Part shown: piece after piece, positions 1 to 64,000 of the stretch
Numbering within the stretch: the stretch's first letter is position 1
How the letters are laid out: each line of letters starts with the position of its first letter
DNA from: Chloropicon primus
Taxonomy: Eukaryota > Chlorophyta > Chloropicophyceae > Chloropicales > Chloropicaceae
Direction of reading: 5' to 3'
Assembly (NCBI GenBank): GCA_023205875.1
Contig: CP060769.1
Location: 310,001-374,000, forward strand
Length of the DNA stretch: 64,000 nucleotides
Program-made: the position numbers and the translations under genes
Notes under the pieces: generated by a model
The model's input: only the letters and a program-made list of their open reading frames with translations
What the model was told of the DNA's origin: nothing
The model's database searches: none

Positions 1-1391
1 AGCACCTGCACGAGATCCTCGACAAGGGCTTCACCCTGTGCATGGACCAGCTGAAGATCGCCGACTTGAGGAGACTTTACACGCTCTGCGATCGGGTGGG
101 AAGTTTGGACTTGGTCAAGGAGTCTCTCTGCAACTACGTGAAGCAGAGAGCAGGGGAGTACGTCACGGACGACAAGAACAACTCACAGATGGTTCAGAAT
201 CTCATCAACCTGAAGGCGAACATCGACAAGGCCCTCCAGGAGTGTTTTGATAACAAAGAGAGCTTCCACGGCAGCCTCAAGGAAGCTTTCGAGTACAGTA
301 TTAACCTGAGGCAGAATAGGCCAGCCGAGCTCGTCGCGAAATACATCGATAGTAAGCTCAGGAGTGGCAACAAGGGCGGGGGGGATGAGGAGTTGGAGAA
401 CACTTTGGACGAGGTTCTCGTGATCTTCAGGTACATCTCGGGAAAGGATGTCTTCGAAGCATTTTATAAGAAGGACCTTGCCAAGAGGCTGCTTCTGGGA
501 AAGAGCTCTAGCATCGATGCTGAGAAGAGCACAATAGGGAAATTCAAGACTGAGTGTGGCAGCCAGTTCACCAACAAGTTAGAGGGCATGTTCAAAGACA
601 TAGACATCAGTAGGGACATCATGACTGGTTTCAAAAACAGCGCCCAGGTGCAAAGCAAGCTCAAGCATGGCCTCGAGCTGTACGTGAACGTGCTGACCAC
701 GGGGTACTGGCCCACGTATCCTCCGGTCGAGGCTAATTTGCCCTCGGAGCTTCGGGACTATCAAGACATCTTCAAGAAGTACTATTTAAGCAAACACTCT
801 GGCAGGAGGCTTGTTTGGCAGAACTCTCTAGGTCTGTGCGTCGTGAAGTGTAAATTTAACAAGGGCACAAAGGAGCTTGTGGTCTCCTTGTTCCAAACTG
901 TGGTGCTGATGTTGTACAACGACGAGGACAAATTGACGTACGACGACATCGAGAAGGCGACTGGGATAGAGGCAAAGGAGCTGAAGAGGACGCTCCAGAG
1001 CCTGTCCCTCGGTAAAGTCCGCGTTCTGCTCAAGGAACCGAAAACGAAGGAAGTGAACAGGGCGGATACCTTCACCTTCCACAAGGACTTCAAGGCTCCT
1101 CTTTACCGACTGCGGATCAACAACATTCAAATGAAGGAGTCTCAGGAGGAGAACCAGAACACCACAGAGCGGGTCTTCCAAGACAGGCAGTATCAGGTCG
1201 ATGCGGCCATTGTAAGGATAATGAAGTCCCGAAAAACGCTCAGCCACACCCTGCTGATCTCTGAGCTCTACAGCCAGCTGCGGTTCCCCATGAAGCCTTC
1301 TGATCTGAAGAAGCGGATAGAGTCCCTCATCGACAGGGAGTACTTGGAGCGGGACGACGAGAATGCTCAGATATACAATTACTTGGCTTAG
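1..1391 (+). CDS. CUL4: Cullin-4 (3' part), CRL4 ubiquitin-ligase scaffold
   Basis: The reading frame is open from base 3 to the TAG at 1389-1391, so the gene is cut by the left edge; about 463 C-terminal residues are present. Cullin-4 is the scaffold of CRL4 ligases: the missing N-terminus binds DDB1 and the visible C-terminus binds RBX1 and carries NEDD8. Seen here are the cullin homology region (ending near YWPTYPP and the winged-helix segment LTYDDIEKATGI) and the C-terminal neddylation domain. The lysine in IVRIMKSRK (codon 1224-1226) is the expected NEDD8 acceptor. The tail RIESLIDREYLERD...IYNYLA is the cullin signature. The segment TTERVFQDRQYQVDAAIVRI favours CUL4 over CUL1 or CUL3. 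No intron is seen in this part. It converges on the decarboxylase gene, with only 49 bp between the stops. Confidence 0.93.
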   Translation, partial: HLHEILDKGFTLCMDQLKIADLRRLYTLCDRVGSLDLVKESLCNYVKQRAGEYVTDDKNNSQMVQNLINLKANIDKALQECFDNKESFHGSLKEAFEYSINLRQNRPAELVAKYIDSKLRSGNKGGGDEELENTLDEVLVIFRYISGKDVFEAFYKKDLAKRLLLGKSSSIDAEKSTIGKFKTECGSQFTNKLEGMFKDIDISRDIMTGFKNSAQVQSKLKHGLELYVNVLTTGYWPTYPPVEANLPSELRDYQDIFKKYYLSKHSGRRLVWQNSLGLCVVKCKFNKGTKELVVSLFQTVVLMLYNDEDKLTYDDIEKATGIEAKELKRTLQSLSLGKVRVLLKEPKTKEVNRADTFTFHKDFKAPLYRLRINNIQMKESQEENQNTTERVFQDRQYQVDAAIVRIMKSRKTLSHTLLISELYSQLRFPMKPSDLKKRIESLIDREYLERDDENAQIYNYLA

Positions 1392-1440
1392 CGTTGTATT
1401 ATATTCTTTTATTTCCTTTTGCTCGTGTGGGAGCTACCAC

Positions 1441-3162
1441 TCAAGCCTTGCTGGGGAACCCCTCCTCCCCAATGGCCTCCATGCGCTCAAGCATCTGGTC
1501 CACGTCATCGAAAGTGACGTTGTCGGCGTTGGCGAACACAATCCGAAAGAAGTTAGGCTTGCCGTCCAGTGGTTGGAATCCAATGAGGGCATCCCCCGTC
1601 TGCTGCATCCTGTTCTTGATGTAGGGAGCGACTTTGGCGATCCTGTCCAGCGCATGTTTGTCCGCAGTGGAAAAATCGAATGGTCTCAGAGCCCGAGGCA
1701 CGTACCAGAATCCTACATTGGTGCACGACCGGGGGAAGGTCAGAGCAAACTTGCCCCCAGAACTTTCAATTCTCTCCTGAATGTGGTCAGCCAGAGCGTA
1801 CAGGTGGTCCACCCGCTTCTCGAGGCCTACGTCCCCGTACGCCTTCCACATGAGCCACAACTTGGCGGCATCCGCGCGCTAAATGATCGAAATCCACAAG
1901 AGTCAGTCCGGTGAAAAAAAATGAGCGATGAGCATCTCCCGCTATCAGTAACTTACCCGGCCGCATTGAATCGTTTTGTCGCCGACATCATACTCCGTGT
2001 AGAGCTTGTCGGGCTGAAAAAGATACTCAGCAGATGTACCGTTGCATTCGTGCAAAGTATCTTTGTGTCTGGTGAGGAAGATGGAGCACTGCATGGTGGC
2101 GCCCAGCATCTTGTGGGGATTCCACGCGTAAGAGTCCGTCCTGCTCGCCCCATGCATCGTGTGCCTCTGCCTTCTCGATAGCAGGGCCCCGCCCCCCCAA
2201 GCTGCATCAATGTGCATCCAGACCCCGTGCTCGGAGCACACATCGGCGATCTCGTCAAACTTGTCGTACCCACCCCTAACGGTCGTTCCCGCAGTGGCAC
2301 CGACGAAGAAGGGAACCTTTCCCTCCGCCTTGGACTTGAGGATGGCCTCTTCCAACTTTTCAGTGACCATCGCCCCCGTGTCACGGTCGGTGGGGATAGT
2401 GATCAAATTGTCTGTCCCCAAGCCCATCGTCATTGCCGATTTTTTGTACGAGTAGTGCGAGTGGTCCGAGGTGAAGGCGACCAGATTTGGTCCGCCGTTC
2501 ATACCCCTCGTCTTCCACTCCGGATCTGCCCTGTGCCTCGCGAGCAGCATCCCGTACAGATTCGCTATCGAGCCTCCAGGCACCAGAAGGCCATCGTATC
2601 CCCCCTCGAATCCGATGAGCCTGGCACAGCGGCGCAAGACCTCCGCCTCCATCACGGTGTACACCGGCGCAACTTCGTACGTGTGGACGTTAGTGTTCGT
2701 CGCAGCGATCATCCAATCCGCGAGAATCGAAAGGGGATCCCCGCGAGAGTACAACTGGTTGAAGAACAGTGGGTGGGCCGTGTTCACAGAATTTTCCAAG
2801 ACGCACTCGACGGCCGCGAGGAGCTCGTCCACGCCAGCCACCTCTTCCGTCCCCGTGATTTCCAGACCGCATCCCGTTGCACGAAATGCTTTCTTCAATT
2901 CACCCGGGCTCTTCAACCTGACCACGGGCTGGGACCCGACAGAAGCGCCTCTGACATACTCCAATAGCTTCCTCGCTCCCTGTTCCAAGACGTCCTCCGC
3001 CGTTCCTCCCTTTGGAGCAACGATTTGATTCTGGCTCCCGTTCGTGGTCGTGCTCGTGATTGGTCTTGCCACTCGGTCCTTGGATGCCGCCCCGACCCTG
3101 AGCAACCTCCCTCCTCGCCCACTCACCGCCTTCCACAGCGACCTGGCTGGCAACCGTGCCAT
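1441..3162 (-). CDS. Group II PLP-dependent decarboxylase (GAD/CSAD-like), two exons
   Basis: Exon 1 is 3162-1957 and exon 2 is 1878-1441; the 78-bp intron (1956-1879) has GTAAGT and AG borders and joins codons in phase 0 (QCGR then RADAAKLWLMW), as in the family. The product is about 547 residues. It belongs to the glutamate/cysteine-sulfinate/aspartate decarboxylase family, which uses pyridoxal phosphate to remove an alpha-carboxyl group. Visible motifs are FFNQLYSR, the HIDAAWGGG segment and the cofactor lysine in WNPHKMLGA. The ATG at 3162 was chosen because the next residues (MARLPARSLWKAVSGRGG) look like a mitochondrial or plastid presequence; upstream codons run into the tandem repeat. 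Substrate (glutamate, cysteine sulfinate or aspartate) cannot be decided from sequence. Its 5' flank holds the 183-bp array and the shared motif. Confidence 0.88.
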
Positions 3163-3267
3163 ACCTTCTCCTCCTTTGCACAAGCGGAACCTCGAGTCCC
3201 GCGTCAAACCAAGCAAGCAATGGAGATTAGATTCCGCCTGCCGATCCTCCTCTTCGCCCCTCTCTCG

Positions 3268-3856
3268 CTCTCGTCGCCAAATTCCTCGCTGATTGCGGTC
3301 CACTCCCTCACTTCCCTCGCTAGGAATCAATCTCCTTCACAAGGCGTCTCCTCGAGTCAATCCTTTGCCAATGCCGTCAACCAAGGTACTGATGGAAAGA
3401 TCGCGAGACCCAATATCGCGTGATACCCTTGTCACACGCTTCCTCGGTCTCTCTCGTCGCCAAATTCCTCGCTGATTGCGGTCCACTCCCTCACTTCCCT
3501 CGCTAGGAATCAATCTCCTTCACAAGGCGTCTCCTCGAGTCAATCCTTTGCCAATGCCGTCAACCAAGGTACCGATGGAAAGCTCGCGAGACCCAATATC
3601 GCGTGATACCCTTGTCACACGCTTCCTCGGTCTCTCTCGTCGCCAAATTCCTCGCTGATTGCGGTCCACTCCCTCACTTCCCTCGCTAGGAATCAATCTC
3701 CTTCACAAGGCGTCTCCTCGAGTCAATCCTTTGCCAATGCCGTCAACCAAGGTACCGATGGAAAGCTCGCGAGACCCAATATCGCGTGATACCCTTGTCA
3801 CACGCTTCCTCGGTCTCTCTCGTCGCCAAATTCCTCGCTGAATGCGGTCCACTCCT
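3268..3856. repeat. 183-bp tandem array, three full copies plus a partial
   Basis: Units begin at 3268, 3451, 3634 and (partial) 3817, exactly 183 bp apart and differing at only a few bases, so the array is young. Each unit starts CTCTCGTCGCCAAATTCCTC and contains one copy of the shared motif (3392, 3575 and 3758). The array begins about 100 bp upstream of the decarboxylase start. No coding function is inferred; the in-frame 61-codon reading in each unit simply follows from 183 being divisible by 3. Confidence 0.95.
3392..3411 (-). promoter_or_regulatory. Shared 5'-flank motif, decarboxylase copy (repeated at 3575 and 3758)
   Basis: Read on the minus strand this is close to the consensus ACGTCTCGCGATCTTTCGAT, followed by a GTACCTTGGT block that also occurs at the PCF11 copy. 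It lies about 230 bp 5' of the decarboxylase ATG, and two further copies come with the array. Function is unknown. Confidence 0.55.
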
Positions 3857-4413
3857 CCCCCTCCAGGACGCCCTTGAGCTCCTCCTTCCTCCTCTCTCTG
3901 CAACATTTCCACCGGACGTTTCCATACGGAAATATGCTATATTTCCATTTTAGGGTTAGGCGGTCCTCTCCAGTTTCCAAGAGACCACGGACTATCAAGG
4001 GTGGAAAGAGGTGAGTTTGAAGGCGAGTGATGTGCGAGCAGGGGGTGTGAGGGAAAGAAAGGTGGAATCTTGCGGCAGACGACTTCTTCCTCTTTCCAAT
4101 GAACCGTCTCTTGAAAGAAATGGTTGAGTTTGAGGGTGCTTGAGGACTGACACAAGTTTGGTTTCGCTCCAAGGTTTGCTTGTGGCTAGACAAGGTCGAG
4201 GGCTTGGGTGCTACGGTGTGGGTGAGAGGGCAGGGAGAAGGGTGCTGGTCACTGGCCTGGATAACCTTATCACATCCAACAACGCAGACAAGGGAAAGGG
4301 GTGGACGAAGAGTCACCAGCATATTAACTGTTGATTGATTGATTGATTGATTGATTGTGTCTCTCTGTGTGCGTGCGTGTCAAAGAGAGTTTCCTTGAGC
4401 GGGGTTGGTCACG
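3857..4413. other. Spacer between array and V-ATPase gene: palindrome, telo-box, GATT repeat
   Basis: Not coding by inspection. It holds the palindrome-like TTTCCATACGGAAA at 3919-3932, a TTTAGGGTTAGG telomere-like box at 3951-3962 and a (GATT)n run at 4331-4357 just before the V-ATPase leader. Confidence 0.7.
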
Positions 4414-6438
4414 ATGGAGAGGCAAGAGAGAGAGTCCGAGCTCGGACTCGTGAAGAAAGTCTCGGGACCTGTGGTTGTCGCTGAGAGAATGTTCGGTGCT
4501 GCCATGTACGAGCTTGTTCGTGTGGGTTCAGACAAACTTATTGGTGAAATTATCCGTCTCGAGGGAGATACTGCTACGATACAGGTATGTTGTCGAGGAA
4601 GCCACGGAGTTGAAAGGTTTCACTGCCAGGTTTTCGATGTCAGAAAGCTAATTGGTTTTCTTTTGCCTTTCCTTTCCTTTCCTTTCCCCGCTCCCGTTCG
4701 TCGTCATCGGTCGTAGGTGTACGAGGAGACTGCTGGGTTGACCGTGGGGGATCCCGTGCTGAGGACTGGCGCGCCGCTGTCCGTGGAGCTCGGTCCAGGC
4801 CTCCTCGGAAACATCTTCGATGGTATTCAGAGGCCTCTGAAGGACATTGCGAGGCAGTCGGGCGATGTCTTCATCCCAAGGGGCGTAGCGGTCACCGCGC
4901 TGGACACGGTGAAGCAGTGGGAGTTCAACCCAACCGTCCAAGTTGGTGACAGAGTGACTGGTGGAGACATTTATGGCACGGTCCCAGAGAACACCCTGCT
5001 CGATCACAAGCTCATGCTTGCTCCTGGAGCAATGGGAAACGTCACGTACGTCGCGGAGAGGGGCAACTACACGGTGGAGGACGAGGTCATCGAAGTGGAG
5101 TTCAACGGCAAGAGGACCAAGTACAGCATGAAGCAGCTGTGGCCAGTGAGAACGCCAAGGCCTGTGGCCAAGAAGTACTTGGCGAACACGCCGCTGTTGA
5201 CCGGGCAGAGGGTTCTTGATGTTCTCTTCCCAGGCGTCTTGGGTGGTACCTGCGCGATCCCTGGTGCTTTCGGCTGCGGAAAGACGGTCATCTCCCAAGC
5301 CTTGAGTAAGTACAGTAACGCCAATGGTATCATTTACGTAGGATGCGGAGAGAGAGGCAACGAGATGGCCGAAGTCCTGGCAGAGTTCCCAACGCTGACG
5401 ATGACGACGCCCGAGGGCGTGGAGGAGTCCATCATGAAGCGAACGACGCTGGTGGCGAACACCAGTAACATGCCTGTAGCGGCTAGGGAGGCGTCCATCT
5501 ATACGGGGATCACGCTCGCGGAGTACTTCAGGGACATGGGCTACCACTTTGCTATGATGGGAGACTCCACTTCGAGGTGGGCAGAGGCTCTGAGAGAGAT
5601 ATCCGGTCGACTAGCGGAGATGCCTGCAGATAGTGGTTACCCTGCATATCTTGCCGCAAGGCTTGCTAGCTTTTACGAGAGGGCGGGGAGAGTCGAGTGC
5701 CTGGGGTCTCGGCCGCAGAGAGAGGGATCCGTCACGATTGTGGGAGCGGTCTCACCCCCCGGTGGTGACTTCAGTGACCCGGTGACGGCGGCCACCCTTG
5801 GTATCGTCCAAGTGTTCTGGGGCTTGGACAAGAAGCTCGCACAGAGGAAGCATTTCCCTTCGGTTAACTGGCTGATCTCTTATTCCAAGTACGACAAGGC
5901 GCTGGAGCCCTTTTACGACAACTTCGAGTACTGGCACTCGAAGGAGGGGTCGGGCTCCGCCGGGAGTATCGACAGAGGAGAGTCCCTGACGGAGTTGAGG
6001 AGGGAGGCGAGGAAGATCTTGCAGAAGGAAGACGAGCTGAACGAGATCGTCCAGCTTGTTGGAAAGGACTCTCTGGCTGAGGCCGATAAGGTGTGCCTGG
6101 AGACGGCGAGAATCATCAAGGACGATTTCCTCGCTCAGAACGCCTTCACGCCGTACGACAAGACTTGCCCCCTGTACAAGTCCGCGGGAATGCTGAGGAA
6201 CATCATCGCGTTCTACAACCTCGCGACTGCTGCGGTGGAGAGGACCACCGCCTCGAGGGGCGTCACGGGCGGGGACAAGATCACCTTCAACCAGATCAAG
6301 GCTCAGCTCGGCGACCTGATGTACAAGGTCAGTTCCCAAAAGTTCCAAGACCCGGCGGACGGGGAGGCCACGCTGAGAAAGTACTTCAGTGACCTGAACG
6401 AGGAGATCTCCGAGGCTTTTGCTCAGCTCACAGAGTAG
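4414..6438 (+). CDS. VMA1: V-type proton ATPase catalytic subunit A, two exons
   Basis: Exons 4414-4584 and 4717-6438 are joined across a 132-bp GTATGT...TAG intron in phase 0, giving [19 protein letters not shown]; the product is 630 residues, close to the usual length. The subunit hydrolyses ATP in the V1 head of the vacuolar proton pump. Walker A is GAFGCGKT (about residues 240-247) and the catalytic segment [13 protein letters not shown] follows. The A-subunit-specific insert between the N-terminal barrel and the nucleotide-binding domain is present ([14 protein letters not shown] to WPVRTPRPV). The ATG at 4414 is the first in frame. It converges with the ARF1 gene. No oddity was seen. 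Confidence 0.97.
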
Positions 6439-6599
6439 GCAGCAGGACCAGGCTCGACTTTGTAACATTCTTCAAACAAATGAAAAACCTTTTGACATAG
6501 TATTTAATATACGCGATGCACCGTGGTGTTGGACCATACCTAATCACACTCCTCACACTTCATCACACTCAGCTAAAAAGCCAGGGGGCCGAGGACCCC

Positions 6600-8250
<1,651 letters not shown>

Positions 8251-8330
8251 GAAGAGGGACGTGTTTGTGGAGGAAGGGGACGAGGGCGGGGGCGAGGAAA
8301 GGGAGACCAAGTCACACGGATCGATAGTAG

Positions 8331-8350
8331 AGATCGAAATCTTTCGATCG
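8331..8350 (+). promoter_or_regulatory. Shared 5'-flank motif, RAD51C array copies
   Basis: AGATCGAAATCTTTCGATCG matches the core CTTTCGAT with the downstream ATACCTCGGTGG block. The motif recurs at about 8501, 8671, 8841, 9010 and 9180 in step with the 170-bp array, and reads in the RAD51C direction. Confidence 0.5.
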
Positions 8351-9350
8351 ATACCTCGGTGGAAGATTTTGACCACGGATCAGACCAACTGAGGAGGCAT
8401 CGAGGCACGGAGGCACAGAGTAAGAGGGACGTGTTTGTGGAGGAAGGGGACGAGGGCGGGGGCGAGGAAAGGGAGACCAAGTCACACGGATCGATAGTAG
8501 AGATCGAGATCTTTCGATCGATACCTCGGTGGAAGATTTTGACCACGGATCAGACCAACTGAGGAGGCATCGAGGCACGGAGGCACAGAGGAAGAGGGAC
8601 GTGTTTGTGGAGGAAGGGGACGAGGGCGGTGGCGAGGAAAGGGAGACCAAGTCACACGGATCGATAGTAGAGATCGAAATCTTTCGATCGATACCTCGGT
8701 GGAAGATTTTGACCACGGATCAGACCAACTGAGGAGGCATCGAGGCACGGAGGCACAGAGGAAGAGGGACGTGTTTGTGGAGGAAGGGGACGAGGGCGGT
8801 GGCGAGGAAAGGGAGACCAAGTCACACGGATCGATAGTAGAGATCGAGATCTTTCGATCGATACCTCGGTGGAAGATTTGACCACGGATCAGACCAACTG
8901 AGGAGGCATCGAGGCACGGAGGCACAGAGGAAGAGGGACGTGTTTGTGGAGGAAGGGGACGAGGGCGGTGGCGAGGAAAGGGAGACCAAGTCACACGGAT
9001 CGATAGTAGAGATCGAGATCTTTCGATCGATACCTCGGTGGAAGATTTTGACCACGGATCAGACCAACTGAGGAGGCATCGAGGCACGGAGGCACAGAGG
9101 AAGAGGGACGTGTTTGTGGAGGAAGGGGACGAGGGCGGGGGCGAGGAAAGGGAGACCAAGTCACACGGATCGATAGTAGAGATTGAGATCTTTCGATCGA
9201 TACCTCGGTGGAAGATTTCGACCAGAGGAGACCACAGATCAAGGCATCGAGGCATCGAGGCACCGAGGACAGAGGAAGAGGGTCGTCGTGTTTGTGGAGG
9301 AAGGGGGCGAGGACGGTGGCGAGGGAGTCCGACGGATCGATAGTAGATAG

Positions 9351-9384
9351 ATCGGGAGCTTTCGATCGACGCCTCGGTGGAACG
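9351..9384 (+). promoter_or_regulatory. Shared 5'-flank motif, copy nearest RAD51C
   Basis: GGGAGCTTTCGATCGACGCC followed by TCGGTGGAACG aligns with the array copies and with the PCF11 copy. It lies about 330 bp 5' of the RAD51C ATG, in the same sense. Confidence 0.5.
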
Positions 9385-9693
9385 TTCGGATCGTTCGGAT
9401 CAGGCAAAGCATTTGCTGGTTCAATCCGGAGAGAGAGAGAGAGAGACAGAGGGGCCTTGTTTGGTGACTGACCAGGCGGACGACTCCGGTGGGGAAGGAC
9501 TTTACCTTTGATCCGTGCCACGGCTTGAAGATCTTTCGAGCCTCATTGCCCCGATGAGGGTGCGGCGTCACCATCGTCACCGTCACATCACTCCTCAGTA
9601 GGAGTTTGTTTGCTCCTTCCTTCCAGAGCAGCTAACGCGCACAATCCACCCGCAGCACACATACGCCGCATCATACAGACAACCACCACCACC

Positions 9694-10734
9694 ATGTACA
9701 GCAACGACAGCCGCAGCAACGCGGCGACGTCAACGACGACGTGCCTGGATGCCCACCTGGTGGCTTGTCCTCCAAAGTTGAGGCGGGCCCTCGTCGATGC
9801 CGGCTTCAACAACGTGCACGACGTGTGCCACCTGTCCGCGATGGACCTCGCCAGGGAGCTGGGGACGACGCCAGAGGAGGCCCAGCAGGTGATAGACTTG
9901 GCGAAGACCAAGGCGGTCGGGGCGTACCTGGGGAACTCCGTGACCTTTCGCACGGCCCTGGAGCTGTTCGAGAACCCGTGCGAGAGGATCCCCCTGGGGA
10001 TCCCTCGGCTGGACGCGGCCCTGGGCGGAGGCATAAGCGCCGGCCAGGTGACCGAGATCTGCGGCCCGCCGGGGGCGGGGAAGACCCAGATCAGCATGCT
10101 CCTGTCCGTGACCGCGATAGCCGGAGGGGGCAGCACCAGGGACTCCGCCGCCGGCCGCGCCTCGTGCTCGGACCGGGGGGTCCTGTACATCGACACGGAG
10201 GGAAGCTTCGTGCCGGAGAGGGTGGAGGAGATCGCCAGGGGGGTGCTGGGCTCCGAGGCGGCCACGAGGCAGCTTCTGAGCCAGATCCAGTACGTCAGGG
10301 TCCACAGCCAGGTGGAGCAGCTGGCCCTCGTGAGCGACCTGGCGAGCCACCTCGAGAGGAATAGGAACATCAAGCTCGTGGTCCTCGACTCGGTCGCGTT
10401 CCACATGAGGTCCGGGGCGACATCGACCTCGGGGGACAAGCTCGACTTCAGCAAGAGGCAGCACTCCCTGGCCAACATGTTCCACCTGCTGACGAAGCTC
10501 GCGGTGGAGAACAAGTGCTGCGTCTGGGTGACGAACCACATCACGGTGAGGAAGGCCGAGGGGGGGGACGGTGCCAAGGTCGTGCCGGCGCTGGGCGATC
10601 TGTGGGCCCACGTGCCGGCGGAGAGGTTCTTCGTTTGGAACACGGACGACTTCCGAGGCCTCCTCCTGCACAAATCCCCCTCCAGCCCCCAGGTGCTCGT
10701 CGACTTGAACCGGGAGACGGGCCTCTTCGCGTAG
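9694..10734 (+). CDS. RAD51C: RAD51 paralogue, RAD51C-like recombinase
   Basis: The product is 346 residues with no intron; 9694 is the first ATG in frame. RAD51C acts in homologous recombination, in BCDX2 and CX3 paralogue complexes that load RAD51 and process junctions. The N-terminal helix-hairpin-helix region (LRRALVDAGFNNVHDVCHLS) precedes the RecA core. Walker A is GPPGAGKT at about 124-131, and YIDTEGSF and Walker B LVVLD (about 228-232) follow. The C-terminal VPALGDLWAHVPAERFF resembles the RAD51C motif VPALGESWGH rather than RAD51 or DMC1. RAD51B or XRCC3 remain possible. Codon third positions are strongly G/C, more than in neighbouring spacers. It carries the 170-bp array and the shared motif in its 5' flank. 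Confidence 0.82.
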   Translation: MYSNDSRSNAATSTTTCLDAHLVACPPKLRRALVDAGFNNVHDVCHLSAMDLARELGTTPEEAQQVIDLAKTKAVGAYLGNSVTFRTALELFENPCERIPLGIPRLDAALGGGISAGQVTEICGPPGAGKTQISMLLSVTAIAGGGSTRDSAAGRASCSDRGVLYIDTEGSFVPERVEEIARGVLGSEAATRQLLSQIQYVRVHSQVEQLALVSDLASHLERNRNIKLVVLDSVAFHMRSGATSTSGDKLDFSKRQHSLANMFHLLTKLAVENKCCVWVTNHITVRKAEGGDGAKVVPALGDLWAHVPAERFFVWNTDDFRGLLLHKSPSSPQVLVDLNRETGLFA

Positions 10735-10908
10735 ATCAGGCGCAAAAGCGTAAGCGGTGAAAAAGACAAACTACATTACAACATTACAACTCACTCCCTG
10801 GGCGAAGCGCAACAAAAAGAAGTAGAAGATCCCTCTTCTTCTATCTTTTCTTGCTCGGCTTGTTGTGCTTTTTTTCTTGGTTGTTGCGGGTTCGGTCGGA
10901 AGCCCCGC

Positions 10909-11688
10909 TCAATCGTCGCGGCTCTTCCAGGCCGCGATGGCGGCGACTCCCGCGACGAGGACGACGAGAGCCATCTTTCCAAAGGCCATTCCCGACCTTC
11001 CTGAGAAAAACGCGGCCGGCACGCGGGCGCACCCAACGAGCATCTCCTTCTCTCTCTCCGTGTACTTGTTCCTTGGCAGCTTGATCACCTGGAAGGCTTT
11101 GAGGGATGTGAGATCCACGCCCTCGTTGAGGGCCTCGACCTCAGTCATCTTGATTCCACGCTTTTCAATGATGTCCTCGATAGATTCGCCCTTCCTTACC
11201 GGGTAGGCACGGTACTTGCCTCTCCCCTTCACTCCGTCGAGGATCTCTCTGTCCCTCTCGGAGAGCTTGCTGGACGGGAGCAGGATGGTCTGCCCCTCCT
11301 CGATGACATCCTTCTTCAGCCCGTGGTTCACCGAAAGAATGTCGTCAATCTTCACGTCTGCGCGCACGAGTGAGGGCCCGCGTACATCGCGATCAACAAC
11401 GGCAACGACAACGACAACGACAACGAGAGAGAGAGAGAGAGAGAGTTTCCGTGGTGGTTAGCGTTGTACACCCACGCCAGAGGGCGAAACGAGGCGTTGC
11501 GTTGGCGGATGCCGCTCACCTCTCTTTTGGGAGATTTTGAAGATGGTGTCCCCCTTTCTGACCGTGTACGGCCTCACGAGCATGGCCCTCGTGGTCAGCC
11601 TCGCGGAGCGAGCGCTCGTGCGTGCGACGGAAACCCTTGGCCTTGGCCCCGAGCACAAGCTCGTCGATGCGTTCTTCGTCACGTTCAT
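10909..11688 (-). CDS. Two-LysM membrane protein, probably plastid-targeted, two exons
   Basis: Exon 1 is 11688-11520 and exon 2 is 11357-10909; the 162-bp intron has GTGAGC and CAG borders and includes a GA run. The splice falls inside the first LysM and restores KISQKR-D-VKIDDILSVNHG. The product is about 205 residues: a Ser/Arg-rich N-terminus resembling a transit peptide (1-36), LysM1 (about 39-85), LysM2 (about 108-155, VRKGESIEDIIEKRG) and a C-terminal hydrophobic anchor (MALVVLVAGVAAIAAW). LysM folds bind GlcNAc-containing glycans. Proteins of this layout are known in plant and algal plastids, where a peptidoglycan-like ligand is only suspected. The start at 11688 is the best in-frame ATG; the targeting call is inference. 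Confidence 0.8.
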
Positions 11689-12752
11689 CGTCCCTGTCCA
11701 ACAAGCAGCCGAGTGACTCGGCCCCGTACAATCCCCTGGCGATGCGTCCTCGTCCGGTCGTCGGACAAAAACAAAACCCGTGTGAGATCTGAAAGCAAAG
11801 CATCAGGAAGCGAAACACGGACAAAGTCAGTTCAGCGTCATTCTTCTCGATTCGAGGGTTCACGCAAGGCTAAAGCGATGAAGAATCCATCCGTGACCCT
11901 GATCCTCGTCTCGACGTTCCGCCTCTCCGCTACCATCGTCCCACAATCCTCCCAACGAACTCAACGAGGAAGGCCGTCACACCCCGGCACCCTTATCCAC
12001 AATCTGTTTCGACTCCCCGAGCGTCATTCTCGACAAGAGAGGCGTCATTCGAAAGAGAACGAGACGTATCTTCCTGCTTCCGCGATCTCGCCCCCTCCCT
12101 CCGCCCCCCCCCCCTCTCTTTCTCCCAAACTCACCTGTTCACTTCTCCATGAAAACCAATAGAAACATGCCAAACGTTTTTTCGTGAGTCAAATCCTCAA
12201 ATTTGGTTCAAATCTCACGAGAAAGACGTCAAACGAAAGATCATCTCACGAAGCTTCCATCGATCGACGCGTCATCTCCTCTCGTCCCCAAACACGTCAC
12301 CCACGAGCGCGCAAACCTCCTTACCTCGACCTCCTCTCCCTCTCTTGAGAGAACGCGAAAAAAAATATCTACCTTTCAAATACACGAGTATAGCGTCAAA
12401 TATCAAAGTAAGTAATATTTCCATATGGAAAGGTTGAAGCAGCCGCCAAAAAAAAAATTTTCGAGAGAAAAAACAAACCAGAACGAACGTGTTCTTCTTT
12501 TGTTGTTGGTTTGAGTTTGTTTGTTTTTTCCCACGTGTGTGGTCGGTTTGAGTCGAGAGAGGGTCGTACCATCGTAATCTTCATCTCGTTCTCTTTCATT
12601 TGACCCTGCGGTCGACCTCCGTGGAGCCGGAATTGGGATTCAACAGTCGCAAGCATCCTCTAGCGGCTTTTGAGCCTTGGGTGGGATTGGGAACAGAACA
12701 GAGTGGTGTCTTGGTGTTTTGTGTTTCGTTTTTTTTTTGAGGAAGTTCAAGG
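11689..12752. other. Divergent spacer between the LysM and eIF3f genes
   Basis: No supported gene. It contains a motif copy at 12047-12072 facing the LysM gene, a weaker motif-like ACGAAGCTTCCATCGATCGA at about 12250 facing eIF3f, and the perfect palindrome TTTCCATATGGAAA at 12418-12431. Confidence 0.7.
12047..12072 (-). promoter_or_regulatory. Shared 5'-flank motif, LysM gene copy
   Basis: On the minus strand this reads GGAAGATACGTCTCG, then a TCTCTTTCGAAT block. The first 15 bases are identical to the same stretch at the NTMT1 copy (53869-53896). It lies about 360 bp 5' of the LysM start. Confidence 0.5.
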
Positions 12753-13607
12753 ATGGCGGAGTTGGTAACGGACACGGGAGCGTTCTCTTTCCCGTGCGGT
12801 CAGCAGACGGGTGTGAAGCTGACAAGCGAGGTGGTGATCGATGTCTTGGACTCGTACGTGAGGAGGAACGAGGGGCAGGAGAGGGTGATAGGAACGCTGC
12901 TGGGGACGGTGAACGAGAATGGAAAGGTGGACGTGAGGACGGCGTACGCTGTGCCTCACAACGAGAGCAGCGAGCAGGTTGCCCTGGACATTGAGTTTCA
13001 CAGAACGATGCTGGAGTTGCACCAGAAGATCAACGCGAGGGACCAGATAGTGGGATGGTTCTCTACGGGAAAGGGCATCGTGAGCAGCGACGCGCTTATT
13101 CAGGAGTTTTACGGGCAGGACACGATCCACTTGATCGTGGATGTGACCCTTCCGCTTGATGCCCCGATCTTCACCGCGTACAGCGTGAAGGAGGTGAACC
13201 TGCTTGAGCAGAACTTGGCGCTGGAGTTTCACCCCGTGCCGGTGGAGGTCAAGACCAACACGACGGAGCGAATAGGTTCGGAGCTTTTCCAGACGAAGAC
13301 CACGAAGAGGCTCCCCGAAGAGTCCCAGTCGATCCAGAACGCAGTCGGATCTCTGAGCAGCATGATCGAGACGGTCAAGACTTACGTGGAGGGTGTGTGC
13401 CAGGGTAAGGTGAAGGCGGACACTACCATCGGAAGGTACGTGAGCGACACTCTGGGAGTTATTCCTTCCCTAACCCCGGAAGATGTCAACAACATGGTCC
13501 ACACGAATGCCCAGGACGTTGCCCTCGTGGAGTACCTGTCCTGGATGGTGCAAACTCAGCTTGCGCTCAGTGAGAAACTGGGTACCGACTGCATGCCTAT
13601 CCTCTAA
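12753..13607 (+). CDS. EIF3F: Translation initiation factor eIF3 subunit f
   Basis: The product is 284 residues with no intron and starts at the first ATG (AGGATGGCGG). eIF3f is one of the two MPN subunits of eIF3, the scaffold that assembles the 43S/48S initiation complexes. The MPN domain spans about 20-150 (LTSEVVIDVLDSYVRRNEG, VIGTLLG, GWFSTGKGIVSSDALIQEFY). The metal-binding EXnHXH...D (JAMM) residues are absent, as expected for eIF3f and unlike CSN5 or RPN11. The C-terminal helical part (SIQNAVGSLSSMIETVKTYVEGV) is also typical. It is head-to-head with the LysM gene. Confidence 0.95.
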   Translation: MAELVTDTGAFSFPCGQQTGVKLTSEVVIDVLDSYVRRNEGQERVIGTLLGTVNENGKVDVRTAYAVPHNESSEQVALDIEFHRTMLELHQKINARDQIVGWFSTGKGIVSSDALIQEFYGQDTIHLIVDVTLPLDAPIFTAYSVKEVNLLEQNLALEFHPVPVEVKTNTTERIGSELFQTKTTKRLPEESQSIQNAVGSLSSMIETVKTYVEGVCQGKVKADTTIGRYVSDTLGVIPSLTPEDVNNMVHTNAQDVALVEYLSWMVQTQLALSEKLGTDCMPIL

Positions 13608-13700
13608 ATATGGGAGCGAGTGTATATACGACTGAAGGGACAGAGATTGTTCGTAGGAGCCCACCATGTAATTCAAATCAATCGAACGACGAGAACGCGT

Positions 13701-13739
<39 letters not shown>

Positions 13740-14156
13740 GCGTGTGAGAGGCATTTCGAGTCACTTCAGCAGGTACGCCAAGTAGTCCTCCTAAAGCCCT
13801 CCTCATCCCTTCAGTATTCCGACTTCGTTATCCCATCAAGCGTGAGAAAGGACTTTGGAAAGAGGAGGAGACCACGCACCCTGCAATGCTTCCCTCCCCC
13901 TCCTCCAGCACCACTGCCACAACGACGATCATCATCAATCATCAATCACCATCCATCCATCCATCCTCCTCGATCTTTTCAAGTGAGGTGAGGACACTTT
14001 GGAAAGAGGAGGAGGAGGAGGAGGCTTAGATCATTCACTCAGGATTGCTTCCTCCCCTCTCCCCCCTCCATCATCACTACCATAACAACGATCCCCCTCC
14101 TCCTCCTCGGTTGAGAGACACTGACATCCGGTTGATGTCAGTGGAGGAAGAGGGCG
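13608..14156. other. Spacer with GA microsatellite before CCZ1
   Basis: No gene seen. It holds (GA)n at 13704-13736 and two similar stretches (around 13855 and 14000) with the word CTTTGGAAAGAGGAGGA, a local imperfect duplication. Confidence 0.6.
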
Positions 14157-15817
14157 ATGGCGACGGAGAGCGGCGAAGGCGTGGTGGAGACGAGTGCTGT
14201 GTGCTGGCGGGCGAGTTCGGATGAGTTCGAAGGAGCGGACCCGAACAAGGTCCTTTCCTTCTCGCCTCCGAGCACAAGCAAGGACTACGTCGCCGAGTTG
14301 GTTTCCATGTCGGAAGCCGCTTTGAACTGGACAAGAACTTTTGATGACACGATCAACGAAGTTGGGTTTGATACCGAAAGGAGAACCGTCTTGGTTGTCA
14401 GCTGCGGGAAGAGCAACATGTGGCTCACGGTCGTAAGTCAATTGAGGGGAACAAACAAAACCGTTACGCTCGCTTCGGGTGTGTGTTTCTGACCCATTGG
14501 TTTCTCTCTTCGGTTTTGTCCTCCAATCATCATCATCATCATCATCATCATCGCCATCATCGCCACCATCGCCATCATCGCCATCATCGCCAGGTGTATG
14601 ATAACAGGAGGAATAAGCTGGTTGAGGCGGATGAGCTGAAGCGGGTGGTGCGGACTGCGGTCGAGAATCACTTGAATGGAGCTCAGTCTGAACAAGCCTT
14701 TAGGAGTTTGGCTGGAGTTGTGCTGAGGTACCTGCGTTCCAAGTTGAAGCTGGAGACGCCGACTGTGCATGGGTTGCATGACATCTTGGATGGCCTGCCT
14801 GTGCTTTCGATCAGCAAGCAATCCTTCCTCTTCCTGCGTTACTTGGAGAACTCTCTGGCGGAGATCATGCGTTCGGGGCTCAGTGGTGGTTTGGGCGGGC
14901 CCGGGGCCACGCTGAGTCCGCCGGCGGGCGAGGGCGTGCTGCTCAGCAAGGGGCTCGACACCGTCGTCATGGAAGGAAACTTCATTCTTTCGAGTAGCCT
15001 GAACCCCAAATCGACCGAGCGCATCTATCGAAAGTACGTGGACTACCTTCGGGACCTCAAGCTTCTCGATGTGAAGAGCCCCGCGGGTTTGGGGGAGGAA
15101 AAGACTTTGAGCTCGGCGTTCAATCTGAGCAAGCTCAACTTGAACTTCGAGAGCCTTGGGGTGAACGGCTCGCCGGCCAGCAAGGCGATCTCGCCGGATG
15201 GGTTCATCTCCCAGGTCGACCTGGTCGCGAGGAGGGAGCTGACGAAAGCGTTCTCGTTCTTCGTGGGAGACGACGACGGCGACGCCGGGGAGGAGAGGGG
15301 CGTCTACATTTTTGCGCAAGGCAACACTTCGGTCGTCTTTCTCACTCAAGACACCTCCCTCTTCATCGGGGCGGAGCTCAGGAGGAGGCTGAGCGACCTC
15401 CTGAAACGGTCGTGCGCCAAGTTGAGCGAGTCCATTCGCATCGATTACGAGCGCGTGGAGGAGCCGAGGAGCTCGAACTTTGACGTGGCCTGCTTGGACG
15501 ACGTGAGCTCCTCGTCCAAGTCCTTGCACTGCCTTGCGGAGAGGCCGGACAGCCTCAAGCTCAGGCTCGACCTCGCGGCCCAGCTGAAGAGGGAGATGGA
15601 CTTGGGCATCGCGGCGGAGGCCGGGGCCGAGCAGGGAGACTCCTTCGCGAAGCCGGCGAGGGAGCTCATGGTCCACTCCCACAGCAACGTGTGGGCCAGC
15701 CTGCAGGAGTCCGGCCTCAGGAAGTACTACACGCTCTCGGACGAGAGCACCCTCATCGAGGCGCACTTGGGCATGCGGGAGAACGCCGAGAAGGCCTTCC
15801 AGGTCTGCCTTCCTTGA
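14157..15817 (+). CDS. CCZ1: CCZ1-like subunit of the MON1-CCZ1 Rab7 GEF, two exons
   Basis: Exons 14157-14432 and 14594-15817 are joined in phase 0 (SNMWLTV-VYDNRRNKL), giving 499 residues. The 161-bp intron is mostly a CAT/CGC microsatellite. CCZ1 pairs with MON1 to activate Rab7 on late endosomes and vacuoles. The assignment rests on collinear similarity to CCZ1: the longin-1 strand leading to ALNWTRTF, the LRYLRSKLKLETPTVHGLHD segment followed by LPVLSISKQSFLFL, a second longin region (GVYIFAQGNTSVVFLTQDTS) and a C-terminal longin-like end (SNVWASLQESGLRKYYTLSD). No single diagnostic motif exists, so it needs a profile search; HPS4 or another longin-family protein is the alternative. Confidence 0.75.
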
Positions 15818-16701
15818 AGAAGGAGTGGTGCGTGGTGGTGGCGATTTCCCTGCTGGACCATATACGCAACGCGCGACCCCCAGAAAACAAAATAGTATTT
15901 AAGGCACACGTCAAGGCTGTACCATATCCTACATCGGGCTTTTTGATATCCGCACGAGACGAAGAAGTGACTTTCAAGAGCGGCGTCGGGAAAAATACTA
16001 CAAAAGCCCGCTCGCTACAAATCGCAAAGGGGGTCAAAGGTGGCCAAAGGTCCAGTCATCCATCAAACCTCTATCACGCCTTCCACCCTCCTGTCCCCTT
16101 GTCCCACCATTGCATTGCTCTCTTGCTCTCTTCCTCTTCCCTGTCCCCTCTAACGCCTCTGGAGCCCCGGTACCGCCTCATGCATGCAATGCATCGCGGC
16201 CACCATCCTCTTCTCTTACTGCAACAAAAGGGTCAAAGGGGGTCAAAGGTGGCCAAAGATCCAGTCATCCATCAAACCTCTATCACGCCTTCCACCCTCC
16301 TGTCCCCTTGTCCCACCATTGCATTGCTCTCTTGCTCTCTTCCTCTTCCATGTCCCTCTAACGCCTGAGAGCCGTCCGTTGCAGCCGCTCGCTTTAATCC
16401 ACCAAATCCTTATCATCACTTTTTCTGACGGCAGACAAGCGTTGGGGCAAACAGAAGGTCAGTGAACGAGTTGTGGAGGGACGAGAACGAAAGGCGGAGG
16501 GGAGAGGGAGCGGACCAGTCGAAGCACCGCCTCGCACTCTTTCCGTCGACCCCTCGCACGACGACGCTGGCGTCTGGACGGAGGAGGACAAGGACGGAAG
16601 AGTGGAGCGTTTTTGTGCGAGGACGAGGCGGTGTTGGTGATGGAGGGCGAGACGGAGGGCGGAAGAGAGTTGTTGATCGAACGTGTGGGGTGTCGTCGGA
16701 A
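15818..16701. repeat. Spacer holding a 209-bp direct duplication
   Basis: The stretch 16031-16157 (GGTGGCCAAAGGTCCAGTCA and following) recurs at 16240-16363, 209 bp downstream, with only a few differences. The rest of the spacer shows no gene. It lies between CCZ1 and enolase. Confidence 0.85.
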
Positions 16702-16725
16702 CCGTCTCCGTCTCAGCTTTCGAAA
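16702..16725 (+). promoter_or_regulatory. Shared 5'-flank motif, enolase copy
   Basis: CCGTCTCCGTCTCAGCTTTC followed by GAAAG resembles the consensus CGTCTC...CTTTCGA. It lies about 170-190 bp 5' of the enolase ATG in the same sense, close to a likely leader splice acceptor. Confidence 0.4.
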
Positions 16726-16800
16726 GAGTTGCCTCACGAAAGGATTGGCGTAGGGGTGCGGAGGGGAGAGACTGAAACGCTGGTTTGTTTTTTCGTTTTC

Positions 16801-16815
16801 GTTTTTTTCTTGCAG
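16801..16815 (+). other. Probable 3' splice site of a 5'-leader intron, enolase gene
   Basis: A long pyrimidine tract ending in CTTGCAG at 16815 sits 78 bp before the enolase ATG. The upstream frame adds no conserved residues, so I read it as a leader intron; the donor is uncertain. Confidence 0.4.
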
Positions 16816-16893
16816 GCCGAGTACTCGAGAGGGAGGCGGTTTGACGACAGAGACGATAAGAGCAGAGCGTTGTTGCGTTGCGTGAGTAGAACG

Positions 16894-18336
16894 ATGAGTG
16901 TGCAGGATTACATTGACAGCCACAAGCTCCAGGGGAAGGTGGAGGAAGCCATCAACACTTGTGTGAAGAGCAAGCCGGACGAGCCATGCTCGTACCTCGC
17001 GAAGATCTTGTTGCAGATGTGTCCCAGCGCCGTGACCAAGGTGGTTGGCAGGCAGATATTCGACTCGAGGGGGAACCCGACCGTGGAGTGCGAGGTGACG
17101 ACCTACAAGGGAACCTTCAGGGCGGCCGTGCCTTCCGGGGCGTCGACGGGGATCTACGAGGCGGTGGAGTTGAGGGACGGGGACAAGTCCGCTTACATGG
17201 GCAAGGGGGTCACCAAGGCCGTGAAGAACATCAACGAGGTGATCGGGCCAGCCCTGGTCGGAAAGGATCCGATCAACCAGAGGGAGATCGATGACTTCAT
17301 GATCAAGGAGCTCGACGGGACCGACAACAAGGGGAAGCTCGGCGCCAACGCCGTGCTTGCCGTCTCCATGGCGATCTGCAAGGCCGGCGCCGCACAGAAG
17401 GAGGTCCCTCTGTACAGGCACCTGGCAGACCTGGCGGGAAACAAGAAGCTCGTTCTCCCCGTCCCTGCTTTCAACATCATCAACGGAGGATCCCACGCCG
17501 GTAACGCTCTCGCCATGCAGGAGTTCATGGTCCTCCCCACCGGCGCCAGCAGCTTCACCGAGGCCATGAAGATGGGAAACGAGGTGTACCACAACTTGAA
17601 GTCCGTCATCAAGGCCAAGTATGGGCAGGATGCTTGCAACGTGGGTGACGAGGGTGGATTCGCTCCAAACATCGGCAGCAACATCGAGGGCCTGGACCTC
17701 ATCAAGGAGGCCATCGAGAAGGCTGGCTACACGGGCAAGATGAAGATCGGCATGGACGTCGCCGCCAGCGAGTTCTACACGGAGGACAAGAAGTACGACT
17801 TGAACTTCAAGGTCCAGCCAAACGACGGGTCCCAGAAGAAGACCGGCGAGGAGATGGTCGCCTTCTACGAGAAGATTTGCGAGGACTACCCCATCATCAG
17901 TATCGAGGACCCTTTTGACCAGGACGACTTTGAGCACACGGGGATTCTGACCGGAAAGAACATGTGCCAGGTGGTTGGAGACGATCTCTTGGTCACGAAC
18001 CCAAAGAGGGTGAAGACCGCGATCGACCAGAAGGCCTGCAACGCCCTTCTCCTCAAGGTGAACCAGATCGGAAGCGTGACCGAGTCCATCGAGGCCGTCG
18101 GCATGAGCAAGGACGCGGGCTGGGGTGTCATGGCGTCCCACAGGTCTGGAGAGACCGAGGACACCTTCATCGCCGACCTTGCCGTCGGGCTCTCCACCGG
18201 GCAGATCAAGACAGGAGCCCCCTGCAGGTCCGAGAGGCTGGCCAAGTACAACCAGCTCCTGAGAATCGAGGAGGAGTTGGGAGAGGATGCCGTTTACGCC
18301 GGAGAGGGGTACAGACACATTTCCTGGGATGATTAG
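16894..18336 (+). CDS. ENO3: Enolase with DPY30-like N-terminal extension (ENO3 type)
   Basis: The product is 480 residues, about 45 longer than a standard enolase. Enolase interconverts 2-phosphoglycerate and phosphoenolpyruvate in glycolysis. The first about 45 residues ([20 protein letters not shown]...) match the extension of plant cytosolic ENO3, a DPY30-like dimerisation helix pair. The enolase core begins at [19 protein letters not shown]. Key pieces are intact: [26 protein letters not shown], the metal ligands in [18 protein letters not shown] and GDDLLVTNP, and the signature [14 protein letters not shown] with the catalytic lysine. Unlike many ENO3 proteins, the core is not diverged, so it should be active. 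The ATG at 16894 was chosen by homology; AATAAA lies 23 bp after the stop. Confidence 0.93.
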
Positions 18337-18358
18337 ATTCTGGATTCTCGCTGCACCA

Positions 18359-18364
18359 AATAAA
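18359..18364 (+). terminator. Poly(A) signal AATAAA of the enolase gene
   Basis: Canonical AATAAA 23 bp downstream of the TAG, followed by an A-rich stretch. Confidence 0.6.
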
Positions 18365-19188
18365 GAAGAAGAAGAGGAAAAACAAAAACAAAAACAAAAA
18401 CAAAACAAGATTTTTTTACAGCACCTCTTTTCGTTACGTTGACGCCCGTGTTTCCCTTTGCTTGCTTCCATCCCTCGATGATCCTCATCGATCCCAAATC
18501 GATGAGAAAGCGAGAAGAGAGAGAGAAACTTTAGAGATCAACAGATCTATGGACCCCTTCGTATATCGTTGTCGTGCCTTGGTGTGCCTCCCCCAAGGTC
18601 TCCTCCTCCCTCCTGATCCTGATCCCCAAAGGTCTCCTCTCCTCCAGTCCCAGTCTCCTCATCACATCTCCACGGGAGGATTCCAGCACAGAAGAGATTG
18701 GTGGCGGCCGACAGACCTGAACATCGTGGCTGGCGTCTTGTGGGGAGAGCGAGGACAAGCGCAAGGTTTCGTGAACGAGTGGAAGAGTTTCAAGGAGCGA
18801 GAAGAGGTTGAGACGAAAGTACAGGTCGAGACCTTTCGATAGACGTGTCACTTGACGGTATTGGCGTCCGGAGGAGAGCAAGCGGCGAAGAAACGGCAGA
18901 AAACCAGCAGGGGGCAACCTCCGTGGAGGGCAACAAGGAGGGAGAGGGCGGCCAGAGGTCGAAGCGAGGGGGCGAGGCGAAGCGGTCGAGTCGCAGACGT
19001 TGAATCGGTTGCGTTGGGAGGACCTCGTGTCTCGAGCGGAGTCCCTGTTTCGCGCCGGAATCGTCGTGGCATCGGTTTTTTTTTTCAACTTGGGATCCCG
19101 AGTGGTGGTCGAAAAAAAGTCTGCGGTGCGAGTTTGATTGAGAGGGCGGTGATCGAGGTTGAGGGCGTTTGTCGAGGGAGAGAGAGAG
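18365..19188. other. Spacer before the acidic-protein gene
   Basis: No conserved coding sequence is recognised. It contains the motif copy at 18824-18840 and a GA-rich leader that runs straight into the ATG at 19189. Confidence 0.6.
18824..18840 (+). promoter_or_regulatory. Shared 5'-flank motif, copy before the acidic protein
   Basis: GGTCGAGACCTTTCGAT, followed by AGACGTG, fits the core with an altered upstream half. It is about 350 bp 5' of the ATG at 19189 in the same sense. Confidence 0.4.
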
Positions 19189-20055
19189 ATGAATCACAAC
19201 ATATTCGCTGCGCTGGACACGAAGAAGCGCGCGAAGAGCGGGAAGAGCAAAGATGGTGGCAAGAGGAAGAGCAAGGAGAACCAGAAAGCGGAGGCCAAGC
19301 CTTTGACAGACGAGGAGCAGAAGGCGTTGTGGAGTCAGGTGGAGAGCCAAACGAATGGCGCGAGCAACTGGGCGGATGACGACGACGAGGAAGAGTTCGA
19401 TCCGGAGGACTTTGGATTCGGAGCTGACAGCAACGACGCGGCGGAGCCACAAGGGGGTGGAGACGCGGACGACGAGGAGGAGGACGAGGGGGAGGAAGGG
19501 GAGGGGGAGGTGGATGGGACCAACGGCATGCTGATCGAGGACAACGTGGACGAGGAGGAGGACGAGGAGGAGGACGAGGAGGAGAGGGACGGGGGAGACC
19601 AAACGACAGAGGAGGTGACGACGAGCGAGCCGAGCAGGCAGCTCAGCAAAAAGGAGCTCAAGCAGAAGGAGATGGATGAGCTCGACGCCGTGCTGGCCGA
19701 GATGGGAATCGAGGTGAAGGACGAAAAGGGGAAGGAGGAGAACGGGGCGAGCCCAGGGAATGGCCAGAGCAAGAGCGCGGCTGCGAGGAAGAGGAGGAAG
19801 GCCAAGGCCAAGCAGGAGGCCAGCAAGGACGGCCCGGCCTCGCCGCCGCCTCCAGCGGAGGCCGAAGCCGAGAGCAAGGGCCCGGACGAGTCTTCGATCG
19901 GGATTGACAAGCAAGGGCTGGCGAAGCTCGCTAGCAAGAAGAAGAAGGACAAGAAGTCCGGGACGGTGGCCTCGGCCGCCTCCAGGGAGGCCAAGGCCAG
20001 GAGCAAGAAGATGGCGAAGAAGGGCGGCAAGATGTACTTCCCTCCCAACATGTGA
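19189..20055 (+). CDS. Unrecognised acidic, Lys-rich, low-complexity protein
   Basis: The product is 288 residues with no intron. The ATG follows directly on a GAGAGAGA leader. Layout: a basic N-terminus (NIFAALDTKKRAKSGKSK), a strongly acidic middle (about 65-145, long D/E runs), a predicted helix (QLSKKELKQKEMDELDAVLA) and a basic C-terminus ending KKMAKKGGKMYFPPNM. The short ordered ends look conserved-style (W in ALWSQVES, the terminal FPPNM) while the middle is disordered. Such composition is common in nucleolar or ribosome-biogenesis proteins, but I do not recognise the family. Uniform codon use and an open frame of this length support a real gene. Confidence 0.65.
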   Translation: MNHNIFAALDTKKRAKSGKSKDGGKRKSKENQKAEAKPLTDEEQKALWSQVESQTNGASNWADDDDEEEFDPEDFGFGADSNDAAEPQGGGDADDEEEDEGEEGEGEVDGTNGMLIEDNVDEEEDEEEDEEERDGGDQTTEEVTTSEPSRQLSKKELKQKEMDELDAVLAEMGIEVKDEKGKEENGASPGNGQSKSAAARKRRKAKAKQEASKDGPASPPPPAEAEAESKGPDESSIGIDKQGLAKLASKKKKDKKSGTVASAASREAKARSKKMAKKGGKMYFPPNM

Positions 20056-20516
20056 TTGACGGCGACGACGACGGTTTGCGCCCGTATCGTCTGATGGCAT
20101 GCGCGCGCGCGGACGCTCACGCAAGTCGCCTCAAGTGGTTTGTTGTTGTAAAAAAGGAGCCGGACTCGAGAAGCCCCGAGCCAAGAATAAAGGCAGCAGA
20201 AGACAGGCTGGGGTGGTGGTTGGTGGCAATTTAAACGTTACATGTGGTGGTGTAGTCTCGACGAACGTGTGGCGAAGCAAAAAAGAAGAGAAAAGAAAAC
20301 AGGCTTTGAATGATATTTCCATCTTTTTTTTTACCAACTATCAATTGTCTTATTTTCTGAATCCTTTCACCTCCCCGCCCCTCCCCGCCCGCCCTCTCTC
20401 TCTCTTTGTCTAGTGCTGTGGCGCGCGAACGGCAGCCACCGGGGGGGGAGGAGAGAGAGAGGGTGGAGGAGAGGCGACACGGTAAAAAAACAGCCTTGCT
20501 CCACAGAGTACCCAAT
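20056..20516. other. Convergent spacer between the acidic-protein gene and LHCB4
   Basis: No gene seen. It holds a short T-run at 20324-20331 and a CT-rich stretch near 20395-20410; it presumably contains both 3' untranslated regions. Confidence 0.5.
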
Positions 20517-21476
20517 TTAGGCAGTGCCGTTGAAAGAGTTTCCGAAGTACGAAAGCGATTCGAGGCAGCCCTTGTTGAAGAGGAGGGCCTGGGTGCCGAG
20601 TCCGAACATGGCAACCATGGCCAGCCTGCAGTGCCTGATCTCGGCCTCCTTCAAGTTAACGCTCTTCTCTGGGTCGGACGCAAAGCCCAATGGGTCGAAG
20701 TATCCACCTGGGTAGCACCTCTTCTCGAGGTCCCTCTCGGTGTTCCTGAGCACCTCAACTCCCAGCATGAGGATGGCCTCGACGTAAGACACCTGAGTGA
20801 CGTCGAATGGAAGATCAAGCCCGGCGTACTTGGCTCCGCCGAGGATCTCCGCCCCGGCGTTCTGCCAGGAGATTCCGGTCGCGGACTCTCCAACGATAAT
20901 TCCCAAGGTTGCGAGCATGCACCACCTTCCGTGGATGAGCTCGCACTCCCTGAACCTCTGGATACCGAAAGCCTCCGAGTAGGGAGAGAGGGAGTCTCCG
21001 CTCACCTGGTCGACGTCAGGCGTGATGGTTCCGATGGCCCCGCCGGCCTTGTTGATAGCCGCGTTCTGATCCAGCTGGTCCAAGTCCATCTGAACGAACT
21101 CGGTTGGCTTGGCCAGGCCAAGTGGGTCGAAGCCCCTGTCTCCGATCATCGACCCGTCCAACCACGATGGTGGATCAATATCGGGCAAATACAATGGACG
21201 TCCCTCGAACTTCCTGTTTGTTGTTTAGAGAGACAGAGAGGAGAAGAACAAAAGGGCAAAACCAAGAGGAGGAGTCAGAAGAAGTTTGAGAGAGAGAGGG
21301 AGAAGGAGAGAGAGGAGAGAGGCGGAGGCTTTCCTATGTTGGTGGGTGCTACGTGTCTTCCTCCCTTACCTGTATCCGACGCCTCCCTGCCTTGCGGTGC
21401 CAGACTTCTTCGGGGTGGCCTTCTTCTTCCCACCGAGTCTCATGGACGTCGTGCTTCTCGTCATCATCTTGCTCAT
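20517..21476 (-). CDS. LHCB4: CP29-type light-harvesting chlorophyll a/b protein, two exons
   Basis: Exon 1 is 21476-21370 and exon 2 is 21213-20517; the 156-bp intron (GTAAGG...CAG) splits an Arg codon. The product is 267 residues. CP29 is the minor monomeric antenna bridging LHCII to photosystem II. The protein shows FDPLGLAKPTEFVQMDLDQLDQNAA (CP29-type stretch, partial), the helix B motif RFRECELIHGRWCMLATLG and the helix A motif EAEIRHCRLAMVAMFG. It matches LHCB4 rather than LHCB5 because of the long N-terminal loop and the LDQN segment. The N-terminus before KKKATPKKS is only about 16 residues, short for a transit peptide. A six-codon upstream frame lies at 21508-21528. Confidence 0.92.
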
Positions 21477-22204
21477 GGTTGTCGCGCTCGTCCCTCTTCG
21501 TCGTAGCCTACGCCAACGCCAACGCCATCAAAAAAAAAAAAAAAAAAAATCCCATCCCGTCAGCCTCTTGCGCGTTGCGAGGGCTCGCTGGAAAGAGCGG
21601 AAGACGGCGGTCTTCGTCGTCTTCATGCGGTTGCCGTCCTCCTTGCTTTGTGGTTTGTGTTGTCGCGCTTGTTTTCTGTATGCTTACCGTCGCTTTGATC
21701 GTCGTCGTCCTCTCCTCCTCGTTCGTTGGTGCGATCTTGATCTTCTTTTGTTTTCGGTTGGTGAGGGGAGAAAGATCTGCGGCCAATGAGGAGAGAGGGG
21801 CGAGGGAGTGGATAAGAGATGCAGCGAGGAGGGGTGTAACCACCAAACACTCGGACAACGAGACGAGGAAGCCAAGAGAGAGGCAAAGACAGGAGGTAAC
21901 GTATGGAGTAGAGGTGCGTACTCAATGCCCGGGCTAGAGCAAGGGACGGTGGGCATGGGAGAGAGAGGGATCACAATGCCAATGTGGGTTTGGATAAGAA
22001 GAGGCAGCAGGGTGAGGGGCGTAAGAGAAGAGGGGGACCGACCCGACCGAGGGGGGAGAGAGAGGAGAGGGGAGAGAGAGGAGAGAGGAGAGAGGGGGGG
22101 ACCGATGTTTTGGAGGGAAAGATGGCAACTTTTTCACGACCAAGAATAAGAATTAGAATAATGACATAGAATTACACACAAACAATCCTCCTCCCCCTCC
22201 TGCT
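21477..22204. other. Spacer upstream of LHCB4, with uORF and A-run
   Basis: No gene seen. A six-codon upstream frame (MALALA, minus strand 21528-21508) ends 31 bp before the LHCB4 ATG. An A-run spans 21530-21549, and 21780-22110 is purine-rich (GA/GGG). Confidence 0.6.
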
Positions 22205-25200
22205 CTACGAGCTCAACCTCCTCCCCAGCCTGTTCTCCGTGGCCTCCAGGACCCGGCAGAGCCAGCCGGCCAGCCAGGAGTGGACGATATCCACGCCGAC
22301 GCTCGCGTCGAGCATGGCCTTGAGCTGGTTGAAGATGGACACGACCTGGGGCTTACCCAGGCCCTCCTGGGCGTCGACCCTCGAGAGCTCGCTGATCACC
22401 TTCCTCTGGCTCGGCTCCGACTTGTCGGGCTCCTTGTCGCTCCCGACGTACAGGAGGACCTTGGCGAAGGCCTGGAGGACCCGCTGCAGCCTCTGCAGGA
22501 CGGCCTCCTGGGCCTCCTCCTCCTCCTCGTCCAGGCCGCCCCCCTCGCTCACGAGGACATCCTTGAGGGCCCGGAGCTTGTGCCAGTCGACGTGGCCGTA
22601 CCCGCAGCGCCAGCCGGGCTTGTGCTGGCCGTCCCCACCCTCGGCGGAGGAGGCCTCCGCGGCCTCCGGCTCATCCGGGCTGGGCAGCACTGCGTAGAAC
22701 AGCAGCAAGTTTCGGGGTCGCCCCTTGCTCGACTCCTGCTGCTCGGGGCTCTGGACGGACGACGCATTGATTCCAAAGTACTGCAGGCAGATCGAACCGG
22801 GCTTGGGCGTGGGGATGTCCGGGGCCTCCGCCGACTGGGCCTGCGAGCCTCCCAGGATGAGGCTCCTCACCGTGGCGACCTCCTTGTCGTTCGAGAGGTC
22901 GAACTGGCCGCCGCTCATGTTCAGGCCGTCCGTGGCCACGATGCTACCGAGGACATTCCAGCGCTTGACCACGGTGAAGGACATGGGCAGCATGCTCGGC
23001 ACCGAGAACATGGCCGCCTGGAGCACCCTGCTGGCGTACATCGCCGCGGCCCTCTTGTCCTTGTTCACCTCGGAGAGGTGCTCCGAGTCCATACCGTACC
23101 GATCCATGTGCATGTTGATCGCCTTGGGCAGCTCGCCCTTGTCCGAGATGTGGACGCCGTAATGCTCCGGCGCCCTGCTCGCGGCAAAGACCTTGGAAAC
23201 CTTTGTGGCGTACTGAAGCAGGGCGAAGAAGTTCTCCTCGTCATGGAAGTGGTCGTACGTGGCCTGGGCCGACTGCAGCATCAGGATCCTGAGCAGGCCA
23301 GGATCGCTGAAGTCTCCCGTGGTGAACCAACTGAAGGCGCGCTCGAAGTACGACAGGGCGATCTGGAAATCGTTCAAGATGGCCGAGGCGCAACCCGTGT
23401 AGGTGTGCATGGACGCCTGGATGTGCGCATCCAAGGCGCAGTACCTCGCCTTATTGTGGCACTCCCCGAAGGTCTCCAGAGCCTGCTTCGCGTATAGCTT
23501 CGAGTCCACGGTGCCGGACTGCGCGAGGAGGACGTCTATCCTCCCCAAGTTCATCATCGCGTTGAGGTAAAGCGGGGTGGACCTGCAGAACAAGTTCGTC
23601 CTGTCCTTATGCTGAAGCCCGATGCTGAAGCCCTGGGCGTTGGACTGCGACTCGAAGACTTTGGCAGCCCACCCGAGCTGCTCCCTCGCTCCGCGGAGGT
23701 CGCCCTCCAGCGCCTCGAGGGCGACGGCATAGTCGGAGATCAGGACGGCGTGCTGCTCTGGGGTGATGCAGCCCTTGTTCTTCTCGACCAGCATGATGGC
23801 GGTCTTGTAGCCTTGGATTGTGGCCTCAGAGTCGCCCTTGCCGAGATTCAAGGAAGCCTTAATGTGCTCCATGTGCACGAGGACGTTGTAGGCCTTCATG
23901 TTGAATGCTTCCATCGACAGCACCTGGCACAGCGAGAGGGCCTCGTCCAAGTTGCCCAGATCCGCGTAGCACTGCATGAGGATGACCATGGATTCCAGCC
24001 AGATCTCCATGGTGAGGTCGTTCTTCATGGGCAGCCAACCCAGGCGTGACTCGTAGCCGGGGTCCTTGGGCGGAGACGCCGCGGCGTCCTTGATGCTCTG
24101 CAGGGTGCTGCCCGCCTTTTTCACCAGCTCGATTGCCACCTTGGACTCGCACAGGGCCCTCTTCATGTTCGCGTACTGCAGCAGCATCTGGCACTTGAGG
24201 ACCAGCCTCCCCTCGGTGTCGAAGATCCTCTTCGACGGCTCCGTTTGCGTGGAGTCCTCGTTCAGAATACTCTCGATGACGTTCTGAGCCGCTTCCATGA
24301 GCTTGGGCATCGAGCACGTCTCGTCCAAGACGTAGGTGGTGTCCGGCGTCGAGTTCTCGCCGATGGGGAAATTGATGCAGCTGGCAATGTTGATCAAAAA
24401 TAGGGACTGGCACGCAGCAATTTCCATCTCGGCGGCAATGCCAAAGCGTTCCCTGAAGGCGCTCCCGATCTTGATGGAGGCGATGTCTTGCAGAGCCTTG
24501 GCATTCTCCTTGGCCGCCACAGCTTTGCACGGGTTGAATTGGCCGCCATCGGAGAGGCCCAAGTTGTTGTGATCGGAAAAGAGCCACTCCTCGGTGAGCA
24601 GATCCAAAGATTCCAGGGACTCGGACGCCTTCAGGATGGGGAACAGAAGTGCGTGAGCGGCGTTGAAGAAGCCAAGCTCGATACATGCCCTGACCCTCTG
24701 GGCTCTGAAGTGCATGATCATTCCCTCTCTCCATATCAGAGGCCTGTTCTGAGGCTCGTCTGGCTTTCCTTGTGCTTCCTCGCCCTCCTCCACTTCCTCG
24801 CCCTCCTCCGCTGGGGCGGCGTCATCCTTCTCCGACCGTTTGACCTTGGCCTGCTCGCTCATCGAGTACTGAATGATGCAGTGGTCCGCCAGCACCAGCA
24901 CCGGCAGGGCCTCGAGGAAGGCCTTCCTGTTGAGAAGGGTAGAAGCGATGCTCTCGAGCCCCAAAAGCAGGTCCACGATGGACGCAAACCTGGGCATGTG
25001 AATGAGGTCAATCTTTTCGCTGAGCTTCCTCGGAGCCGTGTATCTCGCAAAGTTGCACAGGTAGGAAGGATGCCTCAAAGTGGAAGCCAAGATCGCTCTC
25101 GAGACGAGGGCTGCGAGCATGGCGCATTCCCCAGTGATGTAGATATCGTTCTTGTTGCTCAAGTTCAAAAGCTTTCCAAGCACAGATATTGCCAGAATTC

Positions 25201-28200
25201 CCTGCTTCTCCCCGATCTGCCGGATCAACCACTCGGCCGAGCTCGAGCCCCCAGCGTTGTCCTTGTTCTGGAAGAACTTGTTCCTCCAGTTCATGATCGT
25301 TTGGAACTCCCCGAAGATCGAGTCAAGCAACTCGTTCAGCGTCCGCTTCGCCGTCTTCTCGTTGCCAACGCTGATCGCGAGGTCCGCCATCTCTTGGAGG
25401 GCTTCCATCATGAGATCAATTTCGTCCATCTGCCTGAGCAACGGAATGCACGAGGAGTACTCCTTGATGGCTTTGCTCATGTTGGTGCTCACGTCCGCTT
25501 CCTCGTACGTCAGCATCAAGTTTCCCCTGAAGGCCAGGTCCCTGCAAGATTCCAGGCTGTTGAAACAAACGCTCGAAGTCTTTTCCATCTTGTACAACTT
25601 CTCGTTGTAGTCCGGGGTGCCCGGGATGAGCTCGCCGTGGTTGGAGATGATGGACACGAGGTGCTGCAGGACAGACTTGAGAGAGTACGCCGATATCCTC
25701 TTTTCCCTGTCGTCGCTGATGTACTCTGCACCCAAGCGCAGCACGTCCTTTGTCCGCGACGTGCCCTGAGAGCGCAGCAAGGCAACAAAAGCGGCATCCT
25801 GCATTTTGGCCAGCCATTCGAGGTCTTGAGGGTTGTTTGGCCCCTCGAAAGACGCAGCGACGTTTCTCTGGTGCTGGAAGTAGACGTTGTCGGTGCCGTG
25901 CGCCTCCTGACCCCTGAAGTACTCGCTGCCTTGGACGTTGAAGTCAAACACAAAGTCCATCAGCCTGTTGCAAATGACCAGCAGGTCATCCTTCAGGCCA
26001 TCTGGCAGGGAGTCCACCTGGTCGAACAAGTTGAACTTGCAACAGCAGTTCCACGCCTGGACACAGGCTGCCCTGAACAAGTTCCTGAGGTTGAAACGAG
26101 AGGTCATCTCGACGGCGATGCAGCTCAAGTGCAGCACCTCCATGACTTTCTTGTGGTTGTTCCCGTTCTTTTCCTCCGCCTCCGCAGCTTGGTCAGCAAT
26201 GTTCTTGTCGTGGGTGTACTCCGAGGCTTCGCTCACGAGCAAGACCACCCTCGAGTACAGCTGGCACTGGCTGAGGAAGTCGCTGCGGGCCTTTCTGAGC
26301 TCGCTCCTGCGGCGCAAGACCCTCATCAGCATGGAGGAAATCCGCTTCTCTCCTTGGGCCCTCGCCTTCTCTTCTGGGCCGGGCTTGTCGCCCTCTCCCT
26401 CCCCCTCTGCAGCAACTTCGTCCCCGCCCTTCTCCGCTTCGTTGTCCGAAAGCCTGGTGTAGTGACCCTCGAGCATCGTCTTTGCCTTCTGCTCAAGGGC
26501 TTCCACGATCTGTGGCGCGCTCTCTGCAACCTTGGAAGCCAGAGGGAACTTTGTTCCGTTCCTGTCCTTGAGAAGGATGCTGAGAACGTAAATCATGACG
26601 TGCAAGGTCTCGTCCGAGTTCTCGGAAGAGCCTCCTTCGATGGCCGAAGAGATCAAATCTGGGATGCCGTCCGGACCCTTCTCCTTCTTCTCGTGCAAGA
26701 CTTGCTTCGCCAGGGACACGATCGGGATGGGGATCTCATCTGAGATCGAGCCATTCACGAAATCGCCGACTCCCTTGAGTTGCAGGACATTCAAGGCCTT
26801 CTTTGCACCGTACACCTGGTAGTCCGCGTGCTCCAAGTTCTTGCAGAGCATCTTGATGAGCTGAAGGGTGATGTCCATCAGTTGCGACCCTGCCTTGTGC
26901 TCTCCGCATTGCTTGTAAATCCTCTCCACTTCACACACAAGGAGCGCGGAGATGTAGGTGCAAACCTTCTGCGCCTCGTCGGTGTTCGTCACCTTGTTGC
27001 CATCATTGAAGTGGCTCGAGAGCAAGATGACAAGGCTGGACACCAGCTTGATCAGGTAAGGGCTCCTCGTCCTGCACCTTATCAGCCTGACCATGATGTT
27101 GTTCGTCCTGACCAACGACTCGAGGCACAACTCCCTGTCGTTGATGAGGCAGCCAAGCTCAAAGGCCATCAAGGCGTGCTTGGCCTGCATCATCGTCTTC
27201 ACCTGGATGTCCAGAAGGAGCTTGCTGCTCTTCTCCTCGCCGATAGGGTTGTGGTGGTGAAGCATGTCGCTTTCGCAAAACATCACCAAAGCAAGCGACC
27301 TCAGCATGGATTGCGCCATCAGGGGGACCTTCTTGTTGTTCATCTGCACGGTGTCCACGGGGTTCAGAATGAAGTCGGTCCCTGAGTCCCTCATGTCTGC
27401 CCTGAAAACCTCTTTCACGTGCTTGCAAGCAATCTTGAGCAGCTTGATCAAAGATGAAGAACCTTTCGCTGTGCTCACAACAGAAGAAAGGGATGGCAAC
27501 TTCCTGTGCATGGGCAAAGACAGGTCATTCGCGAGCCTCGCGCACGTGATCGCAGCGTAGCACCAGAGCAGCTCGGTCGACAAAGGGTTGCAGGCGCAGC
27601 TGGCTTGAGTGGGCATGCTAATCGCGACTTTCTTCCCCTCGCCGTCGTAGCAACTCGCAATGAAGACGTAGCTCTGGTTTGATTGGAGGCCCTTGACCCT
27701 GAAGGGCTCCCCTATCGGTATCAGCTCGTTCTCTTTCCGCCCCATGGCACGCACGCTGGTTCCAGAAGAAGCTTTTGCGTCAATGGAAAAGTACTTGATC
27801 GCCTTGAGCAGGTTTGGACCCTTGGCAGGCTTGGAGAAAGTCACCACCGCTTCCCTTGAGGTGATCATCACCAGCTCCGGGGGCGGAAGGACCAGCTCGT
27901 CCCCCTTTGCGAAAGCGGGGCCAGAGCTGCTGTCAGCTTGCTTTGCGTCCCCCTTGTTTCTGCCAGACAGGTCCTGCAAGTGCCTGAGCGACTCGAGCAT
28001 GAAGGCCGGGATCTTCGACCGGTCGCTGTGAACACACGCGTACTGCATGTAAAACAAGGAGAGCCAGTAGACGTTCTTGCTGCACGAGTTTGCAATCTTG
28101 TTCTCCATCATGCGAAGGTGGGTCACGGGTTGATTCTGCTTGTCGGTCTTGTCCCTGTACTGGGCCGCCGTGAGCTGGATCCTGAACTGCAAACTAATCG

Positions 28201-30331
28201 CATCCACCTGGAGGCACGCCACGACAGACTCGATGGGCTCGGGATCTGAATTGTCGATGGAGGAGATCATGGCCTCGCTCCGGAACACGTCAGCGGCCTC
28301 CACGCATGCCGTCAGCGCCTCTATGGCTTGCTCCCAGTCCCCAACGTCTGCCTCTGCATACCCATACGTCCCGGCATGCAGCAACCGCTCGGTGATGATG
28401 CCGAGCTGAATTGCCGTCCGAAGGCGCAGCGAGGTGTCATCGAAATCTGTCTCCCGGAAGGCCTTGTCCACGCAGAACAGCGCCTGTTTCGCGACCGAAA
28501 TGATCTCCACGTTGTACTCCTCGGAGTCATAGACGCTTTGCTGGGGCGACAGTGACTGCTGGGGCGACGTGGAAGAGGCCTTGAGGGAGGACTTGTGCCC
28601 CCTCCTCTTCTTCTGCTTGTACAGCTTGTAAGTGTTGGCAGCCATTCTGTCCACCTCCTTGCAGGCATCGCCGATGATGATCTGCGAGTACTTGCAGAGG
28701 AGGAGGCTCACGTCGATGGCGAGGTCAACATCCTCGTACTTGGAGTCCTGCTTGAGCGCCGAGCTGAGCTCCTTGATCGACTTGATCGACCCGTTCTCAG
28801 TCTCCACGGCTTTGCAGCACTTGATCACCATTGCTGTGGAGCGCGTGTTGCTCGCGAGGAGTCCGTCAAGAATCACCTTGGGGTTGATCTTCTTCTTCTT
28901 CTCCCCCTCCTCCTGGCCCTCCCCCTGGCCCTCCTTCTTCCCTTCCTCCTCTCCCTTCTCTTCCCTTTCGGTGCCCTCCATACCGAGGGGCGAGCCGAAG
29001 TCCACCGTCTGGCCATCCAGCGAAGCGGTGATGGCATTGATGTGGTCGCACACTTTGTCGAACTCTTCCCACTGCTCATAAAGGTAGAACGTCCTGGACA
29101 GCGAAACAAGCATGTCGGCCAAGGTAGCATGCCTGCTGAACTTGCGCGGATGAACTTCCTTGCCGTCCGCGGTGTATCCCTGAGAGAGCTCCAAGTCCAG
29201 GTTCGTGAAAATGTCACGGAACCTAAGGGTGTCGCTGGTGGTGACCTCCAGGTACGATTCAAACGTCTGCGACAGCTTGTCCAGCAGTTTCCTCTCCTTG
29301 GAGTCGTCTTGAGGCGTGTAATGATGCACCACGATTCTCTTGTTTGGCCTCTGCAGGGCCAAGAGAAGTGCCAGCATCCGGTCACCCACTTGGGGAAAGG
29401 TCTCCTCGAGCATGTCCAGCCCATCCCCGCCGCCGCTGGGCGACAACATTTCGTACTTTGGGAAGAAGAGTGACAGCCTGAAGTTCGCTCGGTCGATGAG
29501 CTTCACAAGCTCTGGCTCCATCTGGACGGTGTCCATGCTCGCCAACGTCTTCATTCTCTGCCCTTGGTCCCTCGCTTTGTTCAAGAAGATTTGTGCAAAC
29601 TTGATGTTCTTCTGGTTCTCCTCCTCGTTCTCGCTCGTCGTGTCACTGCATTCGGCGACCGCGATGCACAACTGAACGTACCATCCCACGTGCTTCGGTA
29701 TGTATAGAAGCTCGATGCAGTCCAAGCACTCCAACGCGAAGATCAAGTAGGGCCTCACGATATGACCCAAGCCCTTGGACGACCCTGCTCTTGCGATCTC
29801 GTACAACACGGTCGTGCCGTTGAAGACGGACCAAAGGTGGTCCTCGTTCTCGATGGATGAGGCCATGAACCGCTGCACGCAGTCCAATATGCTGGTCAGC
29901 AGCTCGACACTCTTGCCGCTCCTCAAGCCTCTCGTCTTCTCGACAAGGACCTCGCAGTCACACACAGCCTTGCGATAGAAAGCAGTCGCGGTGATGTGGA
30001 ACGGAAGCTGCTGCTGGTTCCCGGAAGAAGCGTCGAGTATCGTGTCATAGCACTCTTGCGTGCTCAAGGTAAACAGCTGAGCGTGGTCAATCTTTTTGCC
30101 AAACTCCAAAAGCTTGTGACTCAGGACATCCAGTGGAACCTTGGCCTTGTAGTAGTCAAAGACTTCTTTCAACTTCTTCTCGCACTGGTACTTGTGGTCC
30201 TTGTCCGTCGTCTCGTTCTTCGCAGAGCCCGCGGTCGCTTTCGACTGCTCCTTCAGCTTCCTGGCAAGCACGCGGAGAGCCTTGTTGACCTCGCTCTCGA
30301 ACGAGGAGATCGTCGTCGAAAGGTCCACCAT
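22205..30331 (-). CDS. CFAP54: CFAP54, central-pair flagellar protein (intronless, 2,708 residues)
   Basis: A single uninterrupted frame of 8.1 kb; the first ATG (MVDLSTTISSFESEV) is at 30331. CFAP54 is a giant alpha-helical, TPR-like protein of the C1d projection of the axonemal central pair, needed for normal beating. Support comes from the N-terminal block: the VFDYYKAKVPLDVLSHKLLEFGKKI start, the LPFHITATAFYRKAVCDCEVL helix pair, HLWSVFNGTTVLYEIARAG and PYLIFALECLDCIELLY...VGWYVQLCIAVAE, all in CFAP54 order. A fibronectin-III-like segment (PPPELVMITSREAVVTFSKP) lies near residue 820. Two acidic/basic linkers interrupt the helices. Length is near the family norm. The call is by pattern, so a profile search should confirm it. 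Confidence 0.82.
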   Translation of the reverse strand: MVDLSTTISSFESEVNKALRVLARKLKEQSKATAGSAKNETTDKDHKYQCEKKLKEVFDYYKAKVPLDVLSHKLLEFGKKIDHAQLFTLSTQECYDTILDASSGNQQQLPFHITATAFYRKAVCDCEVLVEKTRGLRSGKSVELLTSILDCVQRFMASSIENEDHLWSVFNGTTVLYEIARAGSSKGLGHIVRPYLIFALECLDCIELLYIPKHVGWYVQLCIAVAECSDTTSENEEENQKNIKFAQIFLNKARDQGQRMKTLASMDTVQMEPELVKLIDRANFRLSLFFPKYEMLSPSGGGDGLDMLEETFPQVGDRMLALLLALQRPNKRIVVHHYTPQDDSKERKLLDKLSQTFESYLEVTTSDTLRFRDIFTNLDLELSQGYTADGKEVHPRKFSRHATLADMLVSLSRTFYLYEQWEEFDKVCDHINAITASLDGQTVDFGSPLGMEGTEREEKGEEEGKKEGQGEGQEEGEKKKKINPKVILDGLLASNTRSTAMVIKCCKAVETENGSIKSIKELSSALKQDSKYEDVDLAIDVSLLLCKYSQIIIGDACKEVDRMAANTYKLYKQKKRRGHKSSLKASSTSPQQSLSPQQSVYDSEEYNVEIISVAKQALFCVDKAFRETDFDDTSLRLRTAIQLGIITERLLHAGTYGYAEADVGDWEQAIEALTACVEAADVFRSEAMISSIDNSDPEPIESVVACLQVDAISLQFRIQLTAAQYRDKTDKQNQPVTHLRMMENKIANSCSKNVYWLSLFYMQYACVHSDRSKIPAFMLESLRHLQDLSGRNKGDAKQADSSSGPAFAKGDELVLPPPELVMITSREAVVTFSKPAKGPNLLKAIKYFSIDAKASSGTSVRAMGRKENELIPIGEPFRVKGLQSNQSYVFIASCYDGEGKKVAISMPTQASCACNPLSTELLWCYAAITCARLANDLSLPMHRKLPSLSSVVSTAKGSSSLIKLLKIACKHVKEVFRADMRDSGTDFILNPVDTVQMNNKKVPLMAQSMLRSLALVMFCESDMLHHHNPIGEEKSSKLLLDIQVKTMMQAKHALMAFELGCLINDRELCLESLVRTNNIMVRLIRCRTRSPYLIKLVSSLVILLSSHFNDGNKVTNTDEAQKVCTYISALLVCEVERIYKQCGEHKAGSQLMDITLQLIKMLCKNLEHADYQVYGAKKALNVLQLKGVGDFVNGSISDEIPIPIVSLAKQVLHEKKEKGPDGIPDLISSAIEGGSSENSDETLHVMIYVLSILLKDRNGTKFPLASKVAESAPQIVEALEQKAKTMLEGHYTRLSDNEAEKGGDEVAAEGEGEGDKPGPEEKARAQGEKRISSMLMRVLRRRSELRKARSDFLSQCQLYSRVVLLVSEASEYTHDKNIADQAAEAEEKNGNNHKKVMEVLHLSCIAVEMTSRFNLRNLFRAACVQAWNCCCKFNLFDQVDSLPDGLKDDLLVICNRLMDFVFDFNVQGSEYFRGQEAHGTDNVYFQHQRNVAASFEGPNNPQDLEWLAKMQDAAFVALLRSQGTSRTKDVLRLGAEYISDDREKRISAYSLKSVLQHLVSIISNHGELIPGTPDYNEKLYKMEKTSSVCFNSLESCRDLAFRGNLMLTYEEADVSTNMSKAIKEYSSCIPLLRQMDEIDLMMEALQEMADLAISVGNEKTAKRTLNELLDSIFGEFQTIMNWRNKFFQNKDNAGGSSSAEWLIRQIGEKQGILAISVLGKLLNLSNKNDIYITGECAMLAALVSRAILASTLRHPSYLCNFARYTAPRKLSEKIDLIHMPRFASIVDLLLGLESIASTLLNRKAFLEALPVLVLADHCIIQYSMSEQAKVKRSEKDDAAPAEEGEEVEEGEEAQGKPDEPQNRPLIWREGMIMHFRAQRVRACIELGFFNAAHALLFPILKASESLESLDLLTEEWLFSDHNNLGLSDGGQFNPCKAVAAKENAKALQDIASIKIGSAFRERFGIAAEMEIAACQSLFLINIASCINFPIGENSTPDTTYVLDETCSMPKLMEAAQNVIESILNEDSTQTEPSKRIFDTEGRLVLKCQMLLQYANMKRALCESKVAIELVKKAGSTLQSIKDAAASPPKDPGYESRLGWLPMKNDLTMEIWLESMVILMQCYADLGNLDEALSLCQVLSMEAFNMKAYNVLVHMEHIKASLNLGKGDSEATIQGYKTAIMLVEKNKGCITPEQHAVLISDYAVALEALEGDLRGAREQLGWAAKVFESQSNAQGFSIGLQHKDRTNLFCRSTPLYLNAMMNLGRIDVLLAQSGTVDSKLYAKQALETFGECHNKARYCALDAHIQASMHTYTGCASAILNDFQIALSYFERAFSWFTTGDFSDPGLLRILMLQSAQATYDHFHDEENFFALLQYATKVSKVFAASRAPEHYGVHISDKGELPKAINMHMDRYGMDSEHLSEVNKDKRAAAMYASRVLQAAMFSVPSMLPMSFTVVKRWNVLGSIVATDGLNMSGGQFDLSNDKEVATVRSLILGGSQAQSAEAPDIPTPKPGSICLQYFGINASSVQSPEQQESSKGRPRNLLLFYAVLPSPDEPEAAEASSAEGGDGQHKPGWRCGYGHVDWHKLRALKDVLVSEGGGLDEEEEEAQEAVLQRLQRVLQAFAKVLLYVGSDKEPDKSEPSQRKVISELSRVDAQEGLGKPQVVSIFNQLKAMLDASVGVDIVHSWLAGWLCRVLEATENRLGRRLSS

Positions 30332-31719
30332 AATATGGCGTGGTGGAGGCACTACTGAGAGCTTCCTCGCTACAACTGGAGTGTGTCTTCCCTCAACTAG
30401 TTTGAGAGCCTGTGTTCTGTCTGCGTCTAGTCTGTCCCCTGACTGCTAACATACAAGGTCTTCTGCGTCTTCGCCGGCTGATCGTGTTCGTGCAAGGGTC
30501 CGAGGGACGAACCTGACACCGACTCTGCCGTCCTTTGCCCCCTCTGCTCCACCGCTTGTCCTCCTGCTGTTCCTGTTGAGCGAGAGGCAAAAACCAAACA
30601 CCTTCGAGCGTATCAGTATCAACCAGAGGGTCCCCCTTCGCGAGGGAGGGGTCAGGAGAAAGCCGAGGAGGCGAGAATTTCATTCACAGCACGCTCAATT
30701 CCGCCACACCTCGCCCACCTCTGTCAATACGTCTCCAACTCACCTCCTTTCTCCTTTCAACTTCCTTCACTGATGAGACGAACAAACTCAACTTTTTCAG
30801 TCTCAAGGTCGCCAAACTTTACAATGGAGGGGTCGAAACGAAAGATCAGGAGACGAGGAACCAGGTCCTGCCCTTCTCGATCCCAACCCACGCCCTCCTC
30901 GCCGTCAAACGCGGGCCAAACTCACCTCACTCCTCGATCCCTCCAGCGCCCTTGGGGGGGGGTGAGGACTCCATCCCATTCCATTGGAAAGAGAAATGAA
31001 ATTCAAAAGTGGAGGATTTCACCTTTGGAAAAGTCGCGACGCGAGCCGAGTCGCTGACCTCTAAGACGCCCCCACTACAAGTCAAAACCCTTGGAAATTT
31101 TTCGGCCGGCCAAATGTTTCAAATTTGAATTTTGGCCGAAATTTTCGGCCACCCCGGTGTTTGACCGTTGTTCTCCGAGAGAGCAGAGCGAGGAGAGAGA
31201 GGAGCGCGGTCCATCCGGGAACACACAAGGGAGCATAATTGTCCCTCATCAGGCTTGCTTCACCCCACCCCGCCGCCCTTGGATTGCATTGGATTGGATT
31301 CTCGCACCCAACCCAACCCGACCCTTCTGCTTCAGGTCCACACAAGAGTCACTTGGTGGTGGTGAGTCGTGTAGCGGAGAGAGTCACTTGGTGGTGGAGA
31401 GTGTTGTTGTGCAACCCAGGAGGCCTAAGTGTGTTTGGTAACACGGTTGGTGACTCCCTGTGCGTGTCATACTCACGAGGGCTTTGCCAACAGACAGGAG
31501 GAGACAGCAGACGAGTGAGTTGTGTATCCTCTTGGTTGGAGTGTTTGGGGGAGAGGAAGAGGTATACGACAGGTGACCCTGTGTCTTGTTGGTTGGAGTA
31601 CTAGCATAGAAGTCTCTTCCCAGCAACTTCTTCCCAGTGCCTAGGAGACAGAGAACAACACACAGACAGGGAGAGAGAGAGAGAGGAGGAGGTGTAGGAA
31701 GGAAGGAAGGAAACCCAGG

Positions 31720-31763
<44 letters not shown>

Positions 31764-31785
31764 GAAAGAGTTCCAAGGTGCAAAC
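30332..31785. other. Divergent spacer between CFAP54 and the coiled-coil/EF-hand-like gene
   Basis: 1.45 kb without a supported gene. It holds an AT-rich inverted repeat (31094-31150), an 18-bp direct repeat AGAGTCACTTGGTGGTGG at 31345 and 31380, and (GA)n at 31729-31768 directly before the next ATG. Confidence 0.7.
31106..31138. repeat. AT-rich imperfect palindrome
   Basis: Arms CGGCCAAA and TTTGGCCG flank a perfect TTCAAATTTGAA core. The words GAAATTTTTCGGCC (31094) and GAAATTTTCGGCC (31138) also form a direct repeat around it. Confidence 0.7.
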
Positions 31786-32913
31786 ATGTTGGGCCAAAAG
31801 AGCGCAGTGAACAGTCCCCGGCCCAAGCTGAAGGGTAGCAGGTCGACTCAGAGCGTTGGAGGTGCCTCCACGGTGTCCATGTCGACGGAGTCTGGCATGC
31901 TGCTGAGGTTGATTGATGCCCAGCGTGCGAGGAAGATAGCCGAGGAGGACAAGAAGAGGCTGAACAACAGAGTGAAGCAGCTGCTCAAGGAGGAGGAGAA
32001 AGCGAAGAAGAGGATCTCCGAAACGAAGAAGAGAGCGGAAGAGATCTTGTCCTTGAAGAAGAGGAATGAGATCCGTGTGCAGGAGAAGGAGGCCCAGAGG
32101 CAGGAGATGGAAGACCATATCGTTGTGCTGAACAAGAACAAGACCAAGCTCAAAGCGAGCCATGCCAAGAGGAAAGAGAAGGCCCAGCAGGACCTGGTGA
32201 GGGTGAAGAAGCAGCTGTCTCAAGAAACGAGGGAGGAGTCCATGCAGCATGAGAGGGCGCTTCACCAGCAGAGGAAGCTCGCCCAGAGGAGGGCCTTGGA
32301 GACGAGAGAGAGCATACGCAAGTCGAAATCGGAAGCGGCCGCAAAGCTAGCGAAGGCCAAGGTGAAGCACATGAGCAACGTCAAGGAGGATTACATGAGT
32401 AGGTTGGACAACGAGCTGTCTCACCTTCGGGACACCGAGCAAGAGCTGAACGACATGACAATGCTGGAGATGGAGCTTATTCAGAGGCTGCAAGAGAAGC
32501 AGAGGGAGCAGGAGACTGCGTACACCAAACTTGAGCAGGTGCTCGGCATCGCGCAGGGAGGGCAAGGACCAGGAAAGTCACCGAAGAAGAAAGGACCTTC
32601 GGCGAGTTCTTCGCCCATGAGGCTGAAAAGACCGAACACGACGGGGACGCCGCCACAGACCACGCCACAGCAGCAGCAGCAGCAGCAGGGCAGTGGCTAC
32701 GAGGAGCCCACGGATGACGAGATCAGCGCCAAGTTTGGCCTGCTGGACAAGGCGGGCACTGGATTCATCTCCACGGCTGATCTTGGAAAGCTTTTGGTGT
32801 CCTTGGGTCTCAACCTGAACGAGAACCAGGTGGACCAGGCGAGAGGCCAGCTCGACCAAGGGCAAACGGGGCAGATATCGTTCGGAGAGTTCTTCCTGTG
32901 GTGGAAGGGGTGA
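31786..32913 (+). CDS. Coiled-coil protein with C-terminal EF-hand-like pair
   Basis: The product is 375 residues with no intron; the ATG follows a GA-repeat leader. Residues about 40-260 are a charged heptad-type coiled coil (ARKIAEEDKKRLNNRVKQLL and onward). A Ser/Pro/Gln-rich linker with a polyQ run follows (about 265-300). The C-terminal 65 residues form two EF-hand-like units (EISAKFGLLDKAGTGFISTA and QLDQGQTGQISFGEFFLWW). Both loops lack several acidic ligands, so calcium binding is doubtful. The family is not recognised. It is head-to-head with CFAP54, and ciliary coiled-coil/EF-hand proteins exist, but a flagellar role is only an inference. Confidence 0.72.
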   Translation: MLGQKSAVNSPRPKLKGSRSTQSVGGASTVSMSTESGMLLRLIDAQRARKIAEEDKKRLNNRVKQLLKEEEKAKKRISETKKRAEEILSLKKRNEIRVQEKEAQRQEMEDHIVVLNKNKTKLKASHAKRKEKAQQDLVRVKKQLSQETREESMQHERALHQQRKLAQRRALETRESIRKSKSEAAAKLAKAKVKHMSNVKEDYMSRLDNELSHLRDTEQELNDMTMLEMELIQRLQEKQREQETAYTKLEQVLGIAQGGQGPGKSPKKKGPSASSSPMRLKRPNTTGTPPQTTPQQQQQQQGSGYEEPTDDEISAKFGLLDKAGTGFISTADLGKLLVSLGLNLNENQVDQARGQLDQGQTGQISFGEFFLWWKG

Positions 32914-33142
32914 GTGGGGACGCGCTTCGAGAGCAAGGTTGGGTCACTCCAAGACGCCCCACACAAAGAAACACGTTAATATATAAAAGACAGATCGCCA
33001 CAAGATAGAAGATACAGCAACAACAACGGGCCGAAAGTCGACGCAGCGGAGCGAAGCACTCGCGCCGCGCCCGGGGCTGCCGCCCAATTGTAATATAATG
33101 ACACGCCTTTTGAGACAAAGCACGGACGACACGGGGCTTTCC

Positions 33143-33364
33143 TCACTTGTTCCCCACGGAGACGGCGAAGAGGCCAAAGTGCGCGCTCGCGAGGATGGTG
33201 CCCCCCAGGAGGCAGGCGACCGGCATTTGGGCCTTGGGATAGTTTCGCACGACCAAGGCGCTCGCAGGGAACAGAGGGGCGAGCAAGAGTGGGGCCATCC
33301 GGGTGTAATCGATCTCCCTCTTGGACCTCTTCCCCTCCGGAGGAGTCCCCTCGCTCGCACCCAT
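33143..33364 (-). CDS. Small two-TM membrane protein, unknown
   Basis: The product is 73 residues; ATG at 33364 (MGASEGTPPEGKRSKREIDY). Two hydrophobic segments follow a basic N-terminus: MAPLLLAPLFPASALVV and PVACLLGGTILASAHFGLF. The length and two-helix layout suit a small organelle or ER membrane protein, but I recognise no family. Support for a real gene is the clean short frame, its own spacer, and a shared 5' motif about 260 bp upstream in the right orientation. It converges with the coiled-coil gene (229 bp between stops). Confidence 0.5.
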   Translation of the reverse strand: MGASEGTPPEGKRSKREIDYTRMAPLLLAPLFPASALVVRNYPKAQMPVACLLGGTILASAHFGLFAVSVGNK

Positions 33365-34223
33365 CACACAAAACGAATCCAACCCAAGGAGGAGGAGAAC
33401 GAAAGGAAGGAAACCTTTGTGCTCACGACGACGATGAAGTCGCGACCTCTTGCTTCTCGATCCCCGTCGCCTTCGATCGCGATCGATCCGAGCTATCGAA
33501 CCCTCTGTTCTCTCTGTTCTCTCTGTGCTCTCTGTGGCTCTGATGGATCGATTGATGTCGATGTCGATGCCTTCTCTCCCTCGTTCTGACGATCGTGTGG
33601 CGCCAACTTGGTCAAGATCGGTACCAATCGAAAGCTCGCGACACGACGCACCCCTTGGTCGCGCCCTCCTCCTCCCTCTCCGCTCCGATCGCGCCGCGTC
33701 CGCTCGTTCTCTCCCTCCTCTGTGCTCTGTGCTCCGATCGATCGCGATCGCGCCAAAACCTAAACCTAAAGGGGCGAAGCGATCACAACGCGGAACGAGT
33801 GGGCGATCAAAGAGGTGAGCAGACGATCGAACGAGGACGAAGACGAAGACGACGGCGACGGCGACGGAGGGAAGGCGGAGGCTTCGCTTCGCGATCGCTT
33901 CGCTTCGTGCCGACGATCGCTTTGGCTTTCTTTCCGCACGAACGGAGCCAAAACGAAGAGAGAGAGAATGTGATCTACGCTCGAGTGCTTGGCCATGCCA
34001 TGGAAGGCGGGTTTGCGGAGGAGAGGCAGGGAAGGTCCTCGCGCGTGGGCGTGGTCCTTGACGCTGTGGTGCGATCGCGGTAACCGAGGCGTGGCGTTAC
34101 GTTCTGACTCTCTCTCTCTCCTGGGCGTTTTTGATCTTCTTTGTTGTTTTCTTTTTCATTTAGGTCAGCGTGAGAGAGAGAGAGAAAAGTAGCGAAGAGC
34201 GAGAGAGAGAGAGAGAGAGAAGG
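33365..34223. other. Divergent spacer before UAP56, with GA leader and probable leader splice site
   Basis: No protein gene is supported. It holds the motif copy at 33627-33646, CCTAAACCTAAAGG telo-box-like words near 33758, many GATCGCGATCGCG words, a pyrimidine tract ending CATTTAG at 34163 (likely leader splice acceptor), and (GA)n tracts at 34171-34222 running into the ATG. Confidence 0.6.
33627..33646 (-). promoter_or_regulatory. Shared 5'-flank motif, small membrane protein copy
   Basis: On the minus strand it reads TCGTGTCGCGAGCTTTCGAT followed by TGGTACC. That is nearly the same as the PCF11 copy (CGTCTCGCGGGCTTTCGATT then GGTACC). It is about 265 bp 5' of the ATG at 33364. Confidence 0.55.
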
Positions 34224-35519
34224 ATGGCGGAAGAGGAAGAGCTTGTTGACTACGAGGAGGAGGAGGAGTTGGCCCAGGAGAAGGGAAAGACGGAGGAAGC
34301 GTCGGGGGACAAGAAGGAAGCTGGTGGGAAGAAGGGTTTCGTGACCATACACTCGACTGGGTTCAAGGACTTTTTGCTCAAGCCTGAGCTGCTGAGAGCG
34401 ATTGTGGACTGTGGTTTCGAGCATCCATCGGAGGTGCAGCACGAGTGCATCCCTCAGTCGATCTTGGGAGAGGACGTGTTGTGCCAGGCCAAGAGTGGTA
34501 TGGGAAAGACGGCCGTATTCGTCCTGGCGGTCTTGCAGCAGCTCGAGCCAAAGGAGGGCGAGATTCAGGCTTTGGTGATGTGCCACACGAGAGAGCTTGC
34601 TTTCCAGATCACCCACGAGTTCGAGAGATTCTCGGCTTACTTGCCTGACATCAAGGTCAGCACCATCTTCGGTGGAGTCAGCATCAAGGCGCAGAAGGAG
34701 GACCTGAAGACGAGCCCGCCAAACATCGTGATCGGAACCCCAGGAAGGGTGAAGACTTTGGGAAAGGATGGCGACCTGAAGCTCGACCACGTCAGGCACT
34801 TCGTTCTTGACGAGTGCGACAAGATGCTCGAGCAGCTCGACATGAGGTCCGACGTCCAGGAGATCTTCAAGCTCACCCCTCACGACAAGCAGGTCATGAT
34901 GTTCAGCGCAACCCTGTCCAAGGACATCAGGACTGTCTGCAAGAAGTTCATGAGCGACCCAATGGAAGTCTACGTGGACGACGAGGCCAAGCTCACCCTG
35001 CACGGTCTGGTGCAGCACTACGTGAACATGGAGGAGAGCGAGAAGAACAGAAAGCTTAACGACTTGCTTGACGCGTTGGACTTCAACCAGGTGGTGATCT
35101 TCGTCAAGAGCATTGATCGGGCGATTGCCCTCGACAAACTCTTGCGGGACTGCAGCTTCCCTTCGATTTGCATCCACGGAAGGATGAAGCAGGAGGAGAG
35201 GCTGAACAGGTACAAGGCTTTCAAGGAGGGCCAGAAGAGGATTATGGTCGCCACCGATCTCATCCACAGAGGTATCGACGTCGAGAGAGTGAACATTGTG
35301 ATCAACTACGACATGCCTCAGGATAGCGAGCAGGCCCACGGGGCTGACACTTACTTGCATAGAGTCGGAAGGGCCGGAAGGTTCGGAACCAAGGGTCTTG
35401 CCATCACCTTCGTAGCCAGCGAGGCGGACAGCACCGTCTTGAACAGCGTCCAGGAGAGGTTTGACGTTGACATCAAGGAGCTCCCTGACCAGATCGACGC
35501 CTCGTCTTATATGAGTTAA
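34224..35519 (+). CDS. UAP56: DEAD-box RNA helicase UAP56/DDX39 (Sub2)
   Basis: The product is 431 residues with no coding intron, the standard length. UAP56/Sub2 acts in spliceosome assembly and, within TREX, in mRNA export. Motifs in order: Q motif region ([19 protein letters not shown]), I AKSGMGKT, Ia [11 protein letters not shown], Ib TPGR, II DECD (the UAP56-specific variant of DEAD), [42 protein letters not shown]. The acidic N-terminus ([13 protein letters not shown]) is typical of the family. The leader carries GA repeats right up to the ATG. AATAAA at 35533 is 14 bp after the stop. Confidence 0.96.
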
Positions 35520-35532
35520 TTAAACCCGAGCG

Positions 35533-35538
35533 AATAAA
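35533..35538 (+). terminator. Poly(A) signal AATAAA of UAP56
   Basis: Canonical hexamer 14 bp after the TAA. Confidence 0.6.
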
Positions 35539-35779
35539 CTTGCAATGTCGGACTCTTCTTGGCTTTTTCTTTCCAAAAAATGCGCGCAGCCAAAAAGCTG
35601 CCACACGTTGTCTAGTCTATGACAACTCTTACTTTATACTTATGCTGTTGCTGTGTGTTGGCGCCCTCCCCTTCCATACAAAAGTCACGGACTCGCTTAG
35701 ACCCCCCGCCACGCGAATGAACCGCCCGTCCACACAAGCTGTGCCAGCTTCCCCCCGACTATCCCCCCCACTGCTACGC

Positions 35780-36510
35780 TTATATCGTCCTGCGCTTGGT
35801 GTCATACCTGGGATGCCAAGGCGAACGAGCGTTAGCGTTAGCGTTCTTGATCGAAGAAGAAGAAACAAGAGTCAAAACCAAGCAAGGAGGGAAGGAGGGC
35901 CTACGTACCAGTCCTTGAACATCTTTGAGTTCTTCGCAATCCTCTCCGTGATGACCTTCTTGTCCGTGAGCTTGGTGTACGTGTCCGGCGAGTTGAGGTA
36001 GTAGTTGACTGATATCATGGTCTTCGCTTGGGACGCACTATTCGGTGCGAACGGTGATGGGCCTAACCTCTTGGACTCGTCCAGCTCCTTCCTGTTCAGG
36101 AACTCCGATCTGTCTGCATCATAAGGCGACGAAGATCCCACGAAGATGTTGCCCTTGCGTGTGATGGCGTGCTTGGCCAGTGAAGGATTACAGGGACTGA
36201 AAGGAACCTTTCTCGACCCTGTGGACTCCTCATTCGAAGCACCAACGCCTTTCCCGCTCGCACTCGAATTCGCATTCCATCCTCCATCCTGCGCCTCCTT
36301 CGAACGCTTCACGTGTGTCTCCAAGAAAGGGAATGGCAACCGAGCACGAGGAGAGTTCAATACAAGCTGTGCTACATCTGCATCAGGCAAGTTCCTCAAA
36401 GCTGGAAACCTCCTGGCCGTCAGTGAAGTCTTGAATTGTCTTATGACTTGTGGAGAGACTTCAGCAGTCGTCATCGTTTTGGTTGACCCCGAGGATTCGT
36501 TCCCAACCAT
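35780..36510 (-). CDS. Unrecognised protein, two exons with a 28-nt last exon
   Basis: Exon 1 is 36510-35909 and exon 2 is 35807-35780; the intron (101 bp, GTACGT...CAG) splits a Trp codon, and the sum (630 nt) is in frame, giving 209 residues ending FKDWYDTKRRTI. Without splicing the frame runs into intron sequence within a few codons of the donor. The N-terminal half is low-complexity Ser/Asn-rich with one helix-like block (VIRQFKTSLTARRFPALRNL); the C-terminal 50 residues (YYLNSPDTYTKLTDKKVITE) look ordered. No family is recognised. The ATG is preceded by a 37-bp sense-strand GA tract (36542-36578). The splice model is mine; cDNA would settle it. Confidence 0.6.
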
Positions 36511-36538
36511 CTTGTTCCTCTTGGTATCCTCCACTCAA

Positions 36539-36580
<42 letters not shown>

Positions 36581-37197
36581 GTCACCTCACTCGAAACCCA
36601 AGGTGGTGGTGGTGGTCAAATGCTTTGACAAAGTTTTGGCAACAAAAAGCTGGGGGAAAGGTTTCGATATTGAACGAGTTGTGAGGTCGTGTTGAGTGTG
36701 TTGTGCCCCCTTCACTTCACCCCCTGCGTCCCTTGTGTTGTTGGACAGGTGGTGTGGTTGCCCCTCTCGTCCAGTCAGAGGGAGGAGGGTTCAACAATTT
36801 TGACACAAAGCTTTGACTGGAAGGAAGGCAAAACCAAGTGTACCCGAGAGCGAGAGCGGAGAGGGGACAGAGCAGAGCGATGGAGGGATGGAGGGAGGGG
36901 AGCAGCCATCGGGGATGAATGGTGGAAGCAGGCAAGGATGAGGAGGGGTCCCATTTGGGATGGGGATGAGAGAAGCGAAAGAAAGTTGTCCAGGGGATCC
37001 GTGCACATTAACATTAATACCAACACCAGAGGAGGGGGGAGAGAGGGATGAAGAATGGATGATGGTGGGCAAGGAGGGGTCCGTTGAGAGCTGTTGATGG
37101 AATCAGGGGTAAGGCAGAGACAGGGTAACAATGGCATGATCGATTGACATTAGAAGAGCCTGTATTATTGGTATTCTTGTTTGATCGCTTCAATGCG
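36511..37197. other. Spacer with CT microsatellite
   Basis: (CT)n at 36542-36578 (GA on the minus strand, the leader of the 36510 gene). The rest shows only low-complexity GA-rich stretches and no gene. Confidence 0.6.
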
Positions 37198-38694
37198 TTA
37201 CATGTCATAAGAACAAGACGTCGAGGTCAGCGAACAACGGATTCTCACTTTATCGAGGTCAGTGGCCAAATCCCCATCCTGCCGCTGGCCCTCCTCGATC
37301 CACTGAACAATGTGCCGGTGATGCTGCGCTTTCTTTCGGCATTCCTCTGGATCCCAAGGACAGGGCGGGTCATGGCTGCGCAGCCACTGCAGAATCTCAA
37401 GGTAACCTCCTTTAGCTGCCTCCTCACAAGAGTGCATGCTCCAAGGACAAGGCGGATCCTGGCTTCGCAGCCATTTCAGGACATCAAGGTGACCTGTTGC
37501 AGCTGCAAAATAACAAACCCTCGAGTCCCAGGGACAAGGCGGATCCTGGCTGCGGAGCCACTGCAGCACGTCGACGCGGCCTTCTCCAGCTGCATAGCCA
37601 CACACGTAACTGTCCCAAGGGCAAGGCGGATCCTGGCTTCGAGCCCACTGCAGAATGTGGAGGTGACCGTCTCTAGCTGCCATTCTACAAGTCACCGCGC
37701 CCCAAGGCAATGGTGGATTCAGGCTTCGAGCCCACTCGAGGACATGAAGTTGACCATCTCTAGCAGCAATGTAGCAAGTGTCCCCGTCGCAGTCGCCAGG
37801 TAGATCCTGACTCCGAAGCCACTTCAAAACCTCAACGCGACCACCATGAACTGCACGACCGTGAGTATCTATTGGGTCCCAAGGGCAAGGGGGATTCTGG
37901 CTCCGAACCCACTGCAGAACATGAAGGTGACCCCCATAAGCTGCACGAGAACAAGTCATCCCGTCCCAAGGACAGGGTGGACTCTGACTTCTAAGCCACT
38001 TCAGAACGTCGAGGTGACCTTCAGAAGCTGCAAAGGCACAAGTCGTCTTGCTCCAAGGGCAAGGAGGAGTCTGGCTTCGAAGCCACTGCAAGACATGAAG
38101 CTGACCTTCCAGCGCCGAGTATTCGCAACTCCATTCATCGAGCATACAGCCCTTGTTCCTCAACCACTTCAGCACCTCGATGTGTCCTCCGGCAGCAGCT
38201 TGCGCCTGACAACCCCGTTTCCCGATATCCAAGGAGACCCCTTGGCTCCTCAACCACTTTATCACCTCGAGGCTGCCCTGGAAAGCGGCGACGCGCATCA
38301 GGTCAGCGTCGTACAAGTGGTCGCAGCAATCATATCTCTTCGCTGTCGGCGCTCCCTTTGCCACTTTGAACGAGAGATACACCCAATAGTACCAACCAAA
38401 GCTGAAGCAAGGAATCCGCTTGGACAGCGTTTTGTTCCTCAGGTCTGTCCTCAGGGCCTTCTCCTTCTTTGGGTTCGCCGCCCTCACGGCAACAAGGAAT
38501 GTCTTGCAGGTCAACCCAAACGCGATTCGGTCGTAGGGGTCCAGCTGGTTTGCAATACGAAGCCACGCCGTCCCTGGGAGAACTTCCAACGCCTTCTTCC
38601 CCTCCCTCCTCTGCCTCTCGCTCTCCTCCCTCGTCACCACCTTGGTGATTTCAGAGCGCTTCTTCTTCTCTTTCGTTCTTTTCTTCTTCGCCAT
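37198..38694 (-). CDS. Ankyrin-like repeat protein (HLxVLKWLRSQxPPCPW family)
   Basis: The product is 498 residues with no intron; the ATG at 38694 opens a Lys-rich N-terminus (MAKKKRTKEKKKRSE). An F-box-like segment follows (LPGTAWLRIANQLDPYDRIA...FGLTCKTFL, about 40-70). About eleven repeats of 29-30 residues then run to near residue 470, each of the form GHLxVLxWLRSQxPPCPWDxxTCxxAA. This is the divergent ankyrin type abundant in prasinophytes, stramenopiles and giant viruses. Likely a protein-binding adaptor, possibly for an SCF-type ligase; targets are unknown. A broken fragment of the same family lies at 44215-44430. The F-box-like gene at 44492 shares its 5' motif. Confidence 0.85.
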   Translation of the reverse strand: MAKKKRTKEKKKRSEITKVVTREESERQRREGKKALEVLPGTAWLRIANQLDPYDRIAFGLTCKTFLVAVRAANPKKEKALRTDLRNKTLSKRIPCFSFGWYYWVYLSFKVAKGAPTAKRYDCCDHLYDADLMRVAAFQGSLEVIKWLRSQGVSLDIGKRGCQAQAAAGGHIEVLKWLRNKGCMLDEWSCEYSALEGQLHVLQWLRSQTPPCPWSKTTCAFAASEGHLDVLKWLRSQSPPCPWDGMTCSRAAYGGHLHVLQWVRSQNPPCPWDPIDTHGRAVHGGRVEVLKWLRSQDLPGDCDGDTCYIAARDGQLHVLEWARSLNPPLPWGAVTCRMAARDGHLHILQWARSQDPPCPWDSYVCGYAAGEGRVDVLQWLRSQDPPCPWDSRVCYFAAATGHLDVLKWLRSQDPPCPWSMHSCEEAAKGGYLEILQWLRSHDPPCPWDPEECRKKAQHHRHIVQWIEEGQRQDGDLATDLDKVRIRCSLTSTSCSYDM

Positions 38695-38720
38695 GCTGTA
38701 GAATCTTTCGCGCGACGGCT

Positions 38721-38750
38721 CTTTCGAAAGAGCAAGAGAAGACGCTTCCG
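38721..38750 (-). promoter_or_regulatory. Shared 5'-flank motif, ankyrin-gene copy
   Basis: The minus strand reads CGGAAGCGTCTTCTCTTGCT then CTTTCGAAAG. It is nearly identical to the distal copy before the F-box-like gene (45567-45600) and ends about 26 bp 5' of the ATG. Confidence 0.55.
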
Positions 38751-38973
38751 CCTGTCAAATCCTCCACTTCTCTCTTTTTCTCCTCCGCGCGCTCCCGTTC
38801 TCTTCGTTTCTCTCTCTCGTGCTCGTCCTGGTTCGCCCTCGTGCTCGTCCTGGTTCGCCCTCGTGCTCGCCCGTTATGATGGATGGTTCAGCGGAAGGGA
38901 CGGAGGGTGACGGTGATGGAACAAGCAAGCAAACAAGCAAGGAAGGCAAGGACAAAGGCGATAAAACATCTAT

Positions 38974-41900
38974 TCAAGTCTTCTTGTAGTAGAGGTTGCA
39001 CAATCCCGTGCCCGAGGTTGTGACCAGCTGTCCGCAGGCGATGTTGCTGCTCGGCGAGGTCATTTCATCCAAGGTGTTGAAGAGGACGGACTTTCTTAGG
39101 AACTGTGTGGCGGTCTCAAAGGACATCTGCAAGAAGGGGGATCCAAACTTAGGGAAGGTTCCCGTTCTGCTGCACCCAGTGAACCTTCCTGTATGAGTCA
39201 TGAAGTCACTCACGAGGGACAGGTGGCGAGGGTCTACCTCAATGCCGTAGGCCCCGAAAACTTTGATGACTTCGTTCTCAAGAACTCTCCTGGCGGCCTC
39301 GATCCCAAAGTTGTCCTGCATCATGTGGATGTCATTGGACTCTAATCTGGTGAGATCCACCACATGGCAGTTCCTCTGGAGGCAATCCAAGAGATTCCCC
39401 GTTTTCCCCTGGACCAGCAGGCCAGCCTCATTGTCGTCCATGGCAATCTTGTCAGCGCTGTCGACCCCGGCAGTCTCGTTGACAACGCACTGCATGGAAA
39501 CTTTCTCGCAAAGCTCGAGCATCGGGATCTTCCTCAGGCTCTCGTGCTTGACATCGATGCAGGCCTCGAAGGGAGAATCCTCGTCTTCCTGCTGGTCAGG
39601 CGCACACGATTCCGTATCACCACCGTCGCCTTTCTTTCCCAAATAGTGGAATATCTCGGCATCAGGGGTCACCTGGGCAGCCTTCCTGCTGAACGCTTTC
39701 AGGCTTGTGCTCACCTTGGCGCAAAACGTCGACGTGATGCACCTGAAAATCATCTTCTTGCTGATCATCACGCCCGCTTGCTCCCTGTACGCCTTCAGCG
39801 GGTGGAACTTCAGCTTCAAATGGAAGGTCTGCACCACCAGCTTTCTGCCCGCGTCCCAGACAATGGGCTTCTCGGAGACTTGGATACCCTTCAGGATCTC
39901 CAACAGGCCGATCTTCCGTAGCCTGCTGGCAAGGACCTTGGTCTGGCTCTCCTTCGCACCTTTTGCGAAAGGGACTTTGATGAACGGGGTCTTGATCTCC
40001 TTCGTCGCCGTCATCAAGAGCTCCCTAAGCCTCGGGATACCCAGCGTCACGTTGGCCTCCCCTCTACCCGCGTGATGGAAAGTGTTCAGGGTCCTGGTGT
40101 GTTTAGGAGAAGCAGAGAAAGGTCGAGAGACAGTCAGCATCAGTATTCTTGCTCCAGATCCAGGGCAAAGGCCAGATCCAGGCCAATCACAAAAGCAAAG
40201 CAAAGCGAAGAGAGATCCATCAAGACCAAGATCACCAGAGTGGACTGCAATCGCTCCGTGGTACTTACATTTGGGTCGAGGGCTCTCCTATGGATTGTGC
40301 TGCCACGACTCCCACGGCGTCACCGGCGCAAGACAGGGAGTTCTCCAGCTTGGCGGCGAGAAGGCTCTTGAGAGCAGCCTCTGTTGGGGACGCTTCCTCC
40401 TCCGTGACGCTCCTTCCTCCCTTCTTCTTCTTCTCCTTCTTCCTCTTTTTGGATTTCTTCATCAGGATGCCGGTGTCATCTTTCCCCTCCGCGGCATACT
40501 CGTCCCAGGCCCTGTTGAAACGCCCCAAACCCCCTTGGGGGCTCCTCAATGCCGCGCCCTGGCCCGGGGCATCAAGATCCAAGGTGTGCTTCAGCCTCTG
40601 AGCAAGAGGCATGCAGTTCTGGACAAGGAAGTTGAACTTGTACAAGTAAGACTCCTTCGTGGGGTCGACCCCATCCTCGCCGTACCGGAACTGGACGATG
40701 CTGCCGTGCTGGTGCTTCATCCCCCCGGCGCTCTTTGGTTTGAAGTCTCCCCTACCGTCCCGCACAGTTCCGTCGTACTTCACGGACAGAGACTCGAGGG
40801 ACTTCACGAGGCACCTCTGCAGGTAGCCTGACCTTGCCGTCTTCACCGTCGTGTCCACGAGGCCCTCCCTGCCCGCCATGCAGTGAAAGTAATACTCCTG
40901 AGGCTGCAGGCCAGTGAGGAAGCGGTCTGCAATGAAGCCACAGCTACGGGGTTCCAGCGTGTAGGGCAAAAAGCATGGCAAGGTCTTTCCCGATTCCATC
41001 CTTGGCACCCTCCTGCCCTCCAAGGTCTGCTGCCCGAGGAGCACACTGATCTGCGAGTGGTTCACCATCGATCCCTTGGCCCCGCTGCACGTCATCATGT
41101 TGAAGTTGTTCTTCGGAAACTGCTTGGTGCTGCCCGCGGGCAAGCAAGAGTTCACTGCGACACTGCTAATGGAATTCAGTGCTCCCGTGCAGACGGCATC
41201 GAATCTGGCGCCAAACGCCTCCTTGTTGTGGCCCAAGAGCTCTTGCCTCAGGTTATGCTCGAGCCGGCCTCTCGATGGGTCGTCCATCCCGAGAAGCTCC
41301 ATGGTGGCCCTGTTGACGTCCTCGGAGGACTGCTTCAGGGCGTCCCGCCTGCTGGCCTCGCTCTTGCCGTCGAGCAAGAGGTCATCGATGCTGCAGGTGA
41401 AGCCCCGAAGCTGCAGGAATTTCGTGTAGAGTCTGCTGAAGCAGCTCATGAGGTTCGACATGGTGTCCGCGCCGTAGAGCTCCTGCACGCTGTGAACCAG
41501 GCCGTACTTTCCATACTGAGCCTTGTCCACGACCCCGTGGATCAGCTCCGCATTTCTGACGTAGACCTGGCTCTCAAGGCTGCCCTTGCAAAAGTAAGTC
41601 TTCGCGACCTTCGTCTTGTAATCTCCGGTGAAGGAGAACTTGGTGTCCCCGAGGACGTTCGCGAGCACGCTGGAGATGACCTGCTTTCCCGTCCACAGCC
41701 TCTGGGGCTTGAGCAAGGTGGGCGGCAGAAGCTGGACTGCAGAACGACGACAGGGGGATTCACTCCTCTTCCTCTTCAGCATGCAGCACGCCTCGTACAC
41801 CAGGAGCTCGTAGTGCTTCCTGTCCAAAAAGGTGTCCTGCATCGTGAGGTAGACGCTCGAGATGACGTGGTCCTGGATCAGCCCCTTGATTGGCTTGCCG

Positions 41901-43762
41901 TCCGTGGGCACGTTAAAGTTCTCGCTCGAGTGCATGATGGTGTAGGCCTCGGCCCTGGACATCTGGTCCTGCGGCAGATGCAGGTTAATCTCGTCGCCAT
42001 CGAAATCAGCGTTGTAGCCCGAGCAGTTGGCGTAGTGCAACCGAATGGTCCTCTCCCCCTGGAGGACCCTGCAGTTGTGCGCAAGGATGCTGGGCTTGTG
42101 CAGCGTGGGCTGCCTGTTCACGAGGACCACGTCCCCGGTCTGAGCGTGCCTGTGCACGATCTTCCCCTCGCCCACGCCAATGAGCTGGCTCAGCTTGTCC
42201 CTCTTGGAGTTGGAGCCCTGGGTGAGGTGGATCTTCGACCCGTTCCTCTCGTCCTCGACCATCAGCGCGCCGGGGTACTTGCAGCCGCCGTTCTTCACCC
42301 TCTTGGCCAGGGAGGCCGCGTTGTGGGCGTTCACGTGCTCCGGGAAGCTCAGCCTCTCTGCGAAGTAGGGCGGAATGCCGATCTCACCCAAGGAGATATA
42401 AGGGTCCGGCGAGATGACCGACCTCGCGGCGTAGTTCACCCTCTTTCCCATCATGTTCATCCTGAAGATTCCCTCCTTCTTCTCGATCAGGTTCTGCAGG
42501 CCCATCATGCCGTTCTGATCTCCCATCAGGAGCTTGTTGCAGTTCTCTTGCATGGACACCCACAGCCGCTGCAGCTCCTGCAAAAGGACCGACGAAGAAG
42601 CGTCCTTCTTGTTGAGGTCCAGGATCGAGGCGAGCTTCAGGTTGGCGTTCAGGATGTCCGTGTAAATGATGTTATGCTGGTGGTCGAACATCTCGTCATT
42701 CACCTTGCTCATGGGTCTGAACCTTGGCGGGGTGACTGGCAGGACGCTCAGGAACAAGAAAGAAGCGTCTGGAGTAGCAGCAGCAGCAGCAGTAGTAGTA
42801 GTGGAAGAAGAGCATGGCTTGGATTGCGTCCTCATGAGCTGCCCGAAGATCTCGTGATTCTGGACGGCCGTCCTGTCCAGAATCATCTTGACCTCCTTCG
42901 GGGAGATGAAACGAAGGTGTGAAGAGGAGGAGGATGACGATGATGAAGAGGGCTGCTTCCGCGAGACCTCCTCCGCCTCCGCCTCCGTCTTCTTCTTCTT
43001 CTTGTCCTCCTTCTTCGCCTTCTTCGAGCCGAGCTCCTCGGACGTCTCGGAGGACTCCGAGTCCGAGTCCGACGACGTCGACGTCTCCGAGTCCTCCTCG
43101 GTCTCGCTCGCCTCTCCTCCTCCCTTCTTCAAACTCTGCGCCCCGGTGTCCGTGACCCTGTCGCTCACCACCTGCAGAATCCTCGAATTGTTGTCCAGGA
43201 CATACTTTGGGCTGCTCGCCTTGCACTTCGTGCATGTCTTGACGTCGCACTCGGAGAAGAACTTCTCCAGCAGGGTCTGCGCTGCCGCCTCGTCTCCATA
43301 CGACTGCGGCGTCTTCTGGTACAATTCCATCGAAGAGGAAGAAGAGGAAGATGAAGGACAGCTGTCCTTGGGATGGTTTCTCAATCTCCTCAGAGTCTCT
43401 GCGTACTCCCGCACAACCTTGTCGCTCGCTTTCAGCGAGAAGCACTTGTGGCACGTCAAGCTCAGCAACTGCACGGTAAACTTGAGGAACAACGGGTTGT
43501 ACAGAGGAAGGCACAACTCGATGTGGCCAAAGTGTCCGGGGCACGATGAGTGAGGCAATCTGCATGTCGTGCACACCCCACCGATATCCGCCGGACCCAT
43601 CCTCGTGTCGTACAACCCCGAAGGAATCGGAGCACTCGTCAAGGGATCCAGCGAGGATGGCACGGTGATGCAAACTGAACTGAATTGCCGAACCTCCGAT
43701 GGTGTGTACGTCGACAACGACGTCGAGAACACGGACGTCTTCCCGCTAATCAAGTGAACCAT
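38974..43762 (-). CDS. NRPA1: RNA polymerase I largest subunit (RPA190/NRPA1), two exons
   Basis: Exon 1 is 43762-40269 and exon 2 is 40093-38974; the 175-bp intron (GTAAGT...CAG) splits the Met codon in [21 protein letters not shown]. The product is 1,537 residues. It is the catalytic subunit that transcribes 35S-type rRNA. Seen are the clamp zinc ligands (CTTCRLPHSSCPGHFGH), a Ser/acidic/Lys-rich insert (about 230-300), the active-site loop NADFDGDEINLHLPQ (about residue 585) and the bridge-helix region. An RPA190-type acidic insert (DQQEDEDSPFEA) lies before the C-terminal jaw end. NADFDGDEINLHLPQ and [22 protein letters not shown] indicate Pol I rather than Pol II or III. The absence of a CTD heptad tail agrees. 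Confidence 0.94.
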
Positions 43763-44214
43763 CTTGAAGTTGGATCTTACCAAAGACAAAGACAAAAAAA
43801 TAAAAATAAAAACAATGCAAGATGCTCCTCCTCCTGCTGCTTGCTGATGGCTGCGGCGGCGACGGCGTTGGCGTCGAGCAAGAGCAAGAGCAAGAGGAAG
43901 AGAGAGAGAGACAAAGAGCGAAGTTTTCTGCGCGTTTCCTTGCCTTCTCGTCGTGTGGTGTTGGGTTGGCTGGTGGTCGCGCGGTGCTGACCTCTGGCGT
44001 GCTCTGGTGCTCGCTGCACTGGCGGCCAGAAGGAGAATGAAAGAGGAAAGGCGGATCGGCGGTTATGGAGAGGAGGAGGTGGTGAGGAGGTGGTGAGGGA
44101 GGAGGAGGAGGAGGTGAATGGCAAGGGTCTTGGTTAAAAATTAGCATAGAGAAGATCGACGACTCACTGATGCGGGTGCGAGTCAGCATCCGCCGTTTGT
44201 ATGACCGCCCAGTT
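43763..44214. other. Spacer upstream of RPA190
   Basis: No gene seen. The A-rich leader near 43790-43815 is followed by GC-rich sequence and a GAGGAGG-rich stretch (about 44065-44115). Confidence 0.5.
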
Positions 44215-44430
44215 AGTGTCCTCAAGTCCAGTTCCAAGTCCAAGGCGGGTTCTGGCTTCGAACCCACTGCAGAACGTGAAGGTGACCTTCTTCAGCTGCC
44301 ACAGCAAAACAAGTGTTCGCGTTCCAAGGACAAGGCGGATCCTGGCTTCGAGCCCACTTGAGAACATCAAGGTGACCTCCTTCACAGCTGCCTCAAAACG
44401 AGTCCCCTCGTCCCAATCACAAGGCGTCAA
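44215..44430 (-). pseudogene. Fragment of an ankyrin-like (PPCPW) repeat gene
   Basis: On the minus strand, pieces of about two and a half repeats of the gene at 37198-38694 are legible: PCDWDEGTRFEAAVKE in one frame, then HLDVLKWARSQDPPCPWN and HLHVLQWVRSQNPPW in another. The frame changes by one base between AAVKE and HLDVLKW, and a stop follows the last block. There is no start codon. It is a decayed duplicate of the host family. Confidence 0.75.
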
Positions 44431-44491
44431 AGTCAAAGTATCAAAGTAACTCCTCTATATAGGTACGATTAGAAGTCTGGAAGTTGGCATA

Positions 44492-45322
44492 CTAGCGTCG
44501 TAAGCTTGGTGGTATTTCTGACGCGCGGCCGCTCTCCTCGTAGTGCTTCACCGTGTCTCTTTTGGCATCAGCGGATATGTCATCCATGTGTGCGCGATAC
44601 TCGTGTGGTGGTAGCCACCCGGCGAAGGCGCGATGCTCTTCTCTGAGGTACCGCAGACGTTTCTTGTAAAACTTGGTGCTGTGAAGCCACCGCATTTCGA
44701 GCATGGTGATGGCAATGGAATCAGGGTCGCCATGGCCGTCGCGGATCCATCCGTTGCACAGCCGACTATCGGCGCGTGGCTGCAGAGTCGAATCCAGCCG
44801 GTGCATCGCGGCGCAAAGCACCTGGCGACGTTCGGCCTGCTCAACCTCCGATGCTTTGCGTTTCCGTGCCTGGGTGGCACGGATAGCGCCCGAGCGCTGT
44901 ACGCGCTTGCGCCTTGCGCTCTTCAAGCCGTCCGTCATGCCGTACTTTGCGCGAGCAACGTCCATCACGTCCGTCGCGTCGTACAGATGCGCCACACGGA
45001 TCCGATCGAGCTCGACTGCCTCGTAGCTGAGCGACCGCAGGTCTTGTGCGCTGAGCAGCAGTATTTTGTTCGCGTTGCCTTTTGTGAGCTTGTCGCCGCG
45101 ACGGCCCATGTGCTCGGCGGTTTGGATCCAACACGCAAGCGACTCATTGACTGTATCGCGCAACGTAGTCGATACCGCGGCCACCCGCCCCAGATCCTCA
45201 AATGACCGCAGACCCTGCAATGCTACAATGCGGAGAATGGTATCGCCGCTCATGGTGGGCCCCTCCAACGCGTGCTTGGCCTCCGTTCTCCGCCTCTTGC
45301 TCGCTCCCCTCGTCACCGCCAT
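44492..45322 (-). CDS. F-box-like protein of unknown target
   Basis: The product is 276 residues with no intron; ATG at 45322 (MAVTRGASKRRRTE). After a basic N-terminus comes an F-box-like block (GDTILRIVALQGLRSFEDLGRV...CW, about 25-65), which would bind SKP1. The remainder is helical and charged, with a Trp-containing stretch (EMRWLHSTKFYKKRLRYLRE) followed by HRAFAGWLPPHEYRAHMDD. I recognise no substrate domain. Base composition is more AT/mixed than the flanking housekeeping genes. Its 5' flank holds two copies of the shared motif 184 bp apart, one nearly identical to that of the ankyrin gene, which suggests a co-regulated or co-duplicated pair. Confidence 0.6.
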   Translation of the reverse strand: MAVTRGASKRRRTEAKHALEGPTMSGDTILRIVALQGLRSFEDLGRVAAVSTTLRDTVNESLACWIQTAEHMGRRGDKLTKGNANKILLLSAQDLRSLSYEAVELDRIRVAHLYDATDVMDVARAKYGMTDGLKSARRKRVQRSGAIRATQARKRKASEVEQAERRQVLCAAMHRLDSTLQPRADSRLCNGWIRDGHGDPDSIAITMLEMRWLHSTKFYKKRLRYLREEHRAFAGWLPPHEYRAHMDDISADAKRDTVKHYEESGRASEIPPSLRR

Positions 45323-45384
45323 CTTCACGTCCGGGTGTCCTCAGATGATCCCCACCACCGGGTCGTTCTCTTCGAGCGAGAGGG

Positions 45385-45415
45385 CTCGTTCGAACGAGCG
45401 AGAGACGCTGGTTCC
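45385..45415 (-). promoter_or_regulatory. Shared 5'-flank motif, F-box-like gene proximal copy
   Basis: Minus strand AGCGTCTCTCGCTCGTTCGA matches the consensus. It sits about 65-90 bp 5' of the ATG at 45322. Confidence 0.5.
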
Positions 45416-45566
45416 GTTCTCGTATCACTCCTCCGGCACAAACTCCCGCCCTCGTCGCCGCCTCCCTTCCTCGGTGATCTCCGCCTCGAGGGTCCTTTCT
45501 GCCTCTCTTTTTCGTGTTTCGTGCTCCTCAGATCCTCACCACGGGGTCGTTTCTTTCGCGCGAGAG

Positions 45567-45600
45567 CTCGTTCGAATGAGCAAGAGAAGAAGCTTCCGCT
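45567..45600 (-). promoter_or_regulatory. Shared 5'-flank motif, F-box-like gene distal copy
   Basis: Minus strand CGGAAGCTTCTTCTCTTGCT then CATTCGAACGAG. It matches the ankyrin-gene copy at 28 of the first 32 bases by eye. Confidence 0.5.
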
Positions 45601-45733
45601 GGTCGGCCTCTCCTCCGCTATGACGCCCCGTCGTCGTCGTCGTCGTCCTCGTCGTCGTCGTCGTCGTCATCGTCGCCGTCCTCAGCAGTTACGATCTCGT
45701 TGTCCTTGTATAATTAACGTCTCTCTCACCGAA

Positions 45734-45740
45734 CAAAAAA
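45734..45740 (-). terminator. Pol III T-run terminator of tRNA-Gln
   Basis: Seven T residues on the minus strand, four bases after the discriminator base. Confidence 0.75.
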
Positions 45741-45743
45741 AGA

Positions 45744-45860
45744 AGTTCCCGCCGGGATTCGGACCCGGGTCTTCAGATCTCTCACCGAACGTAAGCTGGA
45801 CTTTTTACATTGATTTCCCTCGTTCAAAGTCTAATGTGCTAACCACTGCACCACGGGAAC
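45744..45860 (-). tRNA. tRNA-Gln (UUG) with a 45-nt intron
   Basis: Exon 1 is 45860-45824 and exon 2 is 45778-45744. The acceptor stem GTTCCCG pairs with CGGGAAC. The D stem is GTGC/GCAC, and the anticodon stem TTAGA pairs with TCTGA (one G-U). The loop is CTTTGAA with anticodon TTG at 45827-45825. The variable loop is four nucleotides, usual for eukaryotic tRNA-Gln. The T arm is CCGGG/CCCGG with loop TCCGAAT. The intron (45823-45779) interrupts at the canonical site 3' of position 37. A T-run on the minus strand at 45740-45734 is the Pol III terminator. Confidence 0.93.
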
Positions 45861-46900
45861 ACGTAAGATGGAATTCCTACACCATCGCGAATTGTGGAAT
45901 GAAGAGCAGAATCGTGCTCCAAAATCGTCTCTTTTCTTCCTACATATACAGGTGGCGTGTGCATTGTGGACAAGGATGCAAGGTCCTTTCCTTCCTCTCC
46001 TCTTCCTCCCATGCCATCACCATCATGATTGCCCAATCGCACCATCATTGCCCTGTGCAGGCAGGAAGGATGCAAGGTCCTTTCCTTCCTCTCCTCTTCC
46101 TCTCCTCTTCCTCCCATGCCATCACCATCATGATTGCCCAATCGCACCATCATTGCCCTGTGCAGGCAGGAAGGATGAAAGGGATCACTCCTCCTCCTCC
46201 TCCTCCTCCTCCTCCTCCTCCTCCTCCTCTCCCGACTCTCTCTCTCTCTCTCTCTGTGCCCCCTCCTTTACACTCCCTCGTTTATCTGGACCACCTTGTC
46301 CCCCTTTTTCCGTCGGTTTACGATAGTTCCGAGTTGACAACCGAAAACGAAAACTGCTGCTCTCCAGGTCCAGGAGGATCAAGCGGCCCAAGGTGAGGTG
46401 CTCCACAGAGGCTTGGCTTGGGACTAGAGTCTCTCTCACCCTCATCATCATCATCATCATCATCACCACCACCACAACACAAGCTCTAACTCTCTCTCTA
46501 ACTCTCTTTTGTGTGTGTGTGTGTGTGTGTGTGTCCTCCAGGACGACCACACCAATAACAAACCAAGGTTTCTTCTTCTTCTCTTGTGCAAGCAAGCGAG
46601 CAAGCCTTGGTCGGTCCTCCAGTGGCTAGGGAATGCAGTGAGATCTTGGCGATAGACGTGATCCACGCACGATTTGTGTGGCCAACGCTTCCCCTTGCCT
46701 TGCATTGGACACATACAAGGCAGAGGGAGTGAAGGACATCCATCCCTTTATCCACCAAGCAAGCAGGCAAGCAAAGTGAAGAGTGGTGGTGGTGGTGTGA
46801 TCAATCCAATCCGATCCAATCCGATCCGATCCGATCCCAATCCAACGACCATCATCATCACCATCATCACCATCATCATCCAGTGAAGCACCACCACAAC
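45861..46900. repeat. Repeat-rich spacer (94/103-bp direct repeats and microsatellites)
   Basis: A unit beginning GGATGCAAGGTCCTTTCC occurs at 45974 and 46068, with its end recurring near 46171. Then come (CTC)n at about 46190-46228, (CT)n, (CAT)n at about 46443-46464, (GT)n at 46510-46534, an ATCCAATCCG-type run at 46801-46838 and (CAT)n near 46853-46879. No gene is supported. Confidence 0.8.
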
Positions 46901-47338
46901 ATGGACAATCACCACCGCAACCACAACAACAACGACGACGATGAGGACGTCAACGATAACGATCGGGTGAGCATGAACACGATGCTTCCCATGACCCACG
47001 AGGAGACGGTGGAGAGGAAGGAGCTGGAGGAGATCAAAGAGATCGAGATCGAGGAGTTTCAGAACGAGGAACCGTCAGCAAAGCCGCTGCCGCCCTCCTC
47101 GCCGTCGTCGTCGTCGGAGAAGAAGAGCAGCAGGAGACTGGTGTCCTGCTTGCAGTCGATGTGTGCAGGAGCCTTCTGGATGGGCAGGTGCCTTGGGCAA
47201 ACGTGTTGCAGCGTCTGCGGAGAGAAAGCCGCAGACCACACCCTGGATGCTCTGGGCACCGTTGTTTGTGCCGCTGGCGGAGTCGTGGGCACCGTTGCCA
47301 GTGCCGCTGGCGGAGCCGTGGAAGCGGTACTGAACTAG
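46901..47338 (+). CDS. Small Cys/Gly-zipper protein, unknown
   Basis: The product is 145 residues; ATG at 46901 (MDNHHRNHNNNDDDED). An Asn/His/Asp-rich start is followed by an acidic helix (RKELEEIKEIEIEEF), a Ser-rich linker, a cysteine cluster (CLQSMCAGAFWMGRCLGQTC) and a Gly/Ala segment with GxxxG spacing. A 36-bp internal duplication encodes GTVVCAAGGVV then GTVASAAGGAV. The cysteine cluster beside a hydrophobic Gly-zipper suggests a palmitoylated or membrane-inserted protein, but no family is recognised. The gene sits among repeats, so its reality is less certain than most. Confidence 0.5.
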   Translation: MDNHHRNHNNNDDDEDVNDNDRVSMNTMLPMTHEETVERKELEEIKEIEIEEFQNEEPSAKPLPPSSPSSSSEKKSSRRLVSCLQSMCAGAFWMGRCLGQTCCSVCGEKAADHTLDALGTVVCAAGGVVGTVASAAGGAVEAVLN

Positions 47339-48713
47339 ACTTTCAATGTTGGGAATGAATAATGTACAAGTGAACGCACACACGCGCACACGCAATGCAC
47401 TACGATGTAACACACTTTGTATTGTTAGGAGGACTCCTCTTCATCCTCATCCCCAATCCTCCTCCTCCTCGTGTCGGCTCTCCCCCGAAAGGCCAATCGG
47501 TCCTAAAACCATCCTCGTCGATCCTAAACATCCCATCCTGTACCGATCCAAAAGGCACCCTAGTCGCACCTTACTCTGCGCTTTATCCCAAGGGCCTCGC
47601 AATCGCCATCGCTACCCCTTCACCAACGCGCACAATCCCCATCGCTCCTCTCTCACCGTATCTCTCTCACAGCACCGAAGACAAACACAGAACACAGAGG
47701 GCGACGGAATTGTGCAGGTTAAGCTCTCATCAGTCCATTCCATTCCATTCCTCCTGAACGTCTCTCCTCCTCCTCCTCCTTCTCCACCTGTAATCGCCAT
47801 CGCCATCGCATCCATCACATCACATCAGATCACATCACATCACCTTATCCTCCCCTCCTCTCCTCTCTCACAGCAGACACACGCAACAGATACAGAGGGA
47901 CGGTCCGTACCTGTCCTTCCTTGTGCAGGTTACGCTCTCATCAGTCCACTCCACTCCTCTCCCATCCTCTCCCATCCCATCCCATTCCTCCTGCAATCGC
48001 ACCACCTCTCCTCCTCCTCCACCCCCTGGCCATCGCCATCGCCATCGCCATCGCCATCGCTCCTCCTCTCATTCATCTCTCACACCAGAAGACAAACAAA
48101 CAACAGACAAAAGACACAGAGGCTCACTCTCATCAGTCCACTCCCATCCCATCCCATCCCATTCCTCCTGCAATCGCACCACCTCTCCTCCTCCTCCACC
48201 CCCTGGCCATCGCCATCGCCATCGCCATCGCTCCTCCTCTCATTCATCTCTCACAGCAGAAGACAAACAAACAACAGACAAAAGACACAGAGGCTCACTC
48301 TCATCAGTCCACTCCCATCCCATCCCATTCCATTCCTCCTGCAATCGCACGACCTCTCCTCCTCCTCCACCCCCTGGCCTCGCCCCCCTCGCTCGGCTTC
48401 CTTCTCCTCTCATTATTCGGCGGCGTGGGCTCGCGCGCTTGAGAGGCAGAGAGAGAGAGGCAGGCCAGGATGATCCTCGGACGAACGACGACGACGACGA
48501 CGAGCAAGGGGAGGAGGACGAACCTCGGCGGACGACGAGAACACGACACGTGGTGACCCCACCCCCGCCTTCCGCTCGTCTCCTTCCCATTCGAAAAAGG
48601 TATTCCAGTTCCATTCCATTCCTTGGTTCCAAATCCAAACCTCCTCCTGGGTTCGCCCATCCCATCGCGTTCGCAGTATCTCGCCATCGCGTTGGGATCA
48701 TCCACGGTAGAGG
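47339..48713. repeat. Tandem array upstream of exportin-5 (units about 171-211 bp)
   Basis: The word TCAGTCCA recurs at 47730, 47941, 48133 and 48304, giving spacings of 211, 192 and 171 bp. Each unit continues with TCCCATCCCATTCCTCCTGC, an ATCGCC microsatellite and a GACAAACAAACAACAGACAA block. The last two full units are nearly identical. Long frames through it only translate the repeat. The XPO5 leader follows from about 48430. Confidence 0.88.
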
Positions 48714-51700
48714 ATGATGATGATGGGAGGAGGCATGGACCAGCACCAAGAGGTTCTGTTGGCGGTTGAGGTTGTGTCTGATCCTTTGCAGCATCCAGAG
48801 GTGAGGCTGAGAGCGCAGAATGTGATCGACCAGGTCAAGGGGATTGCCTCCGGTTCGTCGGAAGCAACGACGACGACGACGACAGGGCTTGGGATGCCTG
48901 CGGATGATGCCTCCTCCTTGGCGCAAAGTTTGCTCGGTCTGTGCGCTTGCTTGCTCTCGTCGCAGCCGCCGTCCAAAGCTTATCTCGAGAAGAAGCTGTT
49001 CGGAATCAGTTTGCTGCAGCAGCTCGTGACCCAACAGTGGACGGACCTGTCGGAGGAACTGAAGCAGAAGACGACCATGTTCATCGTGGAGTGCTGCAGG
49101 TCCCTGTGCGTCAGTCCGGAGGCGCCGACGTACGCTGTCAAGTCCAAGCTGGCGGTTCTCTTCGCGGATATGGCGAGGTACATGTCAACGGACCCGTCCG
49201 TGATAACTCAGCAGACTCAAACTCAGGGGGAGTTTGACCCCTCAAAGTCTTCGTCGCCGCTTGTCAGCAACAACGCGATCAAGACGAACGTGCTGCCGGA
49301 GATCACGACTTGGCCGGGGACCAGGGGGGTGGAGCTGGCTTGCCTTGTGCTGAGGTGGCTGCCGGAGGGGACCACGGGCACCGTCGTCGAGGCCCTTCCG
49401 GCCAAGAGGAAGAGGCTCCTCCTCAAGGTGCTTCACGCGGCCTTGCCCGAGATGATGGGCTTTGCCTACCAGGCCCTGGAGAAGTACTACCAGGCCCTGT
49501 GCCAGGGCGAGAGCCAGAAGGACTGCAGCCAGGCTCAGGCGGAGGAGTACAAGCACGTGGTCGAGGCGACGCTGGCCATGGCTCTGGCCTACGCGGAGTG
49601 GGCGCCGATCACCCTCCTTCACCAGTCGGGGATTGTCAACGCCTGCGGGATCCTGATGCGCGACAAGCGCTTCAGGGACGCGGCTTGCGACGTCCTGAGG
49701 CAGCAGTCCGCTTGTAAATTAAAACCAATCTTTTCGGAGGACTCCAGAACTCAGGTCGTGCAGCAAGTCAGCAGCGCGGCCACGGTGGAGACCGACATTG
49801 AGAATGCAAAGATGGCCGCCAGGGCCATGTTCGAGGCCTTTTCCGGGCCTTGCGGGGAGTGCCTGGGCCAAGAGTACCTGTCTCTTGGCCTGGAAAACAT
49901 AGAATTCGGGACGCTCTTGTGCGAAACGATGGTCATCTGGGGGAAGAACCACGTCAAGCTGCTCGAAGGGAGCGAGCACTTGAACTTGTATCTGAGGATG
50001 GTCATAGCGTTCATGCAGCACCCGAACATAAACATTGCGCTCATCACGGTCGACTTTTGGATTTTTCTCGTCAGAGAATCCTTGGTGGGAGACACAAGCG
50101 AGGCTGCGGCGAAGAGGCATCTCCTCCGGATTCCCGAGGGATTCCTGAGCGCGTTGCTGGACGTCGTCGTGTCCAGGCTTCAGAAGCCGGTGCTGGAGTC
50201 GCTCGACGACTTCCCAGCCGAGTATTACGACAGCGCCAAGGACTTTCAAGAAAAGTCGGCTCAAATGAGGCAGAGGCTTGTGGGAATCGCGAGGAACATT
50301 GCCAAAAGTGCTCCCGAGGAAGTCTTCCGCGTGTGTTTGGGCAACCTAGAAAAAATATTTGTACAAATACAGCAGAATCCTGACCAGAAAGGGATAGACA
50401 TCGCGCTGGAGGCTGCCACACACTTTTTGTTCGTTGCGACGGGGTCGGCAAACTCCTCTGTGGTGGGCCAGTCCCCCTCGCTAGAAGCTTTGCTTGCAAA
50501 GCTTTTGAACTTTCCCCTGGCTGCAATGGCAAGGCACGCTCCGATCATCATGCAGTTTGTGAAATGCCTGGAGGCCATCGGGGGGCACAGCCACAGAGTC
50601 GTGCCGGTAGTTCAGTGTCTCTTCTCTATCTTGAGGTCGGACGAGGGAGTGGGCAGTGTTTCCGAGGACAAGCATGCGTCAAGGCAGCAGGCCGCCACGA
50701 CGGTTCTGGTCTTGGCTTCAAGAGAAGAAGCCGGCCCTGCTCTTTTCCAGCACATCACAGGTCTGATGGAGCAAACCCAAGAGATGTGGGGGAAGCGCTG
50801 CATCCGTGCTGGAGAGCGCAATGCCTTGTATGAGGCAATCTTGGTAGTCTCGTCCAGCGTCGGTTACGAGCAGCAGCAAAAGACCTTGGAGTGGATCTGG
50901 AGCGAAACGTGCCAGCACTTCAACGCTCCAGGGTGGCAAGAGTCGACCTTGTCAGACGGCTTGTCCCTGCTCAGGAGCGTCGGGATCAAGCAGTGCGCTT
51001 GCGTTGCGAACGATCCTTCCTTTGACTCGGTCAAAGCAGGCAAGGAGCGGCTGGAGATCTATCACGGGATCCAGCTGATAGAGAGGCTAGCGAGGAGATT
51101 GCTCAAGATAAAGAAGACAAAGGGCGGCGAGGCTCTGCTTGCCATTGTGCCGCACTTCAAGTGGACGATTCCAGTTATGGTCAGGCTTTTGCGCTGCCTC
51201 CATTTTTTGGCGTGCCCTGAAGGAAGGAAGCTCTTGGGACCTTGCGAGAGTGTCCTCGAGCTCGGTGAAGTGGAGAGGGCCTTCATACTTGGCATGACGC
51301 CCCATGGCGTGAGTCCAGCGATGTTTGTCTCCGTCACCGCAGGAGGCGCGTACGTCCCAACCTCGTCTTCGAGCATTGGGATGGAGAATGACTCGTTGGA
51401 ATCCCTCAGAGTCTTTGTGAGGGGCATGAGGGACTCGGCGTACCAGTTTCTGGGGACTGTGAGCGAGGTCAAGGTGGAAGATAACAATGTGGCGGCCAGC
51501 ATGGGCTTCAAATCCTTCTTCGATACCATGGGATCGGCTCTGAACGAATTTTATGCCCTGATCATGGAAAACATCGAGTCTCAGGACGAGAAGACCACCA
51601 GGATGCTCATCAGGGGCTTTGTGTGCCCCATGGTGAAGAGCTGCCCCCAGCACTGCTGGAGGCAGTGGCTCGGAACCATTCTGCCGCCCTTCCTCCACCA

Positions 51701-52562
51701 CATGCACACGAGGCTCACGGCCAACTGGCATTCATTCCTGACGGGTCAGAGAATGACAATGAACAGAGGCGCGACTGTACAACAGCAACAATTAGCAAGC
51801 GCTTCTGGGATCTCCACCGAGCATGGCGAAGAGATGCTGAAGGAGACTAGCTTGAGGGAGCTGACCAGAGAGCATCTCTCCTTGATTTTGGTGATCGCCA
51901 CTGGGGACGAAATGGGACACACTTACTTCCACAACAAGAAGAAGGGGAAGTTGGCAAGCCCTCCATCGGCTACAATCTTTCAGTGGCTTGTGGCAGAGTG
52001 CACCCAGGCGGCTTCGTCCTTGCTCGCCACCACCGTGGCCTCCTTGACTTGGCCTGACACGGATACGGGCATGAAAGCGATCAGGGCCTGCAGGATTGCC
52101 CTCGGGCTCACCGAGAAGTCAGCCGGCTCGCTAGGCTCGCTGCAATCCTTCATCGCGAAGGAAATGTTCACCGCCTGCATGTCTTGTCTGACTTTGCCAA
52201 GCCACGCGGACTTCCAGGCCGAGATCCTTCTTGTGCTTCGGGACATCATCACGAAACACTCTCTTTTGGTCTCCCCCGTGCTTCTGTCCCTGCCAAACAT
52301 TGACCAGGGCGTCCTCGACTCTTTCCACCAGGCAATGGCGATGAAGAACTCGGAGAAGGATCAGAGAAATTTGGTGAGGAAGCTCCTTCTGCGCTCGGGC
52401 GGGGCGGAGCTGAAGGCATTGGCAAAACAGCACAGCCCGGGAAGTAAAATCCCCCAGCTGCAGTCAAGCGACTTTGGCTCCAGGTCTAACAAGAACCAAG
52501 CCAGGCCCCTCCTTGACACGGTGTCCACGAGTGAGCAGTCGCCCCTGCAGAACCTTTTTTAG
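48714..52562 (+). CDS. XPO5: Exportin-5 / HASTY karyopherin
   Basis: The product is 1,282 residues from a single exon, close to animal XPO5 (about 1,200). XPO5/HASTY is a RanGTP-dependent exporter of pre-miRNA and other structured RNAs, including tRNA. The N-terminal HEAT region carries an XPO5-like block (LFGISLLQQLVTQQWTDLSE...KQKTTMFIVECCRSL), followed by an exportin-1-like domain. Further in, EYLSLGLENIEFGTLLCETM and NINIALITVDFWIFL resemble the HASTY mid-region. The C-terminal HEAT repeats (QEKSAQMRQRLVGIARNIAK, EKDQRNLVRKLLLRSGG) complete it. The ATG at 48714 opens a Met/Gly stretch. Other importin-beta exporters (XPO-T, XPO1) fit less well. AATAAA is at 52654. Confidence 0.82.
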   Translation: MMMMGGGMDQHQEVLLAVEVVSDPLQHPEVRLRAQNVIDQVKGIASGSSEATTTTTTGLGMPADDASSLAQSLLGLCACLLSSQPPSKAYLEKKLFGISLLQQLVTQQWTDLSEELKQKTTMFIVECCRSLCVSPEAPTYAVKSKLAVLFADMARYMSTDPSVITQQTQTQGEFDPSKSSSPLVSNNAIKTNVLPEITTWPGTRGVELACLVLRWLPEGTTGTVVEALPAKRKRLLLKVLHAALPEMMGFAYQALEKYYQALCQGESQKDCSQAQAEEYKHVVEATLAMALAYAEWAPITLLHQSGIVNACGILMRDKRFRDAACDVLRQQSACKLKPIFSEDSRTQVVQQVSSAATVETDIENAKMAARAMFEAFSGPCGECLGQEYLSLGLENIEFGTLLCETMVIWGKNHVKLLEGSEHLNLYLRMVIAFMQHPNINIALITVDFWIFLVRESLVGDTSEAAAKRHLLRIPEGFLSALLDVVVSRLQKPVLESLDDFPAEYYDSAKDFQEKSAQMRQRLVGIARNIAKSAPEEVFRVCLGNLEKIFVQIQQNPDQKGIDIALEAATHFLFVATGSANSSVVGQSPSLEALLAKLLNFPLAAMARHAPIIMQFVKCLEAIGGHSHRVVPVVQCLFSILRSDEGVGSVSEDKHASRQQAATTVLVLASREEAGPALFQHITGLMEQTQEMWGKRCIRAGERNALYEAILVVSSSVGYEQQQKTLEWIWSETCQHFNAPGWQESTLSDGLSLLRSVGIKQCACVANDPSFDSVKAGKERLEIYHGIQLIERLARRLLKIKKTKGGEALLAIVPHFKWTIPVMVRLLRCLHFLACPEGRKLLGPCESVLELGEVERAFILGMTPHGVSPAMFVSVTAGGAYVPTSSSSIGMENDSLESLRVFVRGMRDSAYQFLGTVSEVKVEDNNVAASMGFKSFFDTMGSALNEFYALIMENIESQDEKTTRMLIRGFVCPMVKSCPQHCWRQWLGTILPPFLHHMHTRLTANWHSFLTGQRMTMNRGATVQQQQLASASGISTEHGEEMLKETSLRELTREHLSLILVIATGDEMGHTYFHNKKKGKLASPPSATIFQWLVAECTQAASSLLATTVASLTWPDTDTGMKAIRACRIALGLTEKSAGSLGSLQSFIAKEMFTACMSCLTLPSHADFQAEILLVLRDIITKHSLLVSPVLLSLPNIDQGVLDSFHQAMAMKNSEKDQRNLVRKLLLRSGGAELKALAKQHSPGSKIPQLQSSDFGSRSNKNQARPLLDTVSTSEQSPLQNLF

Positions 52563-52653
52563 ATAATATTATATCAAAACAGTATTGGAATGGCAACTTC
52601 AGCTCGATGTACATCAAGCCTCTCTCTCTCTCTCTCGGGTCTCTCACTCAAAC

Positions 52654-52659
52654 AATAAA
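52654..52659 (+). terminator. Poly(A) signal AATAAA of exportin-5
   Basis: Hexamer 92 bp after the TAG, in the short convergent spacer with NTMT1 and after a (CT)n tract. Confidence 0.5.
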
Positions 52660-52692
52660 TTACAATAGTAAGATCGAAACCTCCTTTCTTCT

Positions 52693-53406
52693 CTACACCG
52701 TTCCTGGAACCAGAGCGTAGGCCCTGACCACGAAAAGTCCCACGGGGAGGTCGTTCTCGATGCTGCTGGTCACCACTTTCAGGCCAGCCTTCTGAAACAG
52801 TTGGACCAAGTACGAGTCACTTCTCGTCACGCTACTGTCCTCCTTGTCCAGAACAAAACCTTTCCTCGCGTTGTTCTCCTTGACGACGATCATGCCCCCC
52901 TTCTTGAGACTCTTCGAGCACGTCTTGAGGAATTCCACGCAGTCATCGTCGGTCAGGTGGCCAATGCACCATTGGATCCAGACCACATCGTACCGGTCTG
53001 GACGGACTTCAACCTCCTGCAGACCCTGAAGCAAGCAGTTAACCTTTGCCCCGCAATCGGTCAGGCTCTCCTCGGCCTTGGACAAGAAGTGCTGCACCGG
53101 CTCGATGACGTCAACTTCCGTGAAGAATTTTGACAGGAGGCCTTTGGTGATTCTTCCTACACCCGCGCCGCAGTCCGCTGCCACCAGTTCGACCCCCTCC
53201 TCCCCTTTCCCCTTCAGTTTGTCACCAAACACTTCGAGCAGGAAGCTGTGGAGGTAAAAGCAACTGTCAGTCAAAGCTTGACGCGCATGCCAAGACCGCA
53301 CCCCTTGTCCTCATCGTGCAAGAACAACATGGACCGACCCAGAAGCTGAGGCGCCCCACGAGCTCAGTGTCCTTCCCTCGTCTCCTGCACCACCCCTCCT
53401 GGGGCT

Positions 53407-53465
<59 letters not shown>

Positions 53466-53685
53466 GGAGACAGTGTCCTTACCTTTGGCTGTGCTTCAGG
53501 TCGTTTGGCGATATCGTCCCGAACCCGCCAAGGACACCATCGACACTTGCTTCGATCTTGTCCCAGTAATCAATCCCTTTCTGATACCAGCAACCCTTGT
53601 CGAAGGGAGTGGAGACCTCTTGACGCCACATGTCATCCGCGCTCTTGTACCTCTTCCCTTCCGTGTCCTGACCTTGGCTCTGCAT
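52693..53685 (-). CDS. NTMT1: Protein N-terminal alpha-methyltransferase (NTMT1/METTL11A), two exons
   Basis: Exon 1 is 53685-53483 and exon 2 is 53245-52693; the 237-bp intron contains a 54-bp GA tract and splits a Ser codon (KHSQ-S-FLLEVF). The product is 251 residues. The enzyme uses SAM to methylate the alpha-amino group of X-Pro-Lys N-termini such as RCC1 and ribosomal proteins. Diagnostic blocks are YWDKIEASVDGVLGGFGTIS (substrate-binding N-terminus), motif I DCGAGVGRIT (about 92-101), IQWCIGHLTDDD and IVVKENNARKGFVLDKEDSS (VTRSD follows). ATG 53685 is the first Met in frame. The 5' flank holds two motif copies 183 bp apart. Confidence 0.92.
53410..53463. repeat. (GA)27 microsatellite inside the NTMT1 intron
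   Basis: An uninterrupted 54-bp GA run (CT on the transcribed strand, near the donor of the minus-strand intron). Confidence 0.9.
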
Positions 53686-53844
53686 GATGCCGCCCAACAA
53701 TCGTAAGGTCTCCACGCGCACCTTCGTTGGGTCCAACTCTCTTCTCCTCTGAACCGCCAAGCCCCTCAACACCACGTAACGCAATGCTCCTCGTTTCAGG
53801 ATCTCCAACACTCGAACACGCGATTGCTATCGACCACTCCGGTC

Positions 53845-54078
53845 CTCAAACCAGTCGAGTAAACGCTCGTTCGAAAGATCGCGAGACGTATCTTCCTTCT
53901 GTGACGCGCCAGAAGTCTCTGCCCTTCGACCTCGCCGCTCACGCTCCCCTCAATGCCGTCCCCTTCCTCTCGCTCCAAAAGGCTCCAAGGATCAACTTCC
54001 CTGCACCTTTTATCGATCACTCCGAGGGCCAAACCAGTCGAGTAAACGCTCGTTCGAAAGCTCGCGAGACGTAGCTTC
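53845..54078. repeat. 183-bp direct duplication between NTMT1 and PCF11
   Basis: The block CCAGTCGAGTAAACGCTCGT then TCGAAAG.TCGCGAGACGTA occurs at 53851 and 54034, exactly 183 bp apart, with about 40 near-identical bases. The sequence between is diverged. The unit length equals that of the unrelated array at 3268. Confidence 0.85.
53869..53896 (-). promoter_or_regulatory. Shared 5'-flank motif, NTMT1 proximal copy (second copy 54052-54078)
   Basis: The minus strand reads GGAAGATACGTCTCGCGATC then TTTCGAACGA, the best match to the consensus. The second copy is 183 bp further 5'. It is about 185 bp from the NTMT1 ATG. Confidence 0.6.
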
Positions 54079-54288
54079 GAATGACACCCCTCTCTCGACC
54101 TCTGCACCCTTCGCTTTCGTCGTCTCCGCCCTCTGTTCCTCTCGCTCTCTCGCGCGCGATCGATCGTGGCGAGCGACTCTGGATCAGAGTGAGGAGAGAG
54201 GTGTCGAGCGGCGGGTGGAGCGGCGTCGATTGGCGAGGCCCTGGTCGGCGGTTGAGGGAGTGGAAGGGGAAGGCGTTCGGATCAAGCG

Positions 54289-54330
54289 AAGATACGTCTC
54301 GCGGGCTTTCGATTGGTACCTTGGTCGAAG
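54289..54330 (+). promoter_or_regulatory. Shared 5'-flank motif, PCF11 copy
   Basis: GATACGTCTCGCGGGCTTTC then GATTGGTACCTTGGTCGAAG. It aligns over about 38 bases with the decarboxylase copies and ends about 47 bp 5' of the PCF11 ATG, in the same sense. Confidence 0.6.
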
Positions 54331-54376
54331 GATTGGGTCGTCGGCTTTGTTTGCGACGAGACGGTTGTCTTTCATC

Positions 54377-55869
54377 ATGGCAACGACGACGAGCGTGATC
54401 GACAAGTTCGTCGAGGAGCTCAAGTTCTTGACGAAGAATGACTCGGACAGGATCAGGCTTCTGACCATGATCGCCTTGGAGAACAAGAAACTCGCCAAGA
54501 GCATCGTGGATGCGATTGAGAAGCACGTGAGGGCATGCAGACCCGAGTGCAAGCTCTGGGGTTTGTACTTGCTCGACTCGATAAGTAAAACGTGAGTTTG
54601 GCGGCCAGGTTCACGCCGTTGGGCGTGCTGTGACCCTGCATTGCATCGAGGACATGCCGTGCCTCGTGTTGTGTCTCCCTCCTGCTCTCTCTCCTGCTGC
54701 ATTGATACTGACAACCATGAGTTTGGCTCCTCCTCTGCTCCCCTTGGTTTCGGTGCAGGTCGAACAGCACGTACAACCAGCAGGTGGGCAGGAACCTGCG
54801 TGAAGTGTTCCTGAGTGCTTACGAGGCGGTGGACTCGAAGACCAAGTTGAAGCTGGACAAGCTTCTTCATGTCTGGCAAAAGTACGGTCGGTTCGACGGG
54901 AACCTGTTGAGACAGATAGAGCGAGGGCTCGGGGCGAAGAGGGCTGGACAGCCGCAAGGTGGTGGAGGCCGTGGTGGTATGACTCCGCCTTCTTCCAAGC
55001 ACTTTCCTCACCAGCAGCAGCAGCAGCAGCAGATGGTGAACCCAGAACTGCTGAACAAGTTGAGTAACTTTCTGCCGCAGTTCCTCGAGTCGCAGAGCAA
55101 GGGCAAACAGACCGGCCCGCGGTCGAGTGAGCCGCAGAGGAAGATTCATCAAGTGGCGAGGCCGCCGGCGGGGAGACCGAATCAGGACAGAAAGCAGGGG
55201 CAAGACTTTCGCAACGTTCCCGATCTTGGAACTAGTCTCCTCAGCAGCGACGAGGAGGAGGAGGAGGAGGCCAAAGGCGACAGAGGCGGCAACAGCAACG
55301 GGCCGTCGACGGCGAAGAAGAGGAAGAGGATCGAGGAGAAGCCAGCTGAAGTGGGATTCAGCAGGTCTTACCTCGCGGGGTCTCTTTCCCTGAACCGGCA
55401 CGAGGACGTCATCAACAGCCTTTACTTTGAGCAGACGCACCAATGCATGCAGACGGGCAAGAGGTTCAGGGAGAAGAAGAAGCTGCAGAGGCACATGGAT
55501 GTCCTCTTCTTCAGGAAGAAGCTGGAGAGGGAGTCCGAGCTATCGAGGAAGTGGTACGTGCCCACGTCAGTGTGGGTAGCCAGCGTGCAGGAGGGGGCCG
55601 GGGACGAGGGCAAGGATGAGGAGATGGTCGAAGAGAAGACGGAGGCGGTGCAGCCGGTGGAGGAGGTCAACGTCAGCGTGGTCGCCGATCCGAACGTCAG
55701 CAAGTGCGCCCTGAGCGGAGAGAAATTTGATGTCTTCTACAATGAAGACGACGAGCAGTGGCACTTCCGGAACGCCTTGCGGTTGAAGATGCCGTACCAG
55801 GGCTTGCCGGTGGGCACGATCGTCCTCCGCACGTCCTTGCCCGAGGAACTCCGTTCTTCCATGATGTAA
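54377..55869 (+). CDS. PCF11: PCF11-like cleavage/polyadenylation factor, two exons
   Basis: Exons 54377-54591 and 54759-55869 are joined across a 167-bp intron that splits a Thr codon (DSISK-T-SNSTYNQQVG), giving 441 residues. PCF11 is the CFII subunit that binds the Pol II CTD and couples 3' cleavage to termination. The N-terminal CTD-interacting domain (about 1-130) is clear: LKFLTKNDSDRIRLLTMIAL, KLWGLYLLDSISK, YEAVDSKTKLKLDKLLHVW. A Gln/Gly-rich linker follows. The C-terminus has two zinc-finger-like parts: HQCMQTGKRFREKKKLQRHM (about 299) and KCALSGEKFDVFYNEDDEQW (about 387), the second typical of PCF11. It is short, as plant PCFS proteins can be. Confidence 0.88.
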
Positions 55870-55961
55870 GCTTGTGCTTGGTCGAACAAGGCATAACTTG
55901 GATTGTGTATTATATTGGGATCATCTTGTTTCCTACTACTCTGGGGTGCTTGGCTCAGCTC

Positions 55962-56771
55962 TCAGAGCAGCTGGTACTCGAGATATATTCTCTTGGTCAA
56001 CTTCTTGTCGCCGAGGGGGAAGGAAGGAGAAGGAGAGCCGCCGAGCTCCGCATCGGCGTACATTGCCCTCTGCATCGGTGCCCTTGGCGGCAAGTCGTCC
56101 CCGCCGCTCTCCTCCATCGGACTGTCAGACATCTTGTGCACCGGGCCGAGGTCCCTCTGCGCTCCTCTGGCGTACATCACAGCTTTCCTGGTCGCGTCCG
56201 ACATGGCCTTGTCAAAGAGCTCCTGCTCCAAGTACGCGTAACGCTCGTCCGAAACGTATGGGCGGAATCCGCTCACCGTGACCTCCACCCCGTTTTGAGA
56301 CTCCTCCAAGGTGGCAGCCTCGCCGATGATCTCGGCCTCGAGCTTGCTCGACGCCGAGACCTTGATCTCGACCGTCGACCTCGCCTCGTACCCAATCGTT
56401 TCGGACTGCCCGTTCGTCCAATTCGTCACCGGCTCGAGCCTGAGGCGAGAGAAGCTGATGTTCTGGAGAGGGACGTCGAGCTGATCGACGAGCTGCTTCA
56501 AAAATTCAGAGGAGACAGAGTCATGTGCTGAGGCCGCCGAGACGGCGGTGGTCTGGTTCTCTCCCCTCGTGGCATCCTTCATCTGCCTGGCTGCCAACTC
56601 GACGGAGACTTCGACCATGTCATAGTCCGTCGTCACGCTCCCATCCCCCTCGATGAAGAGCTTCCCTGGTGGCGGTGGCGGTGGCGATGGACGAACAGGC
56701 TGGGCCATCACCTGGCTGATGGCAACAGCAGCAGCCACGACGAGGAAGACCGTGGGCAAAGCACGAAGCAT
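55962..56771 (-). CDS. SIMPL-domain (DUF541) secreted or lumenal protein
   Basis: The product is 269 residues with no intron. A signal peptide is evident (MLRALPTVFLVVAAAVAISQ..MAQP), then a Pro-rich linker (RPSPPPPPPGK). The SIMPL domain follows: LFIEGDGSVTTDYDMVEVSV, a central helix (SSEFLKQLVDQLDVPLQNIS), the VSGFRPYVSDERYAYLEQEL segment and the helix ELFDKAMSDATRKAVMYARG. The C-terminus (RAPMQRAMYADAELGG...IYLEYQLL) matches the family's final strand. SIMPL proteins are oligomeric and occur in bacterial periplasms and some eukaryotic secretory routes; function is poorly defined. It converges with PCF11 at 92 bp. Confidence 0.85.
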   Translation of the reverse strand: MLRALPTVFLVVAAAVAISQVMAQPVRPSPPPPPPGKLFIEGDGSVTTDYDMVEVSVELAARQMKDATRGENQTTAVSAASAHDSVSSEFLKQLVDQLDVPLQNISFSRLRLEPVTNWTNGQSETIGYEARSTVEIKVSASSKLEAEIIGEAATLEESQNGVEVTVSGFRPYVSDERYAYLEQELFDKAMSDATRKAVMYARGAQRDLGPVHKMSDSPMEESGGDDLPPRAPMQRAMYADAELGGSPSPSFPLGDKKLTKRIYLEYQLL

Positions 56772-57049
56772 GGATCAGGCTTTTCGCAACGCAGGGGGAA
56801 AGGATACGGACCAACAAAGCAAAGCAAATCAAGGCAAAGCAAAGGTTCACCTCTTGCTCTTCGACGGACGCCTCTCTGTAATGATGTGCGGAGCAGAGTC
56901 AACGCTTTTTGAGTTTCCGTTATGTCTCGTCTCCCCAAAACCATTTGCAGCTCATCCCAAGGACAGGACCCTCATCCCAAGGACAAGCGCTGGATCAAGA
57001 CTGCGGGACCGACGCTCTGCAGCCCGTCCTTCGCCTGCCAACCTCTTGC
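56772..57049. repeat. Short spacer with a duplicate of the FUSC gene 3' end
   Basis: GGACCGACGCTCTGCAGCCC and the following GTCCTT occur at 57006 (beyond the stop) and 57081 (coding), 75 bp apart. A second small repeat, GGACCCTCATCCCAAGGACA, is partly doubled near 56966. Confidence 0.7.
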
Positions 57050-58606
57050 TTAAACCATGTAACCTTTCCCCTCCGGAAGCGGACCGACGCTCTGCAGCCC
57101 GTCCTTGGCCTTCTGCAGCGACCGGGCGGCGTGGCGGGTGTTGGAGACGTACCGCAAGGTCTCGCGGATCAGGTCATCGCTCGAAGAAGCGTTCGTCACC
57201 CTCTGCTCGACTAGCATTTTTGTGAGGAGTAGCGCCATATCATCGGCGTCAAAGTCGCCATCTCCGTCCACGTCCAGGCTTTCCCCCCGCGCCTGCTTGC
57301 CCTTGACCTCGCTCACCATCCTGGCAATGTCGTCCTCCGTCAGCGCCACCTCGTCCACGTACCTCAGCACGTTGACCCTCGTCTTCTCCGCCATCTGAAG
57401 CGTCCGGTGGAGGCAGCTGCGAAAGTCATCGCACAAAGCCAAGTACTCACTATGTGTGAAGCTTTGGCGGCTCTGCCGGATCTTGCTGTAGAGCCCAGTG
57501 TACTTGATGTCCGGCTTGGAAAGCATCAGGCTCAGCGCGCGCAGCGCCCGCACAAAGTTCTCGGCCATCTCATCGAAGCCGTCGCGCATGAACGTTACCT
57601 CCTTGTCCAGCAGCAGCTCGGGCGTCGAGAAGGCCTCGTCAAAAGGTAATCGCAAAGCTTGCATGCAGGCAGCGCAGCAGGACAGAGCCGAGATGATGAC
57701 CACGAAGCCGTCCATCTCACCCCTCGGGTTGCGCTTCTCTGGCTCAGAGCTAAACCACCATTCCACCTTGGCGTTCTTGGTCGTCACGATTAGGCCATTG
57801 ATTGCCGACTGCATCTTCAGCAGGTTCTGCATCGAGGGCGGGTTGGCATTGCCGGTGACGAAGTGCGCCGTGCACTTCTCGTACGCATCAGCGAGCTCTG
57901 AGGTGAGCCTGCTGCATTCCTGCCTTACCTTGAGTCGGTCAAAGTTTGGCACAATCAATCGGACCGAAGCGTTGTACATACAACATCCTATAATCACCTG
58001 CACAATCCGCCAGTAAGGGTTCTCGAAGGAGGTGTCCAGGTCGTCCTTATCCCATCCCCAAATAATGACAAGAATGACCGTCAGCTTGAACATGACCATC
58101 ATGTAAGCGTAAGCCTTCTTCTTCGACTTGACGTACTGCCCGAGCGCCAGGCACAGCGCGGTGAGGAACGTAATTAAGACGTCGCGGCCCGTGCCGTTTG
58201 CGGCTGTGGAGGTGATGAGGATGATGAGCCAGCCCGCCACAGCGCCGGAGATGGTGCCGTAGATGCGTAGGATGGTCTTGTTCGCCACGCTCCCGACGCT
58301 CGCCTCCGCCAGGAAGACGTATGTGATAAGCTGGAAGCTCGCTTTCGGCGGCCAGCGGCAGCTTGGCCAGGAGGCCCAGTGGTCCGAGTCCTTCGCACTG
58401 CACTGCCGGTCGTGCGAAATCATGTTTAGCATTCCAACGACGACGCACATGAACAACTGAAGCGCGGTGCGACTCGCGACAGTTGTAGGCACGTGAAGGT
58501 TCTTTGTCATCACCTTCTGCAACTCCAAGATTCTCCGGGAGGCACGAGCGCAATGCCGCCGTCGTCCTTCTGCATCTCCATGATTCTGCTCGATAACTCT
58601 GATCAT
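57050..58606 (-). CDS. FUSC/ALMT-like membrane transporter with an EF-hand
   Basis: The product is 518 residues with no intron; ATG at 58606 (MIRVIEQNHGDAEG). The N-terminal half has about six hydrophobic helices (ALQLFMCVVVGMLN, ISGAVAGWLIILITSTAA, VLITFLTALCLALGQYV, FKLTVILVIIWGW, WRIVQVIIGCCMY), the arrangement of the FUSC/aluminium-activated malate transporter superfamily. A long helical cytosolic domain follows. At about 443-455 there is a full EF-hand loop (DVDGDGDFDADD) flanked by helices, unusual for this family. Likely an anion or organic-acid channel or exporter at the plasma or vacuolar membrane, perhaps calcium-regulated (inference). The start could be further 5' if an exon is missed. 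Confidence 0.72.
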   Translation of the reverse strand: MIRVIEQNHGDAEGRRRHCARASRRILELQKVMTKNLHVPTTVASRTALQLFMCVVVGMLNMISHDRQCSAKDSDHWASWPSCRWPPKASFQLITYVFLAEASVGSVANKTILRIYGTISGAVAGWLIILITSTAANGTGRDVLITFLTALCLALGQYVKSKKKAYAYMMVMFKLTVILVIIWGWDKDDLDTSFENPYWRIVQVIIGCCMYNASVRLIVPNFDRLKVRQECSRLTSELADAYEKCTAHFVTGNANPPSMQNLLKMQSAINGLIVTTKNAKVEWWFSSEPEKRNPRGEMDGFVVIISALSCCAACMQALRLPFDEAFSTPELLLDKEVTFMRDGFDEMAENFVRALRALSLMLSKPDIKYTGLYSKIRQSRQSFTHSEYLALCDDFRSCLHRTLQMAEKTRVNVLRYVDEVALTEDDIARMVSEVKGKQARGESLDVDGDGDFDADDMALLLTKMLVEQRVTNASSSDDLIRETLRYVSNTRHAARSLQKAKDGLQSVGPLPEGKGYMV

Positions 58607-59024
58607 TCTGACTTCCAAAGTCAAGCAAACCAATCAGCCTCTTGGCTTGGTCACCCTCCAGGCGTTCTGACTTCCTATGACAATGCGACGGTTCGACGCC
58701 GAGGACAGCACGGAACATCTCTCTCTCTCTCTCTCTCTCTTTCGTTTTTATTTCCTCTTGTGACGGACTCTCTTGAACTCCTACTTCAGGGTGAGTGGCA
58801 GTGGCTTCCCGACGTTGGTGGCGGTGGAAGGACCCAGGGGGAAGCATCCCTGATTCCTTCCTCTTCCTCTTCCTCTTCCTCTTTCGTTTGTTCCCACCCA
58901 GGGCCTCCCTTGGAGTGAAAGAAACTTGGACTGACCTGTGTGCTGCTGCTGCTGCTGTTGCTGTTGCTTTGGCCAAGGCCGTGGAGCAAGGAGAGGGGTT
59001 GTGAGTGCGAGGCGGGCTTGAGAC
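58607..59024. other. Divergent spacer, FUSC-like gene to Cys-rich secreted gene
   Basis: No gene seen. It contains (CT)n at about 58720-58741, (TTCCTC)n near 58857-58880 and (TGC)n near 58941-58955. Confidence 0.5.
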
Positions 59025-59717
59025 ATGTCCAACAAGATTGTTATTGCCACCGTGGTGGCCTTGGTCGCCTTGGCAGCAGGTGCAGGCGCGACGAGTACGC
59101 CTCCTCCAGTGATGCCGACGCAGTACATGGTACAGAGGAACAAGACGGAGTGTGGTGACAATTGCGGCGGGTATGCGGCCACTTTCATCTTCGATGAAGT
59201 CGCGAAGAGAAAGCTCGAGATCATTCACCCGGATGACACGATTACTGTGCCTCAGTACACTTTGACGTGCGGAGACTTGGGTTTGGTCTTCGAGTGGACC
59301 GGGGATGGCTCAACAGACTGCCAGACCACCGCAGAGAGCAAGCAGTTTCCCTTCCACGGGGAATGGGACTGGCTGAAGCTGAACTCGAGCGGCACTCATG
59401 AGGTGCCACCGGGCGATTGCCCCCCACAGAACCCTCAAGGCCACAGCGATGGTTCGCAGTGCTTGTCTTGGGAAGGGTCTTGGGAAGGGGAAGTCACCGC
59501 CCTCGCTCAGTTGTTCATCAAGGAGGGGGAGAAGCTTCCGATTCAACACCAAATGACTTGCAGCATTTTGCCTTTCATGCTATTCTACACGTATGCCGAC
59601 TGGAAGGTCGGGCCCCCTCCTTCGCACTGGCTGCAGCCTCCCAAGGCGTGCCCGACCACGCCCTCGACGGCGGCGACCAAGGAAGCCTTGCTAAACGCTT
59701 GGGTGAAGACGCACTGA
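59025..59717 (+). CDS. Secreted Cys-rich protein, unknown
   Basis: The product is 230 residues with no intron. It opens with a signal peptide (MSNKIVIATVVALVALAAGA, cleavage near GATS). The mature part has about eight cysteines, including CGDNCGGYAATF near the start and TLTCGDLGLVFEW. A Trp/Asp-rich middle (FPFHGEWDWLKLNSSGTHEV) contains an N-glycosylation sequon (NSS). A hydrophobic stretch lies near the C-terminus (MTCSILPFMLFYTYADW). No family is recognised; repeated W/E/D and paired cysteines suggest an extracellular or lumenal binding protein. Its 3' side has AATAAA at 59776. Confidence 0.6.
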   Translation: MSNKIVIATVVALVALAAGAGATSTPPPVMPTQYMVQRNKTECGDNCGGYAATFIFDEVAKRKLEIIHPDDTITVPQYTLTCGDLGLVFEWTGDGSTDCQTTAESKQFPFHGEWDWLKLNSSGTHEVPPGDCPPQNPQGHSDGSQCLSWEGSWEGEVTALAQLFIKEGEKLPIQHQMTCSILPFMLFYTYADWKVGPPPSHWLQPPKACPTTPSTAATKEALLNAWVKTH

Positions 59718-60060
59718 TGATGCTGGCGCTTCACGAAGTCATAGCCCGAGCCACCTCAGGCCTGGAACGAATTATAATAAAATCACTTTACGCCGCAACT
59801 GTCCTCCGAACACCGCCTCCCGTCTCCTCGGTGGTGCTGCGTGTTCAAGCTCACCTCAACCAGAGAGACAAAGAGGGAGAGGGAGAGAGAGGTGAGGCGT
59901 TTCTTGCTGCTGTTGACGCTGCTCTTGCTGCTGCTGATGCCCCTTCCTCATTGCTTCCTCCTCCTCCTCCTCCCATCCTTCAGCAGGTCGAGTTTGCGAT
60001 CGAGGAGATCGAGGAGATCTTGAGGCTGAGAGAGGATCTTACGTTATCCAGAATGAAACC
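59718..60060. other. Spacer between the Cys-rich gene and the CRTISO-like gene
   Basis: Holds AATAAA at 59776-59781 (59 bp after the stop) and a stretch of CTG/TCC repeats (about 59903-59990). No gene. Confidence 0.6.
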
Positions 60061-61815
60061 ATGGAGGTGGCGCGTCCTTGGCGGCCTCGCGCCATGGCGA
60101 CCACGACCACGAGGACGAGGGCGAAGCCTTTGCGAGTGGAAGCAAAGAGGGAGACCATCACATCCAATGCAAGGCGAAAGTATGGAGACAAAGTCTTCGA
60201 ACCCGCATCATCAACAACATCAACGTCATCATCATCTTCATCCTCAACGAAACCCGATGTTGTTGTGATTGGGTCGGGGATAGGCGGACTGTGTTGCGGT
60301 GCCCTCGCGGCGAGGTATGGGATGTCTGTCACCGTTCTGGAGTCTCACGATGTGCCCGGTGGTGCAGCTCACGCTTGGGTCAAGGAAGGGTATCACTTCG
60401 AGAGCGGACCTTCGCTCTATTCGGGGATGACGGGAAGGAGCTCGACGAATCCTCTGGCGCAGGTCTTCTCCGCGCTGGAGATCGACTTGCCTTGCTACAA
60501 GTACAAGAACTGGATGTGCCACCTTCCGGAGGGCAGCTTCCTGACTCAAGTGGGAGCCAAGCAGTTCTTTGACATTTTGAGGCAGTACAGCTCGGCTCCT
60601 GACCAGGCGGTGAAGGAGTGGGAGGATCTACAGACGTTCATGGAGCCCCTGGCCCGTGCTTCGGTGGCTCTCCCGCCCGCTTCCTTCAGGCAGGACATCG
60701 GGGCCGTCCTGACGGCCGGAAAGTTCTTGCCCAACGTCATCGGGTCTCTGTCCCCGGAAGCCGTCAAGCTGACGGGGCCCTTCTCGGAGCTCGTCAAAGG
60801 CGTCGTGAAGGACGAGTTCATCGTCAACTGGCTCGACCTCTTGTGCTTCCTCCTGTCTGGTTTGGACGCGAGCGGAACCATTGCCGCGGAGGTCGCCTTC
60901 ATGTTCAACGAGTGGTACCAGCCGAACTGCGAGCTCGACTTCCCTGTCGGGGGGTCGCAGGGGATGGTGGATGCCCTGGTCGACGGGCTGAGGAAGTACG
61001 GCGGCGAGATCAAGCTGGGCGCCCACGTGGAGGAGATCCTGGTGGAGGACGGCAGCGCCAAGGGGGTCAGAGTGAGGTACAGGAACGGAGAGAGGGGCAC
61101 CTTGCTGGCCAAGAAGGCCGTGGTCAGCAATGCCTCTGCGTGGAACACCAAGGAGCTGCTGCCAGTGGACTTGAGGGCGGCGTCCAACTGGAAGGAGGAG
61201 AGGGCAGATTTCGAGTACTGCCCCTCGTTCATGCATTTGCACGCTGGAATCGACGCGAGCAAGCTTCCTCGGACGCCCGAGATGCATCACATTTGGGTGG
61301 GGGACTGGAAGAAGGGCGTGACAAGTCCGCAGAACTGCGTCCTGGTCTCGATAGCGAGCGTCGTGGACCCATCCCTTGCGCCCGAAGGGAAGCACGTCGT
61401 GCACGCCTACACCCCCGGAAACGAGCCTTACGAGCCTTGGGAAGGCCTGGAGAGAGGCAGCGAAGAGTACGAGGCGCTGAAGAGGGAGAGGAGCAAAGTC
61501 CTTTGGGATGCCGTCGGGATGGCCCTTGGGGTGGAGAATCCGGAAGAGCTCTGCGAGGTCTCGATGGTTGGGACACCCCTAACGCACGAGAGGTTCCTGA
61601 GGAGAAAGTTCGGGACTTACGGTCCAGCGCTCAAGGCGGAGGCGGGCCAGACGCTTCCCTTCGTAAAAACTTCCATAGACAATCTCCTTTGTACGGGGGA
61701 CAGCACCTTCCCTGGCATCGGCCTCCCCGCCGTTGCTGCATCTGGAATGCTCGCCGCGAACTCCCTCACTTCGGTAGGAAACCACTTGGACATGCTTCGT
61801 GCGATCGGACTGTAA
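60061..61815 (+). CDS. Plastid FAD oxidoreductase, carotenoid-isomerase-like
   Basis: The product is 584 residues with no intron; the first ATG (60061) begins a transit-peptide-like stretch rich in Arg/Thr/Ser (to about 63). It belongs to the phytoene-desaturase/CRTISO superfamily and most resembles plant At1g57770-type CRTISO-like proteins. The FAD-binding motif VVIGSGIGGLCCGALAARYG lies at about 68-87, followed by VLESHDVPGGAAHAW. Later blocks are DFPVGGSQGMVDALVDGLRK, AVVSNASAWNTKELLP, SFMHLHAGID and the C-terminal FAD clamp CTGDSTFPGIGLPAVAASG. Substrate is unproven; a role with carotenoids or other plastid isoprenoids is inferred. AATAAA is at 61852. Confidence 0.88.
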   Translation: MEVARPWRPRAMATTTTRTRAKPLRVEAKRETITSNARRKYGDKVFEPASSTTSTSSSSSSSTKPDVVVIGSGIGGLCCGALAARYGMSVTVLESHDVPGGAAHAWVKEGYHFESGPSLYSGMTGRSSTNPLAQVFSALEIDLPCYKYKNWMCHLPEGSFLTQVGAKQFFDILRQYSSAPDQAVKEWEDLQTFMEPLARASVALPPASFRQDIGAVLTAGKFLPNVIGSLSPEAVKLTGPFSELVKGVVKDEFIVNWLDLLCFLLSGLDASGTIAAEVAFMFNEWYQPNCELDFPVGGSQGMVDALVDGLRKYGGEIKLGAHVEEILVEDGSAKGVRVRYRNGERGTLLAKKAVVSNASAWNTKELLPVDLRAASNWKEERADFEYCPSFMHLHAGIDASKLPRTPEMHHIWVGDWKKGVTSPQNCVLVSIASVVDPSLAPEGKHVVHAYTPGNEPYEPWEGLERGSEEYEALKRERSKVLWDAVGMALGVENPEELCEVSMVGTPLTHERFLRRKFGTYGPALKAEAGQTLPFVKTSIDNLLCTGDSTFPGIGLPAVAASGMLAANSLTSVGNHLDMLRAIGL

Positions 61816-61851
61816 ATAGCTGTAGAACACACAAAAATAATCGTATCATTA

Positions 61852-61857
61852 AATAAA
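61852..61857 (+). terminator. Poly(A) signal AATAAA of the CRTISO-like gene
   Basis: Hexamer 37 bp after the TAA, in the 64-bp convergent gap with the GNAT gene. Confidence 0.55.
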
Positions 61858-61879
61858 TCACTTTTCTTTGCCTCGTTTG

Positions 61880-62419
61880 TCACTGAACCTGCAACTCGTA
61901 GTCCTGCCATTCGTTTCCCCCGAAGGTGTGGGTGCCCCTCTTCGCGAGGCCCATCTTCAGCAGAAAGGTTATCATCGGCTCGTTGCTTGGCAGCGTGCTC
62001 GCGATCAGCTTCAAGATGCCTTGGGACCTCAACTCCTTCTTGAGATACTCCAACGAAGCCTGGTACGCTTCCAGGCAAAGGCCTCGCCTCTGATGTGGTT
62101 TCCGTATCACCACACCCCACTCCGCCTCCCCGGACTTGTACTCGATCGTCCGAAACCCAGAAGTCCCGACCAACTCCCCCGTCTCCCGGTCGACCAGGTC
62201 GAGAAACATGCTCCGCCCCTCTTGATACTCCAGGCGGTGGAAGTTCCTTCGCTTCTTCATGGCTTCGGGCTTCATGGGGCACAAGAATGGCAACCAAGGG
62301 AGCATCGTGGACTCGTCGTTATACAATTCCAAGACTTGCTCGTCCCTAACCTCCTCCGGTGGCAGCATTACCAGCCGCGGGGTGTTCAAGGCAAACCCCT
62401 CTTTCGTTGCCCCAGCCAT
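61880..62419 (-). CDS. GNAT-family N-acetyltransferase (RimJ/RimL-like)
   Basis: The product is 179 residues with no intron; ATG at 62419 (MAGATKEGFALNTPRLVML). GNAT enzymes move acetyl from acetyl-CoA to an amino group. Visible parts are the family opening TPRLVMLPPE, FLDLVDRETGELVGTSGFRT (strand 4), EAEWGVVIRKPHQRRGLCLE (motif A, with the R/Q-x-x-G/R-x-G/A type pyrophosphate loop as HQRRGLC), and the motif B strand ILKLIASTLPSNEPMITFLLKMGL. The resemblance is to the RimJ/RimL N-terminal or small-molecule acetyltransferases; substrate is unknown. Confidence 0.85.
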   Translation of the reverse strand: MAGATKEGFALNTPRLVMLPPEEVRDEQVLELYNDESTMLPWLPFLCPMKPEAMKKRRNFHRLEYQEGRSMFLDLVDRETGELVGTSGFRTIEYKSGEAEWGVVIRKPHQRRGLCLEAYQASLEYLKKELRSQGILKLIASTLPSNEPMITFLLKMGLAKRGTHTFGGNEWQDYELQVQ

Positions 62420-62465
62420 ACTGCAAACGCTTCCCGGGACCCCGACCAGCGATTGGCACCAATGC

Positions 62466-62822
62466 CAACAAACCTTCGTTCCTTTTCGTAATCTCCACCA
62501 AACGGACCGATGCCGGGGTCCACAGAAAGATACGAGTCTCCTTCGTCCAGCTATACCTCCTTAGTCCCCTTCCCTTCCCCCCTCCCTCCGCGATTCTCCC
62601 TCCAAACTCCCTCCTCCGCCTCTTCTCCTCCACTTTCTCGTCCAGTCAAACCTTCGTTCCTTTTCGTAATCTCCACCAAATGGACCGATGCCGGGGTCCA
62701 CAGAAAGATACGAGTCTCCTTCGTCCAGCTATACCTCCCTCGTCCCCTTCCCTTCCCCCCTACATCCGCAATTCTCCCTCCAAACTCCCTCCTCCGCCTC
62801 TTCTCCTCCACTTTCTCACTCC
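62466..62822. repeat. 178-bp tandem duplication upstream of the GNAT gene
   Basis: Copies begin AACCTTCGTTCCTTTTCGTA at 62471 and 62649, 178 bp apart, with identity above 90 percent by eye. Each includes GAAAGATACGAGTCTCCTTC, a loose match to the shared motif in the GNAT-gene direction. Frames through it are repeat translations. Confidence 0.88.
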
Positions 62823-62859
62823 CAGGGACAAGCGGAGAAGCAGAGCGTTACTCGATGCG

Positions 62860-63208
62860 ATGAGTCGCCGGAGTTTGAGCAGTGACCTTGAGGTGGAGGG
62901 GTTCCTGGAGCGGGAGTTCTTGGAGAAGAGGATCGGACCACCGGTAGCGACGAGCGGCAGGACGCATGCTCATCCCTCGTTGGACAACCAGATCCGTTCT
63001 CCTGTGAGTTTGCGAAGCTGCTCTTTCGGAAAGGAAGCCAAGGAGGCTGTCCGAGCACTCTGTGACAGAAAGAATAAGGACAACATGACGGGAAGGAAAG
63101 GAACTACGGCTAGAAACGTCACGGCATGCGAAGAGAAAACACCCACAGAGGTAAAGAATCCACTTCTTTTGTCCAGTTTCCTTGAGATGCTCGGCATGTA
63201 CTGACCAG

Positions 63209-63243
<35 letters not shown>

Positions 63244-64000
63244 TGTGTGTCATGCTGGTCTGATAGCTCAACGTGAGTCCGTTGGTGAACTTGGGAAGCA
63301 GGTCGTATAGAACGGATCCAAAGCAGGTGATAAGGGCGCTTGCATCGAGGTCGGAGTGCACGGATGACGAGACCACGAGCCCGACGGGCAGCACCAGCGC
63401 GAGTCCCCGGACCACGGCGAGGAAGCACTTTGTCTTCAAAGGCAAAGGAGGGAAGAAGAAGGGGGAGAGGGGGAAGAAGAGGAAGAGCAACAGGAACAGC
63501 ATCGAAGTTGCCCTTTCCACCACGCCGAACAAAAAGCGACCAGCCGGCGAAAGCGAAGGGGAGGAGAACGACTGGGACCGCGCCGAGGAGATGCGAGGGG
63601 CACCTCCGCGAGGGGAGTCCTCGCTCCTGGGCGCGATGTTTTCGCTGGCAGCGCTGGCAGGAATGGTGGCGCTTGCTCTCAACCAGGACGCTGGCTTTCT
63701 GAAGCATCTCTCCAGCGCCAACCAAGTCTCCCCAACGCACTCGGCCTCAAACGACCTTTGCGCAGTATCCGATATTGATTGGGTGAGCATGAGAGGGCAC
63801 TTGGAGCCCGTGGCGTCTGCCCTCCTGGGGCAAGCCTACAACTTGTTCCAGGAGCTTCTGCTGCCGCAAACCATCTCGATGCTCCTTCTCTACGCTCTTT
63901 GGTAAGTGAACCACGGCAACCACAACCAAATAATCGGTAACGGCCAGAGCTTTGATTGACAACTCTTTCTCTTTCCTCCAGGAATCTGTGTTGCTTCAAG
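62860..64000 (+). CDS. Two-TM basic protein, unknown, 3' end off the window
   Basis: Model: exon 1 62860-63150, exon 2 63267-63901, exon 3 from 63982 to the edge. Introns are GTAAAG...TAG (116 bp, with CT and GT microsatellites) and GTAAGT...CAG (80 bp); the second splits a Trp codon (LLLYAL-W-NLCCFK). About 315 residues are visible. The N-terminal part is charged and Ser/Arg-rich; residues about 145-180 form a Lys/Gly-rich stretch (GKGGKKKGERGKKRKSNR). TM segments are SSLLGAMFSLAALAGMVALA and LLLPQTISMLLLYALWNLCC. No family is recognised. Exon 1 has no homology support and may be wrong. Confidence 0.55.

Follow-up and report, generated by a model that had tools for sequence, protein, structure and literature searches.

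The window, by which we mean the whole 64,000-nucleotide stretch of Chloropicon primus contig CP060769.1 analyzed here, carries genes for a pyridoxal-dependent decarboxylase, a RAD51-like protein, enolase, an NTMT1-like protein and a PCF11-like protein among others, and a recurrent element lies upstream of 11 of 22 genes in it. Copies were located by scanning a weight matrix (PWM; background 99.99th percentile -8.5) over 328 kb, comprising the window, unbiased stretches and loci picked for holding motif sites. The gene models behind strands and ATG distances are our own heuristic calls, with Pfam names for some genes. The features of the window are as follows.

3268..3855, - strand: 183-bp tandem array of the decarboxylase gene, 3.2 copies (TRF); unit recurs at L036 and L041
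3335..3419 (anchor 3407), - strand: element copy, PWM 56.9, in the leader of the decarboxylase gene (PF00282, ATG 3162); one of three in the 183-bp array
3518..3602 (anchor 3590), - strand: element copy in the decarboxylase array, PWM 59.9
3701..3785 (anchor 3773), - strand: element copy in the decarboxylase array, PWM 59.9
4072..4156 (anchor 4084), + strand: element copy, PWM 33.9; paired divergently with 3773 at 311 bp; lies 5' of a V/A-type ATP synthase subunit gene (Pfam)
8248..9324, + strand: 170-bp tandem array, 6.3 copies (TRF), in the 5' flank of the RAD51-like gene (PF08423, ATG 9694)
Anchors 8333, 8503, 8673, 8843, 9012 and 9182, + strand: element copies in the RAD51-like array, PWM 44.5-55.0
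9339..9423 (anchor 9351), + strand: degenerate element copy, PWM 17.0, closest to the RAD51-like ATG
11991..12075 (anchor 12063), - strand: element copy 5' of a LysM gene (Pfam), PWM 50.5
12175..12259 (anchor 12247), - strand: element copy, PWM 43.5, 184 bp upstream of 12063; donor-like CAG/GTGAGT in the spacer
12573..12657 (anchor 12585), + strand: element copy, PWM 35.5; ATG of a JAB/MPN gene (Pfam) 168 bp away
16519..16603 (anchor 16531), + strand: upstream element copy in the enolase leader, PWM 42.3
16697..16781 (anchor 16709), + strand: element copy, PWM 38.2, 178 bp downstream of 16531; enolase (Pfam) ATG 16894
18813..18897 (anchor 18825), + strand: element copy, PWM 52.6; predicted ATG 19189 at 364 bp
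33570..33654 (anchor 33642), - strand: element copy, PWM 38.1; predicted ATG 33364 at 278 bp
38666..38750 (anchor 38738), - strand: element copy, PWM 59.8; predicted ATG 38694 of an ankyrin gene (Pfam Ank) at 44 bp
45332..45416 (anchor 45404), - strand: element copy, PWM 25.2; predicted ATG 45322 at 82 bp
45514..45598 (anchor 45586), - strand: element copy, PWM 59.1, 182 bp upstream of 45404
53813..53897 (anchor 53885), - strand: element copy in the NTMT1-like leader (PF05891), PWM 65.3
53996..54080 (anchor 54068), - strand: element copy, PWM 64.8, 183 bp upstream of 53885
54286..54370 (anchor 54298), + strand: element copy, PWM 55.1; paired divergently with 54068 at 230 bp; lies 5' of a PCF11-like gene (zf_PCFS4), predicted ATG 54377
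62469..62817, - strand: 178-bp tandem array (TRF), 5' of a gene with predicted ATG 62419
Anchors 62715 and 62537, - strand: sub-threshold element copies in the 178-bp array, PWM -1.6 and -1.8
13870, 21603 and 30670: weaker PWM copies

The first-pass annotation had proposed a recurrent 5'-flank motif, and all 15 of the coordinates it listed fall within 20 bp of a PWM copy on the strand of the gene it named (as judged by heuristic gene calls, or by Pfam for LysM). It had passed over the copies at 4084 (+), 12247 (-), 12585 (+) and 16531 (+), as well as the three weaker and two sub-threshold ones.

A long oriented element upstream of a subset of genes

The element is about 85 bp long, from approximately -12 to +72, carries 44.6 bits of information and has nearly fixed internal spacing. 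It is larger than the first-pass annotation supposed: the 15-bp core is only one part of it, and GGTACCTTGGT is one variant of a second module, AAGAGCCCTCGCTCGAA being another. CTTTC occurs at +8 in 100 of 110 copies. The matrix found 117 copies in the 328 kb against one on reversed control sequence, and genome-wide pattern counts (C. primus RCC138, 17,584,162 bp, 20 chromosomes) gave 661 matches to CTCGCGATCTTTCGA with at most two mismatches against 28 for the reversed pattern. Within the window there are 20 matches with at most three mismatches for an expectation of 3.3. Extrapolation gives approximately 3,700 copies genome-wide. The controls refute an artefact of chance or composition, for which nothing speaks except the G-rich composition of the leaders, and we regard its probability as negligible. 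No copy in the window matched a known Rfam family at gathering score, the sole match there being a tRNA at 45744-45860.

Among 64 testable genes in unbiased stretches, 17 have the element upstream, or roughly one-quarter. In 52 of 53 genes the predicted ATG is 44-450 bp away from the nearest copy, and in the remaining one 1,017 bp; array copies, which the first-pass annotation placed further out than its range of roughly 25-560 bp, reach 1,361 bp. The agreement of strand with gene that the first-pass annotation reported for every case is partly automatic, because in a divergent intergenic region either strand points at a gene. Among informative cases, 42 of 51 copies in divergent regions are nearer to the gene they point at, and in tandem regions 10 copies are co-oriented versus 5 anti-oriented. 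Two of the five anti-oriented copies are those of the LysM gene, where a short ORF misled gene calling. Equal use of both strands, which the first-pass annotation had named as grounds for abandoning its proposal, was not seen, as PWM copies within 800 bp of each other form 37 divergent and 0 convergent pairs.

Nucleosome-sized spacing and shared leader units

The main finding, missing from the first-pass annotation, is a common spacing of 176-189 bp. With recent arrays left out, all 24 same-strand pairs of neighbors less than 600 bp apart (7 from unbiased stretches, 4 from the window and 13 from motif-chosen loci) fall in this range, with a mean of 182.5 bp and SD of 3.2. By its numerical match to typical repeat lengths, 182 bp would be one nucleosome repeat. 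In 21 of the 24 pairs the flanks match no more clearly than those of random pairs (one flank unscored), the other 3 being evident duplicates; since the 21 carry no recognizable flank duplication within the locus, the spacing has outlived the sequence. Between loci, L021 and window 45586, L027 and window 54068, and L036 and L041 look like common descent, and with whole leader units common to several loci at most 21 of the 24 pairs are independent. The leader at 45586, from 45597 downward, is common to a multi-copy gene family.

Genome-wide, CTTTCGA pairs show the same regularity, with 237 start-to-start distances of 165-195 bp versus 45 in the control. Other intervals gave 28 versus 7 (80-110 bp), 18 versus 8 (125-155 bp), 33 versus 21 (196-226 bp) and 39 versus 9 (348-378 bp). 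The closest divergent PWM pairs are 222-256 bp apart in 15 of 19 cases; divergent pattern pairs number 52 genome-wide versus 8 in the control, and convergent ones 17 versus 9; several of these 17 are divergent pairs read a second time through a palindrome. The AA/TT autocorrelation of non-coding DNA has its peak at lag 180, the element itself contributing part of the signal. A 182-bp CpG period was not found in coding DNA, and the evidence for a 182-bp phase in the ATG distances is unconvincing, their Rayleigh statistic being stronger at 270-290 than at 180. There are also 5' flanks with nucleosome-sized arrays that lack the element (window 47970-48384, L013 and L028), which indicates that duplication bias contributes to the spacing.

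Certain units occur in the leaders of genes that are unrelated to one another. That of the decarboxylase array is found again on other chromosomes before mago nashi (L036) and glutathione synthase (L041) genes at 77-85% identity, and L041 504-684 aligns without gaps to window 3412-3232 over 181 bp, exactly one element-to-element unit. The two-copy NTMT1 leader recurs at L027 on chromosome 19 (76% over 238 bp). A flank matches that of another locus in 30 of 110 copies (BLASTN E <=1e-5, some matches being short or simple sequence), whereas 80 have no flank match within the sample. With whole units common to unrelated genes, leader units also disperse.

It is conceivable, though in our judgment unlikely, that the element is simply a dispersed repeat of nucleosome-sized leader units, whether of SINE, MITE or introner type or propagated between element copies by ectopic recombination or conversion, which leaders tolerate and whose 182 bp would be a unit length without function. 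The copy number, the unit sharing, column correlations, the element-free arrays and the reported preference of introners for nucleosome linkers (in passages of PMC9860276) are all compatible with such a repeat. However, averaged over copies, common sequence stops at about -100 and +80 with no sharp end seen, and most copies have no flank match. Mean identity between copies is 0.49 over 67 columns, yet the core is nearly invariant, and PWM scores are almost all-or-none. Furthermore, predicted coding sequence holds only 1 of 117 copies, and insertion without strand bias, as expected of SINEs, MITEs or introners, is at odds with the absence of convergent pairs within 800 bp and the orientation toward the nearer gene.

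Position in the leader and a proposed mechanism

Depletion of sense ATG sets in at about -120 relative to the outermost copy. In the interval -120..-20 of 79 outermost copies it occurs 27 times versus 75.8 expected from permuted trinucleotides, and between tandem copies 4 times versus 33.6. Upstream of the element CAT, too, is somewhat scarce (31 versus 45.4 at -120..-20). Donor words GGTRAG[GTC] occur at -115..-35, near -75, in 22 of 104 copies (shuffled 6.6, maximum 15); the case is weaker for the looser [AG]GT[AG]AG, at 29 of 104 (shuffled 17.6, maximum 29). These two signals suggest that the element would lie in the transcribed leader, some 100-120 bp downstream of the transcription start site (TSS). 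Words of the CGATCGATC type are found near -120, as is the midpoint between divergent copies, so there seems to be a promoter centre apart from the element.

The first-pass annotation had left promoter, TSS and leader roles side by side for a subset of genes; the gene-oriented subset stands, and a transcribed leader is favored over a promoter or TSS. A conventional core-promoter element, with transcription beginning at the element or directly after it and with tandem copies as alternative promoters, is quite unlikely. It would suit the 26 of 53 genes in which 44-132 bp separate the nearest copy from the ATG, in keeping with short 5' UTRs, and the absence of ATG depletion between copy and start in the 26 genes with a copy less than 150 bp away (10 versus 9.6), as well as the motif-less genes, in which depletion is confined to about 150 bp before the ATG. 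Against it are the depletion upstream of and between copies, the donor words upstream and the apparent promoter centre near -120.

The donor words also raise the question of a leader intron: the element would form the body of an intron, about 180 bp long, in the 5' UTR and act in intron-mediated enhancement (IME). Besides the donor excess, CTGAAAC-like words occur near +64 in 12 of 104 copies versus 1.0 shuffled, donor and acceptor signals occur together in 6 versus 2.5 expected (Fisher p 0.013), and some tandem spacers read ...AG/GTGAGT.... In the enolase leader, branch- and acceptor-like signals follow the copy at anchor 16709. Branch and acceptor, however, were found in only 9 of 104 copies (6 of them with a donor), a looser test for both gave no excess over the opposite strand (5/68 versus 6/68), and many copies lie so near the predicted ATG (44-100 bp) that an acceptor would not fit in between. 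Splicing signals are absent at many copies (64 of 104 have none), so the element occurs without them even if an intron fits a minority, and as a general explanation we consider the intron highly improbable.

An RNA-level element, that is, a protein-binding or translation-control sequence repeated along the 5' UTR, would accord with strand specificity and a probable place in transcribed leaders, but we think it very unlikely. Two candidate stems show no covariation, pairing no better than column shuffles (536 versus 541.9 and 435 versus 444.1). At the RNA level there is no evident reason for a spacing of 182 +/- 3 bp to persist over spacers that have diverged, and divergent pairs keep their 222-256 bp geometry across the promoter.

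To a downstream promoter element that works at the level of DNA and is set to the nucleosome array, with predicted TSS and nucleosome positions, we give a probability of roughly 45%. The element would be read in the direction of transcription, and a putative sequence-specific factor or complex would bind it in the expected linker beyond the first nucleosome after the start, fixing the array and keeping the promoter permissive. Genes may have two or more copies, with successive ones stepping inward by a nucleosome repeat (about 182 bp), and new units might arise by nucleosome-length tandem duplication, with whole units sometimes copied between genes. To the observed copy number, rigidity, orientation, 182-bp and approximately 240-bp spacings, unit sharing, upstream ATG depletion and donor-word excess, this model would add TSS and nucleosome positions, protein binding, a mode of copying and an effect on expression. 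A more specific version, which we offer only tentatively, is a sequence-encoded nucleosome ruler, in which the element would mark successive linkers in interchangeable modules of about 182 bp, with about 240 bp across a divergent promoter. Element and spacing would be under selection, the spacer free and the reader a dedicated factor with a long footprint; modules would grow by nucleosome-length tandem duplication and sometimes be transferred whole between unrelated genes.

If the downstream-element model is true, sequence-dictated nucleosome phasing after the TSS and the growth and spread of leaders in nucleosome-sized modules become testable, and C. primus would offer a natural system for separating promoter, leader and nucleosome spacing. 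The element could also serve as a marker for approximately one-quarter of promoters in an ecologically important alga. No description of C. primus promoters was found in the literature searched, and neither of the two Chloropicon genome papers uses the word promoter in its main text.

Comparison with known systems

Among metazoan systems, the TCTCGCGAGA promoter element is a palindrome, and CTCF is a multi-zinc-finger phasing factor whose long oriented motif is flanked by phased nucleosomes. TCTCGCGA is found in 22 of 110 Chloropicon copies, recalling the former, but the full TCTCGCGAGA palindrome is found in none (0/110). The likeness to CTCF lies in the long oriented motif, the Chloropicon binder being only putative.

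In Micromonas and Ostreococcus, linker marks (6mA/5mC) are in phase over the first nucleosomes that follow the TSS (passages of PMC12695648, whose main text does not name Chloropicon), which is in line with the downstream-element model. Region, nucleosome period and small green algal hosts are alike, but the prasinophyte system is a base modification whereas the Chloropicon position is written in sequence. Introners form dispersed families with a preference for nucleosome linkers (PMC9860276, which likewise does not name Chloropicon in its main text); a linker position is predicted for the Chloropicon element as well, its unit is about intron-sized and some of its leader units are dispersed too. 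Unlike introners, the element lies outside coding sequence, has no sharp ends that we could see, and mostly lacks splice signals.

The plant downstream GATC motif YVGATCBR, in the passages of Voichek et al. (2024; PMC11525189) considered here, is position-dependent, acts within 500 bp downstream of the TSS in UTRs and introns, raises expression in a dose-dependent way and often occurs in several copies; its effect is reported for vascular plants, whereas the two bryophytes tested showed a weak one or none. GATC occurs at +5..+8 in 40 of 110 Chloropicon copies, but YVGATCBR occurs at the core in 0 of 110 (11 of 110 anywhere in -12..+60), and the element differs in being an 85-bp composite with near-constant 182-bp spacing in a chlorophyte alga. 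The IME motif TTNGATYTG (PMC6760150; Gallegos and Rose 2019) exerts a dose-dependent effect from within the transcribed region close to the TSS, splicing being dispensable. It is absent from -12..+60 of all 110 copies, most of which, unlike this motif of promoter-proximal introns, have no intron signals. Our best reading, by analogy, is that the element would be functionally like the plant downstream GATC or IME motifs, whose sequences it does not share. If so, position-locked downstream control of transcription, a recent theme in vascular plants, would extend to green algae through a far longer, strongly conserved and nucleosome-spaced chlorophyte element.

Structure and abundance of the element

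The 5'-flank motif of Chloropicon primus, with its core CTCGCG..CTTTCGA, is genuine. A 15-mer core was matched 20 times in the window with up to three mismatches (3.3 expected), and 661 times genome-wide with up to two, as against 28 for the reversed pattern. A weight matrix, seeded with copies of at most one mismatch and then iterated, found 117 copies above a cut-off of 8 bits in 328 kb, compared with a single one in the reversed sequence and a background whose 99.99th percentile was −8.5. Every coordinate listed in the first-pass annotation scored as a copy of the element. Taking the C of CTCGCG as origin, the element extends from about −12 to +72, carries 44.6 bits of information from −12 to +70 and requires alignment gaps in few copies only.

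Modules of the element, in order
−10: GAA
Between GAA and CTTTCGA: CGTCTCG
+8: CTTTCGA (CTTTC present in 100 of 110 copies)
+17: GA
Between GA and TTGGC: CCCTCGCTCGAA
+36: TTGGC
+44: TGGTGAGGAT, weak
+60 to +69: CTGAAAC/ACGAAAC-like word, concentrated here (22 occurrences)

The block GGTACCTTGGT, into which several copies had been said to extend, does belong to the element, as one variant of the second module.

The C. primus RCC138 genome is described as 17,584,162 bp in 20 chromosomes; its G+C content is 57.44%, and it carries 8,627 protein-coding genes averaging 0.54 introns each (PMC12301720). The same paper, whose methods include RNA sequencing, gives an ANI of 77.88% between C. primus and C. 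roscoffensis. Twenty unbiased 10-kb stretches, each starting at base 100,001 of a chromosome, contained 42 copies, or approximately 3,700 genome-wide by extrapolation. A second estimate, the 661 − 28 genome matches divided by the 7/42 recall of the 15-mer pattern, gives approximately 3,800. Genes were called with our own codon-usage dynamic programme rather than taken from the deposited annotation, and those with a predicted ATG start, a CDS of at least 300 nt and at least 700 bp of upstream sequence were considered testable. In the unbiased stretches, 17 of 64 such genes have a same-strand copy within 700 bp upstream; in the window the proportion is 11 of 22. One pattern searched in viral contigs gave no exact matches.

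Orientation and position within the gene

Strand agreement with the gene, as first proposed, holds for 97 of the 117 copies (eight face an opposite-strand gene and 12 run off the end of the locus), but is largely automatic in divergent regions. Orientation was tested with the seven recent-array copies removed, leaving 110. In divergent regions, 42 of 51 copies are closer to the gene at which they point (binomial p 1.7e-6), while tandem regions hold 10 co-oriented and five anti-oriented copies (p 0.15) and convergent regions only one; of the remaining 43, one falls within a predicted coding segment and the others are at locus edges. Where neighbouring copies within 800 bp are on opposite strands, they invariably point apart (37 divergent pairs, no convergent), so the equal strand use that would speak against a gene-oriented motif is not seen. 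Two convergent neighbours occur within 2 kb, each including one weak copy. The closest divergent pairs comprise 15 at 222–256 bp and others at 310, 330, 338 and 677 bp. Genome-wide, divergent pairs at about 222–256 bp number 52 (control 8) and convergent pairs at comparable distance 17 (control 9), several of the latter being divergent pairs re-read through the palindrome CTTTCGAAAG.

Three lines of evidence, namely ATG depletion, donor words and an upstream promoter centre, suggest that the element lies in the transcribed leader. For 53 genes that have a predicted ATG, sense ATG was counted upstream of the outermost copy and compared with permuted trinucleotides: it occurs five times at −60 to −12 (24.0 expected), four times at −110 to −60 (25.8 expected) and 31 times at −200 to −110 (43.2 expected); between tandem copies it occurs four times (33.6 expected). 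Across 79 outermost copies, 27 ATGs were found at −120 to −20 against 75.8 expected, with a milder deficit of CAT (31 against 45.4). Counting against a transcribed leader, ATG is not depleted between copy and start in the closest group (10 against 9.6). Of 104 copies, 22 have a donor word of the form GGTRAG[GTC] at −115 to −35, with a peak near −75 (6.6 after shuffling, maximum 15); the looser [AG]GT[AG]AG is found in 29 (17.6 after shuffling, maximum 29). The sense strand is G-rich from −100 to −20, with 39–54% G per 10-bp bin. Words of the CGATCGATC type, a candidate promoter-centre motif, are enriched at −190 to −70 of outermost copies (CGATCGAT in 15 of 78 regions, 1.3 expected). Since the midpoint of divergent pairs falls near −120, as these words do, the promoter centre likely lies there, upstream of the element.

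A minority of copies look as though they lie within a leader intron, judging from a layout with a donor near −75, a branch-like word near +64 and an acceptor near +105. Branch and T-rich acceptor are found in nine of 104 copies, six of which also carry a donor where 2.5 would be expected (p 0.013). In 64 of the 104 all three signals are absent, and in a looser splice-signal test the sense strand did not exceed the opposite one. On these counts a leader intron was rejected as the general explanation for most copies and retained for the minority. Two candidate stems of an RNA hairpin were also rejected, as neither shows covariation.

Spacing, tandem arrays and shared leader units

With recent arrays excluded, 24 same-strand pairs lie less than 600 bp apart (seven from the unbiased stretches, four from the window and 13 from motif-selected loci), and every one of them is spaced at 176–189 bp (mean 182.5, SD 3.2). 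Pairs of CTTTCGA genome-wide, counted in 31-bp bins, number 237 at 165–195 bp (control 45), 28 at 80–110 bp (control 7), 18 at 125–155 bp (control 8), 33 at 196–226 bp (control 21) and 39 at 348–378 bp (control 9). The first 100 of the 237, minus eight palindromic doubles, have a mean spacing of 180.6 bp (SD 6.5). There was little sign of degenerate hidden copies 182 bp to either side of single copies, copies showed no convincing phase with respect to the ATG, and the 10-bp WW periodicity upstream of the element was weak. CpG periodicity, considered as a linker mark, was not seen in coding DNA.

Recent tandem duplication within a locus was rejected as the source of the 182-bp spacing, being evident only in three of the 24 pairs (at sampled loci L031, L036 and L046) and in the window arrays; flanks of paired copies have no clear likeness in the other 21. 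Element identity averages 0.60 within pairs and 0.49 between random pairs, which makes old duplication the probable origin of many pairs; some show no more likeness than expected by chance. The window arrays of 183 and 170 bp show growth by nucleosome-length tandem duplication, and nucleosome-sized arrays are also present in 5' flanks without the element.

Arrays without the element, and the decarboxylase-type unit (L numbers are other sampled genome loci)
Window 47970–48384: 171-bp tandem array without the element, 2.4 copies, 95% match, 5' flank of exportin-5 (ORF at window 48714–52562, protein match in Chloropicon maureeniae)
L013 4268–4833: 192-bp tandem array without the element, 5' flank
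L028 6171–6642: 194-bp tandem array without the element, 5' flank
Window 3232–3864: decarboxylase-type unit of about 183 bp
L036 383–727: the same unit, mago nashi, chromosome 4
L041 504–684: the same unit, glutathione synthase, chromosome 6

Leader duplication in nucleosome-sized steps may be general in the C. primus genome. Repeats of other periods were also observed: 447-bp tandem arrays cover about two thirds of L018 1–10000 (chromosome 10, 100–110 kb), and 87-bp period repeats at window 37441–38109 and L021 7392–9999 are apparently ankyrin-type coding repeats.

Judging from sequence likeness, whole leader units have been copied, in some cases across unrelated genes. Flank-against-flank BLASTN of the 110 copies matched 30 to another locus at E ≤1e-5, some through short or simple sequence. 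The decarboxylase (Pfam PF00282) array has a 183-bp unit that recurs before the mago nashi and glutathione synthase genes at 77–85% identity, and the L041 unit aligns with window 3412–3232 over 181 bp without gaps, reaching from one element to its neighbour. On chromosome 19, the two-copy NTMT1 leader is found again (L027; 76% over 238 bp), before a gene for which no Pfam match was found. An ankyrin-type leader, partly reflecting a gene family, is common to L015, L021 and the window copies at 38738 and 45404/45586. Given this sharing, no more than 21 of the 24 tandem pairs can be counted as independent. Units common to several loci favor the strongest rival explanation, a dispersed unit whose length alone, without function, sets the spacing; we consider this unlikely.

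The gene at window 44492–45597 (minus strand) looks chimeric by the same kind of comparison: its leader and first approximately 20 codons (45597–45264) match 14 other places at 76–84% identity, the rest of the ORF is not common to those places, and ankyrin-like fragments lie at about 44200–44400. The similarity border at 45597 in this shared-leader family was discarded as a TSS marker; it may represent one event, since every comparison involves the window copy. Approximately 150 bp upstream of the border is a 117-bp tRNA gene (45744–45860, minus strand, Rfam RF00005), which probably contains an intron.

Proposed mechanism and comparison with known systems

Our preferred explanation, held tentatively at a probability of roughly 45%, is a downstream promoter element that would lie at successive nucleosome linkers after the TSS and be bound by a putative long-footprint factor. 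It would act as DNA in chromatin rather than as RNA, because it is strand-specific, with a long footprint whose layout is almost constant, a steady distance to the promoter centre and spacing that stays quantised although the spacers have diverged. A mutational bias towards nucleosome-length tandem duplication would supply copies, since nucleosome-sized arrays are seen both with and without the element; copying between genes would spread some units, and selection would keep the element and its spacing. A linker location after the TSS is plausible by analogy with the prasinophytes Micromonas and Ostreococcus, whose first nucleosomes downstream of the TSS are documented to have linker-specific marks (PMC12695648). 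Exon-wise searches of the C. primus genome identified at least one MT-A70 and at least one C5-methylase match, which says nothing on their use.

No description of a Chloropicon promoter was found in the literature searched, including passages of two genome papers, which does not prove absence elsewhere. The nearest functional analogues of the C. primus element appear to be two motifs to which it does not belong by sequence. One is the plant downstream GATC motif (PMC11525189), reported to depend on position and dose and to act within 500 bp of the TSS; the other is TTNGATYTG, a motif of intron enhancement (PMC6760150).
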